A DNA stretch of 64,000 nucleotides, taken from Paenirhodobacter populi (GTDB lineage: Bacteria; Pseudomonadota; Alphaproteobacteria; Rhodobacterales; Rhodobacteraceae). Each line of letters starts with the position of its first letter. Position 1 is the first letter of the stretch. The translations under genes and the position numbers were made by a program. The DNA lies in the NCBI RefSeq assembly GCF_004022215.1, contig NZ_SAUZ01000001.1, positions 1 through 64,000 on the forward strand, in the 5' to 3' direction. A model generated the notes under the pieces. That model did no database searches, was not told the origin of the DNA, and was given only the letters and a program-made list of their open reading frames with translations. Below are positions 1-64,000 of this stretch, piece by piece.

Positions 1-120
1 CAGGCCGATCTTGACGCCTGGCTCGTCCACCACAACACCGAACGACCCCATCTCGGATATCGCAACATGGGGCGCAGACCCATCGAAACTATCATGTCAT
101 TCGTTAGCCAAGAAGGTTAA
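1..120 (+). pseudogene. 3' end of IS481-like transposase (partial at window edge)
   Basis: An open frame enters at base 1 and stops at 118-120. Its 39 visible residues carry the motif NTERPHLGYRNMGRRPIE, which is typical of the C-terminal end of the DDE integrase-core domain in IS481/IS3-type transposases. Only the tail lies in the window, so I cannot tell whether the element is intact. It marks the left edge of an acquired stretch that also holds a DUF6602 gene and a broken integrase. I could not identify the right terminal inverted repeat of the element. Confidence 0.75.
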
Positions 121-198
121 GAAGACACCTGATGGAACAGGGGAACGCGGCGTGAAGTGAGGAAATCATGGCTGTCTCGGCGGCCGTGCATGATGCTT

Positions 199-211
199 GA
201 CATAGTATGTC
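199..211. promoter_or_regulatory. 13-bp palindrome overlapping a TTGACA -35-like hexamer
   Basis: GACATAGTATGTC is a perfect dyad (GACATA, G, TATGTC) about 50 bases before the DUF6602 start. Its left arm overlaps TTGACA at 197-202, so it could be an operator covering a promoter. No well-spaced -10 hexamer is obvious. The role is inferred. Confidence 0.4.
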
Positions 212-263
212 ATAGGTACTTCCAGATAATCTGCGAGCGCGATTATTTTGAAGGGATGCTCAA

Positions 264-995
264 ATGGCAGCCGGGGAAGTTAAGACATCACCGCTTCTGG
301 ACTATTGCGCGGACGCAGTAGCTGCTCTCAGCGCCCAGTACGATATGACGAAGGTCTTGGGGTACAACGCAACCATGGGGGCCGCCCGAGAGAGTTTGAT
401 CCAGAATTTTCTGGTCGACCATCTTCCTGAAATGACAAGTGTGGTCAGCGGGGTGATCGTGGATGCAAAAGGAAATCGCTCGAAACAGCAGGACATAGTT
501 CTGATGTTGAAATCGATGCCGCGGTTGCGCTTCGCGAGCGGCGATGACCTGATATTTCAGGAAGGTGCAGTCGCAACATTTGAGATTAAGACTTCAATTG
601 ACACTTCGGGAGTCATCAACAAAATTGGCGAGAATATTCAAAGCGTACGAACTTTGAGTTCTACCTCGTTGGAAGGTGTGAGAATAGGCGATCTTTCGTG
701 GCACCACGACCGCATACTTACTGCCGTCCTCACCTATAACGGCACAGAACTTTCGACGATCGAGGAATGGCTGCATAGTGTTCCTATAACCGATAGACCT
801 GACCTTTACCTCGATCTTTCAAAGGGGATTTTGCTGAAGAACGATGGGTCCTTCGCTCCGGTCGAGCAAAACGACTCCGAATACGTTATCATCGATAGCG
901 CGTCGATCGGACTCGCGCGCTTTCTCACCATATTGGCAAGAATAACGGCTGTAGTTCAGCTACGTGAAGTGAAGTGGGAGGAGTATATCGGCTGA
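264..995 (+). CDS. DUF6602 domain protein, PD-(D/E)xK nuclease-like
   Basis: This 243-residue protein has the DUF6602 layout. Near residue 41 is an RESLIQNFL stretch, near 61 a VSG.IVD strand, then SKQQDIVLM with Asp77, and then ATFEIKTSID with Glu107-x-Lys109. D...ExK spacing of this kind is the catalytic core of PD-(D/E)xK nucleases, so a DNA-cleaving or DNA-binding role is possible but not shown. It is visibly less GC-rich than its neighbours and lies between a transposase remnant and a dead integrase, which suggests horizontal transfer. No methyltransferase or helicase partner is present. A palindrome lies just upstream. The start ATG follows a weak purine-rich stretch (GAAGGGA). Confidence 0.75.
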   Translation: MAAGEVKTSPLLDYCADAVAALSAQYDMTKVLGYNATMGAARESLIQNFLVDHLPEMTSVVSGVIVDAKGNRSKQQDIVLMLKSMPRLRFASGDDLIFQEGAVATFEIKTSIDTSGVINKIGENIQSVRTLSSTSLEGVRIGDLSWHHDRILTAVLTYNGTELSTIEEWLHSVPITDRPDLYLDLSKGILLKNDGSFAPVEQNDSEYVIIDSASIGLARFLTILARITAVVQLREVKWEEYIG

Positions 996-1068
996 TGGAT
1001 GGTATTCGCCTCCGAGCGTGACTGCGAACCACTGACAGTCCGCATCAATACCAGTAATCGGAAAGCCC

Positions 1069-2351
1069 CTACAGCGCGATCTTGAGCAGGAGGTCGCGCT
1101 GCATCTTCAGTGGTGCGCCGTCGCCGTAGCGCTGGCGCTGCAGGGCGTGGCCAAACAGGTCGCGCGGATCCGCTCGTCAAAACCAGCTGCGAGCATCCGG
1201 TCCTCGAAGCTGTGCCGCAGGCCATACATCGTGTGCTCCGGCATGTCTTCGAGCAGGCCTTTCTCCCGCAGGTATTTGCTGACCGTCGCCGAGAGCGTCG
1301 CGGAATTGGCCCGGTAGCGGGGGAAGCCGTTCGGGTGTTCCCTGAACGCCTTAAGGCAGACGCCGACGAGCGGGATTTTCCGCCGCGAATGCGCGTTCTT
1401 CAACTGGCGGCCGATCGGCTTGATGCTGATATACGGCACCTCGGCATCCAAGACGATGTGCTCCCGCAGCAGGCCTGCCGCCTCGCTCGGCCGATAGCCG
1501 GTGTTCACCATGCCGAGAAGGATCCGCGCGCCTCCGGGTTGAGGCCGTCCAGTGCGCCGGGCGCGAGGAGACTGTCGCGGATCCACTCGACCGGGAAGGG
1601 GCGGCGGTGTTCCTTGTGGTCATCCGGGATCGCGAGGCCGTCCGTCCTGAACCGCAGTTCCATATCCTCGACGCGTGCGACATGCTTCAGCGTCGAGGTC
1701 AGGTGGATGAAGTCCTTGTTGGCGCTGTTGGGGGTGAGGTCGTCCTCCTCCATCTTTTCCAGCCACCAGTTGCGGAAATCTACCAGATCCGCCGTGACGA
1801 TCGCGCCGACCTCCATGTCGCCCTTGACCTTGATGAAGTTGGCGATGGCCTTCTTGCGCGGGTTCTCCCACCGACGCACCTGATCCGCGCTCTTGCCGCG
1901 GATCTTGTTCCTTCGTGACTTCCCAGTATCGCTTCAGCGCCTTGCTGACGGTCAGCTTGGGCGGATTGACGGTGCCAAGCAGCGCGTCGGCCTCCATGAG
2001 GTCGGGCTTTCCCGGTTTTGAGGCGGCCTCGACAGCCTCGATACGGGCGAGCAGATCGGCGACGGGCAGGCGGGCGACATCCGATGCCATGAGGTATCGG
2101 TGGCCGCGCACGGCCGCCAGCTCCTTCGCCGCCGCGAACCGCGCTTCTGCATCGGCGGTGTCACCGTGCAGCCGCGCTTCCCATGCCTCAATGAGTTCAT
2201 CCCAGATGCGCGGGGCCTTCTCCTTCGCCACCACCAGGTTGTCGGTCGAGAGCGATATCTTCACGCAAGTCCGGTCAACGACCGCAGCGTAGCGTGTCGG
2301 AACGCGCCGGCGCAGGATATACTTTCCGCCTCGAAGGACGATCCCTTCCAC
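1069..2351 (-). pseudogene. Tyrosine recombinase/phage integrase, broken by three frameshifts
   Basis: Four pieces in different frames together spell one integrase. The N-terminal piece (from 2351) shifts frame near 1910. The core-binding piece (WENPRKKAIANFIKVKGD) shifts near 1530. The catalytic piece holds the first Arg (NTGYRPSEAAGL) and the HxxR box (HTMYGLRHSF) and shifts near 1168. The last piece has LFGH and the Tyr in QRQRYGDG, then stops at 1069-1071. All catalytic motifs are recognisable, but no frame is continuous, so the enzyme should be inactive. It sits about 200 bases beyond the 3' end of tRNA-Ser on the same strand, the usual place for the integrase of a tRNA-targeted island. 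Confidence 0.85.
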
Positions 2352-2548
2352 GATTCGCGCTGTGCCCTGTTTCGTGACCCGACTGGATGTCTAGGCATTA
2401 TTCGCCCTGATTGGCCCTGAAGGGCAAGTATACAGTTTGCGACTCTGAATGTATCCCAAATCAGGATAGACCAACGCACCCATCTGATTTTTTATTTTGA
2501 AAAGTCTTTTAAAATCAATATGTAGTGGCGATTTAGGGGGCGAAAATA

Positions 2549-2638
2549 TGGCGGACGGGAAGGGATTCGAACCCTCGAGACGGTTCCCCGCCTACACACT
2601 TTCCAGGCGTGCGCCTTCGACCACTCGGCCACCCGTCC
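2549..2638 (-). tRNA. tRNA-Ser(GGA)
   Basis: The minus strand folds as a class II tRNA with a long variable arm. The 7-bp acceptor is GGACGGG/CCCGTCC, the anticodon loop carries GGA, the T-loop is GGTTCGAATCC, and a CCA end is encoded at 2549-2551. The length is 90 nt. Its 3' end faces the integrase pseudogene and is the likely attachment site of the island at 1-2548. Confidence 0.95.
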
Positions 2639-2804
2639 GGGGCCGGGTTTATCCGTATTTTCGGGGGCAAGACAAGGGGCCAATCCATCGGAAGTGAAAA
2701 TAATCCGGGGATGAGCCGAGCTTCTGCTGGATCGCTCAGGCGGCAGTGATCCTGCTGTTTCGCAAAGCAATTTTCGACGTGGCCCGAGGCAGGGGGTGAA
2801 ACTG

Positions 2805-2829
2805 AAAAGGCCGCCCCGAGGGGGCGGCC
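2805..2829 (-). terminator. Rho-independent terminator of tig
   Basis: GGCCGCCCC-GAG-GGGGCGGCC forms a 9-bp perfect GC stem just after the tig stop. On the minus strand it is followed by TTTT. Confidence 0.85.
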
Positions 2830-2853
2830 ATGTGGTCCTGCCTGTCGGAAGGA

Positions 2854-4188
2854 TCAGATCTCGTCGAGGGCTTCGATCGCCTTCTGCAGATCTTCCTTCG
2901 ACACGTCCTTGTCGGTCACATCGGCACCGCCGACGATGAAATCGACAACCTTGTCTTCAAAGATCGGGGCGCGCAGTTGCTGTTGCATCTGCGGGTTCTG
3001 CTGGACGAACTGGAAGAACGCCTGTTCCTGACCCGGATACTGGCGCGCCTGGTTCAGGACGGCCTGGGTGAATTCCGCATCGGTCACCTCGATGTCCTGC
3101 TTGCGGCCGAGCTCGGCCAGCAGCAGGCCAAGACGCACACGGCGTTCGGCGAGCTTGTTGTGTTCATCCGACGGTTCGATCGAGCCGTGATTGTGGTCGT
3201 GATCTTCCGGATGCTCTTCGTGGTAGAGCTGGTGGGCGATCTGATGGGCTTCCGCCTCGACCAGCGAGGGCGGCAGGTCGAACTTCACCTTGGTGTCCAG
3301 CACGTCGAGCAGGTTGCGCTTCAGCACTGCGCGGGCCGCGCCCTTGAATTCCGCTTCCAGACGTTCGGCGATCTGCGCCTTGAGGGCCGCCAGATCGTCG
3401 GCGCCGAACTTCTTCGCCAGTTCGTCATCGATCGGGGTGTCGACCGGGGCCTTCACCGCCTTGACCGTGGTCTTGAAGGTCGCTTCCTTGCCGGCAAGGT
3501 TCTTGGCGCCGTAGTTTTCCGGGAAGGTCACCTTGACCTCGACCTCGTCGCCCGCCTTGGCGCCGGTGAGCTGGTCCTCGAAGCCCGGGATGAAGGTGTT
3601 GGAGCCGAGCACGAGCGGGTAATCCTCGCCCTTGCCGCCCTCGAAGGCTTCGCCGTCGATGAAGCCTTCGAAGTCGATCACGATCTGATCGCCTTCCTTC
3701 GACTTGGTGCCCTTCTTGCGGTCCTCGAAGGTCTGCGCGGTCTTGGCGAGGTTCTTCAGCGCGTCCTCGACGGCCGAATCCTCGGCCTTCACGACCAGAC
3801 GTTCCAGCTTCACATCCGACAGATCGACGTCCGGGATCTCCGGCAGCGCCTCGTAGGAAACGTTGACCACGACGTCATCGCCTTCCTTCCAGGTCTCGCC
3901 GCCGTCCATCTCGACCTTCGGCTGAAGGGCAGGGCGGTCGCCCGTCTTTTCGAAATGTTCCTTCATCGCGCCGTCGACGGCTTCCTGCATCGCGTCGCCC
4001 AGAACGCGCGCGCCGAAGGTCTTCTTCAGCATCGGCAGCGGCACCTTGCCCTTGCGGAACCCCTTGAGCTCGACCTCGGGCTGGGCTTCCAGAAGTTTCT
4101 CGGTGACCTTCGCATCCAGCTCGGAGGCGGGGATGGTGATGGTGTAGCCGCGCTTCAGGCCTTCGTTCAGCGTCTCGGTGACCTGCAT
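2854..4188 (-). CDS. tig: Trigger factor, ribosome-associated chaperone and prolyl isomerase
   Basis: The 444-residue product has the three trigger factor domains. The N-terminal ribosome-binding domain carries the signature GFRKGKVP near residue 43. A central FKBP-type PPIase domain spans about 160-245 ([20 protein letters not shown] region and GFEDQL). The C-terminal part is the helical chaperone domain. Near residues 320-340 there is a His/Asp/Glu-rich segment ([12 protein letters not shown]), which could bind metal. The protein binds at the ribosome exit tunnel and holds nascent chains. It is transcribed alone, with a strong terminator just after the stop. In many bacteria tig precedes clpPX, but here a tRNA and island remnant follow. 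Confidence 0.97.
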
Positions 4189-4830
4189 GGGGTGTCCTCA
4201 TAAGCAAGGCGCGCCTGCGGGCGCGCGTCAATCCTGAATTTCAGGCGCCCTTCTATTGTCGCGGGCCCCGGGAGGCAAGGCGAAAAGCGGGCGCGGGCGG
4301 TACAAGGCGGGCGAAAGCGCCGTATCCGGCTATATAATATATAGTGTGTGATCCGCATTCCGTAAGGTCACCCCCGCCCGGCGTTCCTGCCGCCGGGGCA
4401 ACGTTGCCCGGACGACGGGCGGAATTGCACTTTCGGTCAAAATCTGCTGCTGTCCGGATGCGGCGGATGCTGCCGCGGGGAAGAGACGATGCGCCCGGCG
4501 CGGCTTGATGACGCAGGCTTCAGGTCGGATTTTCCTTGAACAGGGGATGTATCTTTGGCTGGATTGACAACAGCCAGAGGGGGGCGCAATCCGGCGGGGT
4601 CTATCGATCCCGTGCGGGTTGGGTGCGGTTCCAAGTCTGTCAAGGGGGGATGAGATCGAAAACCTGTCACAGATTCCGCGACAACCTGTCGCACGTTGTT
4701 CCTTTGGCACGATCCCGGGTGCGGCAGTTGTTGCGTCCTCGCCGGCATTCTGCCATAGCATCGCCATCATGATCACGACCCGGTGTGCCAGTCGCGTGCA
4801 CCGGGTTGATCCTGCCCCAAGAGGCCCGAT
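4189..4830. other. Intergenic region between divergent tig and cyoA
   Basis: These 642 bases hold no convincing gene. They contain the promoter and leader of tig (left part, with an AT-rich TATATAATATATA near 4330) and the control region of the cyo operon (right part). The right part has the palindrome at 4678-4692 and the direct repeat AACCTGTC at 4661-4668 and 4683-4690, 22 bp apart. Confidence 0.6.
4678..4692. promoter_or_regulatory. Candidate RegA/PrrA-type redox regulator site
   Basis: GCGACAACCTGTCGC is a perfect inverted repeat reading GCGNC-N5-GNCGC. As I recall the literature, this is the shape of binding sites for the RegA/PrrA response regulator that controls respiration genes in Rhodobacter relatives. 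It lies about 140 bases before the quinol oxidase operon. Regulator identity is inferred; no RegA gene is in the window. Confidence 0.45.
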
Positions 4831-5949
4831 TTGTTGAAACTCCCAAAATTCCTCCTGATGCTGCCCGTGGCGGTGTTGCTGGCGGGGTGTCAGTACGACG
4901 TGCTGGTCCCCACGGGATGGGTCGGCGCGCAGCAGCGTGACCTCCTGCTCATCTCCGTTCTTCTGATGCTGATCGTGATCATCCCCGTGATGGTCATGGT
5001 CGTCTACTTCCCCTGGAAGTATCGCGCGACGCGCAAGGACAATTCGGACTATGAGCCGGATTTCTCCCATTCCACGAAGATCGAGGTCTTCGTCTGGGGC
5101 GTGCCGATCCTCATCATCCTGGCGCTCGGCACCTATACCTACATCTATACGCATCGGCTGGATCCCTATCGTCCGCTCGATCACGTCTCGTTCAATGAAG
5201 AGCCCCTGCAGATCGAAGCGGTGTCGCTCGACTGGAAATGGCTGTTCATCTATCCGCAATACGGTGTCGCCACGGTCAACGAGATCAAGATGCCCGTCGG
5301 CCGTCAGGTCGAATTCCGGCTGACCTCCTCGACGGTGATGAACACCTTCGTGGTGCCGAAGCTGGGCGGGATGATCTATTCGATGACCGGCATGCAGACC
5401 AAGCTGCATCTGGTCGCGGACGAACCGGGTGTCTTCGCGGGCCGTTCGGCGCATTATTCGGGTCCGGGCTTCTCGGGCATGTCGTTCAACGCGACCGCGC
5501 TCGGCACCCCGGGCGACGAGGCGGGCAACGACGCGCTGTTCAACGACTGGATCGAAGAGGTCCGCGCCCAGGGCACCGACCTGACCGACGAGGCGTTCCT
5601 GCAACTCGAGAAACCCTCGATGGCCGATCCGGCGCGTCCCTCGGTGCCGATGCCGGTGACCTATTACCGGACCGTTTCGGACAATCTGTTCGACCGGATC
5701 GCCGGCATGTGCGTCGAGCCGGGCAAGGTCTGCATGTCCGAGATGATGATGCAGGACCGCGCAGGCGGCGGCGGCGAGGCGGGCCTCGGCGACAAACACA
5801 GATACGAATACGACAGCGAGCGGGCCGTCGATGGTTTCGGCAATGCCATGCCGCCGCAGGCCGCGCCTTTCGCGCCGGCCCGGCACGGCGCCGCCGGGCA
5901 CGACCATGTTTCCGCTGTCGAAACGGAAGGGCACACCAATGGCCAATGA
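4831..5949 (+). CDS. cyoA: Cytochrome bo3-type ubiquinol oxidase subunit II
   Basis: This lipoprotein subunit has a signal peptide ending in a lipobox (LAGC), two transmembrane helices (about 38-60 and 85-105) and a periplasmic cupredoxin domain. At the place where cytochrome c oxidases carry the CuA ligands (CxxxC), this protein reads [10 protein letters not shown] with no Cys, which marks it as a quinol oxidase. The product is 372 residues with a Gly/Ala/His-rich tail. The start is TTG (4831, or the adjacent TTG at 4834) behind AGAGG at 4820-4824. It overlaps cyoB by 11 bases. The complex oxidises ubiquinol at the inner membrane and reduces O2. Confidence 0.95.
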
Positions 5950-7936
5950 CGCAATCAATCCCTATCTGGGGCCGGTTTCGCCGATTTTCGGCCGGCTGAC
6001 CTGGGACTGGATCCCGTATCACGAACCGATTCTGATCGGCACCTTCGCCGGTGTCGCGCTCGGCGGTCTCGTGGTGCTCGCACTGATGACCAAATTCCGG
6101 CTCTGGGGGCCGTTGTGGCGCGACTGGGTCACCACCGTCGACCACAAGAAGATCGGGATCATGTATATGGTCCTCGGCTTCATCATGTTCGTGCGCGGCT
6201 TCGCCGACGCGATCATGATGCGCGCGCAGCAGGCTCTGGCCGCGGGCGGGGCGGAAGGCTATCTGCCGCCGCACCACTTCGACCAGGTCTTCACCGCCCA
6301 CGGGGTCATCATGATCTTCTTCGTGGCGATGGCCTTCATCACCGGCATCATGAACTTCGTGATGCCAACGCAGATCGGCGCACGAGACGTGGCCTTCCCG
6401 TTCCTGAACAACTTCTCGTTCTGGATGACGGTGGCGGGCGCGCTTCTGGTGAACATCTCGCTGTTCATCGGGGAGTTCGCGCGTGTCGGCTGGCTGGCAT
6501 TCCCACCCTTGTCGGGCAAGGATTTCTCGCCCGGGCCGGGGGTCGACTATTACATCTGGGCGCTGCAGATCGCCGGCGTGGGCACCACGCTGTCCGGCAT
6601 CAACATGATCACCACGATCTTCAAGATGCGCGCGCCGGGGATGAAGCTGTTCGACATGCCGGTCTTCACCTGGACCACGCTCTGCGCGAACTTCCTGATC
6701 GTCGCGGCGTTCCCGGTGCTGACCGCCACGCTCGCGCTGCTGACGCTCGACCGTTATGTGGGCACGCACTTCTTCACCAATGACCTTGGTGGGAACCCGA
6801 TGATGTATATCAACCTCATCTGGATCTGGGGTCACCCGGAAGTCTACATCCTGATCCTGCCGATCTTCGGCGTCTTCGCCGAAATCGCGCAGACCTTCTC
6901 GGGCAAGCCGCTGTTCGGCTACAAGACGATGGTCTGGGCGACGATCTCGATCATGATCCTGTCCTTCCTCGTGTGGCTGCACCACTTCTTCACCATGGGG
7001 TCGGGGGCGAACGTCAACACCTTCTTCGGGATCGCGACGATGATCATCGCCGTGCCGACGGGCGTGAAGGTGTTCAACTGGCTGTTCACGATGTACAAGG
7101 GGCATGTCCGTTTCGAGGTGCCGATGATGTGGACCATCGCGTTCATCATCACCTTCACCATCGGCGGCATGTCGGGCGTCATGCTGGCGATCCCGCCGGT
7201 CGACTTCCAGCTGCACAACACGCTGTTCCTCGTTGCGCACTTCCACAACGTGGCCATCGGCGGCGTGGTGTTCGGCGTCTATGCGGCGGTCGCCTTCTGG
7301 TGGCCGAAGGCCTTCGGCTTCAAGCTGGACGACCGCTGGGGTCACCGTTCCTTCTGGCTGTGGGTCATCGGTTTCTATCTGGCCTTCATGCCGCTCTATG
7401 CGCTTGGCCTGATGGGCGCCACGCGCCGGGTCAACGCCTATCTGGACATCGGCTGGCAGATCTACTTCGTGGTCGCTGCCGTGGGCGTGGTCTTCATCCT
7501 GGCGGGTATCCTGTGCGGCTTCTACGGCATGTTCTATTCGGTCATGCACCGCAAGGAACTGGCCTGCGGTCCGGACCCGTGGAATGCGCGGACGCTCGAC
7601 TGGGCGACCTCGTCCCCGCCGGCGCCCTACAACTTCCCGCAGACGATCCATGTGCGCGGCCTCGACGAGTTCTGGCGCATGAAGAAAGAGGGCTTCAAGT
7701 GGTCGACCCACTATCAGCCGATCCACATGCCGCATTACACCGCGGCGGGGGTTCTGCTGGCGGCGGCAAGCCTGGTCTTCGGCTTCGCCATGGTGTGGTG
7801 GATGTGGTGGCTCGCTGCCCTGTCCTTCGTCGCCATCCTGGTGATCGCCATCGGTCATACGTTCAACTACAACCGTGACTACTACATTCCTGCGGAAGAG
7901 GTTGCGGAGATCGAAGCCAAGGGAGCAGCCGCATGA
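5939..7936 (+). CDS. cyoB: Cytochrome bo3-type ubiquinol oxidase subunit I
   Basis: The 665-residue subunit has about 15 membrane helices and holds low-spin heme, heme O and CuB. The low-spin heme ligand is in [10 protein letters not shown]. The His-Tyr pair is in WGHPEVY, the CuB histidines are in WLHHFF, and the two C-terminal ligands are in VAHFHN. The quinone-site residues known from E. coli CyoB are kept: Arg and Asp in [10 protein letters not shown], and His and Gln in PPHHFDQ. The length matches the family (663 in E. coli). The chosen ATG at 5939 overlaps cyoA. Longer upstream readings have no ribosome site and would encode an Arg/Pro-rich extension out of character with the family. 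Confidence 0.97.
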
Positions 7937-8550
7937 GCGTGACCCAGACCACTTCCCTCGGCGGGGCGCACAGCCCCGCCCATGAGGAGCACCATCACGA
8001 GAGCCCGACGCCGATCGGCTTCTGGATCTACCTGATGAGCGACTGCATCATCTTCGGGACGCTCTTCGCCACCTATGCGGTGCTCGGCTACAGCTACGCG
8101 GGCGGTCCTTCGCCCAAGGACCTGTTCGAACCGGGCTTCGTGCTGATCGAAACCGCGCTGCTGCTGATCTCTTCGGTCACCTTCGGCGTGGCGATGCTGC
8201 GGGCCTCGGCCGGGCAGCTCGGGTCGACCGTCAACTGGCTGATCGTCACCGGCCTCTTCGGTGCCGGTTTCATCGCGATGGAAATCTACGAGTTCAACCA
8301 CCTGATCCATATCGGGGCGGGTCCGGACCGTTCGGCCTTCCTCTCGGCCTTCTTCGCGCTGGTCGGCACGCACGGGCTGCACGTGACCTTCGGTCTCGTC
8401 TGGCTGATCACGCTGACGGTTCAGTTGAAGATCCACGGGCTGAACGAGGCGAACATGCGCCGCATGGGCACGCTGAGCATGTTCTGGCACTTCCTCGACC
8501 TGATCTGGATCGGGGTGTTCTCCTTCGTCTATCTGGTGAGGATCATCTGA
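7933..8550 (+). CDS. cyoC: Cytochrome bo3-type ubiquinol oxidase subunit III
   Basis: This 205-residue heme-copper oxidase subunit III has five predicted membrane helices. It begins with a His-rich head (HEEHHHES) and has the typical [10 protein letters not shown] first helix and [10 protein letters not shown] segment. It overlaps the cyoB stop by four bases (ATGA) and the cyoD start by one, so it is translationally coupled within cyoABCD. It supports proton entry and stability of subunit I. Confidence 0.95.
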
Positions 8551-8972
8551 TGTCCGATCATTCCAACGCGCATTCGCACGGCACGATGAACCAGCTGATG
8601 ACCGGCTTCGCCATGGCGGTCGTGCTGACGCTGGTGCCCTTCGCGCTGGTCATGTCGGGCGTCGAGATGGACCGCACGCTGCTGATCGGCATCATCATGG
8701 GTCTTGGCGGGGTGCAGGTTATCGTCCACCTCGTCTATTTCCTGCATGTCAACTCGAAGGTCGAGCAGGGCTGGACCCTGACCGCGACGATCTTCGCGGT
8801 GGTCATTCTGGGGATCGTTCTGGCGGGCTCGCTCTGGGTCATGCACAACATGAACGCGAACATGCTGCCGATGGACCATGACGCGCTGATGGGCGGCCAA
8901 GGCATCGGCCTGTCGCCCGAGGTCGATCATTCGAACATGCCGGGCATGGATCATTCGACCACCGGGAACTGA
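8550..8972 (+). CDS. cyoD: Cytochrome bo3-type ubiquinol oxidase subunit IV
   Basis: The product is a 140-residue small subunit with three membrane helices. It starts with a His-rich SDHSNAHSHG and has the family segment LGGVQVIVHLVYFLHV. It ends in an extra Met/His-rich tail (MPGMDHS), longer than E. coli CyoD (109 residues). It is the last structural gene of the operon, and a hairpin with a T-run follows. No cyoE (heme O synthase) lies in this window, so it must be encoded elsewhere. Confidence 0.93.
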   Translation: MSDHSNAHSHGTMNQLMTGFAMAVVLTLVPFALVMSGVEMDRTLLIGIIMGLGGVQVIVHLVYFLHVNSKVEQGWTLTATIFAVVILGIVLAGSLWVMHNMNANMLPMDHDALMGGQGIGLSPEVDHSNMPGMDHSTTGN

Positions 8973-8994
8973 TCGTTCCCGCACGCATCACGAA

Positions 8995-9021
8995 CGGGGC
9001 CGGAGCTTCCGGCCCCGTTTT
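8995..9021 (+). terminator. Terminator or attenuator after cyoD
   Basis: CGGGGCCGG-AGCTT-CCGGCCCCG is a 9-bp perfect stem followed by TTTT, between cyoD and the SURF1 gene. It should separate or damp transcription into SURF1. Confidence 0.75.
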
Positions 9022-9046
9022 CATGACCGCACCCCGGGGAGGGACC

Positions 9047-9784
9047 ATGACCCATTCGCCGCGCTGGCCGCGCCTTGTGATCGTCACCCTGATCGCCGTG
9101 ATCGGGATTGCCGGATTTGGCAGTCTCGGCATCTGGCAGGTGAACCGCCTGCACTGGAAGCTGGATCTGATCGCGCGGGTGGACAGCCGCATCCATGCCG
9201 ATCCGGTTCCCGCGCCCGGCCCGTCGGACTGGCCGGATCTGACGGCCGAGAATGCCGAATACCGCCGGGTGGAGCTGCACGGCACCTTCCTCAATCAGGA
9301 CGAGGTGCAGATCTACACGCCTTCCGACTGGGGGCCGGGCTACTGGGTGCTGACGCCGCTGCAACGCGAAGACGGCACGATCGTGATGATCAACCGCGGC
9401 GTGGTGCCCGAGGCGTTCCGCGATCCCGCCACCCGCCCGGCGCCCGAGGGCGAACAGACCGTCATCGGCCTGCTGCGCATATCGGAAAGCCATGGCTGGC
9501 TGTTCTCGCGTCAAAGCGATCCGGCGGCGCGGACATGGTATCGGCGCGACATCGGCTCGATCACCCAGACGCTGGGGCTTGCGAATGCGGCGCCCTATTT
9601 CGTCGATCAGGAACTGACCGACCCGCAGGGCTGGCCGCGCGGCGGGCGCACGGTGGTCAGCTTCCGCAACAGCCATCTGAGCTATGCGCTGACCTGGTTC
9701 GCGCTGACGGCTCTGGTCCTTGGTGCCTGGGTTCTGGTGATCCGCAGCGAATTGCGCCGCGACGACCGCGCCGAAGAGCCCTGA
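9047..9784 (+). CDS. SURF1 family oxidase assembly protein
   Basis: This 245-residue SURF1/Shy1 protein has an N-terminal membrane helix (about 10-28) with the GxWQVxRxxWK signature, a periplasmic domain, and a C-terminal helix (SYALTWFALTALVLGAWV). SURF1 proteins help insert heme into terminal oxidases, consistent with its place right after cyoD. The ATG at 9047 is preferred because GGGGAGGG lies 4-10 bases upstream; an earlier ATG at 9023 overlaps the terminator and has no ribosome site. SURF1 genes associated with cyo operons are known in Alphaproteobacteria. Confidence 0.9.
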   Translation: MTHSPRWPRLVIVTLIAVIGIAGFGSLGIWQVNRLHWKLDLIARVDSRIHADPVPAPGPSDWPDLTAENAEYRRVELHGTFLNQDEVQIYTPSDWGPGYWVLTPLQREDGTIVMINRGVVPEAFRDPATRPAPEGEQTVIGLLRISESHGWLFSRQSDPAARTWYRRDIGSITQTLGLANAAPYFVDQELTDPQGWPRGGRTVVSFRNSHLSYALTWFALTALVLGAWVLVIRSELRRDDRAEEP

Positions 9785-9793
9785 GCCGGGGGC

Positions 9794-10753
9794 TCAGCGC
9801 TCCTCGTCCGGGCGGGTCAGCGTGACCGGGGCGATCCGCGTCGCGCCACCCATCGGGCGCGGTCCCGGCACGTTGCGCACATGTTCGCGCATCAGCGTCA
9901 TCGCGCCCGAACCGATGATCAGCACCATGCCCACGAACATCGGCATGTCGACCGTATCGTCCCAGATCAGCCAGCCCAGCAGGATCGCCCAAAGCATCTG
10001 GCTGTATTGCGTGGTCGAGATCAGCGCCGCGGGCGCCAGCCGCGCGGCGTGCATCAGCAGGATATTGGCGAAGGCGGCCAGCAGCCCGTAGCCCGCCAGC
10101 ATCAGCCATTCCACCCCGTCGGGCCAGCGGAACGCCGGGAACGAAACCACCCCGCAGACGATCACCCCGCCCATGATCCCCGCACCGATCAGCGACAGCC
10201 GGCGTTCCTCGGGTACCGCCCGATAGGTGACGATCGAGATGGCGCCGGCCAGCCCCGCGAACATCGCGCCCAGATGGCCGATGGTCAGTTCACGAAAGCC
10301 GGGCCGCAGCACGATCAGCACGCCGATGAAGCCGATGGTCACCGAAAGCCAGCGCCGGATGCCTACCGGCTCCTTCAGCCAGATCACGGAAAACACCGTC
10401 ACGAAGGCGGGTTGCAGGAAGATCAGCACGAAGGCCTCGGCCATCGGCAGATGGGTGAAGGCGGTGACCGAGCCGATGATGCCGATCGGATAGGCAAGGA
10501 AGCGCAGCAGCCACAGCGGCCGATTGACCGTGTGGAAGATGTCCGAAACCCTGTCGCCCTTGCGCATCACGAAGGGCAGGGCGGTCAGCCCGAAGACCGC
10601 CCCGATGAAGGCGGATTCGTAAGGCGGCAGCCGCCCCTCGATCAGCTTCACGCAGGCATCGGAAAAGGAAAAGGCGGCAAAGCTGGCGAAGGCCAGCAAT
10701 ACCCCCGGCAGCACCGTTTCTACGGTGGCGGAAGACGTATCGGGACGGGACAT
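9794..10753 (-). CDS. DMT superfamily transporter (two EamA domains)
   Basis: The 319-residue protein has ten predicted membrane helices in two EamA repeats, seen as PIGIIGSVTAFTHLPMAEA and its second-half counterpart LLMHAARLAPAALISTTQY. Such proteins export or import small metabolites, but the substrate cannot be read from sequence. It is convergent with the SURF1 gene (9 bases between the stops) and downstream of mnmA on the same strand, with a 150-base gap holding a perfect hairpin. It probably has its own promoter. Confidence 0.88.
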   Translation of the reverse strand: MSRPDTSSATVETVLPGVLLAFASFAAFSFSDACVKLIEGRLPPYESAFIGAVFGLTALPFVMRKGDRVSDIFHTVNRPLWLLRFLAYPIGIIGSVTAFTHLPMAEAFVLIFLQPAFVTVFSVIWLKEPVGIRRWLSVTIGFIGVLIVLRPGFRELTIGHLGAMFAGLAGAISIVTYRAVPEERRLSLIGAGIMGGVIVCGVVSFPAFRWPDGVEWLMLAGYGLLAAFANILLMHAARLAPAALISTTQYSQMLWAILLGWLIWDDTVDMPMFVGMVLIIGSGAMTLMREHVRNVPGPRPMGGATRIAPVTLTRPDEER

Positions 10754-10845
10754 GACGGATCCGGGATCAGGGGAGGGCCGGGGGAGGCCGGCGGTCGTGT
10801 GGTGGATTGGGGGAGGTGTCGTGGAGCACGTAATGGCGCGCGGCG

Positions 10846-10874
10846 GAGGATCCGTCCAGCGGGCACGGATCCTC
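10846..10874 (-). terminator. Perfect hairpin after mnmA
   Basis: GAGGATCCGT and ACGGATCCTC pair over 10 bp with a 9-base loop, 30-58 bases after the mnmA stop. No T-run follows on either strand, so it may be a weak terminator or an mRNA end stabiliser. Confidence 0.45.
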
Positions 10875-10903
10875 GGGGATAGGACATGGTGTCGCGGTCG
10901 GGC

Positions 10904-12055
10904 TCAGCGGCCCTTCCAGATCCAGCCGCCGCCAAAGATCCGGCTGCTGTCGGTGTCGTAAAGGACGCAGGCCTGACCGGGGCTGACGCCTTCCTCGGGG
11001 GAAAGCAGCTCGACCTCGGCCTCGGTGTCGCTGATCGGGCGCAGGATGGCCTCGCGCGGCGGGCGGGTCGAGCGCACCTTGACCGACAGATGCCATTCCG
11101 CGCGCGACATCATCGGCGCATCGCCGAGCCAGTTGATCTCGCGCACCGGGATGATGCGGGTGGACAGCGCCTCCTTGGGCCCAACGACGACACGGCGGTT
11201 GTCGGCGTCGAGCTTCACCACATAGAGCGGATCTTCCAGTCCGCCGATGCCAAGGCCACGGCGCTGGCCGATCGTGTAATGGATCACGCCGCGATGCGTG
11301 CCCAGCACATTGCCCTGCAGATCGACGATCTCGCCCGGATCGGCGGCGCCGGGGCGGAGCTTTTCGATCACGCTGGCATAGTTGCCGTTCGGCACGAAGC
11401 AGATGTCCTGACTGTCGGGCTTGTCGGCGACGGGCAGGCCGTATTTCGCCGCCAGCGCCCGGGTTTCCGCCTTGGACGCCAGATGGCCGAGCGGAAAGCG
11501 CAGGAAGCCGAGCTGTTCGCGCGTGGTGGAGAAGAGGAAATAGCTCTGATCGCGGTTCGGATCGGTGGCGCAATGCAGCTCCGGCCCCGCGGCGCCCATC
11601 CTGCGCCGGATGTAATGCCCGGTCGCCATGCAATCGGCATCGAGGTCGCGCGCCGTTTCCAGCAGGTCCTTGAACTTCACCCGCTCGTTGCAGCGGATGC
11701 AGGGCACCGGCGTCGCGCCCGCCAGATAGGCATCGGCGAATTCCTCGATCACCGCCTCGCGGAAGGTGTTTTCGTAATCGAGCACGTAATGCGGAAAGCC
11801 CATGGTTTCCGCCACGCGGCGCGCGTCGTGAATGTCCTGCCCGGCGCAGCAGGCGCCCTTTTTCGCCAGCGCCGCCCCGTGGTCATAAAGCTGCAGGGTG
11901 ACGCCGACGACATCGTAGCCTTCCTCCTTCAGCATCGCCGCCACGACGGAGCTGTCGACGCCGCCCGACATGGCGACGACGACCCGCGTCTGGCCCGGCG
12001 GTTTCGGCAGGCCAAGCGAGTTCAGCGGCGGATCGAGGGGGAAGTCCTTGCTCAT
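10904..12055 (-). CDS. mnmA: tRNA-specific 2-thiouridylase
   Basis: MnmA thiolates U34 of tRNA-Lys, -Glu and -Gln using ATP and persulfide sulfur. The 383-residue product has the PP-loop SGGVDSS at 30-36, the nucleophile Cys122 ([11 protein letters not shown]) and the second active-site Cys219 ([10 protein letters not shown]). The C-terminal beta-barrel domain is present. It is divergent from sciP. Two other tRNA-modification or tRNA-ligase-like genes (trmFO, gluQ) lie within the window but not next to it. Confidence 0.97.
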
Positions 12056-12182
12056 CGGAGGCGTCCTTTGTCAGACCCGCAGCAATATATGAAAATGCTA
12101 TCGACTCTCAAGCCCGCGTTTCATCGCTCGTTAAGTGCCACGCGCGCATTTTGACGCCCACCAGGGGAATTGGGGGTGCGAT

Positions 12183-12461
12183 ATGTATCTGAAGAAAGTG
12201 GATGGACCAAGGTCCGTGACCTTGCCGGATGGCACGATCCTGACGCGGGCGGACCTGCCTGCGCGGGACACACGGCGTTGGGTGGCCTCGCGCAAGGCGG
12301 TGGTGGTGCAGGCGGTGACCCACGGTCTGGTCTCGCGCGACGAGGTTCTGGAACGCTACGGGATCTCGGAAGAGGAATTCGAGCTGTGGACGGAGGCGGT
12401 CCGCAAGCATGGAGTTCAGGGCCTGAAAGTCACAGCCATTCAAAAATTCAGGCAACTTTAG
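12183..12461 (+). CDS. sciP: SciP (DUF1153), inhibitor of CtrA-dependent transcription
   Basis: This 92-residue DUF1153 protein has a helix-turn-helix spanning most of its length (SRDEVLERYGISEEEFELW). In Caulobacter, SciP binds CtrA and blocks it from recruiting RNA polymerase at its promoters. It lies directly before ctrA, 93 bases away, on the same strand. The ATG at 12183 matches the family start MYLKKVDGPRSV and is preceded by a G-rich stretch; an earlier in-frame ATG at 12135 would add 16 residues not typical of the family. Confidence 0.93.
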   Translation: MYLKKVDGPRSVTLPDGTILTRADLPARDTRRWVASRKAVVVQAVTHGLVSRDEVLERYGISEEEFELWTEAVRKHGVQGLKVTAIQKFRQL

Positions 12462-12488
12462 GTTGCGTGAATGATTATTTCTGCGAAA

Positions 12489-12503
12489 GTAACCAGGTAT
12501 TAA
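12489..12503. promoter_or_regulatory. Candidate CtrA box upstream of ctrA
   Basis: GTAA-CCAGGTA-TTAA matches the CtrA motif TTAA-N7-TTAA with one mismatch. A weaker second match (TAAT-N7-TTAA) lies nearer the ctrA start. Autoregulation by CtrA is known in Caulobacter; here it is inferred. Confidence 0.5.
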
Positions 12504-12554
12504 CTAATTGCGTCCGAATATAGGGTAATTACCTGATTAACGCGGAGTTCCATT

Positions 12555-13268
12555 ATGCGTATTTTGTTGGTGGAGGACGATCCGACTGTCTCCCGCAGCA
12601 TCGAGCTGATGCTGACCCATGCAAATCTCAACGTCTATTGCACGGATCTGGGAGAAGAGGGGATAGATCTGGCCAAGCTCTATGACTATGACCTGATCCT
12701 TCTGGATCTCAACCTTCCGGATATGAATGGTCTGGAAGTCCTCCGCCAATTGCGTCTGGCGCGTGTGGAAACACCCATCCTGATCCTGACCGGGGCCGAC
12801 GATACCGAGAACAAAATCAAGGGCTTCGGTTCCGGCGCGGATGATTACATGACCAAGCCCTTCCACCGGGAGGAATTGATCGCCCGGATCCATGCGATCA
12901 TCCGCCGGTCGAAGGGGCATTCGCAATCCGTCATCCGCACCGGAAAGATCGCGGTGAATGTCGATGCGAAAACCGTTCAGGCCGGTGGAAAGTCGGTTCA
13001 TCTGACCGGCAAGGAATATCAGATGCTGGAATTGCTGAGCCTGCGCAAGGGCACCACGCTGACCAAGGAAATGTTCCTCAATCATCTCTATGGCGGGATG
13101 GATGAACCGGAATTGAAGATCATCGATGTCTTCATCTGCAAGTTGAGAAAGAAATTGTCCGAGGCGACCGAAGGGGACAATTACATCGAGACGGTCTGGG
13201 GTCGGGGCTATGTCCTGCGCGATCCCGAGGTGGACGGCCTCGGCCGGCGGATCGCGGCCTCGGCGTGA
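12555..13268 (+). CDS. ctrA: Cell-cycle response regulator CtrA
   Basis: The 237-residue OmpR-class response regulator has a receiver domain with the phosphorylated Asp51 ([11 protein letters not shown]), Thr in ILTGAD and Lys in MTKPF, and a winged-helix DNA-binding domain (about 125-230) ending in the recognition segment [13 protein letters not shown] and VWGRGYVL. These features match CtrA closely, including Asp51 numbering. In Rhodobacterales, CtrA typically controls motility, gene transfer agents and quorum-linked functions and is often non-essential. The sciP-ctrA order supports the name. ATG is preceded by GGAG (GCGGAGTTCC). Confidence 0.97.
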
Positions 13269-13298
13269 GCTTGCCCTCTGGACGACCCCTGCGGCTGA

Positions 13299-17596
<4,298 letters not shown>

Positions 17597-17699
17597 GGGG
17601 CCCGCAATTAACGAATCCTAAGATGTTCCTAAAAAGTTCTTGATCGACTCGGGGAATCGTGAGAACAAACTGGCAACAAGCATCACGGAGGTTTCGGAA

Positions 17700-17822
17700 A
17701 TGCACAAGGATCTGCCCGCCATTTTCACCCCTCGGCCGGGGAACTTGCTGCACGACGCGCTTGGCGCGCTGTCGATCTGCGTGACCTTCGTCGGTGTTTT
17801 GTATCTGCCGGGCCTGTTCTAG
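17700..17822 (+). CDS. 40-residue single-pass membrane peptide, unknown function
   Basis: A short frame starts at ATG 17700, behind a strong ribosome site (GGAGG, 9 bases upstream), and ends at TAG 17820-17822. The peptide begins [15 protein letters not shown] and has one hydrophobic helix ([20 protein letters not shown]) at its C-terminus. A clean terminator follows 70 bases later, so it is probably a separate transcript. I have no function for it. Small proteins of this shape (xFxPRPGN, then a membrane helix ending LPGLF) are, from memory, found in other Rhodobacterales; a search would confirm. Confidence 0.7.
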
Positions 17823-17891
17823 GTCCGGGCTCTCTGCCTCGCGCTTTCCGCCGCTCTGTCCCGCGGCCCTGTCCCTGTGAAAGCGCTTCCT

Positions 17892-17918
17892 GCCGCCATC
17901 TTCGGATGGCGGCTTTTT
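17892..17918 (+). terminator. Terminator of the small membrane peptide gene
   Basis: GCCGCCATC-TTCG-GATGGCGGC is a 9-bp stem with a stable TTCG tetraloop, followed by TTTTT on the plus strand. Confidence 0.9.
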
Positions 17919-18346
17919 CATGTCCGCTCGAGGGCTTCGAGCGTCGCCTGCGGTGCCAGCAGGATCGAGGCATGGCGGTTCGGAAAATCCTTCGCCGGGG
18001 CCAGCGCCGCATAACCCGCGAAGGGCGGCGCGGGGACGGGACCGCCTTGAAGCATCGCCGCGAGTTCGGTGCAGAGCGTGGCGATCTGGTCGCGCGAACA
18101 GCCGATCACCGCCTCGCCGAAGATCGCGGCCGAGGCCTGACCGAGCGCGCAGGCCCGCACCGTCTGGCTGAAGGTCGCGATGCGCCCGTCCTGCGTGGTC
18201 AGCGCCACGGCCACGGTCGAGCCGCACAGCGGCGAGCGGCGCTGCGCCTGCGCCCCGGGCGCCGCGATCGGATCGGTATGCGGGATCGCCGCCGCCAGCC
18301 CGAGGATCCGCTGCGAATAGAGGCCGAAAAGATCGCCGTCGCTCAT
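17918..18346 (-). CDS. NifU/IscU-like iron-sulfur scaffold family protein, degenerate cysteines
   Basis: The 142-residue protein has the fold signature of NifU N-terminal/IscU/SufU scaffold proteins. Two of the three usual cluster cysteines are at Cys41 (PLCGS) and Cys66 ([11 protein letters not shown]). The Asp that follows the first Cys in IscU (CGD) is Ser here. The third Cys position in the C-terminal helix reads NRHASILL, with Ser127 where SufU/IscU have Cys. Cluster assembly may therefore differ or be lost, although Cys83 and Cys92 lie nearby. It is divergent from hisI, with 72 bases between the starts. ATG 18346 gives the family-length protein. Confidence 0.75.
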
Positions 18347-18418
18347 CTGTATCTCCGCGCTTTTCACCGCTGGCGTGGCGTCATAGATAGGTCCGGTGCA
18401 GCCAGGAGGAAACCCCCG

Positions 18419-18778
18419 ATGACATTCGATCCCGCCAGCCTGAACTATGACGCCCACGGCCTGATCCCGGCGATCGCGCAGGATCATGCGACGGGCGAGG
18501 TGCTGATGCTCGCGTGGATGAACGCCGAGAGCCTGGCCGAGACCCTGCGCACCGGGCAGGTGACCTACTGGTCCCGTTCGCGGAAGGAGCTTTGGGCAAA
18601 GGGGGCGACCTCGGGTCATGTGCAAAGGCTGGTCGAGCTGCGGCTGGATTGCGACCGCGATTGCCTGCTGCTGCGCGTCGATCAGACGGGGCCTGCCTGC
18701 CATACGAACCGGCGGAGCTGTTTTTACACCGCGGTGCGGGAGGGCGAGGAGGTCGAGATCCTCAAGCCCATGGCCTGA
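18419..18778 (+). CDS. hisI: Phosphoribosyl-AMP cyclohydrolase
   Basis: HisI opens the adenine ring of phosphoribosyl-AMP, the third step of histidine synthesis. The 119-residue product has the metal and substrate motifs [18 protein letters not shown] and KGATSGH, the Asp-rich DCDRD, and the Cys pair in [10 protein letters not shown]. It is the single-domain form, without HisE. ATG 18419 follows AGGAGG (18403-18408 region). A copy of the intergenic repeat lies just after the stop. Confidence 0.96.
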
Positions 18779-18798
18779 GTTCTTGCGGAGGGGGCGCA

Positions 18799-18866
18799 GG
18801 GGGCCAGCCCCCTCTTTGCGCTGACGCGCAAATTCACCCCCGGGATATTTATGGAAACACGACGGG
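18799..18866 (+). repeat. Intergenic repeat copy A
   Basis: The copy consists of GGGGGCCAGCCCCC, then a stem TTTGCGC-TGAC-GCGCAAA, then CACCCCCGGGATATTTATGG and the tail AAACACGACGGGCAG. It lies between the convergent hisI and gluQ genes. It is one of five related copies in the window. Confidence 0.9.
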
Positions 18867-18888
18867 CAGACGATGTGAGCGGGGCGCG

Positions 18889-19725
18889 CTATAGCCCGAT
18901 CATGCGGCGGATGTCGGCGGGGGTGGCGCCCTCGGCGCGGTAGAGGGCGATGGCGCGGGCGTCGTCGCGTTTGGCGAGCCGCTTGCCGTTTTCGTCGCGG
19001 ATCAGCGGGTGGTGGTAGTAGACCGGGACGGGCAGGTGCAGGGCGTTCTGCAAGGTGACGTGGATCGCCGTGGCCTCGAACAGATCCTCGCCCCGCACGA
19101 CATGGGTGACACCCTGTGCCGCGTCATCGAGCACGACCGAGAGGTGGTAGGAGGTTCCCATGTCCCGCCGGGCCAGAACGACATCGCCGACCTCGCGGAT
19201 CATGTGGTCGCGGGTGATGGTCTGGTGGCCGTGGTGCGCCTCGCCGGTTTCGTCGAAGTGGCAATCCGTCGCGATGCGATCCATGTAAAGGCGCAGGGCG
19301 GCGTCGGGCAGCGGCTCGCCGGGGCGCCGCGCGCCGCTGGCGCGGCAGGTGCCGGGATAGACCACCCCGTCGGGGCCGCGCGGGACGCCCTCCTGCGGGG
19401 CGGAAACCGCCGCCTCGATGTCGCGGCGGGTGCAGGAGCAGCGGTAGAGCAGGTCCTGTTCCCAAAGCTCGGCGAGGGTCTGGCGGTAGATGTTCAGCCG
19501 CTCCGACTGCCGCATCACCGGCCCGTCCCATGTCAGCCCGAGCCAGCGCAGGTCGTCGTAGATCTGCGCCTCCCATTCCGGTTTCGCGCGGGCGCGGTCG
19601 ATGTCCTCGATCCGCAGCAGAAAGCGCCCACCCGACGCGCGGGCCATGTCATGCGCGCGGATCGCGCTGTAGGCATGACCCAGATGCAGGGGCCCGGTGG
19701 GCGAGGGCGCGAACCGGGTGATCAC
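18889..19725 (-). CDS. gluQ: Glutamyl-Q tRNA(Asp) synthetase
   Basis: GluQ (YadB) attaches glutamate to the queuosine of tRNA-Asp. It is a shortened GluRS catalytic domain of 278 residues with no anticodon-binding domain. It shows the HIGH-type motif (FAPSPTGPLHLGHAYSA), a zinc site (CSCTRRDI and YPGTCR) and the KMSKS-type KRLAKR. No ATG fits the start. GTG at 19725 begins right after the trmFO stop (one base between), with AAGG in the end of trmFO as ribosome site, so the two genes are coupled. Confidence 0.93.
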   Translation of the reverse strand: MITRFAPSPTGPLHLGHAYSAIRAHDMARASGGRFLLRIEDIDRARAKPEWEAQIYDDLRWLGLTWDGPVMRQSERLNIYRQTLAELWEQDLLYRCSCTRRDIEAAVSAPQEGVPRGPDGVVYPGTCRASGARRPGEPLPDAALRLYMDRIATDCHFDETGEAHHGHQTITRDHMIREVGDVVLARRDMGTSYHLSVVLDDAAQGVTHVVRGEDLFEATAIHVTLQNALHLPVPVYYHHPLIRDENGKRLAKRDDARAIALYRAEGATPADIRRMIGL

Positions 19726-19726
19726 C

Positions 19727-21064
19727 TCAGCCTTGTCCCGCAAGCCATTGGCTGAACGTCTCTTTGGCGCGATCGGTATAGGCCTTGTAGCGGTCCTTGC
19801 GGCCGCGCCGGCCACCCTTTGCCTCGATCGGCGGGAACAGCCCGAAATTCACGTTCATCGGCTGGAAGGTCTTTGCCTCGGCCCCGCCGGTGATGTGATG
19901 CACAAGGCTGCCCATGGCGGTGTCCGGTCCCGGCGGGGGCAGGTCGCGCCCCAGAATTTCCGCCGCCGCCATGCGCCCGGCCAGTAGGCCCATCGCCGCG
20001 CTTTCGACATAGCCCTCGACCCCGGTGATCTGCCCGGCGAAGCGCAGGTTCGGGCGCGCGCGCAGCCGCATCCGGTCGTCCAGAAGCGTGGGCGAGTTCA
20101 GGAAGGTGTTGCGGTGGATCCCGCCAAGCCGCGCGAAACTCGCGTTCTCCAGCCCCGGAATCATTCGGAAAACGGCGGTCTGCGCGCCATATTTCATTTT
20201 GGTCTGAAAGCCGACGATATTGTAGAGCGTGCCGAGCGCATTGTCCCGGCGCAGCTGCACCACGGCATAGGGCTTCACGTCGGGCTGATGCGCGTTGGTC
20301 AGGCCGATGGGTTTCATCGGGCCGAAACGCAGTGTCTCGCGCCCGCGTTCGGCCATCACCTCGATCGGCAGGCAGCCGTCGAAATAGCCCGCCGTCTCGC
20401 CCTCGTGGAAGGCGGTCTTTTCCGCCGCCAGAAGCGCGTCGATGAAGGCCTCATACTGATCCCGGGTCATCGGGCAGTTGAGATAGGCCTTCTGCTCCTC
20501 CTCGGTCTCGCCCTTGTCGTAGCGGCTTTGGCGCCAGGCGATGGTCTCGTCGATACTGTCGGCATAGACGATGGGCGCGATGGCGTCGAAGAAGGCGAGG
20601 CTTTCGGCCCCCGTCACCGCGCGGATGCTTTCGGCCAGTGCCCCCGAGGTCAGCGGCCCGGTGGCGATGATCCAGTGCCCGTCGGTGGGCAGGTCGGTGA
20701 TTTCCCCATCGGCGAAGGAGATCAGCGGATGCGACCGCAGGGCGGCGGTGACCGCCTCGGAAAAGGCCTCGCGGTCCACCGCCAGCGCGCCGCCGGCGGG
20801 CAGCTGGTGGCGATCCGCCATCTGCATGATGAGCCCGTTCGCCACCCGCATTTCCCAATGCAGCAAGCCCACGGCATTGCGTTCGTCATCGTCCGAGCGG
20901 AACGAATTCGAACAGACCATTTCCGCGAAATTTCCGGTCTGATGCGCGAAGGTGCCGACACCCGGACGCATCTCGTGCAGCACCACGGGCACGCCCATCG
21001 CGGCCGCCTGCCAGGCGGCCTCCGATCCGGCCATGCCGCCGCCTATGATGTGAAGCGTTTCCAT
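19727..21064 (-). CDS. trmFO: Methylenetetrahydrofolate-tRNA (uracil-5-)-methyltransferase
   Basis: TrmFO makes ribothymidine-54 in the T-loop of tRNA using methylene-THF and FADH2. The 445-residue flavoprotein has the FAD-binding [11 protein letters not shown] at 8-18, the conserved CSNSFRSDD segment near 51, and the C-terminal [11 protein letters not shown] region. It is followed directly by gluQ, which also modifies tRNA. It uses a route different from the SAM-dependent TrmA and is common in Gram-positives and Alphaproteobacteria. Confidence 0.96.
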
Positions 21065-21116
21065 GGGCGGGTGATAGCCTCCCGCCCATGCTGTTGCAAT
21101 CGGTCCGTAACCCGCG

Positions 21117-21818
21117 TCAGTAACCGGGCAGGATTTCCTGCAGGCCGCGCCCGCCGAAGGTCACGCCCTGTCCGGGGCCGAAGGTCGCCTTGACGCCAAG
21201 CGTCAGGAACACTTCCTTGTCGGAATTCTTCGGATCGGCATAGCCCAGTTCGCCGTTGACCGCGTAGCCGGGGGCGAATTCGTAGCTTGTCGTCGCGCTC
21301 AGGCGCGGCATCCCCATATCGGTGTTCAGCGTGTCGAAGCGGCCGCCGACGGTCAGCTGGTTGGTCAACTGGTAATCGCCGCGCAGGCCGACGCCATAGC
21401 CGTCTTCCTTCTCGCCGTCGAAATACAGGCCATATCCCTCGACCGCGATCGGGCCGAGCGACTGGCGCGCCTCGAAGCCGTAGAATTCGCCGCCGTTGTC
21501 ATGGCTCAGCCAGTCCTTGCCGACGAAGCCGCCGATGGCGGTGTCGGGGCCGGCGTGGAAGATGCCGTGGCCGGTGAAGGTCGTGCCCTTCCAGTTGGCG
21601 AAGCCGTAGTAGCGCTGCGCCAGATCGCCCTGAAAGGCGAATTGCGGGGTGATGGCGAATTCCAGCGCGCCCCCCAGCGTCGCCTTGTGCGCGTCGCGCG
21701 CATCGGCATCGCCGAAGGTGGAATAGTCGAGACCGATCTCGGCACTGGTGATCTCTGCCTGCGCCATGCCGGGAAGCGCAGCCGTGGCGCAGAGCGCCCA
21801 AGCAAGAGCCTGTTTCAT
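21117..21818 (-). CDS. Secreted beta-barrel-like (porin-type) protein
   Basis: This 233-residue protein has a clear signal peptide cut after AQA ([21 protein letters not shown]). The mature part is built of alternating short strands rich in Tyr, Phe and Gly ([47 protein letters not shown]), as in outer-membrane beta-barrels or Rhodobacterales porin-like proteins. It is shorter than classical porins (about 300 residues) and ends in LPGY rather than a terminal Phe, so barrel insertion is not certain. The family name is inferred. It lies alone downstream of gyrA. Confidence 0.6.
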
Positions 21819-21862
21819 CGTTTACCTCTTTTGCGGGCCGTCTGATGCGGCTGTTCTGCTCT

Positions 21863-21888
21863 GCCCGCGGGGCCGGGGCCCCGCGGGC
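21863..21888 (-). terminator. Hairpin after gyrA
   Basis: GCCCGCGGGGCC-GG-GGCCCCGCGGGC is a perfect GC-rich dyad six bases after the gyrA stop. No T-run follows, so termination strength is unclear. Confidence 0.55.
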
Positions 21889-21893
21889 GGTTC

Positions 21894-24620
<2,727 letters not shown>

Positions 24621-24722
24621 GCGGTTGCTCGTTTTTTCTGGATATTGTTGTCCCGACTTATAACCCCTCCAACGTCTTGAGCGCAATCGTCAAGGCGGCA
24701 GGTGCGGGGGGTGGCGCGGGGT

Positions 24723-25220
24723 TCAGCGCCGGGCAAGCCAGAAAGCGCGCAGCCACAGCGCCGCGAAGACCAGCGAGAAGAGCGCGTTCAGGTTCGGCAT
24801 GGTGACGCCGAACATCTGCCAGGCGATCTCGTCGCAGCGGATGACGGGGCTGTTCTGGATATGGGCGAGCAGGTCCGCGGCCGACATCGACCCCACCGGC
24901 GCCGCCGTGCAGGTGTCCGGCCCGGCGATCAGGTGCCGCTCGACCAGCGAATGGTAGATGCCCATCCCCGCCGTCACCAGCGCCGCCAGCGCGCCCAGGA
25001 GCGCGGTCACCATCGGCAGCCGGAAGATCAGGATCGCCACGCCGAGGATCGCCGCTACCAGATGCGGCCAGCGTTGCAGGATGCACAGATGGCACGGCGC
25101 ATAGCCGAGCGCCTGAAAGATCAGCGCCCCTACCAGGATCGCGGCCGAGCCGAAGGCTGCGGCGGCGACCAGCAGGCGCGACGAATTCAGGACGGTGACG
25201 ATCAACGAACGAAGGGTCAC
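24723..25220 (-). CDS. dsbB: Disulfide bond formation protein B
   Basis: DsbB reoxidises DsbA and passes electrons to quinones. The 165-residue product has four membrane helices. The first periplasmic loop has the redox pair CHLC near residues 43-46. The second loop has the Cys pair (PDTCTAAP and PVIRCDE). Length and layout match the family. It lies four bases after the VTT-domain gene stop, on the same strand, so the two are probably cotranscribed. Confidence 0.92.
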   Translation of the reverse strand: MTLRSLIVTVLNSSRLLVAAAAFGSAAILVGALIFQALGYAPCHLCILQRWPHLVAAILGVAILIFRLPMVTALLGALAALVTAGMGIYHSLVERHLIAGPDTCTAAPVGSMSAADLLAHIQNSPVIRCDEIAWQMFGVTMPNLNALFSLVFAALWLRAFWLARR

Positions 25221-25224
25221 GGGA

Positions 25225-25806
25225 TCAGCCTTTCAGGAAATACCATGCGGCGATCAGCACGATCAGGACCGCCCCGGCGATCCAGGCCATGCGCTTTTCG
25301 ATGAAATGCGCGATGCTGGCGCCGTAGCGCGACAGGAGCCAGCCGAGCCCGTAGAACCGCGCCGACCGCGCGACGATCGCCGACAGGATGAACAGCACGG
25401 GATCGAAGCTGATGACACCCGCAAGGATCGTCACCACCTTCATCGGCGGCACATGCGCAAGCCCCGATGTCACCAGCATCGCAAGGATCGCCAGATCGCC
25501 GGTGGTGCCCTGCAGCCTCTCGAAGCTGTCCATCTTGCCCATGGCTTCCAGCATCGGCCGCCCGATCATGTCGAAGGCGTAATGGCCCAGAAGCCAGCCG
25601 AAGATCCCGCCCAGCACCGAAAACAGCGAGGCGATGAAGGCGTAGTGCCACACCCGGTCGGGCCGCGACAGGCACATCGGCACGAACAGCACATCGGCCG
25701 GGATCGGGAAGAACGAGCTTTCGACGAAACTGACGCCGCCGAGCGCCACATCGGCGCGCGGATGTCCCGCGAGGCCCAACGTCCAGTGATAGAGCTTGCG
25801 GAACAT
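25225..25806 (-). CDS. YqaA-like VTT-domain (SNARE-associated/DedA-type) membrane protein
   Basis: The 193-residue membrane protein has the VTT/DedA core: FVESSFFPIPADVLFVPMCL near the start, GGIFGWLLGHYAFD in the middle, and ARSARFYGLGWLLSRYG near the end. DedA-family proteins take part in lipid scrambling and membrane homeostasis; the exact substrate is unknown here. This short form resembles YqaA. It lies directly upstream of dsbB, and its start ATG 25806 follows GGAGG-like GGGAAGTGC. Confidence 0.85.
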   Translation of the reverse strand: MFRKLYHWTLGLAGHPRADVALGGVSFVESSFFPIPADVLFVPMCLSRPDRVWHYAFIASLFSVLGGIFGWLLGHYAFDMIGRPMLEAMGKMDSFERLQGTTGDLAILAMLVTSGLAHVPPMKVVTILAGVISFDPVLFILSAIVARSARFYGLGWLLSRYGASIAHFIEKRMAWIAGAVLIVLIAAWYFLKG

Positions 25807-25951
25807 GCACTTCCCTCCGTTTGCCGTTGCATCGCCTCTTAGGGCGGGCGCGTCAAGCCGATCAGGCCTTTTGCCCGCCGCCCGGGGGCGCTAATCTCGG
25901 TTTCGTGAGATCGGATGCCTGTCCGGTTTTTCCAAACACGGAGGATCGGCG

Positions 25952-26806
25952 ATGAAGTGGCAGGGACGGCGCGGCAGCGGCAATATCGAGGACCGGCGCG
26001 GGCAGGGCGGCGGCGGCATGCGCATCGGCGGCAGCGCCGGTCTGGGCGTTCTGGCGGTGGTTCTGGTCGGCTGGTTCTTCGGCGTCGACTTGACGCCCCT
26101 GCTGACCGGCCAGCAGGACGGGCAGGTGGTGCAGACCTCGGGCGAGCTGACCGAGGAGGACCGCCAGATGGGCGATTTCGTCTCGGTCACGCTGGCCGAT
26201 ACCGAAGAGGTCTGGGCGAACATCTTCGAAACCCAGCTCGGCCGGACCTATACGCCCTCGACGCTGGTGCTTTACAGTCAGGTCACGCCGTCTTCCTGCG
26301 GCACCGCCTCGGGCGCGACGGGGCCGTTCTACTGCCCCGAGGACAAGAAGATCTATCTGGACACCGATTTCTTCGCCACCCTGTCGCGGCAACTGGGCGC
26401 GCAGGGCGATTTCGCCGCCGCCTATGTCATCGCGCATGAGGTGGGCCACCACGTGCAGGACGAACTCGGCATCCTGTCACAGGTCAACGCCGTCCGCGCC
26501 CGCAGCTCCGAAGCCGAAAGCAAAGCGCTTTCCGTGCGGGTCGAGCTGCAGGCGGATTGTTTCGCGGGCGTCTGGGCGCGCCATGCGGCGGAACAGTTCG
26601 GCTCGCTCGACGAGGGCGACATCGCCGAGGCGATGAACGCCGCCTCGAAGATCGGCGACGACACGCTGCAACGCAACGCCGGCCGCCGGCCGATGCCCGA
26701 CAGCTTCACCCACGGCACCTCGGAACAGCGGCAGCGCTGGTTCGCGGCGGGCTTCCGCACCGGCGAGATCGGCTCCTGCGACACGTTCTCGGCGCAAGGT
26801 CTGTGA
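25952..26806 (+). CDS. Neutral zinc metallopeptidase (YpfJ family)
   Basis: The 284-residue protein has a short Gly/Arg-rich cytoplasmic head (KWQGRRGSGNIEDRRGQGGGG), one membrane helix (about 30-45), and a large periplasmic domain with the zinc motif HEVGHH near residue 163 and the downstream Glu/Asp region ADCFAGVWA. These are hallmarks of the putative neutral zinc metallopeptidase family (YpfJ, pfam Zn_peptidase). The natural substrate is unknown. It is divergent from the VTT-domain gene. The tRNA-Arg gene follows 86 bases after the stop. Confidence 0.9.
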   Translation: MKWQGRRGSGNIEDRRGQGGGGMRIGGSAGLGVLAVVLVGWFFGVDLTPLLTGQQDGQVVQTSGELTEEDRQMGDFVSVTLADTEEVWANIFETQLGRTYTPSTLVLYSQVTPSSCGTASGATGPFYCPEDKKIYLDTDFFATLSRQLGAQGDFAAAYVIAHEVGHHVQDELGILSQVNAVRARSSEAESKALSVRVELQADCFAGVWARHAAEQFGSLDEGDIAEAMNAASKIGDDTLQRNAGRRPMPDSFTHGTSEQRQRWFAAGFRTGEIGSCDTFSAQGL

Positions 26807-26892
26807 GCCGGGGCGGGAAATTTGCTTTGATTTCTGCAAAACCCGCTTGTAGACAACCCGCATGAGGGGCCAGCCGCCCCAAGACGTTCAGC

Positions 26893-26969
26893 GGTCCCGT
26901 AGCTCAGCTGGATAGAGCAGCCGCCTTCTAAGCGGCTGGTCGGGGGTTCGAGTCCTCCCGGGATCGCCA
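26893..26969 (+). tRNA. tRNA-Arg(TCT)
   Basis: The gene has a standard cloverleaf. Acceptor GGTCCCG pairs with CGGGATC (one G-U), the D-arm is GCTCAGCTGGATAGAGC, the anticodon loop carries TCT, and the T-arm is GGGGGTTCGAGTCCTCC, with encoded CCA. The length is 77 nt. Accessory DNA begins right after it. Confidence 0.95.
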
Positions 26970-26998
26970 ATGTCTTTTAATGCCAACGCGGCATAAGA

Positions 26999-27027
26999 AT
27001 GCACACTTTGGCCGTTTTCATGCACAC
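26999..27027. repeat. Direct repeat ATGCACAC, 21 bp apart
   Basis: ATGCACAC occurs at 26999-27006 and 27020-27027, two helical turns apart, 30 bases after tRNA-Arg. Spaced short repeats of this kind occur at the ends of IS21-type elements, so this may be an insertion sequence scar. There is no transposase nearby. The identity is a guess. Confidence 0.3.
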
Positions 27028-27204
27028 CCCTGTCAAGTGATATTTTCGAGATCAGAACCGTGGCTGCGCAAGCCGTCCCTAGCGGCCTTGCCACCTGGTC
27101 GCCGAACGTCGCTTTGGAGCCCATAGCGGTCATTGGCATGTTGAAGGCAAATTTCCCTGATGCGCTCACACGATGGTAGCCGAGGCAACTTTTAAGGCCA
27201 TTCT

Positions 27205-27603
27205 ATGTCGATATTTCTGATGAAGTCCTCAAGCCCGGGTTGCTCTTTGCAGTTCTCAAACCGGTCACCAGACTATGTTGATGTGACTATCGAAACCCCA
27301 AATCTGCGCGCTATGAAGCGTGTTTTCATCTACGACTACACCTCGTCCGGCGGTTTTGTTGAATATTTTCAGATTCTGGCAGGGCACTCGCGCCGTTGGG
27401 AGGGTGAAAAAGCTTGGGAAACGTTAGAGGGAGAACTCCATCTGGGGGCTACCTGCGATGCCTGGGGCCATGTTCAACTGGAGATAGTGCTGCGGGACTA
27501 CCAACTCGACTGGTCGGTTAGGTGCAGTTTACTCTTCGATTTGGGAATGCTGTCAGAACACGCAAGTGATGCTGCAAGCTTCATGGCTTCGCCACCGAAC
27601 TGA
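27205..27603 (+). CDS. DUF6228 family protein, accessory
   Basis: This 132-residue protein resembles DUF6228, seen in SPDYVDVTIE, RVFIYDYTSSG, FFxxLA-type EYFQILAGHSRRWEGEKAWETLEGEL, and LGATCDAWGHVQLEIVLRD. No function is known for the family; many members occur beside toxin-immunity or other accessory genes, which I state only from memory. It is less GC-rich than its neighbours and stands alone after tRNA-Arg, which suggests acquisition. The start is uncertain; a later Met at the sequence MKSSSPG is possible. No signal peptide or membrane helix is seen. Confidence 0.65.
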   Translation: MSIFLMKSSSPGCSLQFSNRSPDYVDVTIETPNLRAMKRVFIYDYTSSGGFVEYFQILAGHSRRWEGEKAWETLEGELHLGATCDAWGHVQLEIVLRDYQLDWSVRCSLLFDLGMLSEHASDAASFMASPPN

Positions 27604-27675
27604 TGACCACTTCGTCCCGCATAGCCACCCCCTCCCAGCATGGAGTGCATGCTTATGCCGTAACGGTATCTGTGT

Positions 27676-28887
27676 TCAGAACCGATGGCGGCTGTGCAGG
27701 TTGCGCCCGTTCACGAAGGCCGCGGCGATCAGCAGGGCCAGGAGGGCGAGGACGCCGCTCCATCCCAGCAGATCCCAGCCCAGCCCGCCAAGCGTTCCGG
27801 CGATGCTGGCGCCGACGTAGAACGAGATCTGATACATCGAGGTCGCCTGCGCGCGCGCCGAATGCGCCGTGCGCGCGACATAGCCCGTCGCCGTCGAATG
27901 CGCGCCGAAGAAGCCCATCGTGAACAGTAGCGTCCCCACCGCCAGCACCGGGAACGCCGGCGCCGCCGTCAGCGCAAGGCCCAAGGCCATCACCGCGATC
28001 GAGGCCAGATGCGCCTTTTGCGCGCCGTAGCGGTCGCTCATCCGTCCGGCAAGGATCGCCGCATAGGTCGCGGGCAGGAACACCAGCGACACCAGCCCCA
28101 CCGCCGTCTGGCCCAGATGGAACGGCGCGCCCAGCAGGCGGAAGCCGATATAGTTGAAGAAGGTGACGAAGGCCCCCATCAGCAGGAACCCCGCCAGAAA
28201 GGCCGTGGGCAGCCCCGGCGTATGCAGGTGCAGCCGGTAGTTTTCCAGCGTCTGCGCAAGGCTCAGCCGCGCCGGGGTGAAATGCCGCGAGGCGGGCAGC
28301 CACAGCCACAGCAGCGCCGCCGCGATCAGCGACAGCACCCCGACCGTGGCGACGGGATAGTGCCAGTCCATATGCTCGGCCGCGACGCCGACGCCGACCC
28401 GCGAAATCATGCCGCCGACCGAGTTCCCCGCCAGCACCAGCCCGACGGCGCGGCCAAGGCTGTGCGGCGTGACCTCTTCGGCCAGATAGGTCAGGTTGAT
28501 CGCGGTGATGCCGCCGAGCAGCAGCCCGATCAGCGTGCGGATCACCAGCAGCACATGCCAGTTCGGCGCAAAGGCCAGCGCGATCATCAAAAGCCCGGTG
28601 GAGACCATCGAGAACAGCATCACCGGCTTGCGCCCCAGCGAATCCGAGATCGGCCCGGAAAACACCAGCCCCACGGCCAGCGCGATCGTCGTCAGCGTCA
28701 TGGCAAGGCTGCTCGACGCCGCGCCGATGCCGAAATCGGCGGCCAGCACCGGCAGGATCGGCTGCACGCAATACAGCGCCGAAAACGCGCAGAACCCCGA
28801 CAGGATGAGCGAGATGCAGACCCGCCAGAATCCGGGCATATCGAAATCGAGCTGCGGCGGGGCGGAGATATTTTCGGCAAGCGACAT
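27676..28887 (-). CDS. MFS transporter, YnfM/AraJ-like
   Basis: The 403-residue major facilitator has twelve predicted helices and the loop 2-3 motif GPISDSLGRKPVML. Related exporters (YnfM, YnfC) handle drugs or small organic compounds, but the substrate is unknown here. It is divergent from a LysR gene with 96 bases between the starts, the classic layout of a regulator and its target exporter. Confidence 0.88.
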   Translation of the reverse strand: MSLAENISAPPQLDFDMPGFWRVCISLILSGFCAFSALYCVQPILPVLAADFGIGAASSSLAMTLTTIALAVGLVFSGPISDSLGRKPVMLFSMVSTGLLMIALAFAPNWHVLLVIRTLIGLLLGGITAINLTYLAEEVTPHSLGRAVGLVLAGNSVGGMISRVGVGVAAEHMDWHYPVATVGVLSLIAAALLWLWLPASRHFTPARLSLAQTLENYRLHLHTPGLPTAFLAGFLLMGAFVTFFNYIGFRLLGAPFHLGQTAVGLVSLVFLPATYAAILAGRMSDRYGAQKAHLASIAVMALGLALTAAPAFPVLAVGTLLFTMGFFGAHSTATGYVARTAHSARAQATSMYQISFYVGASIAGTLGGLGWDLLGWSGVLALLALLIAAAFVNGRNLHSRHRF

Positions 28888-28953
28888 CGGAGGTCCCGGT
28901 CAATGGTGAGTGCCCGGCACATGTATTGCCTGCCGGGCCGTTGCGAAATTATA

Positions 28954-28963
28954 ATGCCGGCAT
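28954..28963. promoter_or_regulatory. Candidate LysR-type operator
   Basis: ATGCCGGCAT is a perfect 10-bp dyad in the 96-base space between the MFS gene and its LysR regulator, next to an AT-rich stretch (AAATTATA). Function is inferred. Confidence 0.4.
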
Positions 28964-28983
28964 GTCGAGTATATCAGGATTGT

Positions 28984-29883
28984 ATGGACATGGAGCTGCA
29001 CCGGCTCAGGACATTCGTCGCCGTGGCGGAGATCGGATCGCTCAGCGGGGCGTCTGACGTGCTGCGCATCGCGCAGCCGGCGCTGTCGCGGCAGATCCGT
29101 CTGCTGGAGGAAGAGGTGGGCCAGCAGCTCTTCACCCGTTCCCATGCCGGGATGCGGCTGACGCCGGCGGGCGGGGAACTGCTGGGGCGCGTCTCGGGCC
29201 TGTTGCGGCAACTGGAACAGAGCCTCGACGAGGTGCGATCCTTCGCGCAGGACCCGGCGGGGGAGGTGACGATCGCCATGGTCCCCACCGTCTGCGCCGT
29301 GGTGGCCGAGGCGCTGGTGCGCCGCGTCGCGCGGGAATTGCCGCAGGTGCGGTTGCGGCTGATCGAGGGATATACGAGCCATATCCTCGACTGGCTGCAC
29401 CAGCGCGAGGTGGACATGGCTGTGATCTACGGCCCGGCCATCGACCTGCATCTGCGGGCGCGGATCCTTGCGACGGATGAGCTGGTGCTGATCGCGGCGG
29501 CGGGGCAGGGACCGGCGCCCGGCCCGGTCGCGGTCGCCGATCTGGCGGAAAAGCCGCTGATCCTGCCCGGATCGCAGCACGGGCTGCGGCTGGTGATCGA
29601 AAAGGCGGCGGAGGAGCGATCGGGCATCCGGCTGACCATCGCGGTCGAGGCCGGCGCCTTCGCCACCAGTCTGGAACTGGTCGCGGCGGGGCTGGGCTGG
29701 ACGGTGCTGCCGGGCTCGACCGCGGCGCGGTTCGCCGCCGACGGCCGGTTCGAGATCCGTCCCTTCGCCCCCCGGCTCAGCCGTCAGGTGGTGCTGGCCG
29801 AACCGCCCGGCCAGCCCGCCACCCGCGCCATCGAGCGGGTGACGGCCATTCTGTCCGAGGAAACCGAACGCCTGCTGCGCTGA
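28984..29883 (+). CDS. LysR family transcriptional regulator
   Basis: The 299-residue protein has an N-terminal winged helix (ELHRLRTFVAVAEIGSLSGA, then IAQPALSRQIRLLEEEVG) and a C-terminal periplasmic-binding-like effector domain (about 90-290). It resembles NAC/CynR-like regulators of small-molecule responses. It is divergent from the MFS transporter, whose expression it probably controls. ATG 28984 or the nearby ATG 28990 are both possible starts. Confidence 0.92.
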   Translation: MDMELHRLRTFVAVAEIGSLSGASDVLRIAQPALSRQIRLLEEEVGQQLFTRSHAGMRLTPAGGELLGRVSGLLRQLEQSLDEVRSFAQDPAGEVTIAMVPTVCAVVAEALVRRVARELPQVRLRLIEGYTSHILDWLHQREVDMAVIYGPAIDLHLRARILATDELVLIAAAGQGPAPGPVAVADLAEKPLILPGSQHGLRLVIEKAAEERSGIRLTIAVEAGAFATSLELVAAGLGWTVLPGSTAARFAADGRFEIRPFAPRLSRQVVLAEPPGQPATRAIERVTAILSEETERLLR

Positions 29884-29889
29884 TCCCGC

Positions 29890-31272
29890 TTACAGCCGGG
29901 TCTTCAGCCCGGCGAGGATGTGACCGGCCAGCGCCTGATAATCGCCGTCGAAATGGTGGCCGCCGGTAAGGCCGACCATCTCATAGCCGCGATCTGTCAG
30001 CTCGTGGCAGGCGTCGTCGTCATCGCCCGCGCCGTAGATGCACTGGACGATCTTTGCGGGCACTTTTTGCAGGTCCTTCGTGGGGTCGTTGGCCGAGCCG
30101 CTCGACATGCCGAGCCAGCCCGTCACATGGATCGCATCGTCCCGTTCATGCGACAGCGCCATCAGCGTCATCTGCGACACCGCCGCCTGATCGCGCGCGG
30201 GCAGCAGGCTGTAGCTGACGGGCAGGATATCGGCACCGAAGGAATAGCCGATCAGCAGGACATGCTTCACGCCCCATTCGGTCTGGTAGTGGCGGATGAT
30301 GCGGGACAGGTCGTCCGCCGTGTCCTGCGGTTTCCGCGCGTTCCAGAAATAGCGCAGGGAATCGACGCCGATCACCGGCACGCCCGCCTTTTGCAAGGTG
30401 GCGCCGACCTCGCGGTCAATGTCGCGCCAGCCGCCGTCGCCGGAATAGATGATCGCCATCGTATCCTGCGCGGGCTTCGGCACAGCCATTTCGGTGATCG
30501 GCAGGTTGAGCGGCCCCTCGGCCTTCTCGATCGCGTCGAGCCGCGCCGAAAGTGCCGCCGTCAGCGCATCCGCGGGCGCGTCGGTCGAAGAGGTGACGGT
30601 GATATCCGGGTAATCCTTGGCCAGCGCCGCGACGTGATCCTGCGCCTCCTGCGTCGCGGCGGGGGTGAAGACCACATCGACCGGGTCGTTCAGCTCCCCG
30701 GCCGTCAGGCCGTAGGTGGTGCGCCCGCCCGTGGTTTCATGCGGCGCATCGGTGCAGAGCGGCGCGGCCAGTGCGATCGCGGCGGAAGGATCGGCCACCA
30801 CCGTCGCCTCGATGGTCGAGGCCGGGGTCTGCGCGGCAAACGCCAGCGCCAGCCCGCCGCCGTCGCCCCGCCCGGCGATCAGCGGCAGGTGGTAATCCCC
30901 CTCGCCGCCCGCCTGAAGGCGCTTCGACAGTTCCTCGATATCCGCGATGGCATAGGCGCAGGTGTCGTCGTCCGGATGCTTTTCCAGCCCCTTCAGATAG
31001 CTGGGCAGATCAAGCCCGACGACGGCCATGCCGCGCCCGGTCAGGGCCTTTGCCTCGGCCTCGTCCGCCGCTCCCCAGCCCTGCGCGTCCGAGATCAGGA
31101 AGACCACGCCCCGCGGCTGACCCATCGGGCGGTAGATCTGCGGATCCGCGATCATGCCCGTGTCGAAGCCCGCAGGCGGCACCTGAATATCGGTCGTGCT
31201 CTGCGCCGCCGCGCCGGTCGCGGCCATCAGGGCGCACAGCGCCAGCGCGGTCTTGATCTTGCCGGTTCTCAT
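29890..31272 (-). CDS. acvB: AcvB/VirJ family lysyl-phosphatidylglycerol hydrolase-type protein
   Basis: The 460-residue periplasmic protein has a signal peptide (MRTGKIKTALALCALMAATG, cut near AAQS) and two alpha/beta-hydrolase-like halves. The second is the VirJ domain with the nucleophile motif GYSFGAD near 330 and the C-terminal catalytic His in GGHHFDGDY. AcvB of Agrobacterium has been shown to cleave aminoacyl-phosphatidylglycerol, and LpiA/AcvB are co-encoded in rhizobia. Here it overlaps the mprF stop by four bases, the same pairing. The likely job is to turn over lysyl-PG made by MprF. Confidence 0.88.
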   Translation of the reverse strand: MRTGKIKTALALCALMAATGAAAQSTTDIQVPPAGFDTGMIADPQIYRPMGQPRGVVFLISDAQGWGAADEAEAKALTGRGMAVVGLDLPSYLKGLEKHPDDDTCAYAIADIEELSKRLQAGGEGDYHLPLIAGRGDGGGLALAFAAQTPASTIEATVVADPSAAIALAAPLCTDAPHETTGGRTTYGLTAGELNDPVDVVFTPAATQEAQDHVAALAKDYPDITVTSSTDAPADALTAALSARLDAIEKAEGPLNLPITEMAVPKPAQDTMAIIYSGDGGWRDIDREVGATLQKAGVPVIGVDSLRYFWNARKPQDTADDLSRIIRHYQTEWGVKHVLLIGYSFGADILPVSYSLLPARDQAAVSQMTLMALSHERDDAIHVTGWLGMSSGSANDPTKDLQKVPAKIVQCIYGAGDDDDACHELTDRGYEMVGLTGGHHFDGDYQALAGHILAGLKTRL

Positions 31273-33887
31273 TTTCCGACGACTCCCTTGAGGCCGCCGC
31301 CGATCAGCAATGTGACGTCCAGAAGGGCGGCGACGGGTGAAATTCCTCCCCCGACGATCAGATAGCGGGGCTCCCAGTCGGGGTTGTATTTGGCCTTGAA
31401 GGCGCGCAGTCCGCGAAAGTTGTAGAACCGCTCGCCGTGGGTGAAGATCGCCTGCCCGAAGTGGTTCCACATCGGGGCCGAGGCATGGGTGGCGAAGCCC
31501 GAAAGCGGCGCCATGCCGAGGTTGAAATGCCGGTAGCCGCGCTCTTTCGCTTCGTTCAGCAGGGCGCAGAACAGGAAATCCATCGCGCCGCGCGGGGCGG
31601 CGGGGCCGAAGCGCATCAGGTCGACCGTGGCCTCGGCCTTGGTGTCGGTCAGCATCAGCGTGGCGAAGGCGACGATCTCGTCGTTGAAGCGCAGCACGGC
31701 GACGGGTTGCGTGGCGACATAGGCGCGGTCGAACCGGCCAAGGGCAAAACCCTTTTCGCGCGCCTCGTGCTGCGCGAGCCAGGCGCCCGAGATCGCCTCC
31801 AGCTGATCCAGCACCGGGGGCACCGCCTCGGGGGGCAGGATCTCGATCCGCATCCCCTCGCGTTCGCCCTTGGCCAGCGCGCGGCGCTGTTCGCCCCAGC
31901 GGCTGGCCTTCAGGTCCATCTTCGTCAGATCGACCCGCGCCATTTCGCCCAGCTTCAGCGCCCTGAGCCCGACATCGGCATAGGCGGACAGCAGGTCGGG
32001 CGGCACCTCGTAGAAGACCGCCTTGCCGCCGGCGGCGCGGGCCGCCTCGACAAAGCGCCAGATCAGTTCGGGCTTGGCATCGTCCGCGCCGATCGGCCCG
32101 AAGAGCGAAATCCACGACCGCCCCTGCACCGCATACATGATGAAGGCGCGGCGATCCTCGGAGAACAGCACCGCCTTGTCGCCCATGCGGATCAGGTTGC
32201 CGCCGCTTTCGTCCTGCGTCGCGGTGATGGCGACGGCGCGGGCGATGTCCTCGGCCGTGGCGACGGGGGGCCGGGCGCGGGCCGGGCGCAGGAGGCTTGC
32301 AAGGCCGATGGCGATGGCGGCGATGGTCAGGCCCATCATCGCGCGCAGGCCGCGCGGCGCCTCTTCGGAAAACTCGAACTGCCACCAGAGTTCCGCGCTG
32401 TAGCCGACGTCGCGGTAGACGAAGAACAGCACCGTCAGCGCGGCGACAAGGATCACCGCGATCGCGGCCAGCCATGCGGGGGTCAGCGGCTCGGCCAGCA
32501 GCCGGGCGCGCCGGTCGAAGCAGCGCCGGTTGACCGCAAGCCCCGCCACCAGCACCGCCAGCGCCGCCGCCTCATAGGGCGCCAGCGCCTTGGGGATGGT
32601 GAAGGCGATGGCGATCAGGCCAAGGATCAGCCCCGCCCACCATGCGCCGTCCAGCCGGTGCACCAACCCGCGCGCCACCACGATGAGCATCAGGCCCAGA
32701 AGGCTGGAAAAGAAATGCGCGGCTTCGAGGATCTGGATCGGCACCCATCGGGAAAGCTGGTCCAGATTGGCCTGCGGCGTCGGCAGGACCGAGGAAAACA
32801 CCAGCATGACCCCGCAGACCAGCGCCAGCATCGCCAGCAGCGGCGGCATCACGGCGGAGGCAAGCTCATGCGTCCAGATCGCCCGGACGCGGCCCCGGTA
32901 TTCCAGCATCTCGCCCGCCGCCAGCACCGGCACCGCCAGAAACAGCGGCAGCACGTGATAGATCAGCCGGTAAAGCACCAGCGCCCCGATCACCTGATCC
33001 GTCGGCACCGGGCCGAGGCCGCCGATGATCACCGCCTCGAACACGCCAAGCCCGGCGGGGACGTGGCTCAGCACGCCAAGCCCGATCGCCACGCAGAACA
33101 GCGCCGCGAAGGCGGGCCAGTGCAGGCCCAGATCGCCCGGCAGCAGCACGTAAAGCACGCTGGCCGCCGCCGCCACGTCGAGCGTCGTCAACAGCAGTTG
33201 CAACAGGCAGTTCCCGGCCGAGGGCAGGCGGATCCGGGCCGCGCCCGTCACCTCGTCCGCCGTCACCGGGCGGCCGCGCCAGAGCCAGACCAGCGCCCCG
33301 GTCACCAGCGCCAGCAGCACCGCCGCCGCAAGGCGCAGCAGGTCGGCGTTCACGTCGATCAGATGGCCGACCTGCCAGGCGAAGACCAGCGTCGACATCC
33401 CCGTCAGCACCGCGAGCCCAAGCCCGAAGGCGACGGTCACATAGGCGATGACGCGGGCGATCTCTTCGCCGCTGAGGCCAAGGCGGCTGTAGCCGCGATA
33501 ACGGATGGCGCCGCCGCTGAGCGGGCCGAAACCGGCGGTATTGCCGACCGCATAGGCGCTGAACGACACCACCGCCACCTGCGGCCACGGCAGGTGCCGG
33601 CCGATATGGCGCAGCGCGTTGAGGTCATAGCCGATCAGGCAGGCAAAGCTGACGGCGGTCAGCCCGATCGCCAGCGCGATGCTGGACCACGGCGTGCGGG
33701 TCAGCGCCGCCTGCACGGTGGGGTAGTCCACGTCCTGCGTGATGCGGCTGATGGCGATGGCGACGAAGCCGAAGGCCAGCGTCGACAGCAGGCCGATCAC
33801 CGCGCCGCGGTTCCGGCGCAGGCCCGAGGTCAGGCGGTTGAGGACGGATCCGGCGGCAGGGTGGGATTTGAGGGGAACTTCGGCCAA
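31269..33887 (-). CDS. mprF: Bifunctional lysylphosphatidylglycerol flippase/synthetase
   Basis: MprF (LpiA) transfers lysine from lysyl-tRNA to phosphatidylglycerol and flips the product to the outer leaflet, giving resistance to cationic peptides and acid. The 872-residue protein has about 14 membrane helices in the flippase part (about 25-530) and a cytosolic DUF2156/GNAT-like synthetase domain (about 545-865; LMRFGPAAPRGAMDFLF, YRHFNLGMAPLSG). The length is typical (about 840-880). The stop overlaps the acvB start. The 513 bases upstream hold no gene. Confidence 0.95.
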   Translation of the reverse strand: MAEVPLKSHPAAGSVLNRLTSGLRRNRGAVIGLLSTLAFGFVAIAISRITQDVDYPTVQAALTRTPWSSIALAIGLTAVSFACLIGYDLNALRHIGRHLPWPQVAVVSFSAYAVGNTAGFGPLSGGAIRYRGYSRLGLSGEEIARVIAYVTVAFGLGLAVLTGMSTLVFAWQVGHLIDVNADLLRLAAAVLLALVTGALVWLWRGRPVTADEVTGAARIRLPSAGNCLLQLLLTTLDVAAAASVLYVLLPGDLGLHWPAFAALFCVAIGLGVLSHVPAGLGVFEAVIIGGLGPVPTDQVIGALVLYRLIYHVLPLFLAVPVLAAGEMLEYRGRVRAIWTHELASAVMPPLLAMLALVCGVMLVFSSVLPTPQANLDQLSRWVPIQILEAAHFFSSLLGLMLIVVARGLVHRLDGAWWAGLILGLIAIAFTIPKALAPYEAAALAVLVAGLAVNRRCFDRRARLLAEPLTPAWLAAIAVILVAALTVLFFVYRDVGYSAELWWQFEFSEEAPRGLRAMMGLTIAAIAIGLASLLRPARARPPVATAEDIARAVAITATQDESGGNLIRMGDKAVLFSEDRRAFIMYAVQGRSWISLFGPIGADDAKPELIWRFVEAARAAGGKAVFYEVPPDLLSAYADVGLRALKLGEMARVDLTKMDLKASRWGEQRRALAKGEREGMRIEILPPEAVPPVLDQLEAISGAWLAQHEAREKGFALGRFDRAYVATQPVAVLRFNDEIVAFATLMLTDTKAEATVDLMRFGPAAPRGAMDFLFCALLNEAKERGYRHFNLGMAPLSGFATHASAPMWNHFGQAIFTHGERFYNFRGLRAFKAKYNPDWEPRYLIVGGGISPVAALLDVTLLIGGGLKGVVGK

Positions 33888-34400
33888 GGCTATTCATCCG
33901 ACAAGCAAGCGGCCCGTCATCGGTCCGGTGCGACGGGTCCGGTGCGACGGAAACGGGGAACGATCCACCCGATCGTGCGCTATGTGGCGGTATCGCGGCA
34001 AGACGGCAAATCACGACTTGCTCATCGGTGGGGGACGGGGCGTGAACCGGACGGCGCAGCCTTGCCGGAGCACGGAAATCGAATCATTTTCGCCCGGTTG
34101 GAGCCCGGCATCTGCCCCGTGACGGGGCCGCGATCCTAGGGTTTTTGGCATCGGCGGAAATTAGCCGATCGCGATCCGCTGCTGGGTGAGGTCAATTGGT
34201 ATCGAAACGGAAACAACAATGACGGATAAGTCCTGATCAAGGACTATCGTCAACCTATCGAAAACAATAACACCCCCTCCCGCCGAATATGGCGAAGCCT
34301 CTGAAAATGGCCGGTTTTCGGCCCGCCCGAACGCGGTTGCGGGCGGGGTTACCAAAGTCCTAACTGCCGTCGTTTGATGGTGAGTTAGGGAAATTTTATA
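33888..34400. other. Intergenic region between divergent mprF and the choice-of-anchor A gene
   Basis: I see no gene in these 513 bases. Visible structures are a 14-bp tandem duplication (GGTCCGGTGCGACG at 33922 and 33936), an inverted repeat ATCGGC-N8-GCCGAT at 34150-34169, a dyad AGTCCT-GATCA-AGGACT at 34229-34245, and a GC hairpin CCCGCCCG-N10-CGGGCGGG at 34322-34347. The last three lie on the side of the secreted protein and may be its control elements. Base composition is more AT-rich here than in the flanks. Confidence 0.5.
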
Positions 34401-35318
34401 ATGAAATTCACTGTTTCTGGTATTTGTCTGGCCGGGTTCATGGCCGTCGGCCCGTTCGGGGCGGCGCAGGCCGCGTCGCTGAGCGCGGTGGAGCTTCTTC
34501 AGCAATACAACCTCGTCGTGAAGGGGGACCTGAATTCGATGCAGGAGGTCGAGGGGAACGTCTATGTCGGCGGAAACCTGACCGGCTCGGCCCTGCAGGC
34601 CGTCAAGAAAAAGGCACCGGTGCCGGATGCCGGGCTGGCGAATGTGGTGATCCTCGGCAACAACAACGAGGTCACGCTGAACATCAACGATCCGGATGTG
34701 ACCGTGGTGATCGGCGGCACCAATACGGGCGTCGTCAACGAGGCGGGTACCGTGATCGTCGGCAGCACGCCGGCCGAACTGGTGCCGGACGCGAGCACGG
34801 TGTTCTCGACGCTGGACCAATGGTCCACGGATCTCTCGCATCTGGCGACGACCGGCACCTATACCGAGGGCGAGCAGGGCTATACCTTCGGCGCGGGCGT
34901 CTACAACATCTCGCTCGATGATTTCCGCAAGATGGCGTTCACATATGATCTCGCCGAGGGCGAAACGATCGTCTTCAATGTTTCGGGCACGGATCTGGCG
35001 ATCCACAAGAACTGGCCGGGCGTGCCCTTTGAACTGGGCCGGCAGGTCGTGTGGAACTTCTACGAGGCCGAAAACATCTCGATCGACGCAAAGGTGATCG
35101 GCTCGGTTCTCGCGCCGAAAGCGACGCTGTCGGGGTTCTCTGGCTCGCTCGAAGGGTCGGTCTTCGCGCTGGCGGTCAACCTGACCAATGGCGAGATCCA
35201 CCTGCAGCAACCGGACTTCGACATCGACACGCCGGTCGTTCCGGTGCCGGCCACCCTGCCGCTGCTGATCGGCGGTCTCGGCGCGCTGGCGGTGCTGCGC
35301 CGTCGCAAGGCGGCCTGA
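34401..35318 (+). CDS. Secreted choice-of-anchor A protein with VPLPA-CTERM tail
   Basis: The 305-residue exported protein has a signal peptide cut near AQAA, a choice-of-anchor A domain (GDLNSMQEVEGNVYVGGNL, VVILGNNNEV, and the late motif IDAKVIGSVLAPKATL), and a C-terminal sorting tail: VPVPATLPLLIGG, a hydrophobic helix and RRRKAA. The tail fits VPLPA-CTERM, the Rhodobacterales version of PEP-CTERM recognised by an exosortase. Such proteins are cut and placed at the cell surface or in the exopolysaccharide matrix. No exosortase gene is in this window. The gene is monocistronic with a long, structured upstream region. Confidence 0.88.
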   Translation: MKFTVSGICLAGFMAVGPFGAAQAASLSAVELLQQYNLVVKGDLNSMQEVEGNVYVGGNLTGSALQAVKKKAPVPDAGLANVVILGNNNEVTLNINDPDVTVVIGGTNTGVVNEAGTVIVGSTPAELVPDASTVFSTLDQWSTDLSHLATTGTYTEGEQGYTFGAGVYNISLDDFRKMAFTYDLAEGETIVFNVSGTDLAIHKNWPGVPFELGRQVVWNFYEAENISIDAKVIGSVLAPKATLSGFSGSLEGSVFALAVNLTNGEIHLQQPDFDIDTPVVPVPATLPLLIGGLGALAVLRRRKAA

Positions 35319-35328
35319 CGATTTCCCG

Positions 35329-35352
35329 CCGGCCCGGAACGTTCCGGGCCGG
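35329..35352 (+). terminator. Palindromic terminator-like hairpin
   Basis: CCGGCCCGGAAC-GTTCCGGGCCGG is a 24-base perfect palindrome 11 bases after the stop of the choice-of-anchor A gene. No T-run follows. Confidence 0.6.
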
Positions 35353-35576
35353 GGGCATCCTGTTGGCCGGGCTTCCGGCCGGCAGGCATTTCGGGGGATC
35401 CGCTCCCCGGCCCCGTTTCCCCCGGACAGGCGCCGCCTCGCGTGCTTGTGGCCGGGGGGCGGGTCGTCTAGAACAGGCCGCAACGGTGACGGCGCAGAGC
35501 CGGCCCGGGGGCGGCGGCTTGGCCCCCGACTGCCTGACAGCTGTCCGGGACCGCATCAGGAAAGGCAATCCAGCGC

Positions 35577-36539
35577 ATGAGCCCCGAAACCTCCGTCACC
35601 TTCCTTGTCACCCATTCGGGCGGTTTTCATGCCGATGAGCTGCTGTCGAGCGTGATCCTCTCGCGCCTCTTTCCGCAGGCCCGGATCGTGCGCAGCCGGG
35701 ACGAGGACTGGACCACGCCCGCGCCGGATCGCATCATCTACGACGTGGGCCGCGACTATGATCCGGCCCGGCAGATCTACGATCACCATCAGCGCAACGC
35801 CCCGACCCGCAGCGACGGCCGGCCGCTCAGTTCCTTCGGGCTGATCTGGATGCATTACGGGCGCGATTATCTGCGGGCGTCGGGCGTGGCCGAAGCGAAT
35901 CTGGACGGCATCCATGCCGCCTTCGACGCGGAGTTCGTGCTGCCGGTCGATCTGATGGACAATGGCGCGCTCAGCCCCGCGACGGCGGGGCCGCTGCTGT
36001 CCGGGCTGACACTGCCGGTGCTGCTGGAAACCCTGAAACCCGTCTTCGATGAACCCGACCCGGGGGCCGAGGACCGTGCCTTCGGCGCGGCGATGGCCGT
36101 CGCCCGCGCCTTTGTCGAGGCGAACATCGCCCGCAAGACCGCCAAGCTGCGGGCCGAGGCGATCGTGCTCGACGCGGTGGCGCGCGCCGGGGAAAGCCGG
36201 ATCCTCGAATTGCCGATGGGGATGCCGTTCCGCTCCGCCATCGACAAGGCCGGGGCGGATCATCTGCTGTTCGTCGTCAATCCGCGCGACAAGGACTGGA
36301 GCCTGTCGGGCATCCGCCGCGCAAACGACGGGTTCGAGCTGCGCGCCGACCTGCCTGTGGCCTGGGCCGGGCTGACGGACGCGGCGCTTGAGGCCGCCTC
36401 GGGCGTGCCGGGCGCGCGGTTTTGCCACAACGGCCGGTTCATCGCCGTGGCCGCGACGCGGGAGGCGATCCTGCGCATGGCGGAGCTTGCGGTGGCGGAG
36501 GCAGAGGCCGTCGCCGCGGCGGAGGGGCGCGATCCCTGA
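35577..36539 (+). CDS. MYG1 family (UPF0160) metal-dependent hydrolase
   Basis: The 320-residue protein has the MYG1 signature: THSGGFHADELLSSVIL at the start, the DHH-type metal motif IYDHHQRN near residue 81, and PVDLMDNG near 124. The family is related to DHH phosphoesterases and human MYG1 is a 3'-5' RNA exonuclease; the bacterial role is not established. It stands alone between the secreted protein and cueR, convergent with cueR (3 bases between the stops). The start ATG 35577 follows GGAAAGG. Confidence 0.9.
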   Translation: MSPETSVTFLVTHSGGFHADELLSSVILSRLFPQARIVRSRDEDWTTPAPDRIIYDVGRDYDPARQIYDHHQRNAPTRSDGRPLSSFGLIWMHYGRDYLRASGVAEANLDGIHAAFDAEFVLPVDLMDNGALSPATAGPLLSGLTLPVLLETLKPVFDEPDPGAEDRAFGAAMAVARAFVEANIARKTAKLRAEAIVLDAVARAGESRILELPMGMPFRSAIDKAGADHLLFVVNPRDKDWSLSGIRRANDGFELRADLPVAWAGLTDAALEAASGVPGARFCHNGRFIAVAATREAILRMAELAVAEAEAVAAAEGRDP

Positions 36540-36542
36540 CGG

Positions 36543-36935
36543 TCAGGGGCGCTTGCCGCTCAACTCCTCGAGGATCGCGCAGTCGGGCTGATCGTCGCCG
36601 TGGCATTGCGCGATCAGCGCCCGGAGCTGCGCTTCCAGCGCGCGCAGACGGGCGATCCTGTCCTGCACCGCCGCAAGGTTCTTTTGCGCCAATGCCCGGA
36701 CCTCGCGGCTGGCGCGGCCGGGATCGGCGTTCAGCGCGGCGAGCCTGCGGCATTCGTCCAACGAAAAGCCCATGTGTCGCGCCTGCGCGATCAGCATCAG
36801 CCGGTCCAGATCGGCCGCGGAATAGTCGCGATAGCCGTTTTCCGCCCGAGCGGGGGCGACAAGGCCGATATCCTCATAATAGCGCAGGGTTCTGGCCGGG
36901 ATCCCGGTCCGCTGCGTGATGTCGCCGATATTCAT
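36543..36935 (-). CDS. cueR: Cu(I)-responsive regulator CueR
   Basis: This 130-residue MerR-family activator has an N-terminal winged helix ([25 protein letters not shown]), a coiled-coil dimer helix, and the C-terminal copper loop CHGDDQPDC, with the C-x7-C spacing of CueR. It is divergent from copA with 96 bases between the starts, which hold a MerR-type operator. It should twist that promoter open when it binds Cu(I). Confidence 0.94.
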
Positions 36936-36971
36936 CTGCGGCCCTCCTTCGTCGATCCGGCCGGAACGGCC

Positions 36972-36999
36972 TTGACCTTCCACCTGCTGGAAGCATTAC
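36972..36999 (+). promoter_or_regulatory. CueR operator and copA promoter
   Basis: TTGACC (-35, 36972-36977) overlaps the dyad CCTTCC-N6-GGAAGC, followed by CATTAC near the -10 position. The ACCTTCC...GGAAG shape with a long spacer matches known CueR-controlled promoters. Confidence 0.8.
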
Positions 37000-37031
37000 C
37001 TGACCGGGCGAGGAAACCAAAGGCGGTTATC

Positions 37032-39488
37032 ATGACGTCGCAACACCAGCACCATCATCCCGCAACCCCGGCCGAGGCGGTCACCCGCGATCCGGTCTGC
37101 GGCATGACTGTGGACCCGGCCGCGGGCAAGCCTTCGCACGCGTATAACGGGCAGACCTGGCATTTCTGCTGCATGAAGTGTCACGACAAATTCGTGGCCG
37201 ATCCCGAAAGCTATGCCACGGCGCGCGATCCGGTCTGCGGCATGACCGTCAACCGGGGCACGGCGGCGCATATGCTGAAACACGACGGCGCGCGCCATTA
37301 TTTCTGTTCGGACCATTGCCTGAAGAAGTTCGAGGCCGATCCGGCGGCCTATCTGGGCGAGGCCGCAAAACCGCAACCCGTCCCCGAGGGCACGATCTAC
37401 ACCTGCCCGATGCACCCGGAAATCCGGCAGGACCATCCGGGCGACTGCCCGATTTGCGGCATGGCGCTGGAACCGCTGCACCCGACCGCCGACAGTGGCC
37501 CGAACCCGGAACTGGTCGATTTCCGCCGCCGGTTGTGGCTGATGGCGCCGCTTGCCGCCGCGGTCGCGGTGCTGGAGATGGGCGACCACGTGGGCATCCC
37601 CTTCGCCGACTGGATCGGGCATCGCGCCTTCCTCTGGCTGCAATTCGCGCTCTCGACGCCGGTTCTGCTGCTGGCGAAGCCGTTCTTCGTGCGGGGCTGG
37701 AAGTCGGTGGTCAACCGCTCGCCCAATATGTGGACGCTGATTTCGCTGGGCACGCTGGCGGCGTGGCTGTTCTCGCTTGTCGGGCTGCTGGCGCCCGGCG
37801 TCTTCCCGCCCGCGATGCGCGATCATCATGGCCTGCCGCCGGTGTATTTCGAGGCTGCGGCGATGATCCTCGTCCTCGTGCTGGTCGGCCAGATCATGGA
37901 GCTGATGGCGCGCGAGCGCACCGGGGACGCGATCCGGGCGTTGCTCAACCTCGCGCCCCGGACGGCGCGGCGCATCACCGCGACGGGGGAGGAGGACGTG
38001 CCCCTCGATCAGGTCGGCACCGGCGACCGGCTGCGGGTGCGGCCGGGTGAATCCGTGCCTGTCGACGGGGTGGTGGCCGAGGGTGGGTCCTCCATCGACG
38101 AAAGCATGCTGACGGGGGAATCGCTGCCGGTCGCCAAGGCGGTGGGTGACGAGGTCACCGGCGGTACGCTGAACGGGCAGGGCAGCTTTGTGATGGAGGC
38201 CCGCGCCGTCGGCGCCGACAGCACCCTTGCGCGGATCGTCGCGATGGTCGGGCAGGCGCAACGGTCGCGCGCGCCCATTCAGGGGCTGGCCGACCGGGTG
38301 GCGATGGTCTTCGTGCCCGCCGTGGTGGCGGTGGCGGTTCTGGCCTTCGTCGGCTGGATGATCTTTGGCCCGTCACCGGCGCTTGGCTATGCGGTGGCGG
38401 CGGCGGTATCGGTGCTGATCATCGCCTGCCCCTGCGCGCTGGGCCTGGCGACGCCGATGTCGGTCATGGTGGGCACCGGGCGCGGGGCGCGCGCGGGCGT
38501 CCTGATCCGCGACGCCGAGGCGCTGGAGCGTTTCGCCAAGGTCGATACGCTGATCGTCGACAAGACCGGCACGCTGACCGAGGGCAAGCCCGCCCTGACC
38601 GATGTGATCGCGCAAGGGGTCACGCAGGACCGGCTGCTGACGCTGGCCGCCGCGCTGGAACGCGGCTCCGAACACCCGCTGGCCGAGGCGATCGTGACCG
38701 GCGCGGGCGACGTGCCGAAGCTGGTGCCCGAGGCGTTCGAGGCGGTGACCGGCAAGGGCGTCCGCGCGCGGGTCGAGGGCGCGCGGGTCGCGCTTGGCAA
38801 TGCGGCGCTGATGGCGGAGGAGGGGGCCGACATCTCGGCCCTGACCGAAACCGCCGAGCGGCTGCAATCCGAGGGCAAGACGGCGATGTTCCTGTCCGTC
38901 GACGGGCAGGCGGCGGGGATCGTCGCGGTGGCCGACCGGATCAAGGAAACCACTCCGCAGGCGATCCGCGACCTTCAGGCCGAGGGGCTGCGCATCGTCA
39001 TGGCGACGGGCGACAGCCCGCGCACCGCGCAGGCGGTGGCGCGGCAGCTTGGGCTTGCCGATGTGCGGGCCGGCGTCTCGCCCGAGGGCAAGGTGGCGAT
39101 CCTGAACGAGCTGAAGGCAAAGGGCGCCTCGGTCGCGATGGCGGGGGACGGGGTGAACGACGCCCCGGCGCTGGCCTCGGCCGATGTGGGGATCGCGATG
39201 GGCACGGGGGCGGATGTGGCGCTGGAAAGCGCCGGGCTGACGCTGGTGAAGGGCGACCTGACCGGCATCCTGCGCGCCCGCCGTCTGGCCGAGGCGGTGA
39301 TGCGCAACATCCGCGAAAACCTGTTCTTCGCCTTCGTCTACAACGCGGCGGGGGTGCCGATCGCGGCGGGGGTGCTGTATCCGGTCTTCGGGATCCTGCT
39401 GTCGCCGGTGATCGCCGCGCTGGCGATGAGCCTCAGCTCCGTCTCGGTGATCGCCAATGCGCTGCGCCTGCGGAATGTGCGGCTGTGA
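37032..39488 (+). CDS. copA: Copper-exporting P1B-type ATPase with YHS domains
   Basis: The 818-residue pump expels Cu(I) from the cytoplasm. It lacks the usual HMA domains. Instead it has a His-rich head (QHQHHH), two YHS domains (DPVCGMTV near 22 and 69), and a heavy-metal-binding region ([20 protein letters not shown]). The membrane part has CPC near residue 466, DKTGT near 511, SEHPLAEAI, and [10 protein letters not shown]. The late helices carry YN and MSLSS, the Cu(I) signature of the P1B-1 class. It is driven by the CueR promoter. A GC hairpin follows the stop. Confidence 0.93.
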
Positions 39489-39491
39489 AAA

Positions 39492-39509
39492 GGGGCCCCT
39501 CGGGGCCCC
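39492..39509 (-). terminator. Terminator between copA and tRNA-Leu
   Basis: GGGGCCCC-TC-GGGGCCCC is a perfect 8-bp stem. On the minus strand it is followed by TTTT, so it best serves tRNA-Leu; it also closes copA. Confidence 0.75.
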
Positions 39510-39543
39510 GTCCTGCCGGTTTTCATCAATGTCAGGAAGGGGA

Positions 39544-39630
39544 TGGTGCGGTCGAGAAGACTCGAACTTCCACGGGAGTTACCCCACAGCGACCTCAACG
39601 CTGCGCGTCTACCAATTCCGCCACGACCGC
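39544..39630 (-). tRNA. tRNA-Leu(GAG)
   Basis: The minus strand gives a class II tRNA of 87 nt. Acceptor GCGGTCG pairs with CGACCGC, the D-arm contains GGTAGACGC, the anticodon loop TTGAGGT carries GAG, the variable arm is long, the T-arm holds GTTCGAGTC, and CCA is encoded. Confidence 0.95.
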
Positions 39631-39815
39631 ATATCTTGGCTTGGTGAAGCGCATTTAGCCGAGCCTTCCGCGAATGAAAAGCGGATTTTTCGCCTTGCGA
39701 CGATTTTCCCGGTCTTTCCCCGCGCGCAGCCTTTTGCCGCGGGGATCCGGGCTTGAGGGGCGGGGCCGCATGGCCTAGTGATCAACCGTCTGACCGTGCG
39801 CAGCAGGAGACAGCC

Positions 39816-40508
39816 ATGCCCGAGTGGATCCGTTCCGACCGTCCCGTTCCCTATCCGGAGGCGCTGGCCTTCATGGAGCGGCGCGTGGCCGAGATCGCGA
39901 CGGGGCGCGCGGAAGAGGCGATCTGGCTGCTGGAACATCCGCCGCTGTATACCGCGGGCACCTCGGCCCGGGCCGAGGATCTGATCACCCCGGACCGCTT
40001 CCCGGTCTATCAGGCCGGGCGGGGCGGGCAATACACCTATCACGGGCCGGGGCAGCGGATCGTCTATGTGATGCTCGACCTCAACCGGCGGGGCAAGGAC
40101 GTGCGCTGCTTCGTGCGGCATCTGGAAAGCTGGGTGATCCGCACGCTGGCCGAGTTCAACCTGCGCGGCGAGATCCGCGATGGCCGCGTCGGCGTCTGGG
40201 TCGCCCGGCCGGACAAGCCCCGCGGGCCGGACGGCACTGTGGCCGAGGACAAGATCGCCGCGATCGGGGTCAAGCTGCGCCGCTGGGTAAGCTTTCACGG
40301 GATCTCGATCAACGTCGAGCCGGATCTGGAACATTTCTCCGGCATCGTGCCCTGCGGCATCCACGATCACGGGGTCACCAGCCTTGTCGATCTGGGCCTG
40401 CCGGTCGGCATGGGCGATCTGGACGCGGCGCTGGAGCGTGCCTTCGCCGAGGTCTTCGGCGAGGTTACGCCGGGCCTTGCCGGATGCGACCTTCTGCACG
40501 CCGGCTGA
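39816..40508 (+). CDS. lipB: Octanoyltransferase
   Basis: LipB moves octanoyl from acyl-carrier protein to lipoyl domains, the first step of lipoate synthesis. The 230-residue product has the substrate loop [13 protein letters not shown], the conserved Lys ([11 protein letters not shown]) and the nucleophile Cys ([13 protein letters not shown]). ATG 39816 follows AGGAG at 39804-39808. A cytochrome c gene starts 19 bases after the stop; I see no functional link. Confidence 0.96.
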
Positions 40509-40527
40509 GAACTCTGAGGATGATGCG

Positions 40528-40932
40528 ATGAAGAACAGCCTTCCTGCCATTCTTGCTGCGCTTGCCTTTGTCGCCGCGCCCGCCCTTGCGGCGGATCCCG
40601 AGGCGGGGGAGAAGCTTTTCGTCCGCTGCAAGGCCTGCCATTCCATCACCGCCGCCGACGGCACGGCGATCGTCAGGGGCGGCAAGGTCGGCCCGGATCT
40701 GTTCGGGGTGGTCGGGCGGCCGGCCGCCTCGGTCGAGGGATATGCCTACGGAGCGGGGATCCTTGAGGCGAAAGAGGCGGGGCTGGTCTGGGACGAGGCC
40801 CTGCTGGCCGAATACCTGCGCGATCCGACGAAATTCATCGACACCCATGGCGGGTCGGGTGCGTCGAAGATGGTGTTCAAGCTGCCGAAAGGCGGCGAGG
40901 ATATCGCGGCCTATCTGGCCGGGCTGAAATAG
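40528..40932 (+). CDS. Class I cytochrome c (c2/c550-like)
   Basis: The 134-residue periplasmic cytochrome has a signal peptide (cut after ALA, before ADPEAGEK), one heme site CKACH near 34-38, and a likely Met axial ligand in GASKMVFKL. Its size and the KVGPDLFGVVGR segment fit cytochrome c2/c550 electron carriers of Rhodobacterales. It likely carries electrons to an oxidase or reductase elsewhere; the quinol oxidase in this window does not need it. It is probably cotranscribed with lipB. Confidence 0.9.
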   Translation: MKNSLPAILAALAFVAAPALAADPEAGEKLFVRCKACHSITAADGTAIVRGGKVGPDLFGVVGRPAASVEGYAYGAGILEAKEAGLVWDEALLAEYLRDPTKFIDTHGGSGASKMVFKLPKGGEDIAAYLAGLK

Positions 40933-41421
40933 CGGCACGCGCCCGCGATCCGGCCGGAAATTCCTCACGACCATATGCGGCAATGCCGCGAACGGCGTCC
41001 TGTTCCGCAGAGATCCTGCGGAATACGCGGATTCGGCATATTTGCCTAAATTTTACGCACATTACCCATCTCATGCCCGCTTGCTGCGCGATGAAGGCAT
41101 ACCTTCGCGCGGGATCGGCAAATGACGCAAGAAATGCCTCCGGAACCCTGCGCCGACACGAGAATACCGCGATAATGTGCATGGTCACGAAAAGATCGCC
41201 GCCCGATCGTGCCGAATTCGCCAATCGATAAGGCAGGTCAGAAATGCCGGAGCTGTCGCTCATGGGCATTTTTGTGTCGCTTTTCATCGGTCCCGTTTCT
41301 GTCTCCCGGGCGGTCCGGTCCTGCGCGGCGGGGCGGGCAATTGTCCGGTTGAAATCGGTGAAATCGGTCGCTTAACTTGCCTCACGGGAAAACGAACCAG
41401 AAAATTACGGGGAGCCCGAAT
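40933..41421. other. Leader region of the polyamine-type ABC operon
   Basis: I see no convincing gene in these 489 bases. Just after the cytochrome gene is a small inverted repeat (TGCGGCA, then TGCCGC) near 40976. The middle is relatively AT-rich and could hold a promoter. A terminator-like hairpin at 41242-41273 lies 150 bases before the first gene, which suggests a leader RNA or attenuator. Confidence 0.5.
41242..41273 (+). terminator. Terminator-like hairpin in the leader of the ABC operon
   Basis: AAATGCC and GGCATTT form the outer stem, with an inner AGC-TGTC-GCT stem, followed by TTTTT. It ends no visible gene, so it may end a small RNA or act as an attenuator. Confidence 0.55.
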
Positions 41422-42525
41422 TTGGCCACAGCTGCGACCGACGAAGGTTTCGTCGTATTTGATCACGTGCAGAAGAGCTACGACGGCGAAAACCTCGTCG
41501 TCAAAGACCTGAATCTCAACATCGGCAAGGGGGAATTCCTGACGATGCTCGGCCCGTCGGGCTCGGGCAAGACGACCTGTCTGATGATGCTCGCGGGATT
41601 TGAGACCGCCACGCGCGGCGAGATCCGGTTGAGCGGCGTCGACATCAACCACGTGCCGCCGCACAAGCGCGGCATCGGCATGGTGTTCCAGAATTACGCG
41701 CTGTTCCCCCATATGACCGTGGCGGAAAACCTGTCCTTCCCGCTTGAAGTGCGCGGCATGGGCAAGTCCGAACGCGACGCCAAGGTGACCCGCGCGCTCG
41801 ACATGGTGCAGATGGGCAAGTTCGCCAACCGCCGGCCGGCGCAGATGTCGGGTGGTCAGCAGCAGCGGATCGCGCTGGCGCGGGCTCTGGTCTTCGATCC
41901 GGAGCTGGTGCTGATGGACGAACCGCTCGGCGCGCTCGACAAGCAGCTGCGCGAGCATATGCAGTTCGAGATCAAGGGCCTGCACGACCGGCTCGGCATC
42001 ACCGTGGTCTACGTGACCCACGACCAGGGCGAGGCGCTGACCATGTCGGACCGCGTCGCCGTGTTCAACGACGGGCGGATCCAGCAGCTTGCCCCGCCGG
42101 ATGAGCTGTATGAACGCCCGAAGAACAGCTTCGTCGCGCAGTTCATCGGCGAGAACAACAAGCTGCCCGGCAAGGTCGAGACCCTCGACGGCGACAAATG
42201 CACCGTGCGGCTCCAGACCGGCGAGTTGATTTCCGCCACGCCGGTCAACCTGCGCCATGTCGGGCAGGAGACGCTGGTCTCGATCCGGCCGGAACGGGTG
42301 GAATTCAAGCCCGAGATGATGCCCGCCGACGCCTATCAGATCGAGGCCGAGGTGATCGAGGTGATCTACATGGGCGACATCTTCCGCACCCGGATGAAGG
42401 TCGCGGGCACCGACGATTTCGTGATGAAATGCCGCAATACGCTTGGCCAGACCCGGCTCAAGGCCGGCCAGAAGCTCAAGATCGGCTGGCATCCGCAGGA
42501 TGCCCGCGCACTCGACCCCGCATGA
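41422..42525 (+). CDS. potA: Spermidine/putrescine-type ABC transporter ATPase
   Basis: The 367-residue ATPase has Walker A (GPSGSGKTT), signature (MSGGQQQR), Walker B (LVLMDEP), the switch His (YVTHD) and a C-terminal TOBE domain. It energises uptake by the two permeases downstream. The start is TTG 41422 with GGGGAG nine bases upstream, giving MATAATDEG; upstream codons do not match relatives. First gene of a four-gene operon (ATPase, binding protein, two permeases). The pot name is by family; several related systems exist, so the substrate is not proven. Confidence 0.88.
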   Translation: MATAATDEGFVVFDHVQKSYDGENLVVKDLNLNIGKGEFLTMLGPSGSGKTTCLMMLAGFETATRGEIRLSGVDINHVPPHKRGIGMVFQNYALFPHMTVAENLSFPLEVRGMGKSERDAKVTRALDMVQMGKFANRRPAQMSGGQQQRIALARALVFDPELVLMDEPLGALDKQLREHMQFEIKGLHDRLGITVVYVTHDQGEALTMSDRVAVFNDGRIQQLAPPDELYERPKNSFVAQFIGENNKLPGKVETLDGDKCTVRLQTGELISATPVNLRHVGQETLVSIRPERVEFKPEMMPADAYQIEAEVIEVIYMGDIFRTRMKVAGTDDFVMKCRNTLGQTRLKAGQKLKIGWHPQDARALDPA

Positions 42526-42596
42526 GGGACCGCCCTGCGCGCCGGATACAGGCGCGGGGGCGTCAAACAGACTAACAGCACAGGGAGCTGAAATTC

Positions 42597-43670
42597 ATGA
42601 AGAAACTTTTCCTCACCACGGCACTGACCTGCAGCACCGCCTTTGCCGCACAGGCAGAGGTGGTGGTCATGAGCTGGGGCGGATCCTACGGCGCCGCGCA
42701 GACCGAGGCGCATGTGAAGCCGTTCATGGCCGAAAGCGGGATCAAGACCACGATGATCGATTCCGACAACCCGGCGGTTCCGATCAAGGCGCAGGTCGAG
42801 GCGGGCAACGTCACCGTCGATGTCGTCTCGCTCGAATATGCCGATGCGATCCGGCTGTGCGACGAAGGTCTGCTCGAACCGATCGACCCGTCCTCGCTGC
42901 CCGCCGGGTCCGACGGCACGCCGGCGATCGACGACTTCCTGCCCGGCGCGATCACCGAATGCGGTGTCTCGACCGACATCTGGTCGAACATCTACGCCTA
43001 TGACAGCACCAAATTCCCGGATGCGAAGCCCACGACCATCGCCGATTTCTTCGACACCGAGAAGTTCCCCGGCAAGCGCGGCCTGAAGAAGGGCGCCAAG
43101 GCGGTTCTGGAAGTCGCGCTGATGGGTGACGGCGTCCCGGCGAGCGAGGTCTACGAGACGCTGAACACCCCGGAAGGCATCGACCGCGCGTTCAAGAAGC
43201 TCGACTCGATCAAGAAGGACATCATCTGGTGGGAAGCGGGCGCGCAGGCGCCGCAGCTGCTGGCCGACGGCGAAGTCGTGATGACCACCGCCTACAACGG
43301 CCGGATCTTCAACGCCGCGATCGACGAGAACAAGCCCTTCGTCATCGTCTGGGACGGCCAGATCTACGAAAACGAGATGTATTCGATCCCGAAGGGCGCG
43401 CCGCATATGGAAGACGCGATGAAGTTCATCGAATACGCGACCTCGACCGAAGGGCTGCGCGCCTCGGCCGAACAGATCTCCTACGGTCCGGCGCGGAAAT
43501 CGGCGAACCTTGGCGGCGACATCATCTACAAGGACGGCAAGACGGTCATGGGGCCGAACCTGCCGACCTATCCCGCCAACCTGGAAAACGCGCTCGAATC
43601 CTCGTTCGAGTTCTGGGTCGACCACGATTCCGAGCTGAACGAACGCTTCAACGCCTGGCTGGCAAGCTGA
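42597..43670 (+). CDS. Periplasmic polyamine-type substrate-binding protein
   Basis: The 357-residue PotD/PotF-like protein has a signal peptide cut after AQA, before EVVVMSWGG. The mature part has the two-lobe binding fold of family 1 (SWGGSYGAAQ, VDVVSLEYADA, WSNIYAYDS). Such proteins bind polyamines or related cations, often using Asp and Trp residues, but the ligand cannot be fixed here. It lies between the ATPase and the permeases, and a strong stem-loop follows the stop. It is probably the most abundant product of the operon. Confidence 0.9.
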   Translation: MKKLFLTTALTCSTAFAAQAEVVVMSWGGSYGAAQTEAHVKPFMAESGIKTTMIDSDNPAVPIKAQVEAGNVTVDVVSLEYADAIRLCDEGLLEPIDPSSLPAGSDGTPAIDDFLPGAITECGVSTDIWSNIYAYDSTKFPDAKPTTIADFFDTEKFPGKRGLKKGAKAVLEVALMGDGVPASEVYETLNTPEGIDRAFKKLDSIKKDIIWWEAGAQAPQLLADGEVVMTTAYNGRIFNAAIDENKPFVIVWDGQIYENEMYSIPKGAPHMEDAMKFIEYATSTEGLRASAEQISYGPARKSANLGGDIIYKDGKTVMGPNLPTYPANLENALESSFEFWVDHDSELNERFNAWLAS

Positions 43671-43687
43671 TCCGGCCCGCAAGAAAC

Positions 43688-43716
43688 CCGGTCGGCGGAA
43701 GGATCCCGCCGGCCGG
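43688..43716 (+). promoter_or_regulatory. Intercistronic stem-loop after the binding-protein gene
   Basis: CCGGTCGGCGG and CCGCCGGCCGG pair over 11 bp (one T-G pair) with a 7-base loop. There is no T-run, so it more likely protects the upstream mRNA 3' end than ends transcription. Confidence 0.6.
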
Positions 43717-43781
43717 GGCGTCGTTTCCGGCCACGCCCGGCAATGATCCGCTGCCGCGCAGCCTTTCAGATGAGGGATCGC

Positions 43782-45056
43782 ATGACTGACGCTTCCGCTC
43801 CACTGACCATGAACGCCCCCGCTTCGCTGATCACGGATGACGGCAAGCCGCTCAAGGCCGCGCTTGCAAGCTCGCTTGCCGTGCGGCGGCGCCGGGCGCT
43901 GCTTCTGGTCGCCCCGCTTTTCCTGTTCATCTTCGTGACCTTCATCGTGCCGATCGGGCAGATGCTGTTCCAGTCGGTGCACAACGATTCCTTCCGCGCC
44001 AACGCGCCGGCGCTGGTCGAATGGTTCGGCCAGAACCCGCAGGGATCCGAACTGGACGAAACCGCCTATGCGGCGCTGGCCTCGGATCTGCGCACCATGC
44101 AGCAGAACCGTTCGGCCGGGGTCGCGGGGACGCGGATCAACTATGACGTTCCCGGCACGCGGTCGCTGTTCACCTCGGCGGTGCGGAATGCCGGGCAGCT
44201 CGAACCGCCCTACAAGGAGGCGCTGATCGCGCAGGACCGGAAATGGGCCGATCCGAATGTCTGGCGCGCGATGCGCTCGGCCTCGGCCGCCTTCACCGGG
44301 GACTTCTTCCTGAACGCCGTCGACCTGACGCGGGATGAGAACGGCAAGATCGTTTCCGTTCCCGAGGGGCAGGCTGTCTACAAGGGGCTGTTCTGGCGCA
44401 CCATCGTCATGTCGCTGGAAATCACCGCGCTGTGCCTGATCCTCGGTTTTCCGATCGCCTTCCTGCTGTCCTCGGTCAAGATGAAGCATGCGATGCTGCT
44501 GATGATTCTCGTGCTGCTGCCGTTCTGGACCTCGCTTCTGGTGCGCACGACCTCGTGGATGGTGCTGCTGCAACAGCAGGGTGTGGTGAACGACATCCTC
44601 GTCTGGCTTGGCCTGATACGCAACGACCAGCGGCTGGAGATGATGTATAACGCCACGGGCACGATCATCGCGATGACGCATATCCTGCTGCCCTTCACCA
44701 TCCTGCCGCTCTATTCGGTGATGAAGACGATCCCGCCCAGCTATGTCCGCGCGGCCCGGTCGCTTGGCGCGACCTCCTGGACGGCGTTCCGCCGGGTCTA
44801 CCTGCCGCAGACGCTGCCGGGGGTCGGGGCGGGCGGGCTTCTGGTCTTCATCCTGGCGATGGGCTACTACATCACCCCCGCCCTTGTCGGTGGCGCCGAC
44901 GGGCAGATGATTTCCAACATGATCGCCTTCCACATGCAGAGGTCGCTCAACTGGTCGCTGGCCGCCGCACTTTCGGCGATCCTTCTGGCGATCGTGCTGA
45001 TCTTCTTCTGGATCTACGACCGCCTCGTCGGCATCGACAAGATGAAGCTGGGCTGA
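43782..45056 (+). CDS. potB: ABC transporter permease, PotB-like
   Basis: The 424-residue permease has six or seven membrane helices and the EAA loop (ARSLGATSWTAFRRVYLPQTLPGV). It carries an unusually large periplasmic insertion (about residues 60-205) between the first helix and the core, longer than in E. coli PotB (about 275 residues). ATG 43782 follows GAGGGA. It pairs with the next gene to form the channel. Confidence 0.88.
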   Translation: MTDASAPLTMNAPASLITDDGKPLKAALASSLAVRRRRALLLVAPLFLFIFVTFIVPIGQMLFQSVHNDSFRANAPALVEWFGQNPQGSELDETAYAALASDLRTMQQNRSAGVAGTRINYDVPGTRSLFTSAVRNAGQLEPPYKEALIAQDRKWADPNVWRAMRSASAAFTGDFFLNAVDLTRDENGKIVSVPEGQAVYKGLFWRTIVMSLEITALCLILGFPIAFLLSSVKMKHAMLLMILVLLPFWTSLLVRTTSWMVLLQQQGVVNDILVWLGLIRNDQRLEMMYNATGTIIAMTHILLPFTILPLYSVMKTIPPSYVRAARSLGATSWTAFRRVYLPQTLPGVGAGGLLVFILAMGYYITPALVGGADGQMISNMIAFHMQRSLNWSLAAALSAILLAIVLIFFWIYDRLVGIDKMKLG

Positions 45057-45066
45057 GGAGACACAC

Positions 45067-46026
45067 ATGGCACTTCCCGTCTACGCAAGCCCGCTCGAAC
45101 GTGCCTGGCGCGGCACCTATCTGGCGATCTGCGTGATGATCTTCGTCTTCCTCATGGCGCCGATCCTCATCATCATCCCGCTCAGCTTCAACGCCCAGCC
45201 CTATTTCACCTTTTCCAAGGACATGCTGGAGCTGAAGCCCGAAGCCTACAGCCTGCGCTGGTATGACAGCCTGATCACCTTCGGCATGGCAAACCCGGAC
45301 GCGCCGCGCAACTGGGCCTTCTGGGGGGATTTCTGGCGCAATGCCTCCTGGATGCAGGCGGCCAAGAACTCGGTCATCATCGGCGTCTTCGCGACCCTCG
45401 TGTCGACGGTGCTGGGCACGATCGCGGCGCTTGGCCTGACCCGGCCCGAGATGCCCTACCGCAAGCAGATCACCGCGGTGCTGATCTCGCCGATGATCGT
45501 GCCGATCATCATTTCGGCGACGGGGATGTTCTTCTTCTATTCGGCGGTGCGGGTCCCGGTGCCCAGCTTTTCGGGCGGTTTCCACATCGAATGGATGCGG
45601 CTTGCGGGCTCCTATCTGGGGATCATCCTTGCCCATGCGGCGCTTGGCATTCCCTTCGTCATCATCACCGTCACGGCGACGCTTTCGGGGTTTGACCAGT
45701 CGCTGGTGCGCGCGGCGGCAAGCCTCGGGGCCAATCCGCGCACGGCCTTCTTCAAGGTGGTGATGCCGCTGATCCTGCCGGGCGTGGTGTCGGGCGCGCT
45801 CTTCGCCTTCGTCACCTCGTTCGATGAGGTCGTGGCCGTGCTGTTCATCGCAAACCACGATCAGCAGACGATCCCGCGGCAGATGTGGAACGGCATCCGC
45901 GAACAGATCAGCCCGGCCATTCTGGCGGTGGCGACGATTCTGGTCATCATCTCGGTGCTGCTGCTGACAACGGTGGAGCTGTTGCGCCGCCGCTCGGAAC
46001 GGCTGCGGGGCGTCACGCCGCAATAA
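45067..46026 (+). CDS. potC: ABC transporter permease, PotC-like
   Basis: The 319-residue permease has six membrane helices and the EAA loop AASLGANPRTAFFKVVMPLILPG. It starts ten bases after the previous stop, with GAGGAG as ribosome site. It also carries an insertion after the first helix (about 40-90). A copy of the intergenic repeat and then a terminator follow. Confidence 0.9.
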   Translation: MALPVYASPLERAWRGTYLAICVMIFVFLMAPILIIIPLSFNAQPYFTFSKDMLELKPEAYSLRWYDSLITFGMANPDAPRNWAFWGDFWRNASWMQAAKNSVIIGVFATLVSTVLGTIAALGLTRPEMPYRKQITAVLISPMIVPIIISATGMFFFYSAVRVPVPSFSGGFHIEWMRLAGSYLGIILAHAALGIPFVIITVTATLSGFDQSLVRAAASLGANPRTAFFKVVMPLILPGVVSGALFAFVTSFDEVVAVLFIANHDQQTIPRQMWNGIREQISPAILAVATILVIISVLLLTTVELLRRRSERLRGVTPQ

Positions 46027-46044
46027 AATACCGCTTCTGCCTTT

Positions 46045-46102
46045 CGTGTTTCCATAAATATCCCGGGGGTGAGCCCGGAACGGGCGAGGGGGCTGGCCCC
46101 CT
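46045..46102 (-). repeat. Intergenic repeat copy B
   Basis: Reads TTTCCATAAATATCCCGGGG, then GTGA, a stem GCCCG-GAA-CGGGC, then GGGGGCTGGCCCCC. It is in inverse orientation to copy A and lies between the convergent potC-like and hydrolase genes. Confidence 0.9.
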
Positions 46103-46138
46103 TGCGACCTCTCAGCCCGCATTTCCATCCCCAAAACG

Positions 46139-46167
46139 CAAAAGGCCCGCATCGCGCGGGCCTTTTT
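46139..46167. terminator. Terminator shared by convergent genes
   Basis: AAAAGGCCCGC-ATCG-CGCGGGCCTTTTT has a GC stem with an A-run before and a T-run after, so it can work on both strands, closing the ABC operon and the hydrolase gene. Confidence 0.9.
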
Positions 46168-46168
46168 A

Positions 46169-46951
46169 TCAGCGCGACAGGAAGGCTTCGATCGCCGCCT
46201 CGGTCTCTCGCGGCTTTTCGGCGTGAAGCCAGTGGCCCGCGCCGGCGATGCCCTCGTATTCCGCTTGGGGAAACAGCGCCTCGATCGCCGGGCGATAGTC
46301 GCGGCGGAGGTAGCGCGACGTCCCCCCATACAGAAACAGCGCCGGCCCGGTGAACGGTCGCGCGCCGGCGGGCAGGGGATCGGGCCAGCCGACGATCCGG
46401 CCCATGTTCGCCTGCAGCGCATCAAGGTTCAGCTTCCAGTGCACCGGCCCGTCGCGCAGTTCCAGCGATTGCAGCAGGAAGGCGCGGGTGGCCGGGTCGG
46501 GCACGCCGGGGGCAAGGCGGCGGTCGGCCTCGCCGCGGGTGGTGAGATCGTCGATCTTCAGCGCCTTCATCGCCGCGATCAGCACCTCGTTCGTCCCGGT
46601 ATGCGGGTAGGTGACGGGCGCGATATCGGCGACGATCAGGCGATGCACCAGTTCGGGCCGGGTCAGCGCCAGCATCATCACCGCCTTGCCGCCCATCGAA
46701 TGGCCGAGCACGTCGAGCGGCCGTCCCTCGGCCTCGATCACCTCCGCCAGATCACTCGCCATCGCCGGATAGCTGTGATCGTCCGACCGGAAACTGTCGC
46801 CATGGTTGCGCTGATCGACAGCGATCACCAGCCGCTCGGTCGACAGGTGCTTGGCGACGACCCCCCAGTTGCGGGCGGAGCCGAACAGGCCGGGGACGAT
46901 CAGCAGGGGCGGGCGGGCGGTATCGGAACCGTGGCGGATGGTGTGCAGCAT
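46169..46951 (-). CDS. Alpha/beta hydrolase, YbfF-like esterase
   Basis: The 260-residue hydrolase has the nucleophile elbow GHSMGG near residue 105, an oxyanion segment VPGLFGSARNW near 20, and the late His in GAGHWLHAEKP. It resembles YbfF-type acyl esterases; the substrate is not known. It is transcribed alone and ends at a shared terminator. Confidence 0.88.
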   Translation of the reverse strand: MLHTIRHGSDTARPPLLIVPGLFGSARNWGVVAKHLSTERLVIAVDQRNHGDSFRSDDHSYPAMASDLAEVIEAEGRPLDVLGHSMGGKAVMMLALTRPELVHRLIVADIAPVTYPHTGTNEVLIAAMKALKIDDLTTRGEADRRLAPGVPDPATRAFLLQSLELRDGPVHWKLNLDALQANMGRIVGWPDPLPAGARPFTGPALFLYGGTSRYLRRDYRPAIEALFPQAEYEGIAGAGHWLHAEKPRETEAAIEAFLSR

Positions 46952-47035
46952 GGCGCGACGCTAGCGCCGCCGCCGCCGGCTTTCCAGAGGAAGATTGCCT
47001 GTCCTGGGCCGTAAGGCTAGGGTCCGCCCGAACGG

Positions 47036-47419
47036 ATGGGGGCGAAGATGCAGTCGACAGGCATTCAGCAGATGACCGCGCAGGTCTTTCGGCTGATGGG
47101 CGAGCGGTTGGGCGCGCATGGCGCGACGCTGGCGGACCGGCTGGAACATCGCGGCGGGGCCCTGCCGGCAAAGGTCCGCCGCGCGGCCGAGGTGCTGGCG
47201 CAGGCGGAGCAGATGGCGGCCTCGCCCAAGCTCGCGCGGCAGCTGAACGCCGACGAGATCGCCCGGGCGCACCGGACCTGCGTGAAATACCTGAAACGGC
47301 TGGGATCGGGCGAGCGCGCGCGGAGCCTTGCGCTGAATGTCGCGGCGACGCTGGTTCTGGGTCTGGTGATCCTTGCGGCGGGGATCATCACGGTGCTGCG
47401 GCTGCGCGGCTTCGTCTAG
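47036..47419 (+). CDS. Hypothetical protein with C-terminal membrane helix
   Basis: I do not recognise this 127-residue protein. The first 95 residues are helical and charged (RLMGERLGAHGATLADRLEH, AEVLAQAEQMAASPKLA), and a single membrane helix (LALNVAATLVLGLVILAAGI) ends the protein with RLRGFV outside. It may be tail-anchored. A nearby internal ATG at 47048 is an alternative start. Its stop overlaps that of mntR by four bases on the opposite strand. Function unknown. Confidence 0.65.
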   Translation: MGAKMQSTGIQQMTAQVFRLMGERLGAHGATLADRLEHRGGALPAKVRRAAEVLAQAEQMAASPKLARQLNADEIARAHRTCVKYLKRLGSGERARSLALNVAATLVLGLVILAAGIITVLRLRGFV

Positions 47420-47847
47420 GCGCGGCGCAGGAAGGCCTCGAAGGCGCGCAGGGTCACGTCCGAGACATGGTGTTCCAGCCCCTCGGCATCGATCTCGGCG
47501 GTGTCCTGCGGCACGCCGACGGCGACCAGCAGATCGACCACCACCCGGTGCCGCGCCCGCACCCGCGCGGCCAGCGCCGCGCCCGCTTCCGTCAGGAACA
47601 CGCCGCGATAGGGCCGCGACATCGCCAGCCCCTCGCGCTTGAGCCGCCCGACCGCCTTGATCGCCGTCGGATGGGTCACGCCCATCCGCGCCGCGATGTC
47701 GGTGATCCGCGCCTCGCCCAGTTCGGCGATCAGGTCGTCGATCATCTCGGCATAATCTTCCAGCACCGCGACCGATTGCGCCGCCCGCGCCTGATTGAAG
47801 CGTTCCGCGCCCTCATGCGGGGCGGGCTGAGTCGTGTCGTCGGTCAC
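47416..47847 (-). CDS. mntR: Manganese-binding transcriptional regulator
   Basis: This 143-residue DtxR-family regulator has an N-terminal winged helix (RITDIAARMGVTHPTAIKAVGRLKREGL) and a dimerisation and metal domain with Glu and His ligands (AEIDAEGLEHHVSD). It binds Mn(II) and represses manganese uptake. It is divergent from mntH, with a strong MntR-type palindrome between them. Confidence 0.93.
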   Translation of the reverse strand: MTDDTTQPAPHEGAERFNQARAAQSVAVLEDYAEMIDDLIAELGEARITDIAARMGVTHPTAIKAVGRLKREGLAMSRPYRGVFLTEAGAALAARVRARHRVVVDLLVAVGVPQDTAEIDAEGLEHHVSDVTLRAFEAFLRRA

Positions 47848-47956
47848 GGGGCCTCCTGCAGGCCGGGTCGTCCGGCCCCGGTCTTGTGTCGTGACGCTTT
47901 ACAGCCTTGGCATTACTTTGAAAATGATAGGTCGCCTTGTCCGATAGTGTGGTCCG

Positions 47957-47984
47957 TTGACAAAAGTGTAGCCTGGGCTAGTAA
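47957..47984 (+). promoter_or_regulatory. mntH promoter with MntR-type operator
   Basis: TTGACA (47957-47962) is followed by the dyad TAGC-CTGG-GCTA (47969-47980), which matches the core TAGC-N4-GCTA of the E. coli MntR box as I recall it. The dyad fills the promoter spacer, as expected for a repressor site. The -10 (TAGTAA) is weak. Confidence 0.65.
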
Positions 47985-48033
47985 ACGCTGCGGATGCAGC
48001 GGCGGAGCCAGTTGTCCAATGATTCAGGGGTCC

Positions 48034-49314
48034 ATGTCGGGGCGGACACAATCCGCCATGTCTGATGTGCTGACCGGCAAGCGCAAGGGGCGCTTCGCGG
48101 CGCTGGTCTTTGCCGGTCCGGCGATCGTCGCCTCGGTCGCCTATATGGATCCCGGCAATTACGCGACGAACATTCAGGCGGGGGCGGGCTACGGCTACAC
48201 GCTGCTGTGGGTCGTGCTCTGCGCCAATCTGATCGCCATGCTGTTTCAGGCCCTGTCGGCGAAGCTCGGCATCGTCACCGGCAAGAACCTGGCGGAGCTG
48301 AGCCGCGACAACCTGCCCCGGCCGCTGGTCTGGGTGATGTGGGCGATATCCGAGATCGCCGCCATGGCCACCGATCTGGCCGAGTTCCTTGGCGGCGCGA
48401 TCGGGCTGTCGCTGCTGGCGGGGATTCCGCTTCTGTGGGGGATGGTGATCACCGCCGTCGTGACCTACGGGCTGCTGACCTTTGAAAGCTACGGCTTCCG
48501 CCCGATGGAGTTGATCATCGGCGCGCTCGTCGGCGTGATCGGCCTGTGCTATCTCGTCGAGGTGCTGATCGCGCCGGTCGACTGGGGCATGGCCGCGGTC
48601 GGCATGGTGACGCCGCAGATGCCCGACGCGGGCGCGCTGACCATCGCGGTGGGGATCATCGGCGCGACGGTGATGCCACATGCGATCTACCTGCATTCCG
48701 GCCTGACCCAGCACCGCGCCGCGGTGAAGGATGACGCGCAGCGCCGCCGCGTGCTGCATTTCTCGAATGTCGAGGTGGTGCTGGCGCTGGCCGTCGCGGG
48801 CATGGTCAATATCGCGATGGTGATGATGGCGGCTTCGGCCTTCCATCAGGGCAATGCCGATGTGGCGGAAATCGAGACCGCCTATCACACGCTGACCCCG
48901 CTTCTGGGCGCGGCGGCGGCGGGCGTGTTCCTGGTGTCGCTGATCGCCTCGGGGATTTCGTCCTCGGTGGTGGGGACGATGGCGGGGCAGATGATCATGC
49001 AGGGATTTCTGCATTTCAGCGTGCCGATCTGGCTGCGCCGGGCGGTGACGATGGTGCCGGCCTTCGCCGTGGTGCTGGCCGGCGTGAATGCCACCGATGC
49101 GCTGGTGATGTCGCAGGTGGTGTTGTCCATCGCGCTACCGGTGCCGATGCTGGCGCTGATCTATTGCATCGGCAATCGCCGGATCATGGGGAATTTCGTC
49201 GCCCGCCCCCTGACGCGGATCATCGCCACGATCGCCGCGATGCTGGTGCTGACGCTGAACTTCGTCTTGCTCGCGGCCTTCTTCGGCGTGCCGATCCCGT
49301 TCATCGAGGAGTGA
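48034..49314 (+). CDS. mntH: Nramp-type manganese transporter
   Basis: MntH is a proton-coupled Mn(II) importer with eleven membrane helices. It shows the metal-site motifs DPGNY in helix 1 and MPHAIYLHS in helix 6. The product is about 426 residues. Three in-frame ATGs (48019, 48034, 48058) are possible; 48034 is a compromise, with AGGGG just upstream, while 48058 gives a head closest to E. coli. It is the target of the divergent mntR. Confidence 0.94.
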   Translation: MSGRTQSAMSDVLTGKRKGRFAALVFAGPAIVASVAYMDPGNYATNIQAGAGYGYTLLWVVLCANLIAMLFQALSAKLGIVTGKNLAELSRDNLPRPLVWVMWAISEIAAMATDLAEFLGGAIGLSLLAGIPLLWGMVITAVVTYGLLTFESYGFRPMELIIGALVGVIGLCYLVEVLIAPVDWGMAAVGMVTPQMPDAGALTIAVGIIGATVMPHAIYLHSGLTQHRAAVKDDAQRRRVLHFSNVEVVLALAVAGMVNIAMVMMAASAFHQGNADVAEIETAYHTLTPLLGAAAAGVFLVSLIASGISSSVVGTMAGQMIMQGFLHFSVPIWLRRAVTMVPAFAVVLAGVNATDALVMSQVVLSIALPVPMLALIYCIGNRRIMGNFVARPLTRIIATIAAMLVLTLNFVLLAAFFGVPIPFIEE

Positions 49315-49357
49315 TGCCCCACGCTTCCCGGAACCGCCCGAAACCCTTCCCCTTCAT

Positions 49358-49410
49358 TCTTCCCCAAATATCCCGGGGGTGAGGCCGAAGGCCGAGGGGG
49401 CTGGCCCCCT
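49358..49410 (-). repeat. Intergenic repeat copy C
   Basis: Reads TTCCCCAAATATCCCGGGGG, TGA, a stem GGCC-GAA-GGCC, then GGGGGCTGGCCCCC. It lies after mntH and shows the most divergent TTTCCATAAATA end. Confidence 0.85.
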
Positions 49411-49509
49411 GCACCCTCTCCACCTGCGCCCGGAGCCCCGACATCCGGACACCGGGTTGCCAGCGGCCGGGCGCGCCGCTACTCCTGAGGCAAACCTGTG
49501 GGGGATGAC

Positions 49510-49905
49510 ATGGCCAAGATGATCCATTCGATGATCCGCGTGCTGGACGAGGCGCGCTCGCTCGCCTTCTACGACACGGCGTTCGGGCTGAAGATCCGCG
49601 AGAGGCTGGAATTTCCGGACTTCACGCTGATCTATCTGGCGAATGACGAAACCACCTTCGAGCTGGAGCTGACGGTCAACAAGGGCCGGACCGAGCCCTA
49701 TGCTCCGGGGAATGGCTATGGCCATCTGGCGGTCTCGGTCGCGGATCTGGCGGCGGAACATGCGCGGCTGACCGAGGCGGGCCTCGCGCCGCGCAAGATG
49801 GTGGATTTCGCCCCGGACGGGCAGGTGATAGCGCGGTTCTTCTTCATCGCCGATCCCGACGGATACCAGATCGAGGTCTTGCAGCGCGGCGGCCGTTACC
49901 TTTAG
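49510..49905 (+). CDS. gloA: VOC family (glyoxalase I-like) protein
   Basis: The 131-residue protein has two beta-alpha-beta-beta-beta modules of the vicinal oxygen chelate fold. It starts with MIHSMIRVLDEARSLAFYD and ends with IADPDGYQIEVLQR, both as in lactoylglutathione lyase. Likely metal ligands are the His near residue 5, the Glu in TFELEL, the His in GYGHLA and the Glu in YQIEV. Glyoxalase I detoxifies methylglyoxal with glutathione. ATG 49510 follows a G-rich stretch. It is convergent with thiD (overlap of four bases). Confidence 0.85.
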   Translation: MAKMIHSMIRVLDEARSLAFYDTAFGLKIRERLEFPDFTLIYLANDETTFELELTVNKGRTEPYAPGNGYGHLAVSVADLAAEHARLTEAGLAPRKMVDFAPDGQVIARFFFIADPDGYQIEVLQRGGRYL

Positions 49906-50699
49906 CGCCAGAGCGCGTGGAAATGATGGGTCGGCCCGTGTCCGTGGCCGACCTGCAGCCGGTCCGCGGCGGCGATGGCACCGGCGACATAGGCCTTGGC
50001 GGTGGACACCGCCTCGGGCAGGGGCAGGCCGCGCCCAAGCAGCGTCGCCAGCGTCGAGGACAGGGTGCAGCCCGTGCCGTGGGTGTTCTTCGTCGCAAAT
50101 CGGGGGCCTTCGAACCACCGCGCCCCCTCGGACGTGACCAGCAGGTCGGGGGCGTCGGCTTCCGCCAGATGCCCGCCCTTCAGCAGCACCGCCCCGGGGC
50201 CGAGGTCCAGCAGAAGCCGCGCCTGCGCCGCCATCCCGTCGCGGTCCCGCGCCTCGTGCAGGGTCAGAAGATCGGCGGCTTCGGGCAGGTTCGGGGTGAT
50301 GACGGTGGCGCGCGCCAGCAGGTGATCGCGCAGGGCCGCGACCGCCTCGGATGCCAGCAGCCTGTCCCCGCCTTTGGCCACCATCACCGGATCGAGGACG
50401 ATGGGCGCCGTCAGACCGTCCAGCGCCGCGACCACCGCCGAGATGATCGCGGCACTGCCCAGCATGCCGATCTTGACGGCGTCGATGCGGATATCGGCGC
50501 GGATCGCGGCGATCTGCGCTGTGACCATCTCCGGTGAGACCAGATCGACCGCCCAGACCCCTTGCGTGTTCTGCGCCGTCAGCCCGGTCAGCACCGCCAT
50601 CGCATAGCCGCCATTGGCCGAGATCGCCTTGATGTCGGCCTGAACGCCCGCGCCGCCCGAAGGGTCGGAGCCGGCGATCGACAGGATGTTGGGGATCAT
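49902..50699 (-). CDS. thiD: Hydroxymethylpyrimidine/phosphomethylpyrimidine kinase
   Basis: ThiD phosphorylates HMP and HMP-P in thiamine synthesis. The 265-residue ribokinase-fold protein has GSDPSGGAGVQADIK at 9-23, the KxGM segment VKIGMLGS, VLDPVMVAKGG, and the anion hole GTGCTLSS. It is the last gene of thiMED; its ATG overlaps the thiE stop. Confidence 0.96.
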   Translation of the reverse strand: MIPNILSIAGSDPSGGAGVQADIKAISANGGYAMAVLTGLTAQNTQGVWAVDLVSPEMVTAQIAAIRADIRIDAVKIGMLGSAAIISAVVAALDGLTAPIVLDPVMVAKGGDRLLASEAVAALRDHLLARATVITPNLPEAADLLTLHEARDRDGMAAQARLLLDLGPGAVLLKGGHLAEADAPDLLVTSEGARWFEGPRFATKNTHGTGCTLSSTLATLLGRGLPLPEAVSTAKAYVAGAIAAADRLQVGHGHGPTHHFHALWR

Positions 50700-51310
50700 G
50701 CGTCCTCCCATTCGCGCAAAAGGGCGCGGGTTGCCGCCTCGGCGTTCGGGGCGCGGGTGATGGCGCTGACGACGGCGACGCCCGCGGCGCCTGCCGCCTT
50801 CACCGCCGCCAGATCGCCCGCATGGACACCGCCGATGGCGACGACGGGGCAGGGGGCGGCGGCTACGATCCGGCGCAGACCGTCAAAGCCGATCGGCGCC
50901 GCGTGATCGGGTTTCGAGGCGGTGGCGCGCACCGGCCCGACGCCGAGGTAATCGACCACGCCCGGCGGCAGGGTGGCCAGATGCGCCTCTTCCTCGACCG
51001 ACAGGCCAAGGATCATTCCGGGGCCGATGCGTTCGCGGATGTGCATCGGGTCGCCGTCGCCTTGCCCGATATGCAGCCCGTCGGCGCCGATGGCACAGGC
51101 GATCTCCACCCGATCATTGACGAAGAAGGTCACGCCAAGCGGCCGCAGCATCGCCTGCAACACCTGCGCCTGCGCCGCAAAGGCGGCGTCCGGGGCGTGC
51201 TTGTCGCGCAACTGCACCGCCCATGCCCCGCCGCGCGCCGCTGCCAGCGCCTGATCCATCACCGGCAGCCCGGCCTCCGCTTCCGTCACCAGATAAACCG
51301 CGCCGATCAT
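50696..51310 (-). CDS. thiE: Thiamine-phosphate synthase
   Basis: ThiE joins HMP-diphosphate and the thiazole phosphate to give thiamine phosphate. The 204-residue TIM barrel has QLRDKHAPD (diphosphate site), FVNDRVEIACAIGADGLHIGQ, and YLGVGPVRATASKP. It is the middle gene of thiMED, overlapping both neighbours by four bases. Confidence 0.95.
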   Translation of the reverse strand: MIGAVYLVTEAEAGLPVMDQALAAARGGAWAVQLRDKHAPDAAFAAQAQVLQAMLRPLGVTFFVNDRVEIACAIGADGLHIGQGDGDPMHIRERIGPGMILGLSVEEEAHLATLPPGVVDYLGVGPVRATASKPDHAAPIGFDGLRRIVAAAPCPVVAIGGVHAGDLAAVKAAGAAGVAVVSAITRAPNAEAATRALLREWEDA

Positions 51311-52095
51311 GCTGCCTCGATCCTCGCGCCCTGGGTGACATCCTCGGGCGTCAGCGCGTAGAGCGCGTCGAGGAAGGCCGGCTGGAACGTGCCGGGGCCG
51401 GCGCAGACCGCCGCCGCCCGTTCGCCCGCAAGCCCGTAATAGGCCAGCGCCGCCGCCGTGGCCTCAAGCGGCGGCTGGTCCACCAGAAACGCCGCGATCA
51501 CGCCGTTCAGCGAACAGCCCGAAACGGTGATCTTCGCCATCATCGGATCGCCGTTCGCCACCCGCAGGGCGCGGGTGCCATCGGTCACGTAATCCACCGG
51601 CCCGGTCGCGACGACGATATGCCCGGTGCGCCCGGCGAGTTCCCGCGCCGCCGTCTCGGCCGAGGCGACGCTGTCCACCGCATCGACCCCGCGCGCGCCC
51701 TTGCCCCGCCCCGCCAGCGTCAGGATCTCCGAGGCGTTGCCGCGCACCACCGTCGGGCACAGGGCCAGAAGATCGCGGCACAGGTCGTTGCGGAACTGCG
51801 TCGCGCCGACGCCGACCGGGTCGAAGACCCAGGGCCGCCCGTGACCGTTCATCGCCGCCCCGGCAAGCCGCATCGACATCGCCTTGAGGCTGTCCGCCGT
51901 GCCGATGTTCACCGTCAGCGCATCGGCAAGCGCGGTGAACTCCACCACCTCCTCGGCCGCATCCGCCATGGCGGGCGAGGCGCCGGCCGCGATCTGGACA
52001 TTCGCCATCATGTTCATCGCGACGTTGTTGGTGATGTTCTGCACCAGCGGCGCGCGCGCCCGCATCCGTTGCAGATAGTGGCCTGTGTCTTCCAT
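51307..52095 (-). CDS. thiM: Hydroxyethylthiazole kinase
   Basis: ThiM salvages hydroxyethylthiazole by phosphorylation. The 262-residue product has PLVQNITNNVAMNMMANV near the start, WVFDPVGVGAT, and the active loop SGCSLNGVIAAF. ATG 52095 follows GTGAGGAC, and a small hairpin covers the ribosome site region. The longer open frame upstream is the riboswitch, not protein. First gene of a salvage-type operon with no thiC or thiG here. Confidence 0.95.
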   Translation of the reverse strand: MEDTGHYLQRMRARAPLVQNITNNVAMNMMANVQIAAGASPAMADAAEEVVEFTALADALTVNIGTADSLKAMSMRLAGAAMNGHGRPWVFDPVGVGATQFRNDLCRDLLALCPTVVRGNASEILTLAGRGKGARGVDAVDSVASAETAARELAGRTGHIVVATGPVDYVTDGTRALRVANGDPMMAKITVSGCSLNGVIAAFLVDQPPLEATAAALAYYGLAGERAAAVCAGPGTFQPAFLDALYALTPEDVTQGARIEAA

Positions 52096-52103
52096 GTCCT
52101 CAC

Positions 52104-52119
52104 TCCCCGCCGACGGGGA
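52104..52119 (-). promoter_or_regulatory. Hairpin next to the thiM ribosome site
   Basis: On the minus strand CCCCG-TCGG-CGGGG lies just before GTGAGG, so its 3' arm sits against the Shine-Dalgarno region. It may be the expression platform of the TPP riboswitch. Confidence 0.5.
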
Positions 52120-52147
52120 ACGGACGGAAGGCGGCAAGGGGCCACCC

Positions 52148-52230
52148 GCGTCACGACTTCCTCCGCCGGCATGACCCGGTTCAGGTTCCAAGGGTTCTTC
52201 TCAGCCCGTCTGAACGGACGCCCCTGTCGC
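52148..52230 (-). ncRNA. TPP riboswitch (THI box)
   Basis: The minus strand carries the conserved parts in order: GACAGGGGCGTC, GGCTGAGA, ACCCTTGGAACCTGAAC, CCGGGTCATGCCGGCG and GAGGAAGTCGTG. They match the thiamine pyrophosphate aptamer (P1 to P5). It controls thiMED. No clear intrinsic terminator follows; control of translation start is more likely. Confidence 0.95.
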
Positions 52231-52387
52231 GGGGGCAGACTGCGGCGGCGGGGGCACCGCTGTCAAGGGGGCGGGGCATCATATCCCGGTGGCCATCGCC
52301 GCGGCCTTCGGGTAACACGGACCGGCATCCGATGGCGCGCGGCCCGCGGATGCCGCGACACCCGCCCGCGATGACCCGGAGGCTTCC

Positions 52388-52762
52388 ATGCGCCTTTTCC
52401 CCGTATTCCTCGCATTGGCGGGCCTTGCCGGTTGCGCCGCGCTGTCCTATCCGCCCGAGCCGGGGCGCGTCTCGCTCAGCACCGAGCGGCTGACGGTGCA
52501 TTTCGTCGATGGCTCGTCGTGCAGCGCCGATATTGCGCGCGAGCCCTCGGGCCGGTTCGCGGATTGCGGGCAGGTGATGGACTATGCCGTCGACATCCAG
52601 CGCCCGTCCTTCGTCGCGGGAACGCCGCTCGAACCGCTGTTCGAGCCCTACGGCACGATCACCCTGATCCGCCCCGCCGATGGCCGCCGCTGGTTCTGGC
52701 GCACCCCGCAAGAGGACCGGACGGCCGGAAATCCCGGCCCCGGACAGGCCAGATCGCACTGA
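52388..52762 (+). CDS. Small lipoprotein, unknown function
   Basis: The 124-residue protein has a short signal peptide with a lipobox (LAGC at about 13-16), so it should be lipid-anchored. The rest (STERLTVHFVDGSSCSADIA, FADCGQVMDYAVDI) has two Cys that could form a disulfide. I do not recognise the family. It lies between the riboswitch region and yebC, in its own transcription unit. Confidence 0.65.
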   Translation: MRLFPVFLALAGLAGCAALSYPPEPGRVSLSTERLTVHFVDGSSCSADIAREPSGRFADCGQVMDYAVDIQRPSFVAGTPLEPLFEPYGTITLIRPADGRRWFWRTPQEDRTAGNPGPGQARSH

Positions 52763-52866
52763 CCGGGCGGCAATGATGGCGTTTCGCACGCGCCGGTGGC
52801 TTGCGGCCGGGGCGCCTGCTGGCTTATAGAGACGCCAAATTTCATGAATTTCCGACGGAGAAGGGC

Positions 52867-53607
52867 ATGGCAGGCCATTCCAAATGGGCGAACATCCAGC
52901 ACCGCAAGGGCAAGCAGGATGCGATCCGTTCCAAGATGTTCTCGAAGCTGGCGAAGGAAATCACCGTCGCCGCCAAGATGGGGGATCCCGATCCCGAAAA
53001 GAACCCGCGCCTGCGTCTGGCGGTGAAGGCCGCGAAGGCGCAGTCGATGCCGAAGGACGTGATCGACCGCGCGATCAAGAAATCGCAGATGGGCGACGCG
53101 GCGGATTACACCGAAATCCGTTATGAGGGCTACGGCCCGAACGGCATCGCGATCATCGTCGAGGCGATGACCGACAACCTCAACCGCACCGCCTCGAACG
53201 TGCGCAGCTATTTCACCAAGGCGGGCGGAAACCTCGGGCAGACCGGCTCGGTCAGCCACGGCTTCGACCGGATGGGGGAAATCAGCTATCCGGCCTCCGC
53301 GGGCGATGCCGACACGGTGCTGATGGCGGCGCTCGAAGCCGGGGCCGAGGATGTCGAATCGGACGACGAGGGCCACTGGATCTACACCTCGGTCGAGAAC
53401 CTGTCCGACGCGGCCGATGCGCTGGAAAAATCGCTCGGCGAGGCGACCGAGGCGAAGCTGATCTGGAAACCGCAGGTGACGACGGAAGTTGACCTCGACA
53501 CCGCGCAGAAGCTGATGAAGCTGATCGACGCGCTGGAAGAAGACGACGACGTGCAGAACGTGACGCATAATTTCGACGTTCCCGAAGACGTGGCGGCGCA
53601 GCTCTGA
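52867..53607 (+). CDS. yebC: YebC/PmpR family protein
   Basis: The 246-residue YebC-type protein begins [15 protein letters not shown] and has the three-domain layout with an acidic middle and end ([14 protein letters not shown]). Once named a transcription regulator, the family is now linked to translation of proline-rich stretches. In many bacteria it precedes ruvC; here it does not. ATG 52867 follows GGAG (ACGGAGAAGGGC). Confidence 0.95.
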
Positions 53608-53627
53608 TCCTGCGCGTTCCACAAGGC

Positions 53628-53666
53628 GGGCGTCCCGTTCCGACACAGGACCGGGGCGCCCCTTTT
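53628..53666 (+). terminator. Terminator of yebC
   Basis: GGGCGTCCCG and CGGGGCGCCC pair (one T-G) across a 14-base loop, followed by CTTTT. Confidence 0.75.
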
Positions 53667-53682
53667 CATTGGAGGAAGTGAC

Positions 53683-53850
53683 ATGGATTACGGCAAATCG
53701 GGCGGCCCGAAGGTGGCGAAAAACGCTCCGCGCCACCTCGAACACAACCAGAAGGGATCCGAGAAGAACCCCTTCGGCGAGACCGACCCCAAAAGCAAGG
53801 CGGCGCTGCTCGAACGGATGAAGTCCGCGGCGGAAAAGCGCAGGAAATAG
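53683..53850 (+). CDS. 55-residue basic protein, unknown function
   Basis: A short frame follows a strong ribosome site (GGAGGA, 53671-53676) and stops at TAG 53848-53850. The peptide starts MDYGKSGGPKVAKNAP, has no membrane helix, and ends in a charged helix (SKAALLERMKSAAEKRRK). It is basic overall and rich in Lys. From memory, small proteins with a C-terminal KAALLERMKxAAE-type helix are widespread in Rhodobacterales, but I know no function. It sits after the yebC terminator and before repeat copy D. Confidence 0.75.
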   Translation: MDYGKSGGPKVAKNAPRHLEHNQKGSEKNPFGETDPKSKAALLERMKSAAEKRRK

Positions 53851-53885
53851 GAATCTCTCCCTTGGGGGAGAGATCTCTGCCCGTC

Positions 53886-53946
53886 GTTTTTCCATAAATA
53901 TCCCGGGGGTGAATTTGCCGTAAGGCAAAGAGGGGGCTGGCCCCCT
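53886..53946 (-). repeat. Intergenic repeat copy D
   Basis: Reads CGTTTTTCCATAAATATCCC, GGGGGTGAA, a stem TTTGCC-GTAA-GGCAAA, then GGGGGCTGGCCCCC. Its CCCGTCGTTTTTCC end matches the tail of copy A, so the conserved unit extends past the ATTTATGG block. Confidence 0.9.
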
Positions 53947-54046
53947 TTCCCCGCTCTCCGCATGCGGTCCGCCGGTCGGCTGCCTCCGTCTGTGCGGATA
54001 CAATCCCGCGCTTGCGGCCCGCACGCGGGCAGCGCAGAAAAGGCGG

Positions 54047-54967
54047 ATGATCCGATCCTCCGTGCCTTTCGTCTCCGCCCCGGACCAGCCCGTGCAGGGC
54101 GTGCTGTGGATGCTCGCCACGACCATCAGCTTCGTCGGCGTCAACATCATCGTGCATTTCATCGGCACCTCGATCCCGACGGTGCAGAACGCCTTCGTGC
54201 GGTTCGCCTGGGGCTGGCTGTTTCTGGCGCCGGCGATCCTCGCGCTGCGGCACCGGCGGTTTCCGCCGCGGGTCTGGGGGCTGTTCGGCCTGCGCGGCGC
54301 GGTGCATGCGGTCGCGGTGATCCTGTGGTTCTACGCCATGGCGCGGGTGCCGATGGCCGATGTCACGGCGATCGGCTATCTGAACCCGATCGTGGTGACG
54401 ATCGGCGGGGCGCTCCTGCTGGGCGAGGGGTTCGCGTGGCGCCGGGGTCTGGCGATCGTCATCGGGCTGATCGGCGGGCTCATCATCCTGCGCCCCGGCC
54501 TGCGCGAGATCGAGCCCGGCCATATCGCCCAGCTCGGCGCGGCCCTGTTCTTCGGTATCGCCTATATCGTCGCCAAGGGCCTCACGCGCTTTGCCAGCCC
54601 GGGCGACATCGTGGCGATGATGACGGTCACCGTGACGCTGGTGCTGGCCCCCTTCGCCATCGCGGTCTGGGTGCCGCTGACATGGGCGCAGGTCGGCTGG
54701 ATCGGGCTGACGGCGGCTTTCGCGACGCTCGGGCACTATTGCATGACGCGGGCCTTCGCCTGCGCGCCGGTGACGGTGACGCAGCCCGTCACCTTCCTGC
54801 AACTGGTCTGGGCCTCGATGGCGGGCTGGCTGCTGTTTGGCGAAACGGTCGACCCTTACGTCATTCTGGGCGGCGGGCTGATCATCACCGCGGTCAGCTA
54901 CATGACCTGGCGGGAGGCCGCGACCCGCCGCCAGCTCACTCCGGTGGTGCCGGCGACCAAGGTCTAG
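54047..54967 (+). CDS. DMT superfamily transporter (EamA)
   Basis: The 306-residue protein has ten predicted helices in two EamA repeats (MARVPMADVTAIGYLNP and CAPVTVTQPVTFLQLVWAS). Substrate unknown. It starts after repeat copy D and is convergent with choV, whose stop it overlaps by four bases. It is only distantly similar to the other EamA protein at 9794-10753. Confidence 0.88.
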   Translation: MIRSSVPFVSAPDQPVQGVLWMLATTISFVGVNIIVHFIGTSIPTVQNAFVRFAWGWLFLAPAILALRHRRFPPRVWGLFGLRGAVHAVAVILWFYAMARVPMADVTAIGYLNPIVVTIGGALLLGEGFAWRRGLAIVIGLIGGLIILRPGLREIEPGHIAQLGAALFFGIAYIVAKGLTRFASPGDIVAMMTVTVTLVLAPFAIAVWVPLTWAQVGWIGLTAAFATLGHYCMTRAFACAPVTVTQPVTFLQLVWASMAGWLLFGETVDPYVILGGGLIITAVSYMTWREAATRRQLTPVVPATKV

Positions 54968-55980
54968 CCCGCGTTGCGCGGGTCCAGCAGCCGCGTCATG
55001 ACCCCGGCCCGGGTGATCCGCCGCCCGTCGGCGAGGGGCAGGCTCTCGGCCGCGCAGAGCTGGGCCATCACCTCGCGCACCGGGGTCTTTGGATCCACGG
55101 GCGCGCCCTCGGTCGAACCCGGCTCCGCCAGATCCGCCGCCGTCAGCACGTTCAGCGGGTTCATATGGGCGACGAAATCCTCGACATAGGCGTCGATCGG
55201 ATTGGCGATGATGTCGCGCGCGGTGCCGATCTGCACGATCCGCCCGCCTTCCATCAGCGCGATGCGGTTGCCGATCTTGAACGCCTCGTCGAGGTCATGG
55301 CTGACGAAGATGATCGTGCGGCGCAGCGTCTTTTGCAGGTCCAGCAATTCATCCTGCAACTTCGCGCGGATCAGCGGGTCGAGCGCGGAAAACGGTTCGT
55401 CCATCAGCAGGATCGGCGCATCGGTGACGAAGGCGCGGGCAAGGCCGACGCGCTGCTGCATGCCGCCCGACAGATCGCCCACGCGCCGCTCGGCCCAGTC
55501 GGAGAGACCCACGAGCGCAAGCTGTTGGTCCACCTTTTCTCGCCATACGGTCTTGGGCAGGCCCGCAAGCTCCAGCCCCAGCCCGACGTTCTCGCGCACG
55601 GTGCGCCAGGGCAGCAGGCCGAACTGCTGGAACACCATCGCCACCCGGTTCAGCCGCAGCCGCCGCAGCGTCGCCGCATCGGCGCGGGTGACAGAGGTCA
55701 GCTTGCCGCCATCCAGAATGCGCACATTGCCCCGGCACACCGGGTTGAGCCCGTTCACCGCGCGCAGCAGCGTCGATTTCCCCGACCCGGACAGGCCCAT
55801 GAGCACGAGGATCTCCCCCTCCGCCACGCTGAGGGTGCAGTTATGGACGCCCAGCACCTGCCCGGTGCGCTCCTTGATCTCGGCGCGGCTCAGCCCCTGA
55901 TCCATCAGCGGCAGGGCCTTTTCCGGCGCATCGCCGAAGACGATGTTAACGGCGTCGAATTCGACGGCTGTGCGGCTCAT
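54964..55980 (-). CDS. choV: Choline ABC transporter ATP-binding protein
   Basis: The 338-residue ATPase of the glycine betaine/choline class has Walker A (GLSGSGKST), signature (LSGGMQQR) and Walker B (ILLMDEP), and a C-terminal extension in place of full CBS domains. ATG overlaps the choW stop (four bases). It powers choline import that feeds the divergent betBA enzymes. Confidence 0.94.
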   Translation of the reverse strand: MSRTAVEFDAVNIVFGDAPEKALPLMDQGLSRAEIKERTGQVLGVHNCTLSVAEGEILVLMGLSGSGKSTLLRAVNGLNPVCRGNVRILDGGKLTSVTRADAATLRRLRLNRVAMVFQQFGLLPWRTVRENVGLGLELAGLPKTVWREKVDQQLALVGLSDWAERRVGDLSGGMQQRVGLARAFVTDAPILLMDEPFSALDPLIRAKLQDELLDLQKTLRRTIIFVSHDLDEAFKIGNRIALMEGGRIVQIGTARDIIANPIDAYVEDFVAHMNPLNVLTAADLAEPGSTEGAPVDPKTPVREVMAQLCAAESLPLADGRRITRAGVMTRLLDPRNAG

Positions 55981-56813
55981 TTGCGGTCTCCTTTCCGCAG
56001 CATCCGGTCGAGGATGATCGCGACGATGACGATGACGAAGCCCGATTCAAATCCAAGCGCGGTATTGACCGAGTTCAGCGCCCGCACCACCGGCACGCCC
56101 AGCCCGTTCGCGCCGACCAGCGCTGCGATCACCACCATCGACAGCGACAGCATGATGGTCTGGTTCAGCCCGGCCATGATCTGCGGCATGGCATAGGGCA
56201 GCTCGACCTTCCACAGCAACTGGCGCGGCGTGGCGCCAAAGGATTTCGCCGCCTCGATCAGCGATTGCGGGGTCGAGGACACGCCCAGATGGGTCAGCCG
56301 GATCGGCGCCGGCAGCACGAAGATCACCGTGGCGATCAGCCCCGGCACCATGCCGATGCCGAAGAACACGATCGCCGGGATCAGATAGACGAAGGTGGGC
56401 AGCGTCTGCATCAGGTCGAGCACCGGCTGCATCGCGGCATAGAGCCTTGGCCGGTGCGCGGCGGCGATGCCGACCGGCACGCCGATCGCCAGACAGACGA
56501 CACAGGCCGACAGCACCAGCGTCAGGCTTTCGGTCATGGGCTTCCAGTAGCCCTGATTGAGGATGAACAGAAAGCCGAGGATGACCAGCAGCACGGTTTT
56601 CCAGTTGCGCTGCACGAGCCACGTCAGCCCCGCGCACAGCGCGATGATGACGACCGGATGCGGCGACTGCAAAAGCCACAGGATACCATTGATGAGATGC
56701 TGCAACACCGTCGAGAGCGCGTCGAAAAAGCCCCCCGCGTGATCCTTGAGCCAGTCGAATAGGTTCTTCGCGGTCCTGCCGACCGGAATCTTGTTGGCCG
56801 TCAGCCAATCCAT
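55977..56813 (-). CDS. choW: Choline ABC transporter permease
   Basis: The 278-residue permease has about six membrane helices and the permease loop AAKSFGATPRQLLWKVELPYAMP. It belongs to the ProW/OpuAB/ChoW type. ATG 56813 follows AAGGAG. It lies between choX and choV in the order X-W-V, as in Sinorhizobium. Confidence 0.94.
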   Translation of the reverse strand: MDWLTANKIPVGRTAKNLFDWLKDHAGGFFDALSTVLQHLINGILWLLQSPHPVVIIALCAGLTWLVQRNWKTVLLVILGFLFILNQGYWKPMTESLTLVLSACVVCLAIGVPVGIAAAHRPRLYAAMQPVLDLMQTLPTFVYLIPAIVFFGIGMVPGLIATVIFVLPAPIRLTHLGVSSTPQSLIEAAKSFGATPRQLLWKVELPYAMPQIMAGLNQTIMLSLSMVVIAALVGANGLGVPVVRALNSVNTALGFESGFVIVIVAIILDRMLRKGDRK

Positions 56814-56877
56814 CGGGTGTTCTCCTTGCCCGCCCATGTCTGGAAGCGGCCCCCGGTTGCCGGGGGCCGGATCCGGA

Positions 56878-57807
56878 TCAGTTCAGCGCCTTCTGCACCG
56901 CGGCCTCGGCATCGCCGCCGTCCTTGGTGGTGACACCCGCGAGCCACGGGGTCACGACCTCGGGATGGGCGGCCAGCCATGCCTTCGCGGCAGCGGCCGG
57001 TTCCTCGCCGTCGTCGAGGATGCGGCCCATGATCTCGTTTTCCAGGGGCAGGGTGAATTCGAGGTTGGTCAGGAACTTGCCGATGTTGGGACATTCCGCA
57101 ACATAGCCCTTGCGGACATTGGTGTCGACCTGCGCGCCGCCGAAGTCCGGCCCGAAGATGTCGTCGCCGCCCGACAGATAGGTCAGCTCGAAATTCGAGT
57201 TCATCGGATGCGGCGCCCAGCCGAGGAAGACCACCGGCGATCCTTCGCGGTCGGCGCGGGCGACCTGCGCCAGCATCCCCTGTTCGGAGCTTTCGACGAT
57301 TTCAAAGCCCTTCAGGCCGAACTTGTCCTCTTCCGTCATCTCGATCAGCAGGCGGTTGCCGTCGTTGCCGGGCTCGATCCCGTAGATCTTGCCGCCAAGT
57401 TCGTCCTTGTGCGGGGCGATGTCGGCGAAATCCTTGATGCCGATTTCCGCGCCCTTCGCATTGGTGGCGAGCGTGTATTTCGCGCCGGTCAGGTTGGTGC
57501 GGATCGTCTCGACCGAGCCGTCTTCCAGATAGGGGCCGACATCGGCGGTCTGCGACGGCATCCAGTTGCCAAGGAAGACATCCACATCCCCGGCCTTCAT
57601 CGCCGTATAGGTCACCGGCAGCGACAAGAGCTTGACGTCCGTTTCATAGCCGAGGGCCTGAAGGATCGTCGTCGCCACCCCGGTCGTCGCCGAGATGTCG
57701 GTCCAGCCGACATCGGCGAAGGTCACCTTGTCGCAGCCCGCGGCCTGCGCCGACTGGCCGATCGCCAGAGCCGCCGTTCCCGCCAGAAGAAAAGCGCGTA
57801 GCATCAT
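56878..57807 (-). CDS. choX: Choline-binding periplasmic protein
   Basis: The 309-residue protein has a signal peptide cut after AQA (before AGCDKVTF). The mature part has the aromatic residues used by ChoX to cage the quaternary amine: Trp in VGWTDIS, Trp in GNWMPSQ, and Trp in FLGWAPHPMN. It is the first gene of choXWV and is divergent from betI. ATG 57807 or the next codon 57804 could be the start. Confidence 0.94.
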   Translation of the reverse strand: MMLRAFLLAGTAALAIGQSAQAAGCDKVTFADVGWTDISATTGVATTILQALGYETDVKLLSLPVTYTAMKAGDVDVFLGNWMPSQTADVGPYLEDGSVETIRTNLTGAKYTLATNAKGAEIGIKDFADIAPHKDELGGKIYGIEPGNDGNRLLIEMTEEDKFGLKGFEIVESSEQGMLAQVARADREGSPVVFLGWAPHPMNSNFELTYLSGGDDIFGPDFGGAQVDTNVRKGYVAECPNIGKFLTNLEFTLPLENEIMGRILDDGEEPAAAAKAWLAAHPEVVTPWLAGVTTKDGGDAEAAVQKALN

Positions 57808-57850
57808 TTGGGGTCGTCTCCGTGTTGAGTGGACCGAAATCCGGTTTTTG

Positions 57851-57870
57851 TTGATTGACGAGTCAATAAA
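57851..57870. promoter_or_regulatory. Candidate BetI operator between choX and betI
   Basis: TTGATTGACGAGTCAATAAA contains the perfect dyad ATTGAC-GA-GTCAAT (57854-57867). It resembles known BetI sites (TTGATTGGACGTTCAATA type, from memory). Placed between the two divergent operons, it could repress both until choline is present. Confidence 0.65.
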
Positions 57871-57923
57871 CTTGCCGTTAGCTCCATTGTGCAACTCCTT
57901 TTTATCGCAAAGGGCGCAAAGCC

Positions 57924-58505
57924 ATGCCGAAGGTCGGTGCAGAGCCTATTCGACGGGCAGCTTTGGTGAAAGCCACGATTGAAACCGTGGGGGAGGCCGG
58001 CTCGCTCGAGGTCACGGTCGCGCAGATCGCGCGGCGCGCGGGCATGAGCTCGGCGCTGGCGCATCACTATTTCGGCTCCAAGGAACAGATCTTTCTGGCG
58101 GCGATGCGGTCGATCCTGTCGATCTACGGGGCCGAGGTGCGCGGCGCGCTGTCCACCGCGACGGGACCGGAACAGCGGCTGCGCGCGATCGTCACCGGCA
58201 GCTTTTCGCATGGCAGCTTCCGGCGGGAGGCGATTTCCGCCTGGCTGAACTTCTACGTTCTCGCCCAGGCCCAGCCCGAGGCGCGGCGGCTCTTGCGGGT
58301 CTATCAGCGGCGGCTGCGGTCGAACCTGCGGCATGAGCTGCGCCAACTGGTCGGGGCGCGGGCCGAGGCGGTGGCCCGTGGTCTGGGGGCGCTGATCGAC
58401 GGGGTCTATATCCGCGCGGCACTGGCCGACAACGCGCCGGACCGGGCCTATGCGCTTAAGATCGTTATGGAATACGTGGACAGAGAACTGGGGGACCGGG
58501 CATGA
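57924..58505 (+). CDS. betI: HTH-type transcriptional repressor BetI
   Basis: The 193-residue TetR-family repressor has an N-terminal HTH ([26 protein letters not shown]) and a ligand domain matching BetI ([22 protein letters not shown]). It senses choline and controls bet genes. Its stop overlaps the betB start. ATG 57924 is preceded by GGGCGCAAAGCC, a weak ribosome site. Confidence 0.94.
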
Positions 58506-59953
58506 GAGCACAACCTGCGGCCAGCCATTTCGTCAACGGCGAATGGCTTGAGGACACCGCCGGAGAGGTCATCGAGGTGATCTATCCCGGCACCGGCGAG
58601 GTGATCGCGCGGCTGCATTCCGCGACGCCCTCGGTGATCGGCGCGGCGCTGTCGGGCGCGGTCGCCGCGCAGGCCGCGTGGGGCCGGATGCGGCCCGTGG
58701 AACGGTCGCGCATCCTGATGCGGGCGGTGGCGATCATCCGCGAACGGGGGGCGGAACTGGCCGAGCTGGAGACGCTCGACACCGGCAAGCCGATTCAGGA
58801 AACGCTGGTGGCGGACTGGCCCTCGGGTGCCGATGCGCTGGAATATTTCGCCGGTCTCGCGCCCACGGTGACGGGCGAGACGATCCCCTTGGGCGGCGAT
58901 TTCGCCTATACGATCCGCGAGCCTCTGGGCGTCTGCGTGGGCATCGGCGCGTGGAACTATCCCAGCCAGATCGCGTGCTGGAAGGCGGCCCCGGCGCTGT
59001 CCCTGGGCAATGCTATGGTGTTCAAACCCTCCGAGGTCACACCTCTGGGAGCCTTGAAGCTTGCTGAAATTTTCATCGAGGCGGGGATGCCTGCCGGGGT
59101 TTTCAACGTCGTTCAGGGCTATGGCAATGTGGGCGCGGCGCTGGCGACCGATTCGCGGGTGGCGAAAGTCTCGCTCACCGGCTCGGTGCCGACGGGCCGC
59201 AAGGTCTATGCCGCCGCCGCTTCGGGCATGAAGCATGTGACGATGGAGCTGGGCGGCAAATCTCCGCTCATCATCTTTGACGATGCCGATCTGGAAAGCG
59301 CGATCGGCGCGGCGATGCTGGGGAATTTCTATTCCTCGGGGCAGATCTGTTCCAACGGCACCCGCGTTTTCGTGCAGCGCGGCATCAAGGAGCGGTTCCT
59401 GACCCGTCTGGCCGCGCGGACCGAGGCGATTCTGGCGGGCGATCCGCTGGACCCGGAAACGCAGTTCGGTCCGCTGGTCAGCGCCGCGCAGCATGAAAAG
59501 GTCATGGAATATATCGGCAAGGCGAAGGCCGAGGGCGCGCGGCTGATCACCGGCGGCGCCGCGGGCAATCACGGCCCGCTTTTCGTGCAGCCGACGGTTT
59601 TCGCCGATGTGACGGATGACATGACCCTGGCGCGCGAAGAGGTCTTTGGCCCCGTTATGGCGGTACTGGATTTCGACAGCGAGGAAGAGGCGATCGCCCG
59701 TGCGAACGGCACCGAATTCGGGCTGGCGGCCGGGGTGTTCACGGCCGATCTGGCGCGCGGGCACCGGGTGATCGCGCAGCTTCAGGCGGGGACCTGCTGG
59801 ATCAACGCCTACAACCTGACGCCGGTCGAGATGCCCTTCGGCGCGGTGAAGGCCTCGGGCGTCGGGCGGGAAAATTCCAGGGCGGCGGTCGAGCATTACA
59901 CCCAAGTGAAGGCAGTCTACGTGGGCACCGGGCCGGTCGACAGCCCCTATTGA
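58502..59953 (+). CDS. betB: Betaine aldehyde dehydrogenase
   Basis: BetB oxidises betaine aldehyde to glycine betaine with NAD(P). The 483-residue aldehyde dehydrogenase has the cofactor loop SLTGSVPTG, the general base Glu in TMELGGKSP, and the nucleophile Cys in [10 protein letters not shown]. The ATG overlaps the betI stop. Product betaine serves as an osmoprotectant. Confidence 0.96.
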
Positions 59954-59956
59954 AGG

Positions 59957-60023
59957 CGCCGGGGGCCAGCCCGTCGTGGCGGTGCCCCGACCCCCCGGGA
60001 TATTTATGGAAAGCCGAAAGGGA
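59957..60023 (+). repeat. Intergenic repeat copy E, inside the bet operon
   Basis: A diverged copy: GGGGGCCAGCCC, an imperfect central stem GTCGTGGC-GGT-GCCCCGAC (one mismatch), then CCCCCCGGGATATTTATGG and AAAGCCGAAAGGGAA. It separates betB from betA, and its tail (AAAGGGA) doubles as the betA ribosome site. Confidence 0.8.
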
Positions 60024-60032
60024 ACAGCGTTG

Positions 60033-61688
60033 ATGGAGGCGGATTACGTCGTTGTCGGTGCGGGGTCGGGCGGATCGGCGCTCGCCTATCGGCTGTGCGA
60101 GGCCGGCAAGCAGGTGGTGATCGTCGAATTCGGCGGCACCGATGCGGGGCCGTTCATCCAGATGCCCGGCGCTTTGTCCTATCCGATGAACATGCCGATC
60201 TACGACTGGGGCCTGAAATCGGAACCGGAACCCGGTCTTGGCGGGCGGCAACTGGTGACGCCGCGGGGCAAGGTGCTGGGGGGATCGTCCTCGATCAACG
60301 GGATGGTCTTCGTGCGCGGCCATGCCTGCGACTACGACCATTGGGCCGAACAGGGGGCCGATGGCTGGCGCTTCGCTGACGTGCTGCCCTATTTCAAGCG
60401 GATGGAGACATGGCACGGCGGCGCGGATGGCGGCGATCCGGACTGGCGCGGGCATTCCGGGCCTTTGCACGTGACACGCGGCCCGCGTGACAACCCGCTC
60501 TTCGACGCCTTCATCGCGGCGGGGCATCAGGCCGGATATCCGGTGACGCAAGACTACAACGGCCGCCAGCAGGAAGGCTTCGGCGCGATGGAGGCGACGA
60601 TCTGGAACGGTCAGCGCTGGTCGGCGGCGAACGCCTATCTGCGCCCGGCGCTGAAGGGGGGCCGGCTGCGGATCGTGCGCGGTCTCGCCCGGCGCGTGGT
60701 GATCGAGGATGGCCGTGCCGTCGGGGTCGAATACGAGGCGCATGGCAAGGTCTCGGTCCTGCGCGCGCGGCATGAGGTCGTGCTGGCGGCGAGCCCGCTC
60801 AACACGCCGAAGATCCTGATGCTGTCGGGTATCGGGCCGGCCGAACATCTGCGAACGCATGGGATCGGGGTTCTGGCGGACCGGCCCGGCGTGGGCGCGA
60901 ACCTGCAGGATCACCTTGAGATCTACATGCAATTCGCGGCGAAGCTGCCGGTGACGCTGTATAAATACTGGAACCTTCTGGGCAAGGCGATGGTGGGGGC
61001 GCAATGGCTGTTCACCCGCAAGGGGCTGGGTGCCTCGAACCAGTTCGAGAGCTGCGGTTTCATCCGCTCGGCCGCCGGGGTGGAATATCCCGACATCCAG
61101 TATCACTTCCTGCCCATCGCCGTGCGCTATGACGGCAAGGCGGCGGCCGAGGGGCATGGGTTTCAGGTCCATGTCGGGCCGATGCGGTCGAAATCGCGCG
61201 GGGCGGTGACGCTGCGCTCGGCCGATCCGCGCGACAATCCGGTGATCCGCTTCAACTACATGAGCCACCCGGACGACTGGGAGGATTTCCGCAAATGTAT
61301 CCGCCTGACGCGCGAGATCTTTGCCCAACCGGCGATGGCCGCGCATGTGAAGCATGAAATCCAGCCGGGCACGGGCGTGCAAACGGATGCGGAGATCGAC
61401 GCCTTCATCCGCGAACATGCCGAAAGCGCCTTTCACCCCTGCGGCACGGCCCGGATGGGCCGGGCCGACGATCCGATGGCGGTGGTCGATCCCGAAGGCC
61501 GGGTGATCGGGGTCGAGGCGCTGCGCGTGGCCGACAGCTCGATCTTCCCGCGGGTGACGAATGGCAACCTGAACGGCCCCTCGATCATGACGGGGGAGAA
61601 GATGGCCGATCACATCCTTGGCCGTCGCCTGCCGGCCGAGAATGCCGAGCCATGGGTCAATCCAGAATGGCGCGTGGCGCAGCGGTAG
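60033..61688 (+). CDS. betA: Choline dehydrogenase
   Basis: BetA oxidises choline to betaine aldehyde. The 551-residue GMC oxidoreductase has the FAD-binding [16 protein letters not shown] at 6-21, [14 protein letters not shown] near 84, and the catalytic His region [10 protein letters not shown] near 468, with a second His/Asn pair in [13 protein letters not shown] 60033 is chosen because it matches the family head ([11 protein letters not shown]). An earlier ATG (60006) lies in the repeat. It completes the pathway choline to betaine with betB. Confidence 0.95.
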
Positions 61689-61769
61689 CACGCTCAGGGT
61701 AAAGCGGCCGTTTGCCAACCTGTCGGATTGCGGTTGCGGGGCGGCGGCCTTTTCGCCTATCCCGGGCGC

Positions 61770-62435
61770 ATGTTAAGGCTTTGTTCAACTTTCGTTCTCA
61801 TTTTCGCCTGCGCGGCGGCGGCCTGCGCCATGTCGGTCAACGGCGCGGTGCGCGTCGTCGATGGCGATACGCTGGTGGTCGGCGGTGAGCGGGTGCGGCT
61901 GTTCGGCATCGACGCGCCGGAGCGGGCGCAGACCTGTCAGGATGCGCGCGGGCGCGCGTGGCCCTGCGGCAGCCGCGCGACCGAGGCGATGAAGGCGCTA
62001 GTGAAGCCGGGCGGGGTGCGCTGCTCGGGCACGGAGCGGGACCAATACGGCCGGTTGCTGGCGCGCTGTTTCGTCGGCGGACGGGACATCGGCGCAGAGA
62101 TGGTGGCGCAGGGCATGGCCTTCGCCTATCGGCGCTATGCGCTGGATTACGTCGCGGCCGAGGAAAAGGCGAAACAGGCGCGTCGGGGCATCTGGCAGGG
62201 CAGGGCGGAGCTGCCGGAACAGCAGCGCGCCGCCGAACGCGATAGGGCCACCGCGCAGGCGGCCCCCAAGGCTGGCTGCGCGATCAAAGGCAACATCTCG
62301 GCGCATGGGCGGATCTACCACCTGCCGGGCGGCAAGGATTATGCGAAGACCCGCATCGACACAGGCCGCGGCGAACGCTGGTTCTGTTCCGAGGCAGAGG
62401 CCCGCGCCGCCGGATGGCGCCGGGCGGGCCGCTGA
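61770..62435 (+). CDS. Secreted thermonuclease (SNase) family protein
   Basis: The 221-residue protein has a signal peptide (MLRLCSTFVLIFACAAAACA) and an SNase domain with the motifs VVDGDTLVVGG, RLFGIDAPE and DQYGRLLARC, which carry the catalytic Arg, Asp and Glu set. The C-terminal part (GNISAHGRIYHLPGGKDY, FCSEAEARAAGWR) is the small extra domain often fused to such nucleases. It should act in the periplasm or outside. ATG 61770 fits the signal peptide; no strong ribosome site is seen. Confidence 0.9.
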   Translation: MLRLCSTFVLIFACAAAACAMSVNGAVRVVDGDTLVVGGERVRLFGIDAPERAQTCQDARGRAWPCGSRATEAMKALVKPGGVRCSGTERDQYGRLLARCFVGGRDIGAEMVAQGMAFAYRRYALDYVAAEEKAKQARRGIWQGRAELPEQQRAAERDRATAQAAPKAGCAIKGNISAHGRIYHLPGGKDYAKTRIDTGRGERWFCSEAEARAAGWRRAGR

Positions 62436-62436
62436 C

Positions 62437-63945
62437 TCAGGCGTTGCTGCGTCCGGCGAACAGGCCCGCATCCTCGGCCGCCTTGCGCAGCGCCTTGGAT
62501 TTGTTGACCGACTCCTGATATTCCGCCTCCGGGTCGCTGTCGTAGACAACACCGCCGCCCGCCTGGATATACAGGGTTTCGTCCTTCACCACCGCCGTGC
62601 GCAGCGCGATGCACATGTCCATTTCGCCATTCGCCGCGAAATAGCCGACGCCGCCGCCGTAGATGCCGCGCTTCTCGGGTTCCAGCTCGTCGATGATTTC
62701 CATCGCGCGGACCTTGGGCGCACCCGACACCGTGCCCGCGGGCAACCCGGCGAGCAGTGCGGACAGCGCATCCTGCCCCTCGGCCAGTTCCCCCACCACG
62801 TTCGAGACGATGTGCATCACGTGGCTGTAACGCTCGATGATGAAGGTCTCGGTCGGGTGGACGGTGCCGATCTTTGCCACACGGCCCACATCGTTGCGGC
62901 CGAGGTCGAGCAGCATCAGATGTTCGGCCCGTTCCTTCTGGTCGGCCAGAAGCTCTTCCTCCAGCGCCTTGTCCTCGGCGGGGGTGGCGCCGCGCGGGCG
63001 GGTGCCGGCGATCGGGCGGATCGTCACCTCGCCGTCGCGCAGCCGCACGAGGATCTCGGGCGAGGCGCCGACGATCTGAAAGCCGCCGAAGTTCAGGAAG
63101 AACATGAAGGGCGAGGGGTTCGTGCGCCGGAGCGAGCGATACAGCGCAAAGGGCGGCAGCGGGAAATCGGCGGCCCAACGCTGCGCCGGGACGACCTGAA
63201 AGATGTCGCCCGCGCGGATGTATTCGCGGGCCTTTTCCACCGCGGCCTTGTAGCCCTCGGCGGTGAAGTTCGAGCGCAGCGGCCCGACGCTGGTGGTATC
63301 CCCCATCTCGCGGCTCTGTCGCGGCGCGCGGTCGAGGTCGCGCAGCGCGTCCATCACCCGTTCCGCCGCCTGCGCATAGGCCGCCCGCGCCGACAGGCCC
63401 GAGCTCTGGAACGCCGGTGCGCAGAGGATCACGTCCCCCTTCACCCCGTCCAGCACCGCGACGATCGAGGGCCGCAGCAGCACCGCATCCGGCACGCCCA
63501 GAACGTCCCTATTCACGTTCGGCAGATGCTCGACCAGACGGATCATGTCATAGCCGAGATAGCCGAACAGCCCCGCCGCCGCCGCCGGCAGGCCTTCGGG
63601 CATCTCGATCCGGCTTTCGGCGATCAGCCCGCGCAAACTGTCCAGCGGATCGCCGGGCAGGGTCTCGAAGACATCCTCGAAGCGCGCGTTGCGGTTGATC
63701 CGCGCCGTGGTGCCGCGGCATTCCCAGATCAGGTCGGGCTTCATGCCGATGATGGAATAGCGCCCGCGCACCTCGCCGCCGGTGACCGATTCCAGCATGA
63801 AGCTGTTCGGCTGCGCATCGGCGAGCTTGAGCATCAGCGACACCGGCGTATCCAGATCCGCCGCCAGCCGCGCATAGACCAGCTGGTTGCGCCCATTCGC
63901 CCAGGCGCGTTCGAAATCCTCGAAACCGGGAAAGAGAGCAGCCAT
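62437..63945 (-). CDS. trpE: Anthranilate synthase component I
   Basis: TrpE turns chorismate into anthranilate. The 502-residue product has the N-terminal regulatory domain with the LLES-type Trp site (FMLESVTGG) near residue 53 and the chorismate-binding domain (IAGTRPRG, LGRNDVGRVAKIG, and YGGGVGYFA). ATG 63945 follows AGGAGG with ideal spacing. It lies ten bases after the previous stop, so it is in an operon with the gene at the right edge. No trpL-type leader is visible. Confidence 0.97.
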   Translation of the reverse strand: MAALFPGFEDFERAWANGRNQLVYARLAADLDTPVSLMLKLADAQPNSFMLESVTGGEVRGRYSIIGMKPDLIWECRGTTARINRNARFEDVFETLPGDPLDSLRGLIAESRIEMPEGLPAAAAGLFGYLGYDMIRLVEHLPNVNRDVLGVPDAVLLRPSIVAVLDGVKGDVILCAPAFQSSGLSARAAYAQAAERVMDALRDLDRAPRQSREMGDTTSVGPLRSNFTAEGYKAAVEKAREYIRAGDIFQVVPAQRWAADFPLPPFALYRSLRRTNPSPFMFFLNFGGFQIVGASPEILVRLRDGEVTIRPIAGTRPRGATPAEDKALEEELLADQKERAEHLMLLDLGRNDVGRVAKIGTVHPTETFIIERYSHVMHIVSNVVGELAEGQDALSALLAGLPAGTVSGAPKVRAMEIIDELEPEKRGIYGGGVGYFAANGEMDMCIALRTAVVKDETLYIQAGGGVVYDSDPEAEYQESVNKSKALRKAAEDAGLFAGRSNA

Positions 63946-63955
63946 CGCGGGCCTC

Positions 63956-64000
63956 CTATTGCATCTGCGCCTGCACGGCGTTGATCGCCGCCGTGTTGAC
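63956..64000 (-). CDS. 3' end of an unidentified gene upstream of trpE (partial)
   Basis: Only 14 C-terminal codons (ending AINAVQAQMQ) and the stop at 63956-63958 lie in the window. In relatives a SurA-N/PpiD-type peptidyl-prolyl isomerase gene often precedes trpE, so that is a guess; the visible residues do not prove it. Confidence 0.45.
   Translation of the reverse strand, partial: VNTAAINAVQAQMQ

What the first reader, a model, noticed from the sequence alone, without database searches (positions are those of the whole stretch)
18799..60023. Five-copy intergenic repeat with a covarying central stem
Copies A (18799), B (46045), C (49358), D (53886) and E (59957) share two constant blocks, TTTCCATAAATATCCCGGGG and GGGGGCTGGCCCCC. 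Between them is a short stem whose sequence changes but whose pairing is kept: TTTGCGC/GCGCAAA, GCCCG/CGGGC, GGCC/GGCC, TTTGCC/GGCAAA and, imperfectly, GTCGTGGC/GCCCCGAC. Changes that keep pairing argue for selection on a folded RNA or DNA rather than simple recent copying. Copies occur in both orientations, after genes, at convergent gene ends and within an operon. They could be REP-like elements, binding sites for a nucleoid protein, or 3'-end processing signals. I believe similar repeats exist in other Rhodobacterales, but I know of no assigned function.
Basis: partly seen in the sequence, partly recalled or inferred. Interest (0 to 1): 0.72.

Follow-up and report, generated by a model that had tools for sequence, protein, structure and literature searches.

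The report
Covarying gene-end DNA palindrome of Rhodobacteraceae
A short folded DNA repeat occurs hundreds of times between genes in this bacterium and in many of its relatives, mostly near gene ends; its stems change sequence but stay paired, perhaps through copying events in DNA rather than selection on RNA.

Summary
The element occurs across one family, inferred to be Rhodobacteraceae, and at control level outside it.

Anatomy: variable left box, AAATA-YYYC-G(n), optional stem H1, G(n)-loop-C(n) hairpin H2.

H1 covariation is strong (score 0.590 against 0.124 shuffled). Copies occupy 19 of 38 convergent but 2 of 67 divergent gaps, in both orientations.

An RNA constraint is not favoured. 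H1 pairs are almost purely Watson-Crick. Loops are mostly G..A on the element strand whether or not it is sense. That strand is the more stable one under DNA but not RNA parameters. The first G-run matches the H2 runs. Left box and H1 are unlinked. Inner stems can differ in kind between orthologous sites of two species about 93% identical.

Best reading: a REP-like extragenic palindrome, with no Y1 transposase found in its genus, kept perfect and exchanged at DNA level, and retained at gene ends probably as a two-way transcript-end hairpin. Function is inferred from position; no expression data were available.

The parts
18798..18865 (-). Copy A, whole element, in the convergent gap between hisI-like (PRA-CH, +) and a glutamyl-tRNA-synthetase-like gene (-); H1 18815-18832 (TTTGCGC/GCGCAAA), H2 18799-18812
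   Evidence: sequence; E 1.7e-16; neighbours
46041..46102 (+). Copy B, whole element, convergent gap after an ABC-transporter permease gene; H1 46073-46085 (GCCCG GAA CGGGC), H2 46088-46101
   Evidence: sequence; E 7.1e-26 (this copy is in the model); neighbours
49351..49410 (+). Copy C, whole element, after an Nramp-like transporter gene; H1 49383-49393 (GGCC GAA GGCC), H2 49396-49409
   Evidence: sequence; E 1.1e-19; neighbour
53881..53946 (+). Copy D, whole element: left box 53881-53893, core AAATATCCC 53896-53904, first G-run 53905-53909, H1 53914-53929 (TTTGCC GTAA GGCAAA), H2 53932-53945
   Evidence: sequence; E 8.6e-17
59960..60020 (-). Copy E, degenerate element between an aldehyde dehydrogenase gene and a GMC oxidoreductase gene, both on +; imperfect H1 59973-59991 (GTCGTGGC GGT GCCCCGAC)
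   Evidence: sequence; E 3.3e-9; neighbours; orthologous site in the genus

Best explanation
It is a dispersed, REP-like extragenic DNA palindrome (left box, AAATA-YYYC, G-run, optional stem H1, GC hairpin H2). Shown: hundreds of copies, presence in many genomes of one family, preference for convergent gaps and gene 3' ends in either orientation, strong covariation of H1, and fast change at fixed sites. Inferred, step one: perfect pairing is kept mainly at the DNA level. A single strand folds into a hairpin, often with a G..A loop; replication that switches template copies one arm onto the other, and exchange between copies swaps stems. Inferred, step two: copies persist near stop codons because a GC hairpin that forms in transcripts from either side gives them a defined 3' end (exonuclease block or help to termination), while copies elsewhere are removed by selection.
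For: Covariation: score 0.590 against 0.124 shuffled, 0 of 500; 41 of 42 distinct own inner segments have a stem of 4 bp or more against 28% of dinucleotide shuffles. DNA level: 233 of 234 own H1 pairs Watson-Crick in the script's count, while 33 canonical terminators of the same genome have 27 G.T in 316 pairs; element strand more stable in 79 of 100 segments against 5 with DNA parameters, 32 against 29 with RNA parameters; G..A loops in 11 of 14 sense and 15 of 18 antisense tandem copies; first G-run equals C-run in 94/103, 84/101 and 35/48 copies, above every one of 5000 shuffles each time; shared substitutions in adjacent inverted copies of G158/G159, p 0.008. Exchange: box and H1 unlinked; inner segment differs in kind at 4 of 18 matched sites. 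Gene ends: 19/38 convergent, 20/127 tandem, 2/67 divergent gaps, p 7e-9, and 31 of 40 tandem copies nearer the upstream stop.
Against: No transcript, 3'-end or binding data. No T-tract follows H2, and canonical terminators are not significantly rarer beside elements in convergent gaps (11/53 against 7/20, p 0.23; unselected part 7/19 against 6/17). In the own genome and in G151 adjacent inverted copies do not share boxes beyond chance in the -+ arrangement, which speaks against general local arm copying. Relatives' H1 segments are less clean: 235 Watson-Crick of 256 pairs, partly from mis-parsed segments. The terminator control admits G.T pairs by design. Loop inversion, which template switching can produce, is rare here. 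Related copies were treated as independent in the shuffles.
Confidence: 0.45

Rival explanations
1. A classical RNA element: H1 and H2 are selected as RNA hairpins in 3' UTRs (exonuclease barrier, processing or termination signal), and the covariation is ordinary compensatory evolution.
For: Position close to stop codons; covariation; site E kept in 15 of 17 readable genus genomes while its sequence changes; canonical terminators rarer beside elements in tandem gaps, 1/32 against 32/167, p 0.034.
Against: Nearly no G.U pairs in own H1; loop polarity is tied to the element and not to the transcript; equal first G-run not needed for the simple hairpin; tandem copies in both orientations, 17 sense and 23 antisense; H1 absent in many relatives.
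Confidence: 0.25
2. A selfish mobile repeat spread by an unidentified enzyme acting in trans on single-stranded DNA hairpins; its place at gene ends only shows where insertions are tolerated.
For: AAATATCCCGGGGGTGA counts from 3 to 266 within one genus; presence or absence at orthologous sites; loops stable in DNA on one strand; the same H1 allele at many sites, for example 14 copies of one inner segment.
Against: No Y1 transposase found in 18 genus genomes (other enzyme families not searched); no clear target-site duplication seen at the empty sites inspected; at least one absence looks like a deletion between H2 arms; box and H1 unlinked, so copies are not intact units.
Confidence: 0.15
3. 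A two-state switch: the C-run can pair either with the nearby G-run or with the first G-run, which would act like an attenuator.
For: Equality of the three run lengths, with 4/4/4 and 6/6/6 versions in different genomes.
Against: No leader-gene context; elements are at gene ends in both orientations; arm copying explains the equality as well.
Confidence: 0.07
4. A binding site for a nucleoid protein or gyrase that relieves supercoiling between convergent genes, as proposed for some enterobacterial BIMEs (recalled).
For: Enrichment between convergent genes and a conserved AAATA-YYYC core.
Against: Does not by itself explain stems that vary with pairing kept, or equal run lengths; no binding data.
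Confidence: 0.08

Closest known systems
REP / BIME elements with RAYT transposases (features recalled)
   Same: Short palindromes in hundreds of copies, extragenic, at gene 3' ends and between convergent genes, both orientations, sometimes in inverted pairs
   Different: No Y1 transposase found in this genome or 17 congeners; H1 sequence varies widely with pairing kept; left box and H1 are shuffled
Bidirectional intrinsic terminators
   Same: GC hairpin between convergent genes; in tandem gaps rarely together with a canonical terminator
   Different: Pyrimidine-rich tail without a T-tract after H2; no significant exclusion of canonical terminators in convergent gaps; copy E lies about 27 nt before the next start codon
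Template-switch maintained hairpins (PMC8794818; abstract and start of text seen)
   Same: Perfect stems and multi-base coordinated changes attributed to DNA replication rather than stepwise compensation
   Different: That work concerns RNA genes; here the hairpins are in a dispersed extragenic repeat, and template switching is only inferred

Membership tests
REP (with RAYT) | Many short palindromic copies outside genes | tested here: met
   242 exact sites in the genome; 108 of 109 placed copies lie outside called genes
REP (with RAYT) | Y1 (RAYT) transposase in the same genome | tested here: not met
   PF01797: no match in G000 or 17 same-genus genomes; control genomes ring in 5 of 14
REP (with RAYT) | Conserved GTAG-type tetranucleotide at the foot (recalled) | not tested
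   No dedicated test was run
Intrinsic terminator | GC hairpin followed directly by a T-tract | tested here: not met
   Strict finder fires inside 8 of 109 elements on the element strand and 33 of 109 on the other strand, so at most a minority qualify
Rfam RNA family | Match to a curated covariance model | tested here: not met
   No hit at the copies at gathering scores; copies B and D up to E 1: none and one sub-threshold chance hit
Selected RNA hairpin | Covariation above shuffles | tested here: met
Selected RNA hairpin | G.U pairs tolerated, structure tied to the transcribed strand | tested here: not met
Template-switch maintained hairpin | Coordinated multi-base arm changes without wobble intermediates | tested here: inconclusive
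   For. Against: no box sharing in -+ pairs of the own genome and G151

The most novel reading that the evidence does not exclude
A bacterial repeat spread through a whole family whose textbook RNA-like covariation is made by DNA-level copying between inverted arms and by shuffling of separate modules (left box and hairpin cassette) among hundreds of sites. Structural covariation would here arise without selection on RNA, possibly with an unknown protein that reads G..A-looped single-stranded DNA hairpins.
Probability: 0.3. Interest if true: 0.8.

Novelty: new variant of a known kind. Interest (0 to 1): 0.6.

Why it matters
Covariation is the usual proof of a functional RNA structure. A natural repeat with strong covariation and signs of a DNA-level origin would be a good test case for telling selection from template-switch mutation, with hundreds of sites per genome and close species pairs to compare. 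It also suggests how many transcripts in these bacteria may end, which Term-seq can check directly. Two searches for motif strings found no paper on it: one search returned none, and the six papers matched only the short string TATCCCGGGGG and by title concern other subjects. The library holds open-licence papers only.

Tried and rejected
REP with RAYT: rejected, no Y1 transposase found in 18 genus genomes. Known Rfam RNA: no match. Plasmid or phage origin: one 75-nt query (copy D) found 3 plasmid records and 1 unannotated phage record; other versions of the element were not tried there. The element as the only terminator of convergent genes: not supported, canonical terminators coexist and one lies beside copy B. 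Local inverted duplication as the source of close pairs: not supported for -+ pairs in the own genome (n 9, p 0.33) or G151 (n 6, p 0.57); the five +- pairs of the own genome are somewhat alike (p 0.03), and the three pairs each in G158 and G159 are (p 0.012, 0.004). Stretches of G158, G024, G100 and G001 taken without regard to hits showed one diverged copy, in G024, with a 2-mismatch pattern.

Literature: searches listed nothing whose title or abstract start describes this repeat. PMC2267715 (passages) names Brucella and Rickettsia as alphaproteobacteria and does not contain the word Rhodobacter. PMC6238624 and PMC7866481 (passages) report AU enrichment at RNase E sites and no motif at PNPase-dependent 3' ends. 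PMC5107571 (passages) holds neither 'motif' nor 'repeat'. PMC8794818: abstract and start of text. Other papers: listings only.

Weak points of method: genes come from a simple codon-usage script, so starts are rough and small genes can be missed. The stretches were chosen because they hold copies, so rates use only C1+C2 (464 kb). Of 113 sites, 109 were placed. Copies without a parsable H2 were dropped: 7 of 110, 4 of 105 and 5 of 53. The H1 pair count lets the loop grow to 5 nt, which hides mismatches next to the loop; by eye these are two G.T and one A.A among 42 sequences, and the Fisher test (p 2e-5) uses my hand figure of 2 in 239. At the hisI site 13 of 18 loci were read correctly (3 with an element, 1 partial, 9 without); five were read in a wrong frame or strand and not counted. 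In one search the partner at 278k was not found by the script and entered as zero, and the pair near 92k was left out because its second member is interrupted in G159. One search scored only 150 of 6671 first-look candidates, all matches, so it gives a lower bound.
Full report
Observation. All five copies exist where stated, with small corrections. A 62-column covariance model from 24 genome copies, copy B among them, finds these five in the window at E 7e-26 to 3e-9 and nothing else below E 0.15. The genome (4.78 Mb, 91 contigs) holds 242 exact CATAAATATCCCGGGG, 119 forward and 123 reverse, none for the reversed pattern, and 315 exact AAATATCCCGGGGG.

Anatomy. In 835 kb of this genome (window) 113 sites match AAATATCCCGGGG with at most one mismatch. 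The element reads: left box (CCTTCATTCTTCC, CCGTCGTTTTTCC, CTTTCGTGTTTCC, CTTTCATCTTTCC and relatives), usually AT, AAATATCCC, a G-run, usually TGA, stem H1, GA, then G-run, CTGG or CAGCG or CGGCG, C-run, T and a pyrimidine-rich tail of about 14 nt. A subclass has a longer insert with a further hairpin around CCTTCC AGT GGAAGG. In relatives the box differs between genomes but keeps YTTC in most copies and often CC before the core; the core is AAATA followed by TCC, CTC, CCT or GCC; H1 may be missing.

Covariation. Of 42 distinct inner segments in this genome 41 hold an uninterrupted stem of at least 4 bp, against 28% of dinucleotide shuffles; in relatives 45 of 49 against 34%; in other loci 11 of 13 against 19%. 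On a gapless alignment of 16 distinct 18-mers the covariation score is 0.590 against a shuffled mean of 0.124 (0 of 500 reach it) and at most 0.043 when slid; 4 of 5 pairs change on both sides. Related sequences are treated as independent here.

RNA or DNA. In the script's count 233 of 234 own H1 pairs are Watson-Crick; two G.T and one A.A at the loop-closing position are hidden by its choice of loop. Thirty-three canonical terminators of the same genome show 27 G.T in 316 pairs, though that control admits G.T by design. Relatives give 235 Watson-Crick of 256, partly from mis-parsed segments. Common loops are GAA, GCA, GTCA and CTTG. With DNA parameters the element strand is the more stable one in 79 of 100 distinct segments and the other strand in 5 (p 2e-13); with RNA parameters 32 against 29 (p 0.4). 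Loops beginning with G and ending with A lie on the element strand in 11 of 14 tandem copies where that strand is sense and 15 of 18 where it is antisense (36 of 56 convergent, 4 of 7 divergent). That GNA and GNNA loops are unusually stable in DNA is recalled.

Run lengths. The first G-run, which the simple H2 hairpin does not need, equals the C-run in 94 of 103 own copies (shuffle mean 77.5, maximum 85), 84 of 101 in relatives (65.2, 76) and 35 of 48 in other loci (19, 29). Versions 4/4/4 and 6/6/6 recur in different genomes. Either the first G-run can pair with the C-run in an alternative fold, or arms are copied onto each other.

Where it sits. With a simple gene caller, 109 placed copies fall into 62 convergent, 23 tandem-antisense, 17 tandem-sense and 7 divergent contexts. 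In the 464 kb not chosen for hits, 19 of 38 convergent, 20 of 127 tandem and 2 of 67 divergent gaps of at least 60 nt hold a copy (p 7e-9). In tandem gaps 31 of 40 copies lie nearer to the upstream stop than to the next start (p 7e-4). Canonical terminators elsewhere in the gap are rarer with an element in tandem gaps (1/32 against 32/167, p 0.034) but not significantly in convergent gaps (11/53 against 7/20, p 0.23; unselected part 7/19 against 6/17).

Distribution. AAATATCCCGGGGG occurs in 101 of 149 genomes drawn from the order, all of one family, and in 58 of 72 genera. The looser CCNNAAATAYYYCGGGG occurs in 94 of 149, with one reversed-control hit in all. In a class sample of 115 genomes 4 match: this genome and three single hits among the 113 genomes outside the family, where the reversed control also gives two hits. 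A scan of GTDB genomes for a short H1-less form returned 19 stretches: 15 from named genera such as Paracoccus, Rhodovulum, Jannaschia and Phaeobacter, 2 from unnamed Rhodobacteraceae bacteria, and 2 from a MAG labelled only Alphaproteobacteria. That the unnamed family is Rhodobacteraceae is inferred from these titles. Within the genus AAATATCCCGGGGGTGA is present in 18 of 18 genomes at 3 to 266 copies. No Y1 transposase was found in the 18 genus genomes.

Orthologous sites. The gap after the aldehyde dehydrogenase gene (copy E) was readable in 17 of 18 genus genomes: 15 show a recognisable element with the core, one a hairpin with a degenerate core, one no core. In several of them the next start codon is only some 20 to 45 nt downstream, so a strong terminator there seems unlikely. 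At the hisI site (copy A) 3 of 13 readable genomes have an element and one a partial one.

Two close species. G158 and G159 are collinear at about 93% identity. Eighteen element sites were matched. The inner segment is the same at 8. It differs in kind at 4: once a flipped stem pair with a new loop (GTCCC-GCA-GGGAC against GTCCG-CTTG-CGGAC), once a wholly different H1, and twice an inner stem in one species only. At 2 there is a single-arm or loop change, and at 4 H2 is lost or altered in G158. Two elements were called in G158 only (one is interrupted in G159) and seven in G159 only within the aligned part. At one site a pair that adds 127 nt in G159 corresponds to a single GGGGGGCGCTGCCCCCC hairpin in G158, as a deletion between the repeated H2 arms would leave. 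In adjacent inverted copies box or core changed together: 2, 2, 2 and 0 identical substitutions in the four pairs read, against a mean of 0.32 in non-adjacent combinations (permutation p 0.008). Against this, close -+ pairs in the own genome and G151 do not share boxes beyond chance.

Modules. In 97 own copies the middle of the left box and H1 are not associated (mutual information 1.076 against 1.014, sd 0.060; 319 of 2000 shuffles as high), although they lie within about 20 nt; H1 and the H2 loop are associated (0 of 2000). Copies look like mosaics rather than intact amplified units.

Reading. The element is real, spread through a family and REP-like in number and place, but it fails the RAYT test for REP in the strict sense. 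I think its perfect stems are kept chiefly by DNA-level copying between arms and between copies, a mechanism proposed for RNA genes (PMC8794818), and that it survives at gene ends because a hairpin that forms in transcripts from both sides helps to define transcript ends. The first part rests on indirect evidence with negative results beside it; the second is inference from position. Two searches for motif strings found no paper on it, which does not show that it is undescribed elsewhere.

Noticed in passing
window 52141-52235 (-): A TPP riboswitch (Rfam RF00059, 63.8 bits) lies in the window.
   Followed up: no
window 46138-46167: A canonical bidirectional terminator (AAAAGGCCCGC with GCGGGCCTTTTT) lies just beyond copy B, so B is not the only possible end signal of that convergent gap.
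   Followed up: partly
own-genome loci such as L042, L043, L046, L047: A subclass of the element carries a long insert with a hairpin around CCTTCC AGT GGAAGG whose outer stem also varies with pairing kept; one reading frame of the insert looks protein-like.
   Followed up: partly
G158 and G159 stretches, L246-L283: The three bases after AAATA switch between TCC, CCT and GCC at orthologous sites; GCC goes with left boxes such as CTTGGCGC, which would form a small inverted repeat across AAATA.
   Followed up: no
window 59960-60020 and L185-L202: The gap between the aldehyde dehydrogenase and GMC oxidoreductase genes keeps an element in most of the genus although it lies between two genes on the same strand.
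   Followed up: partly
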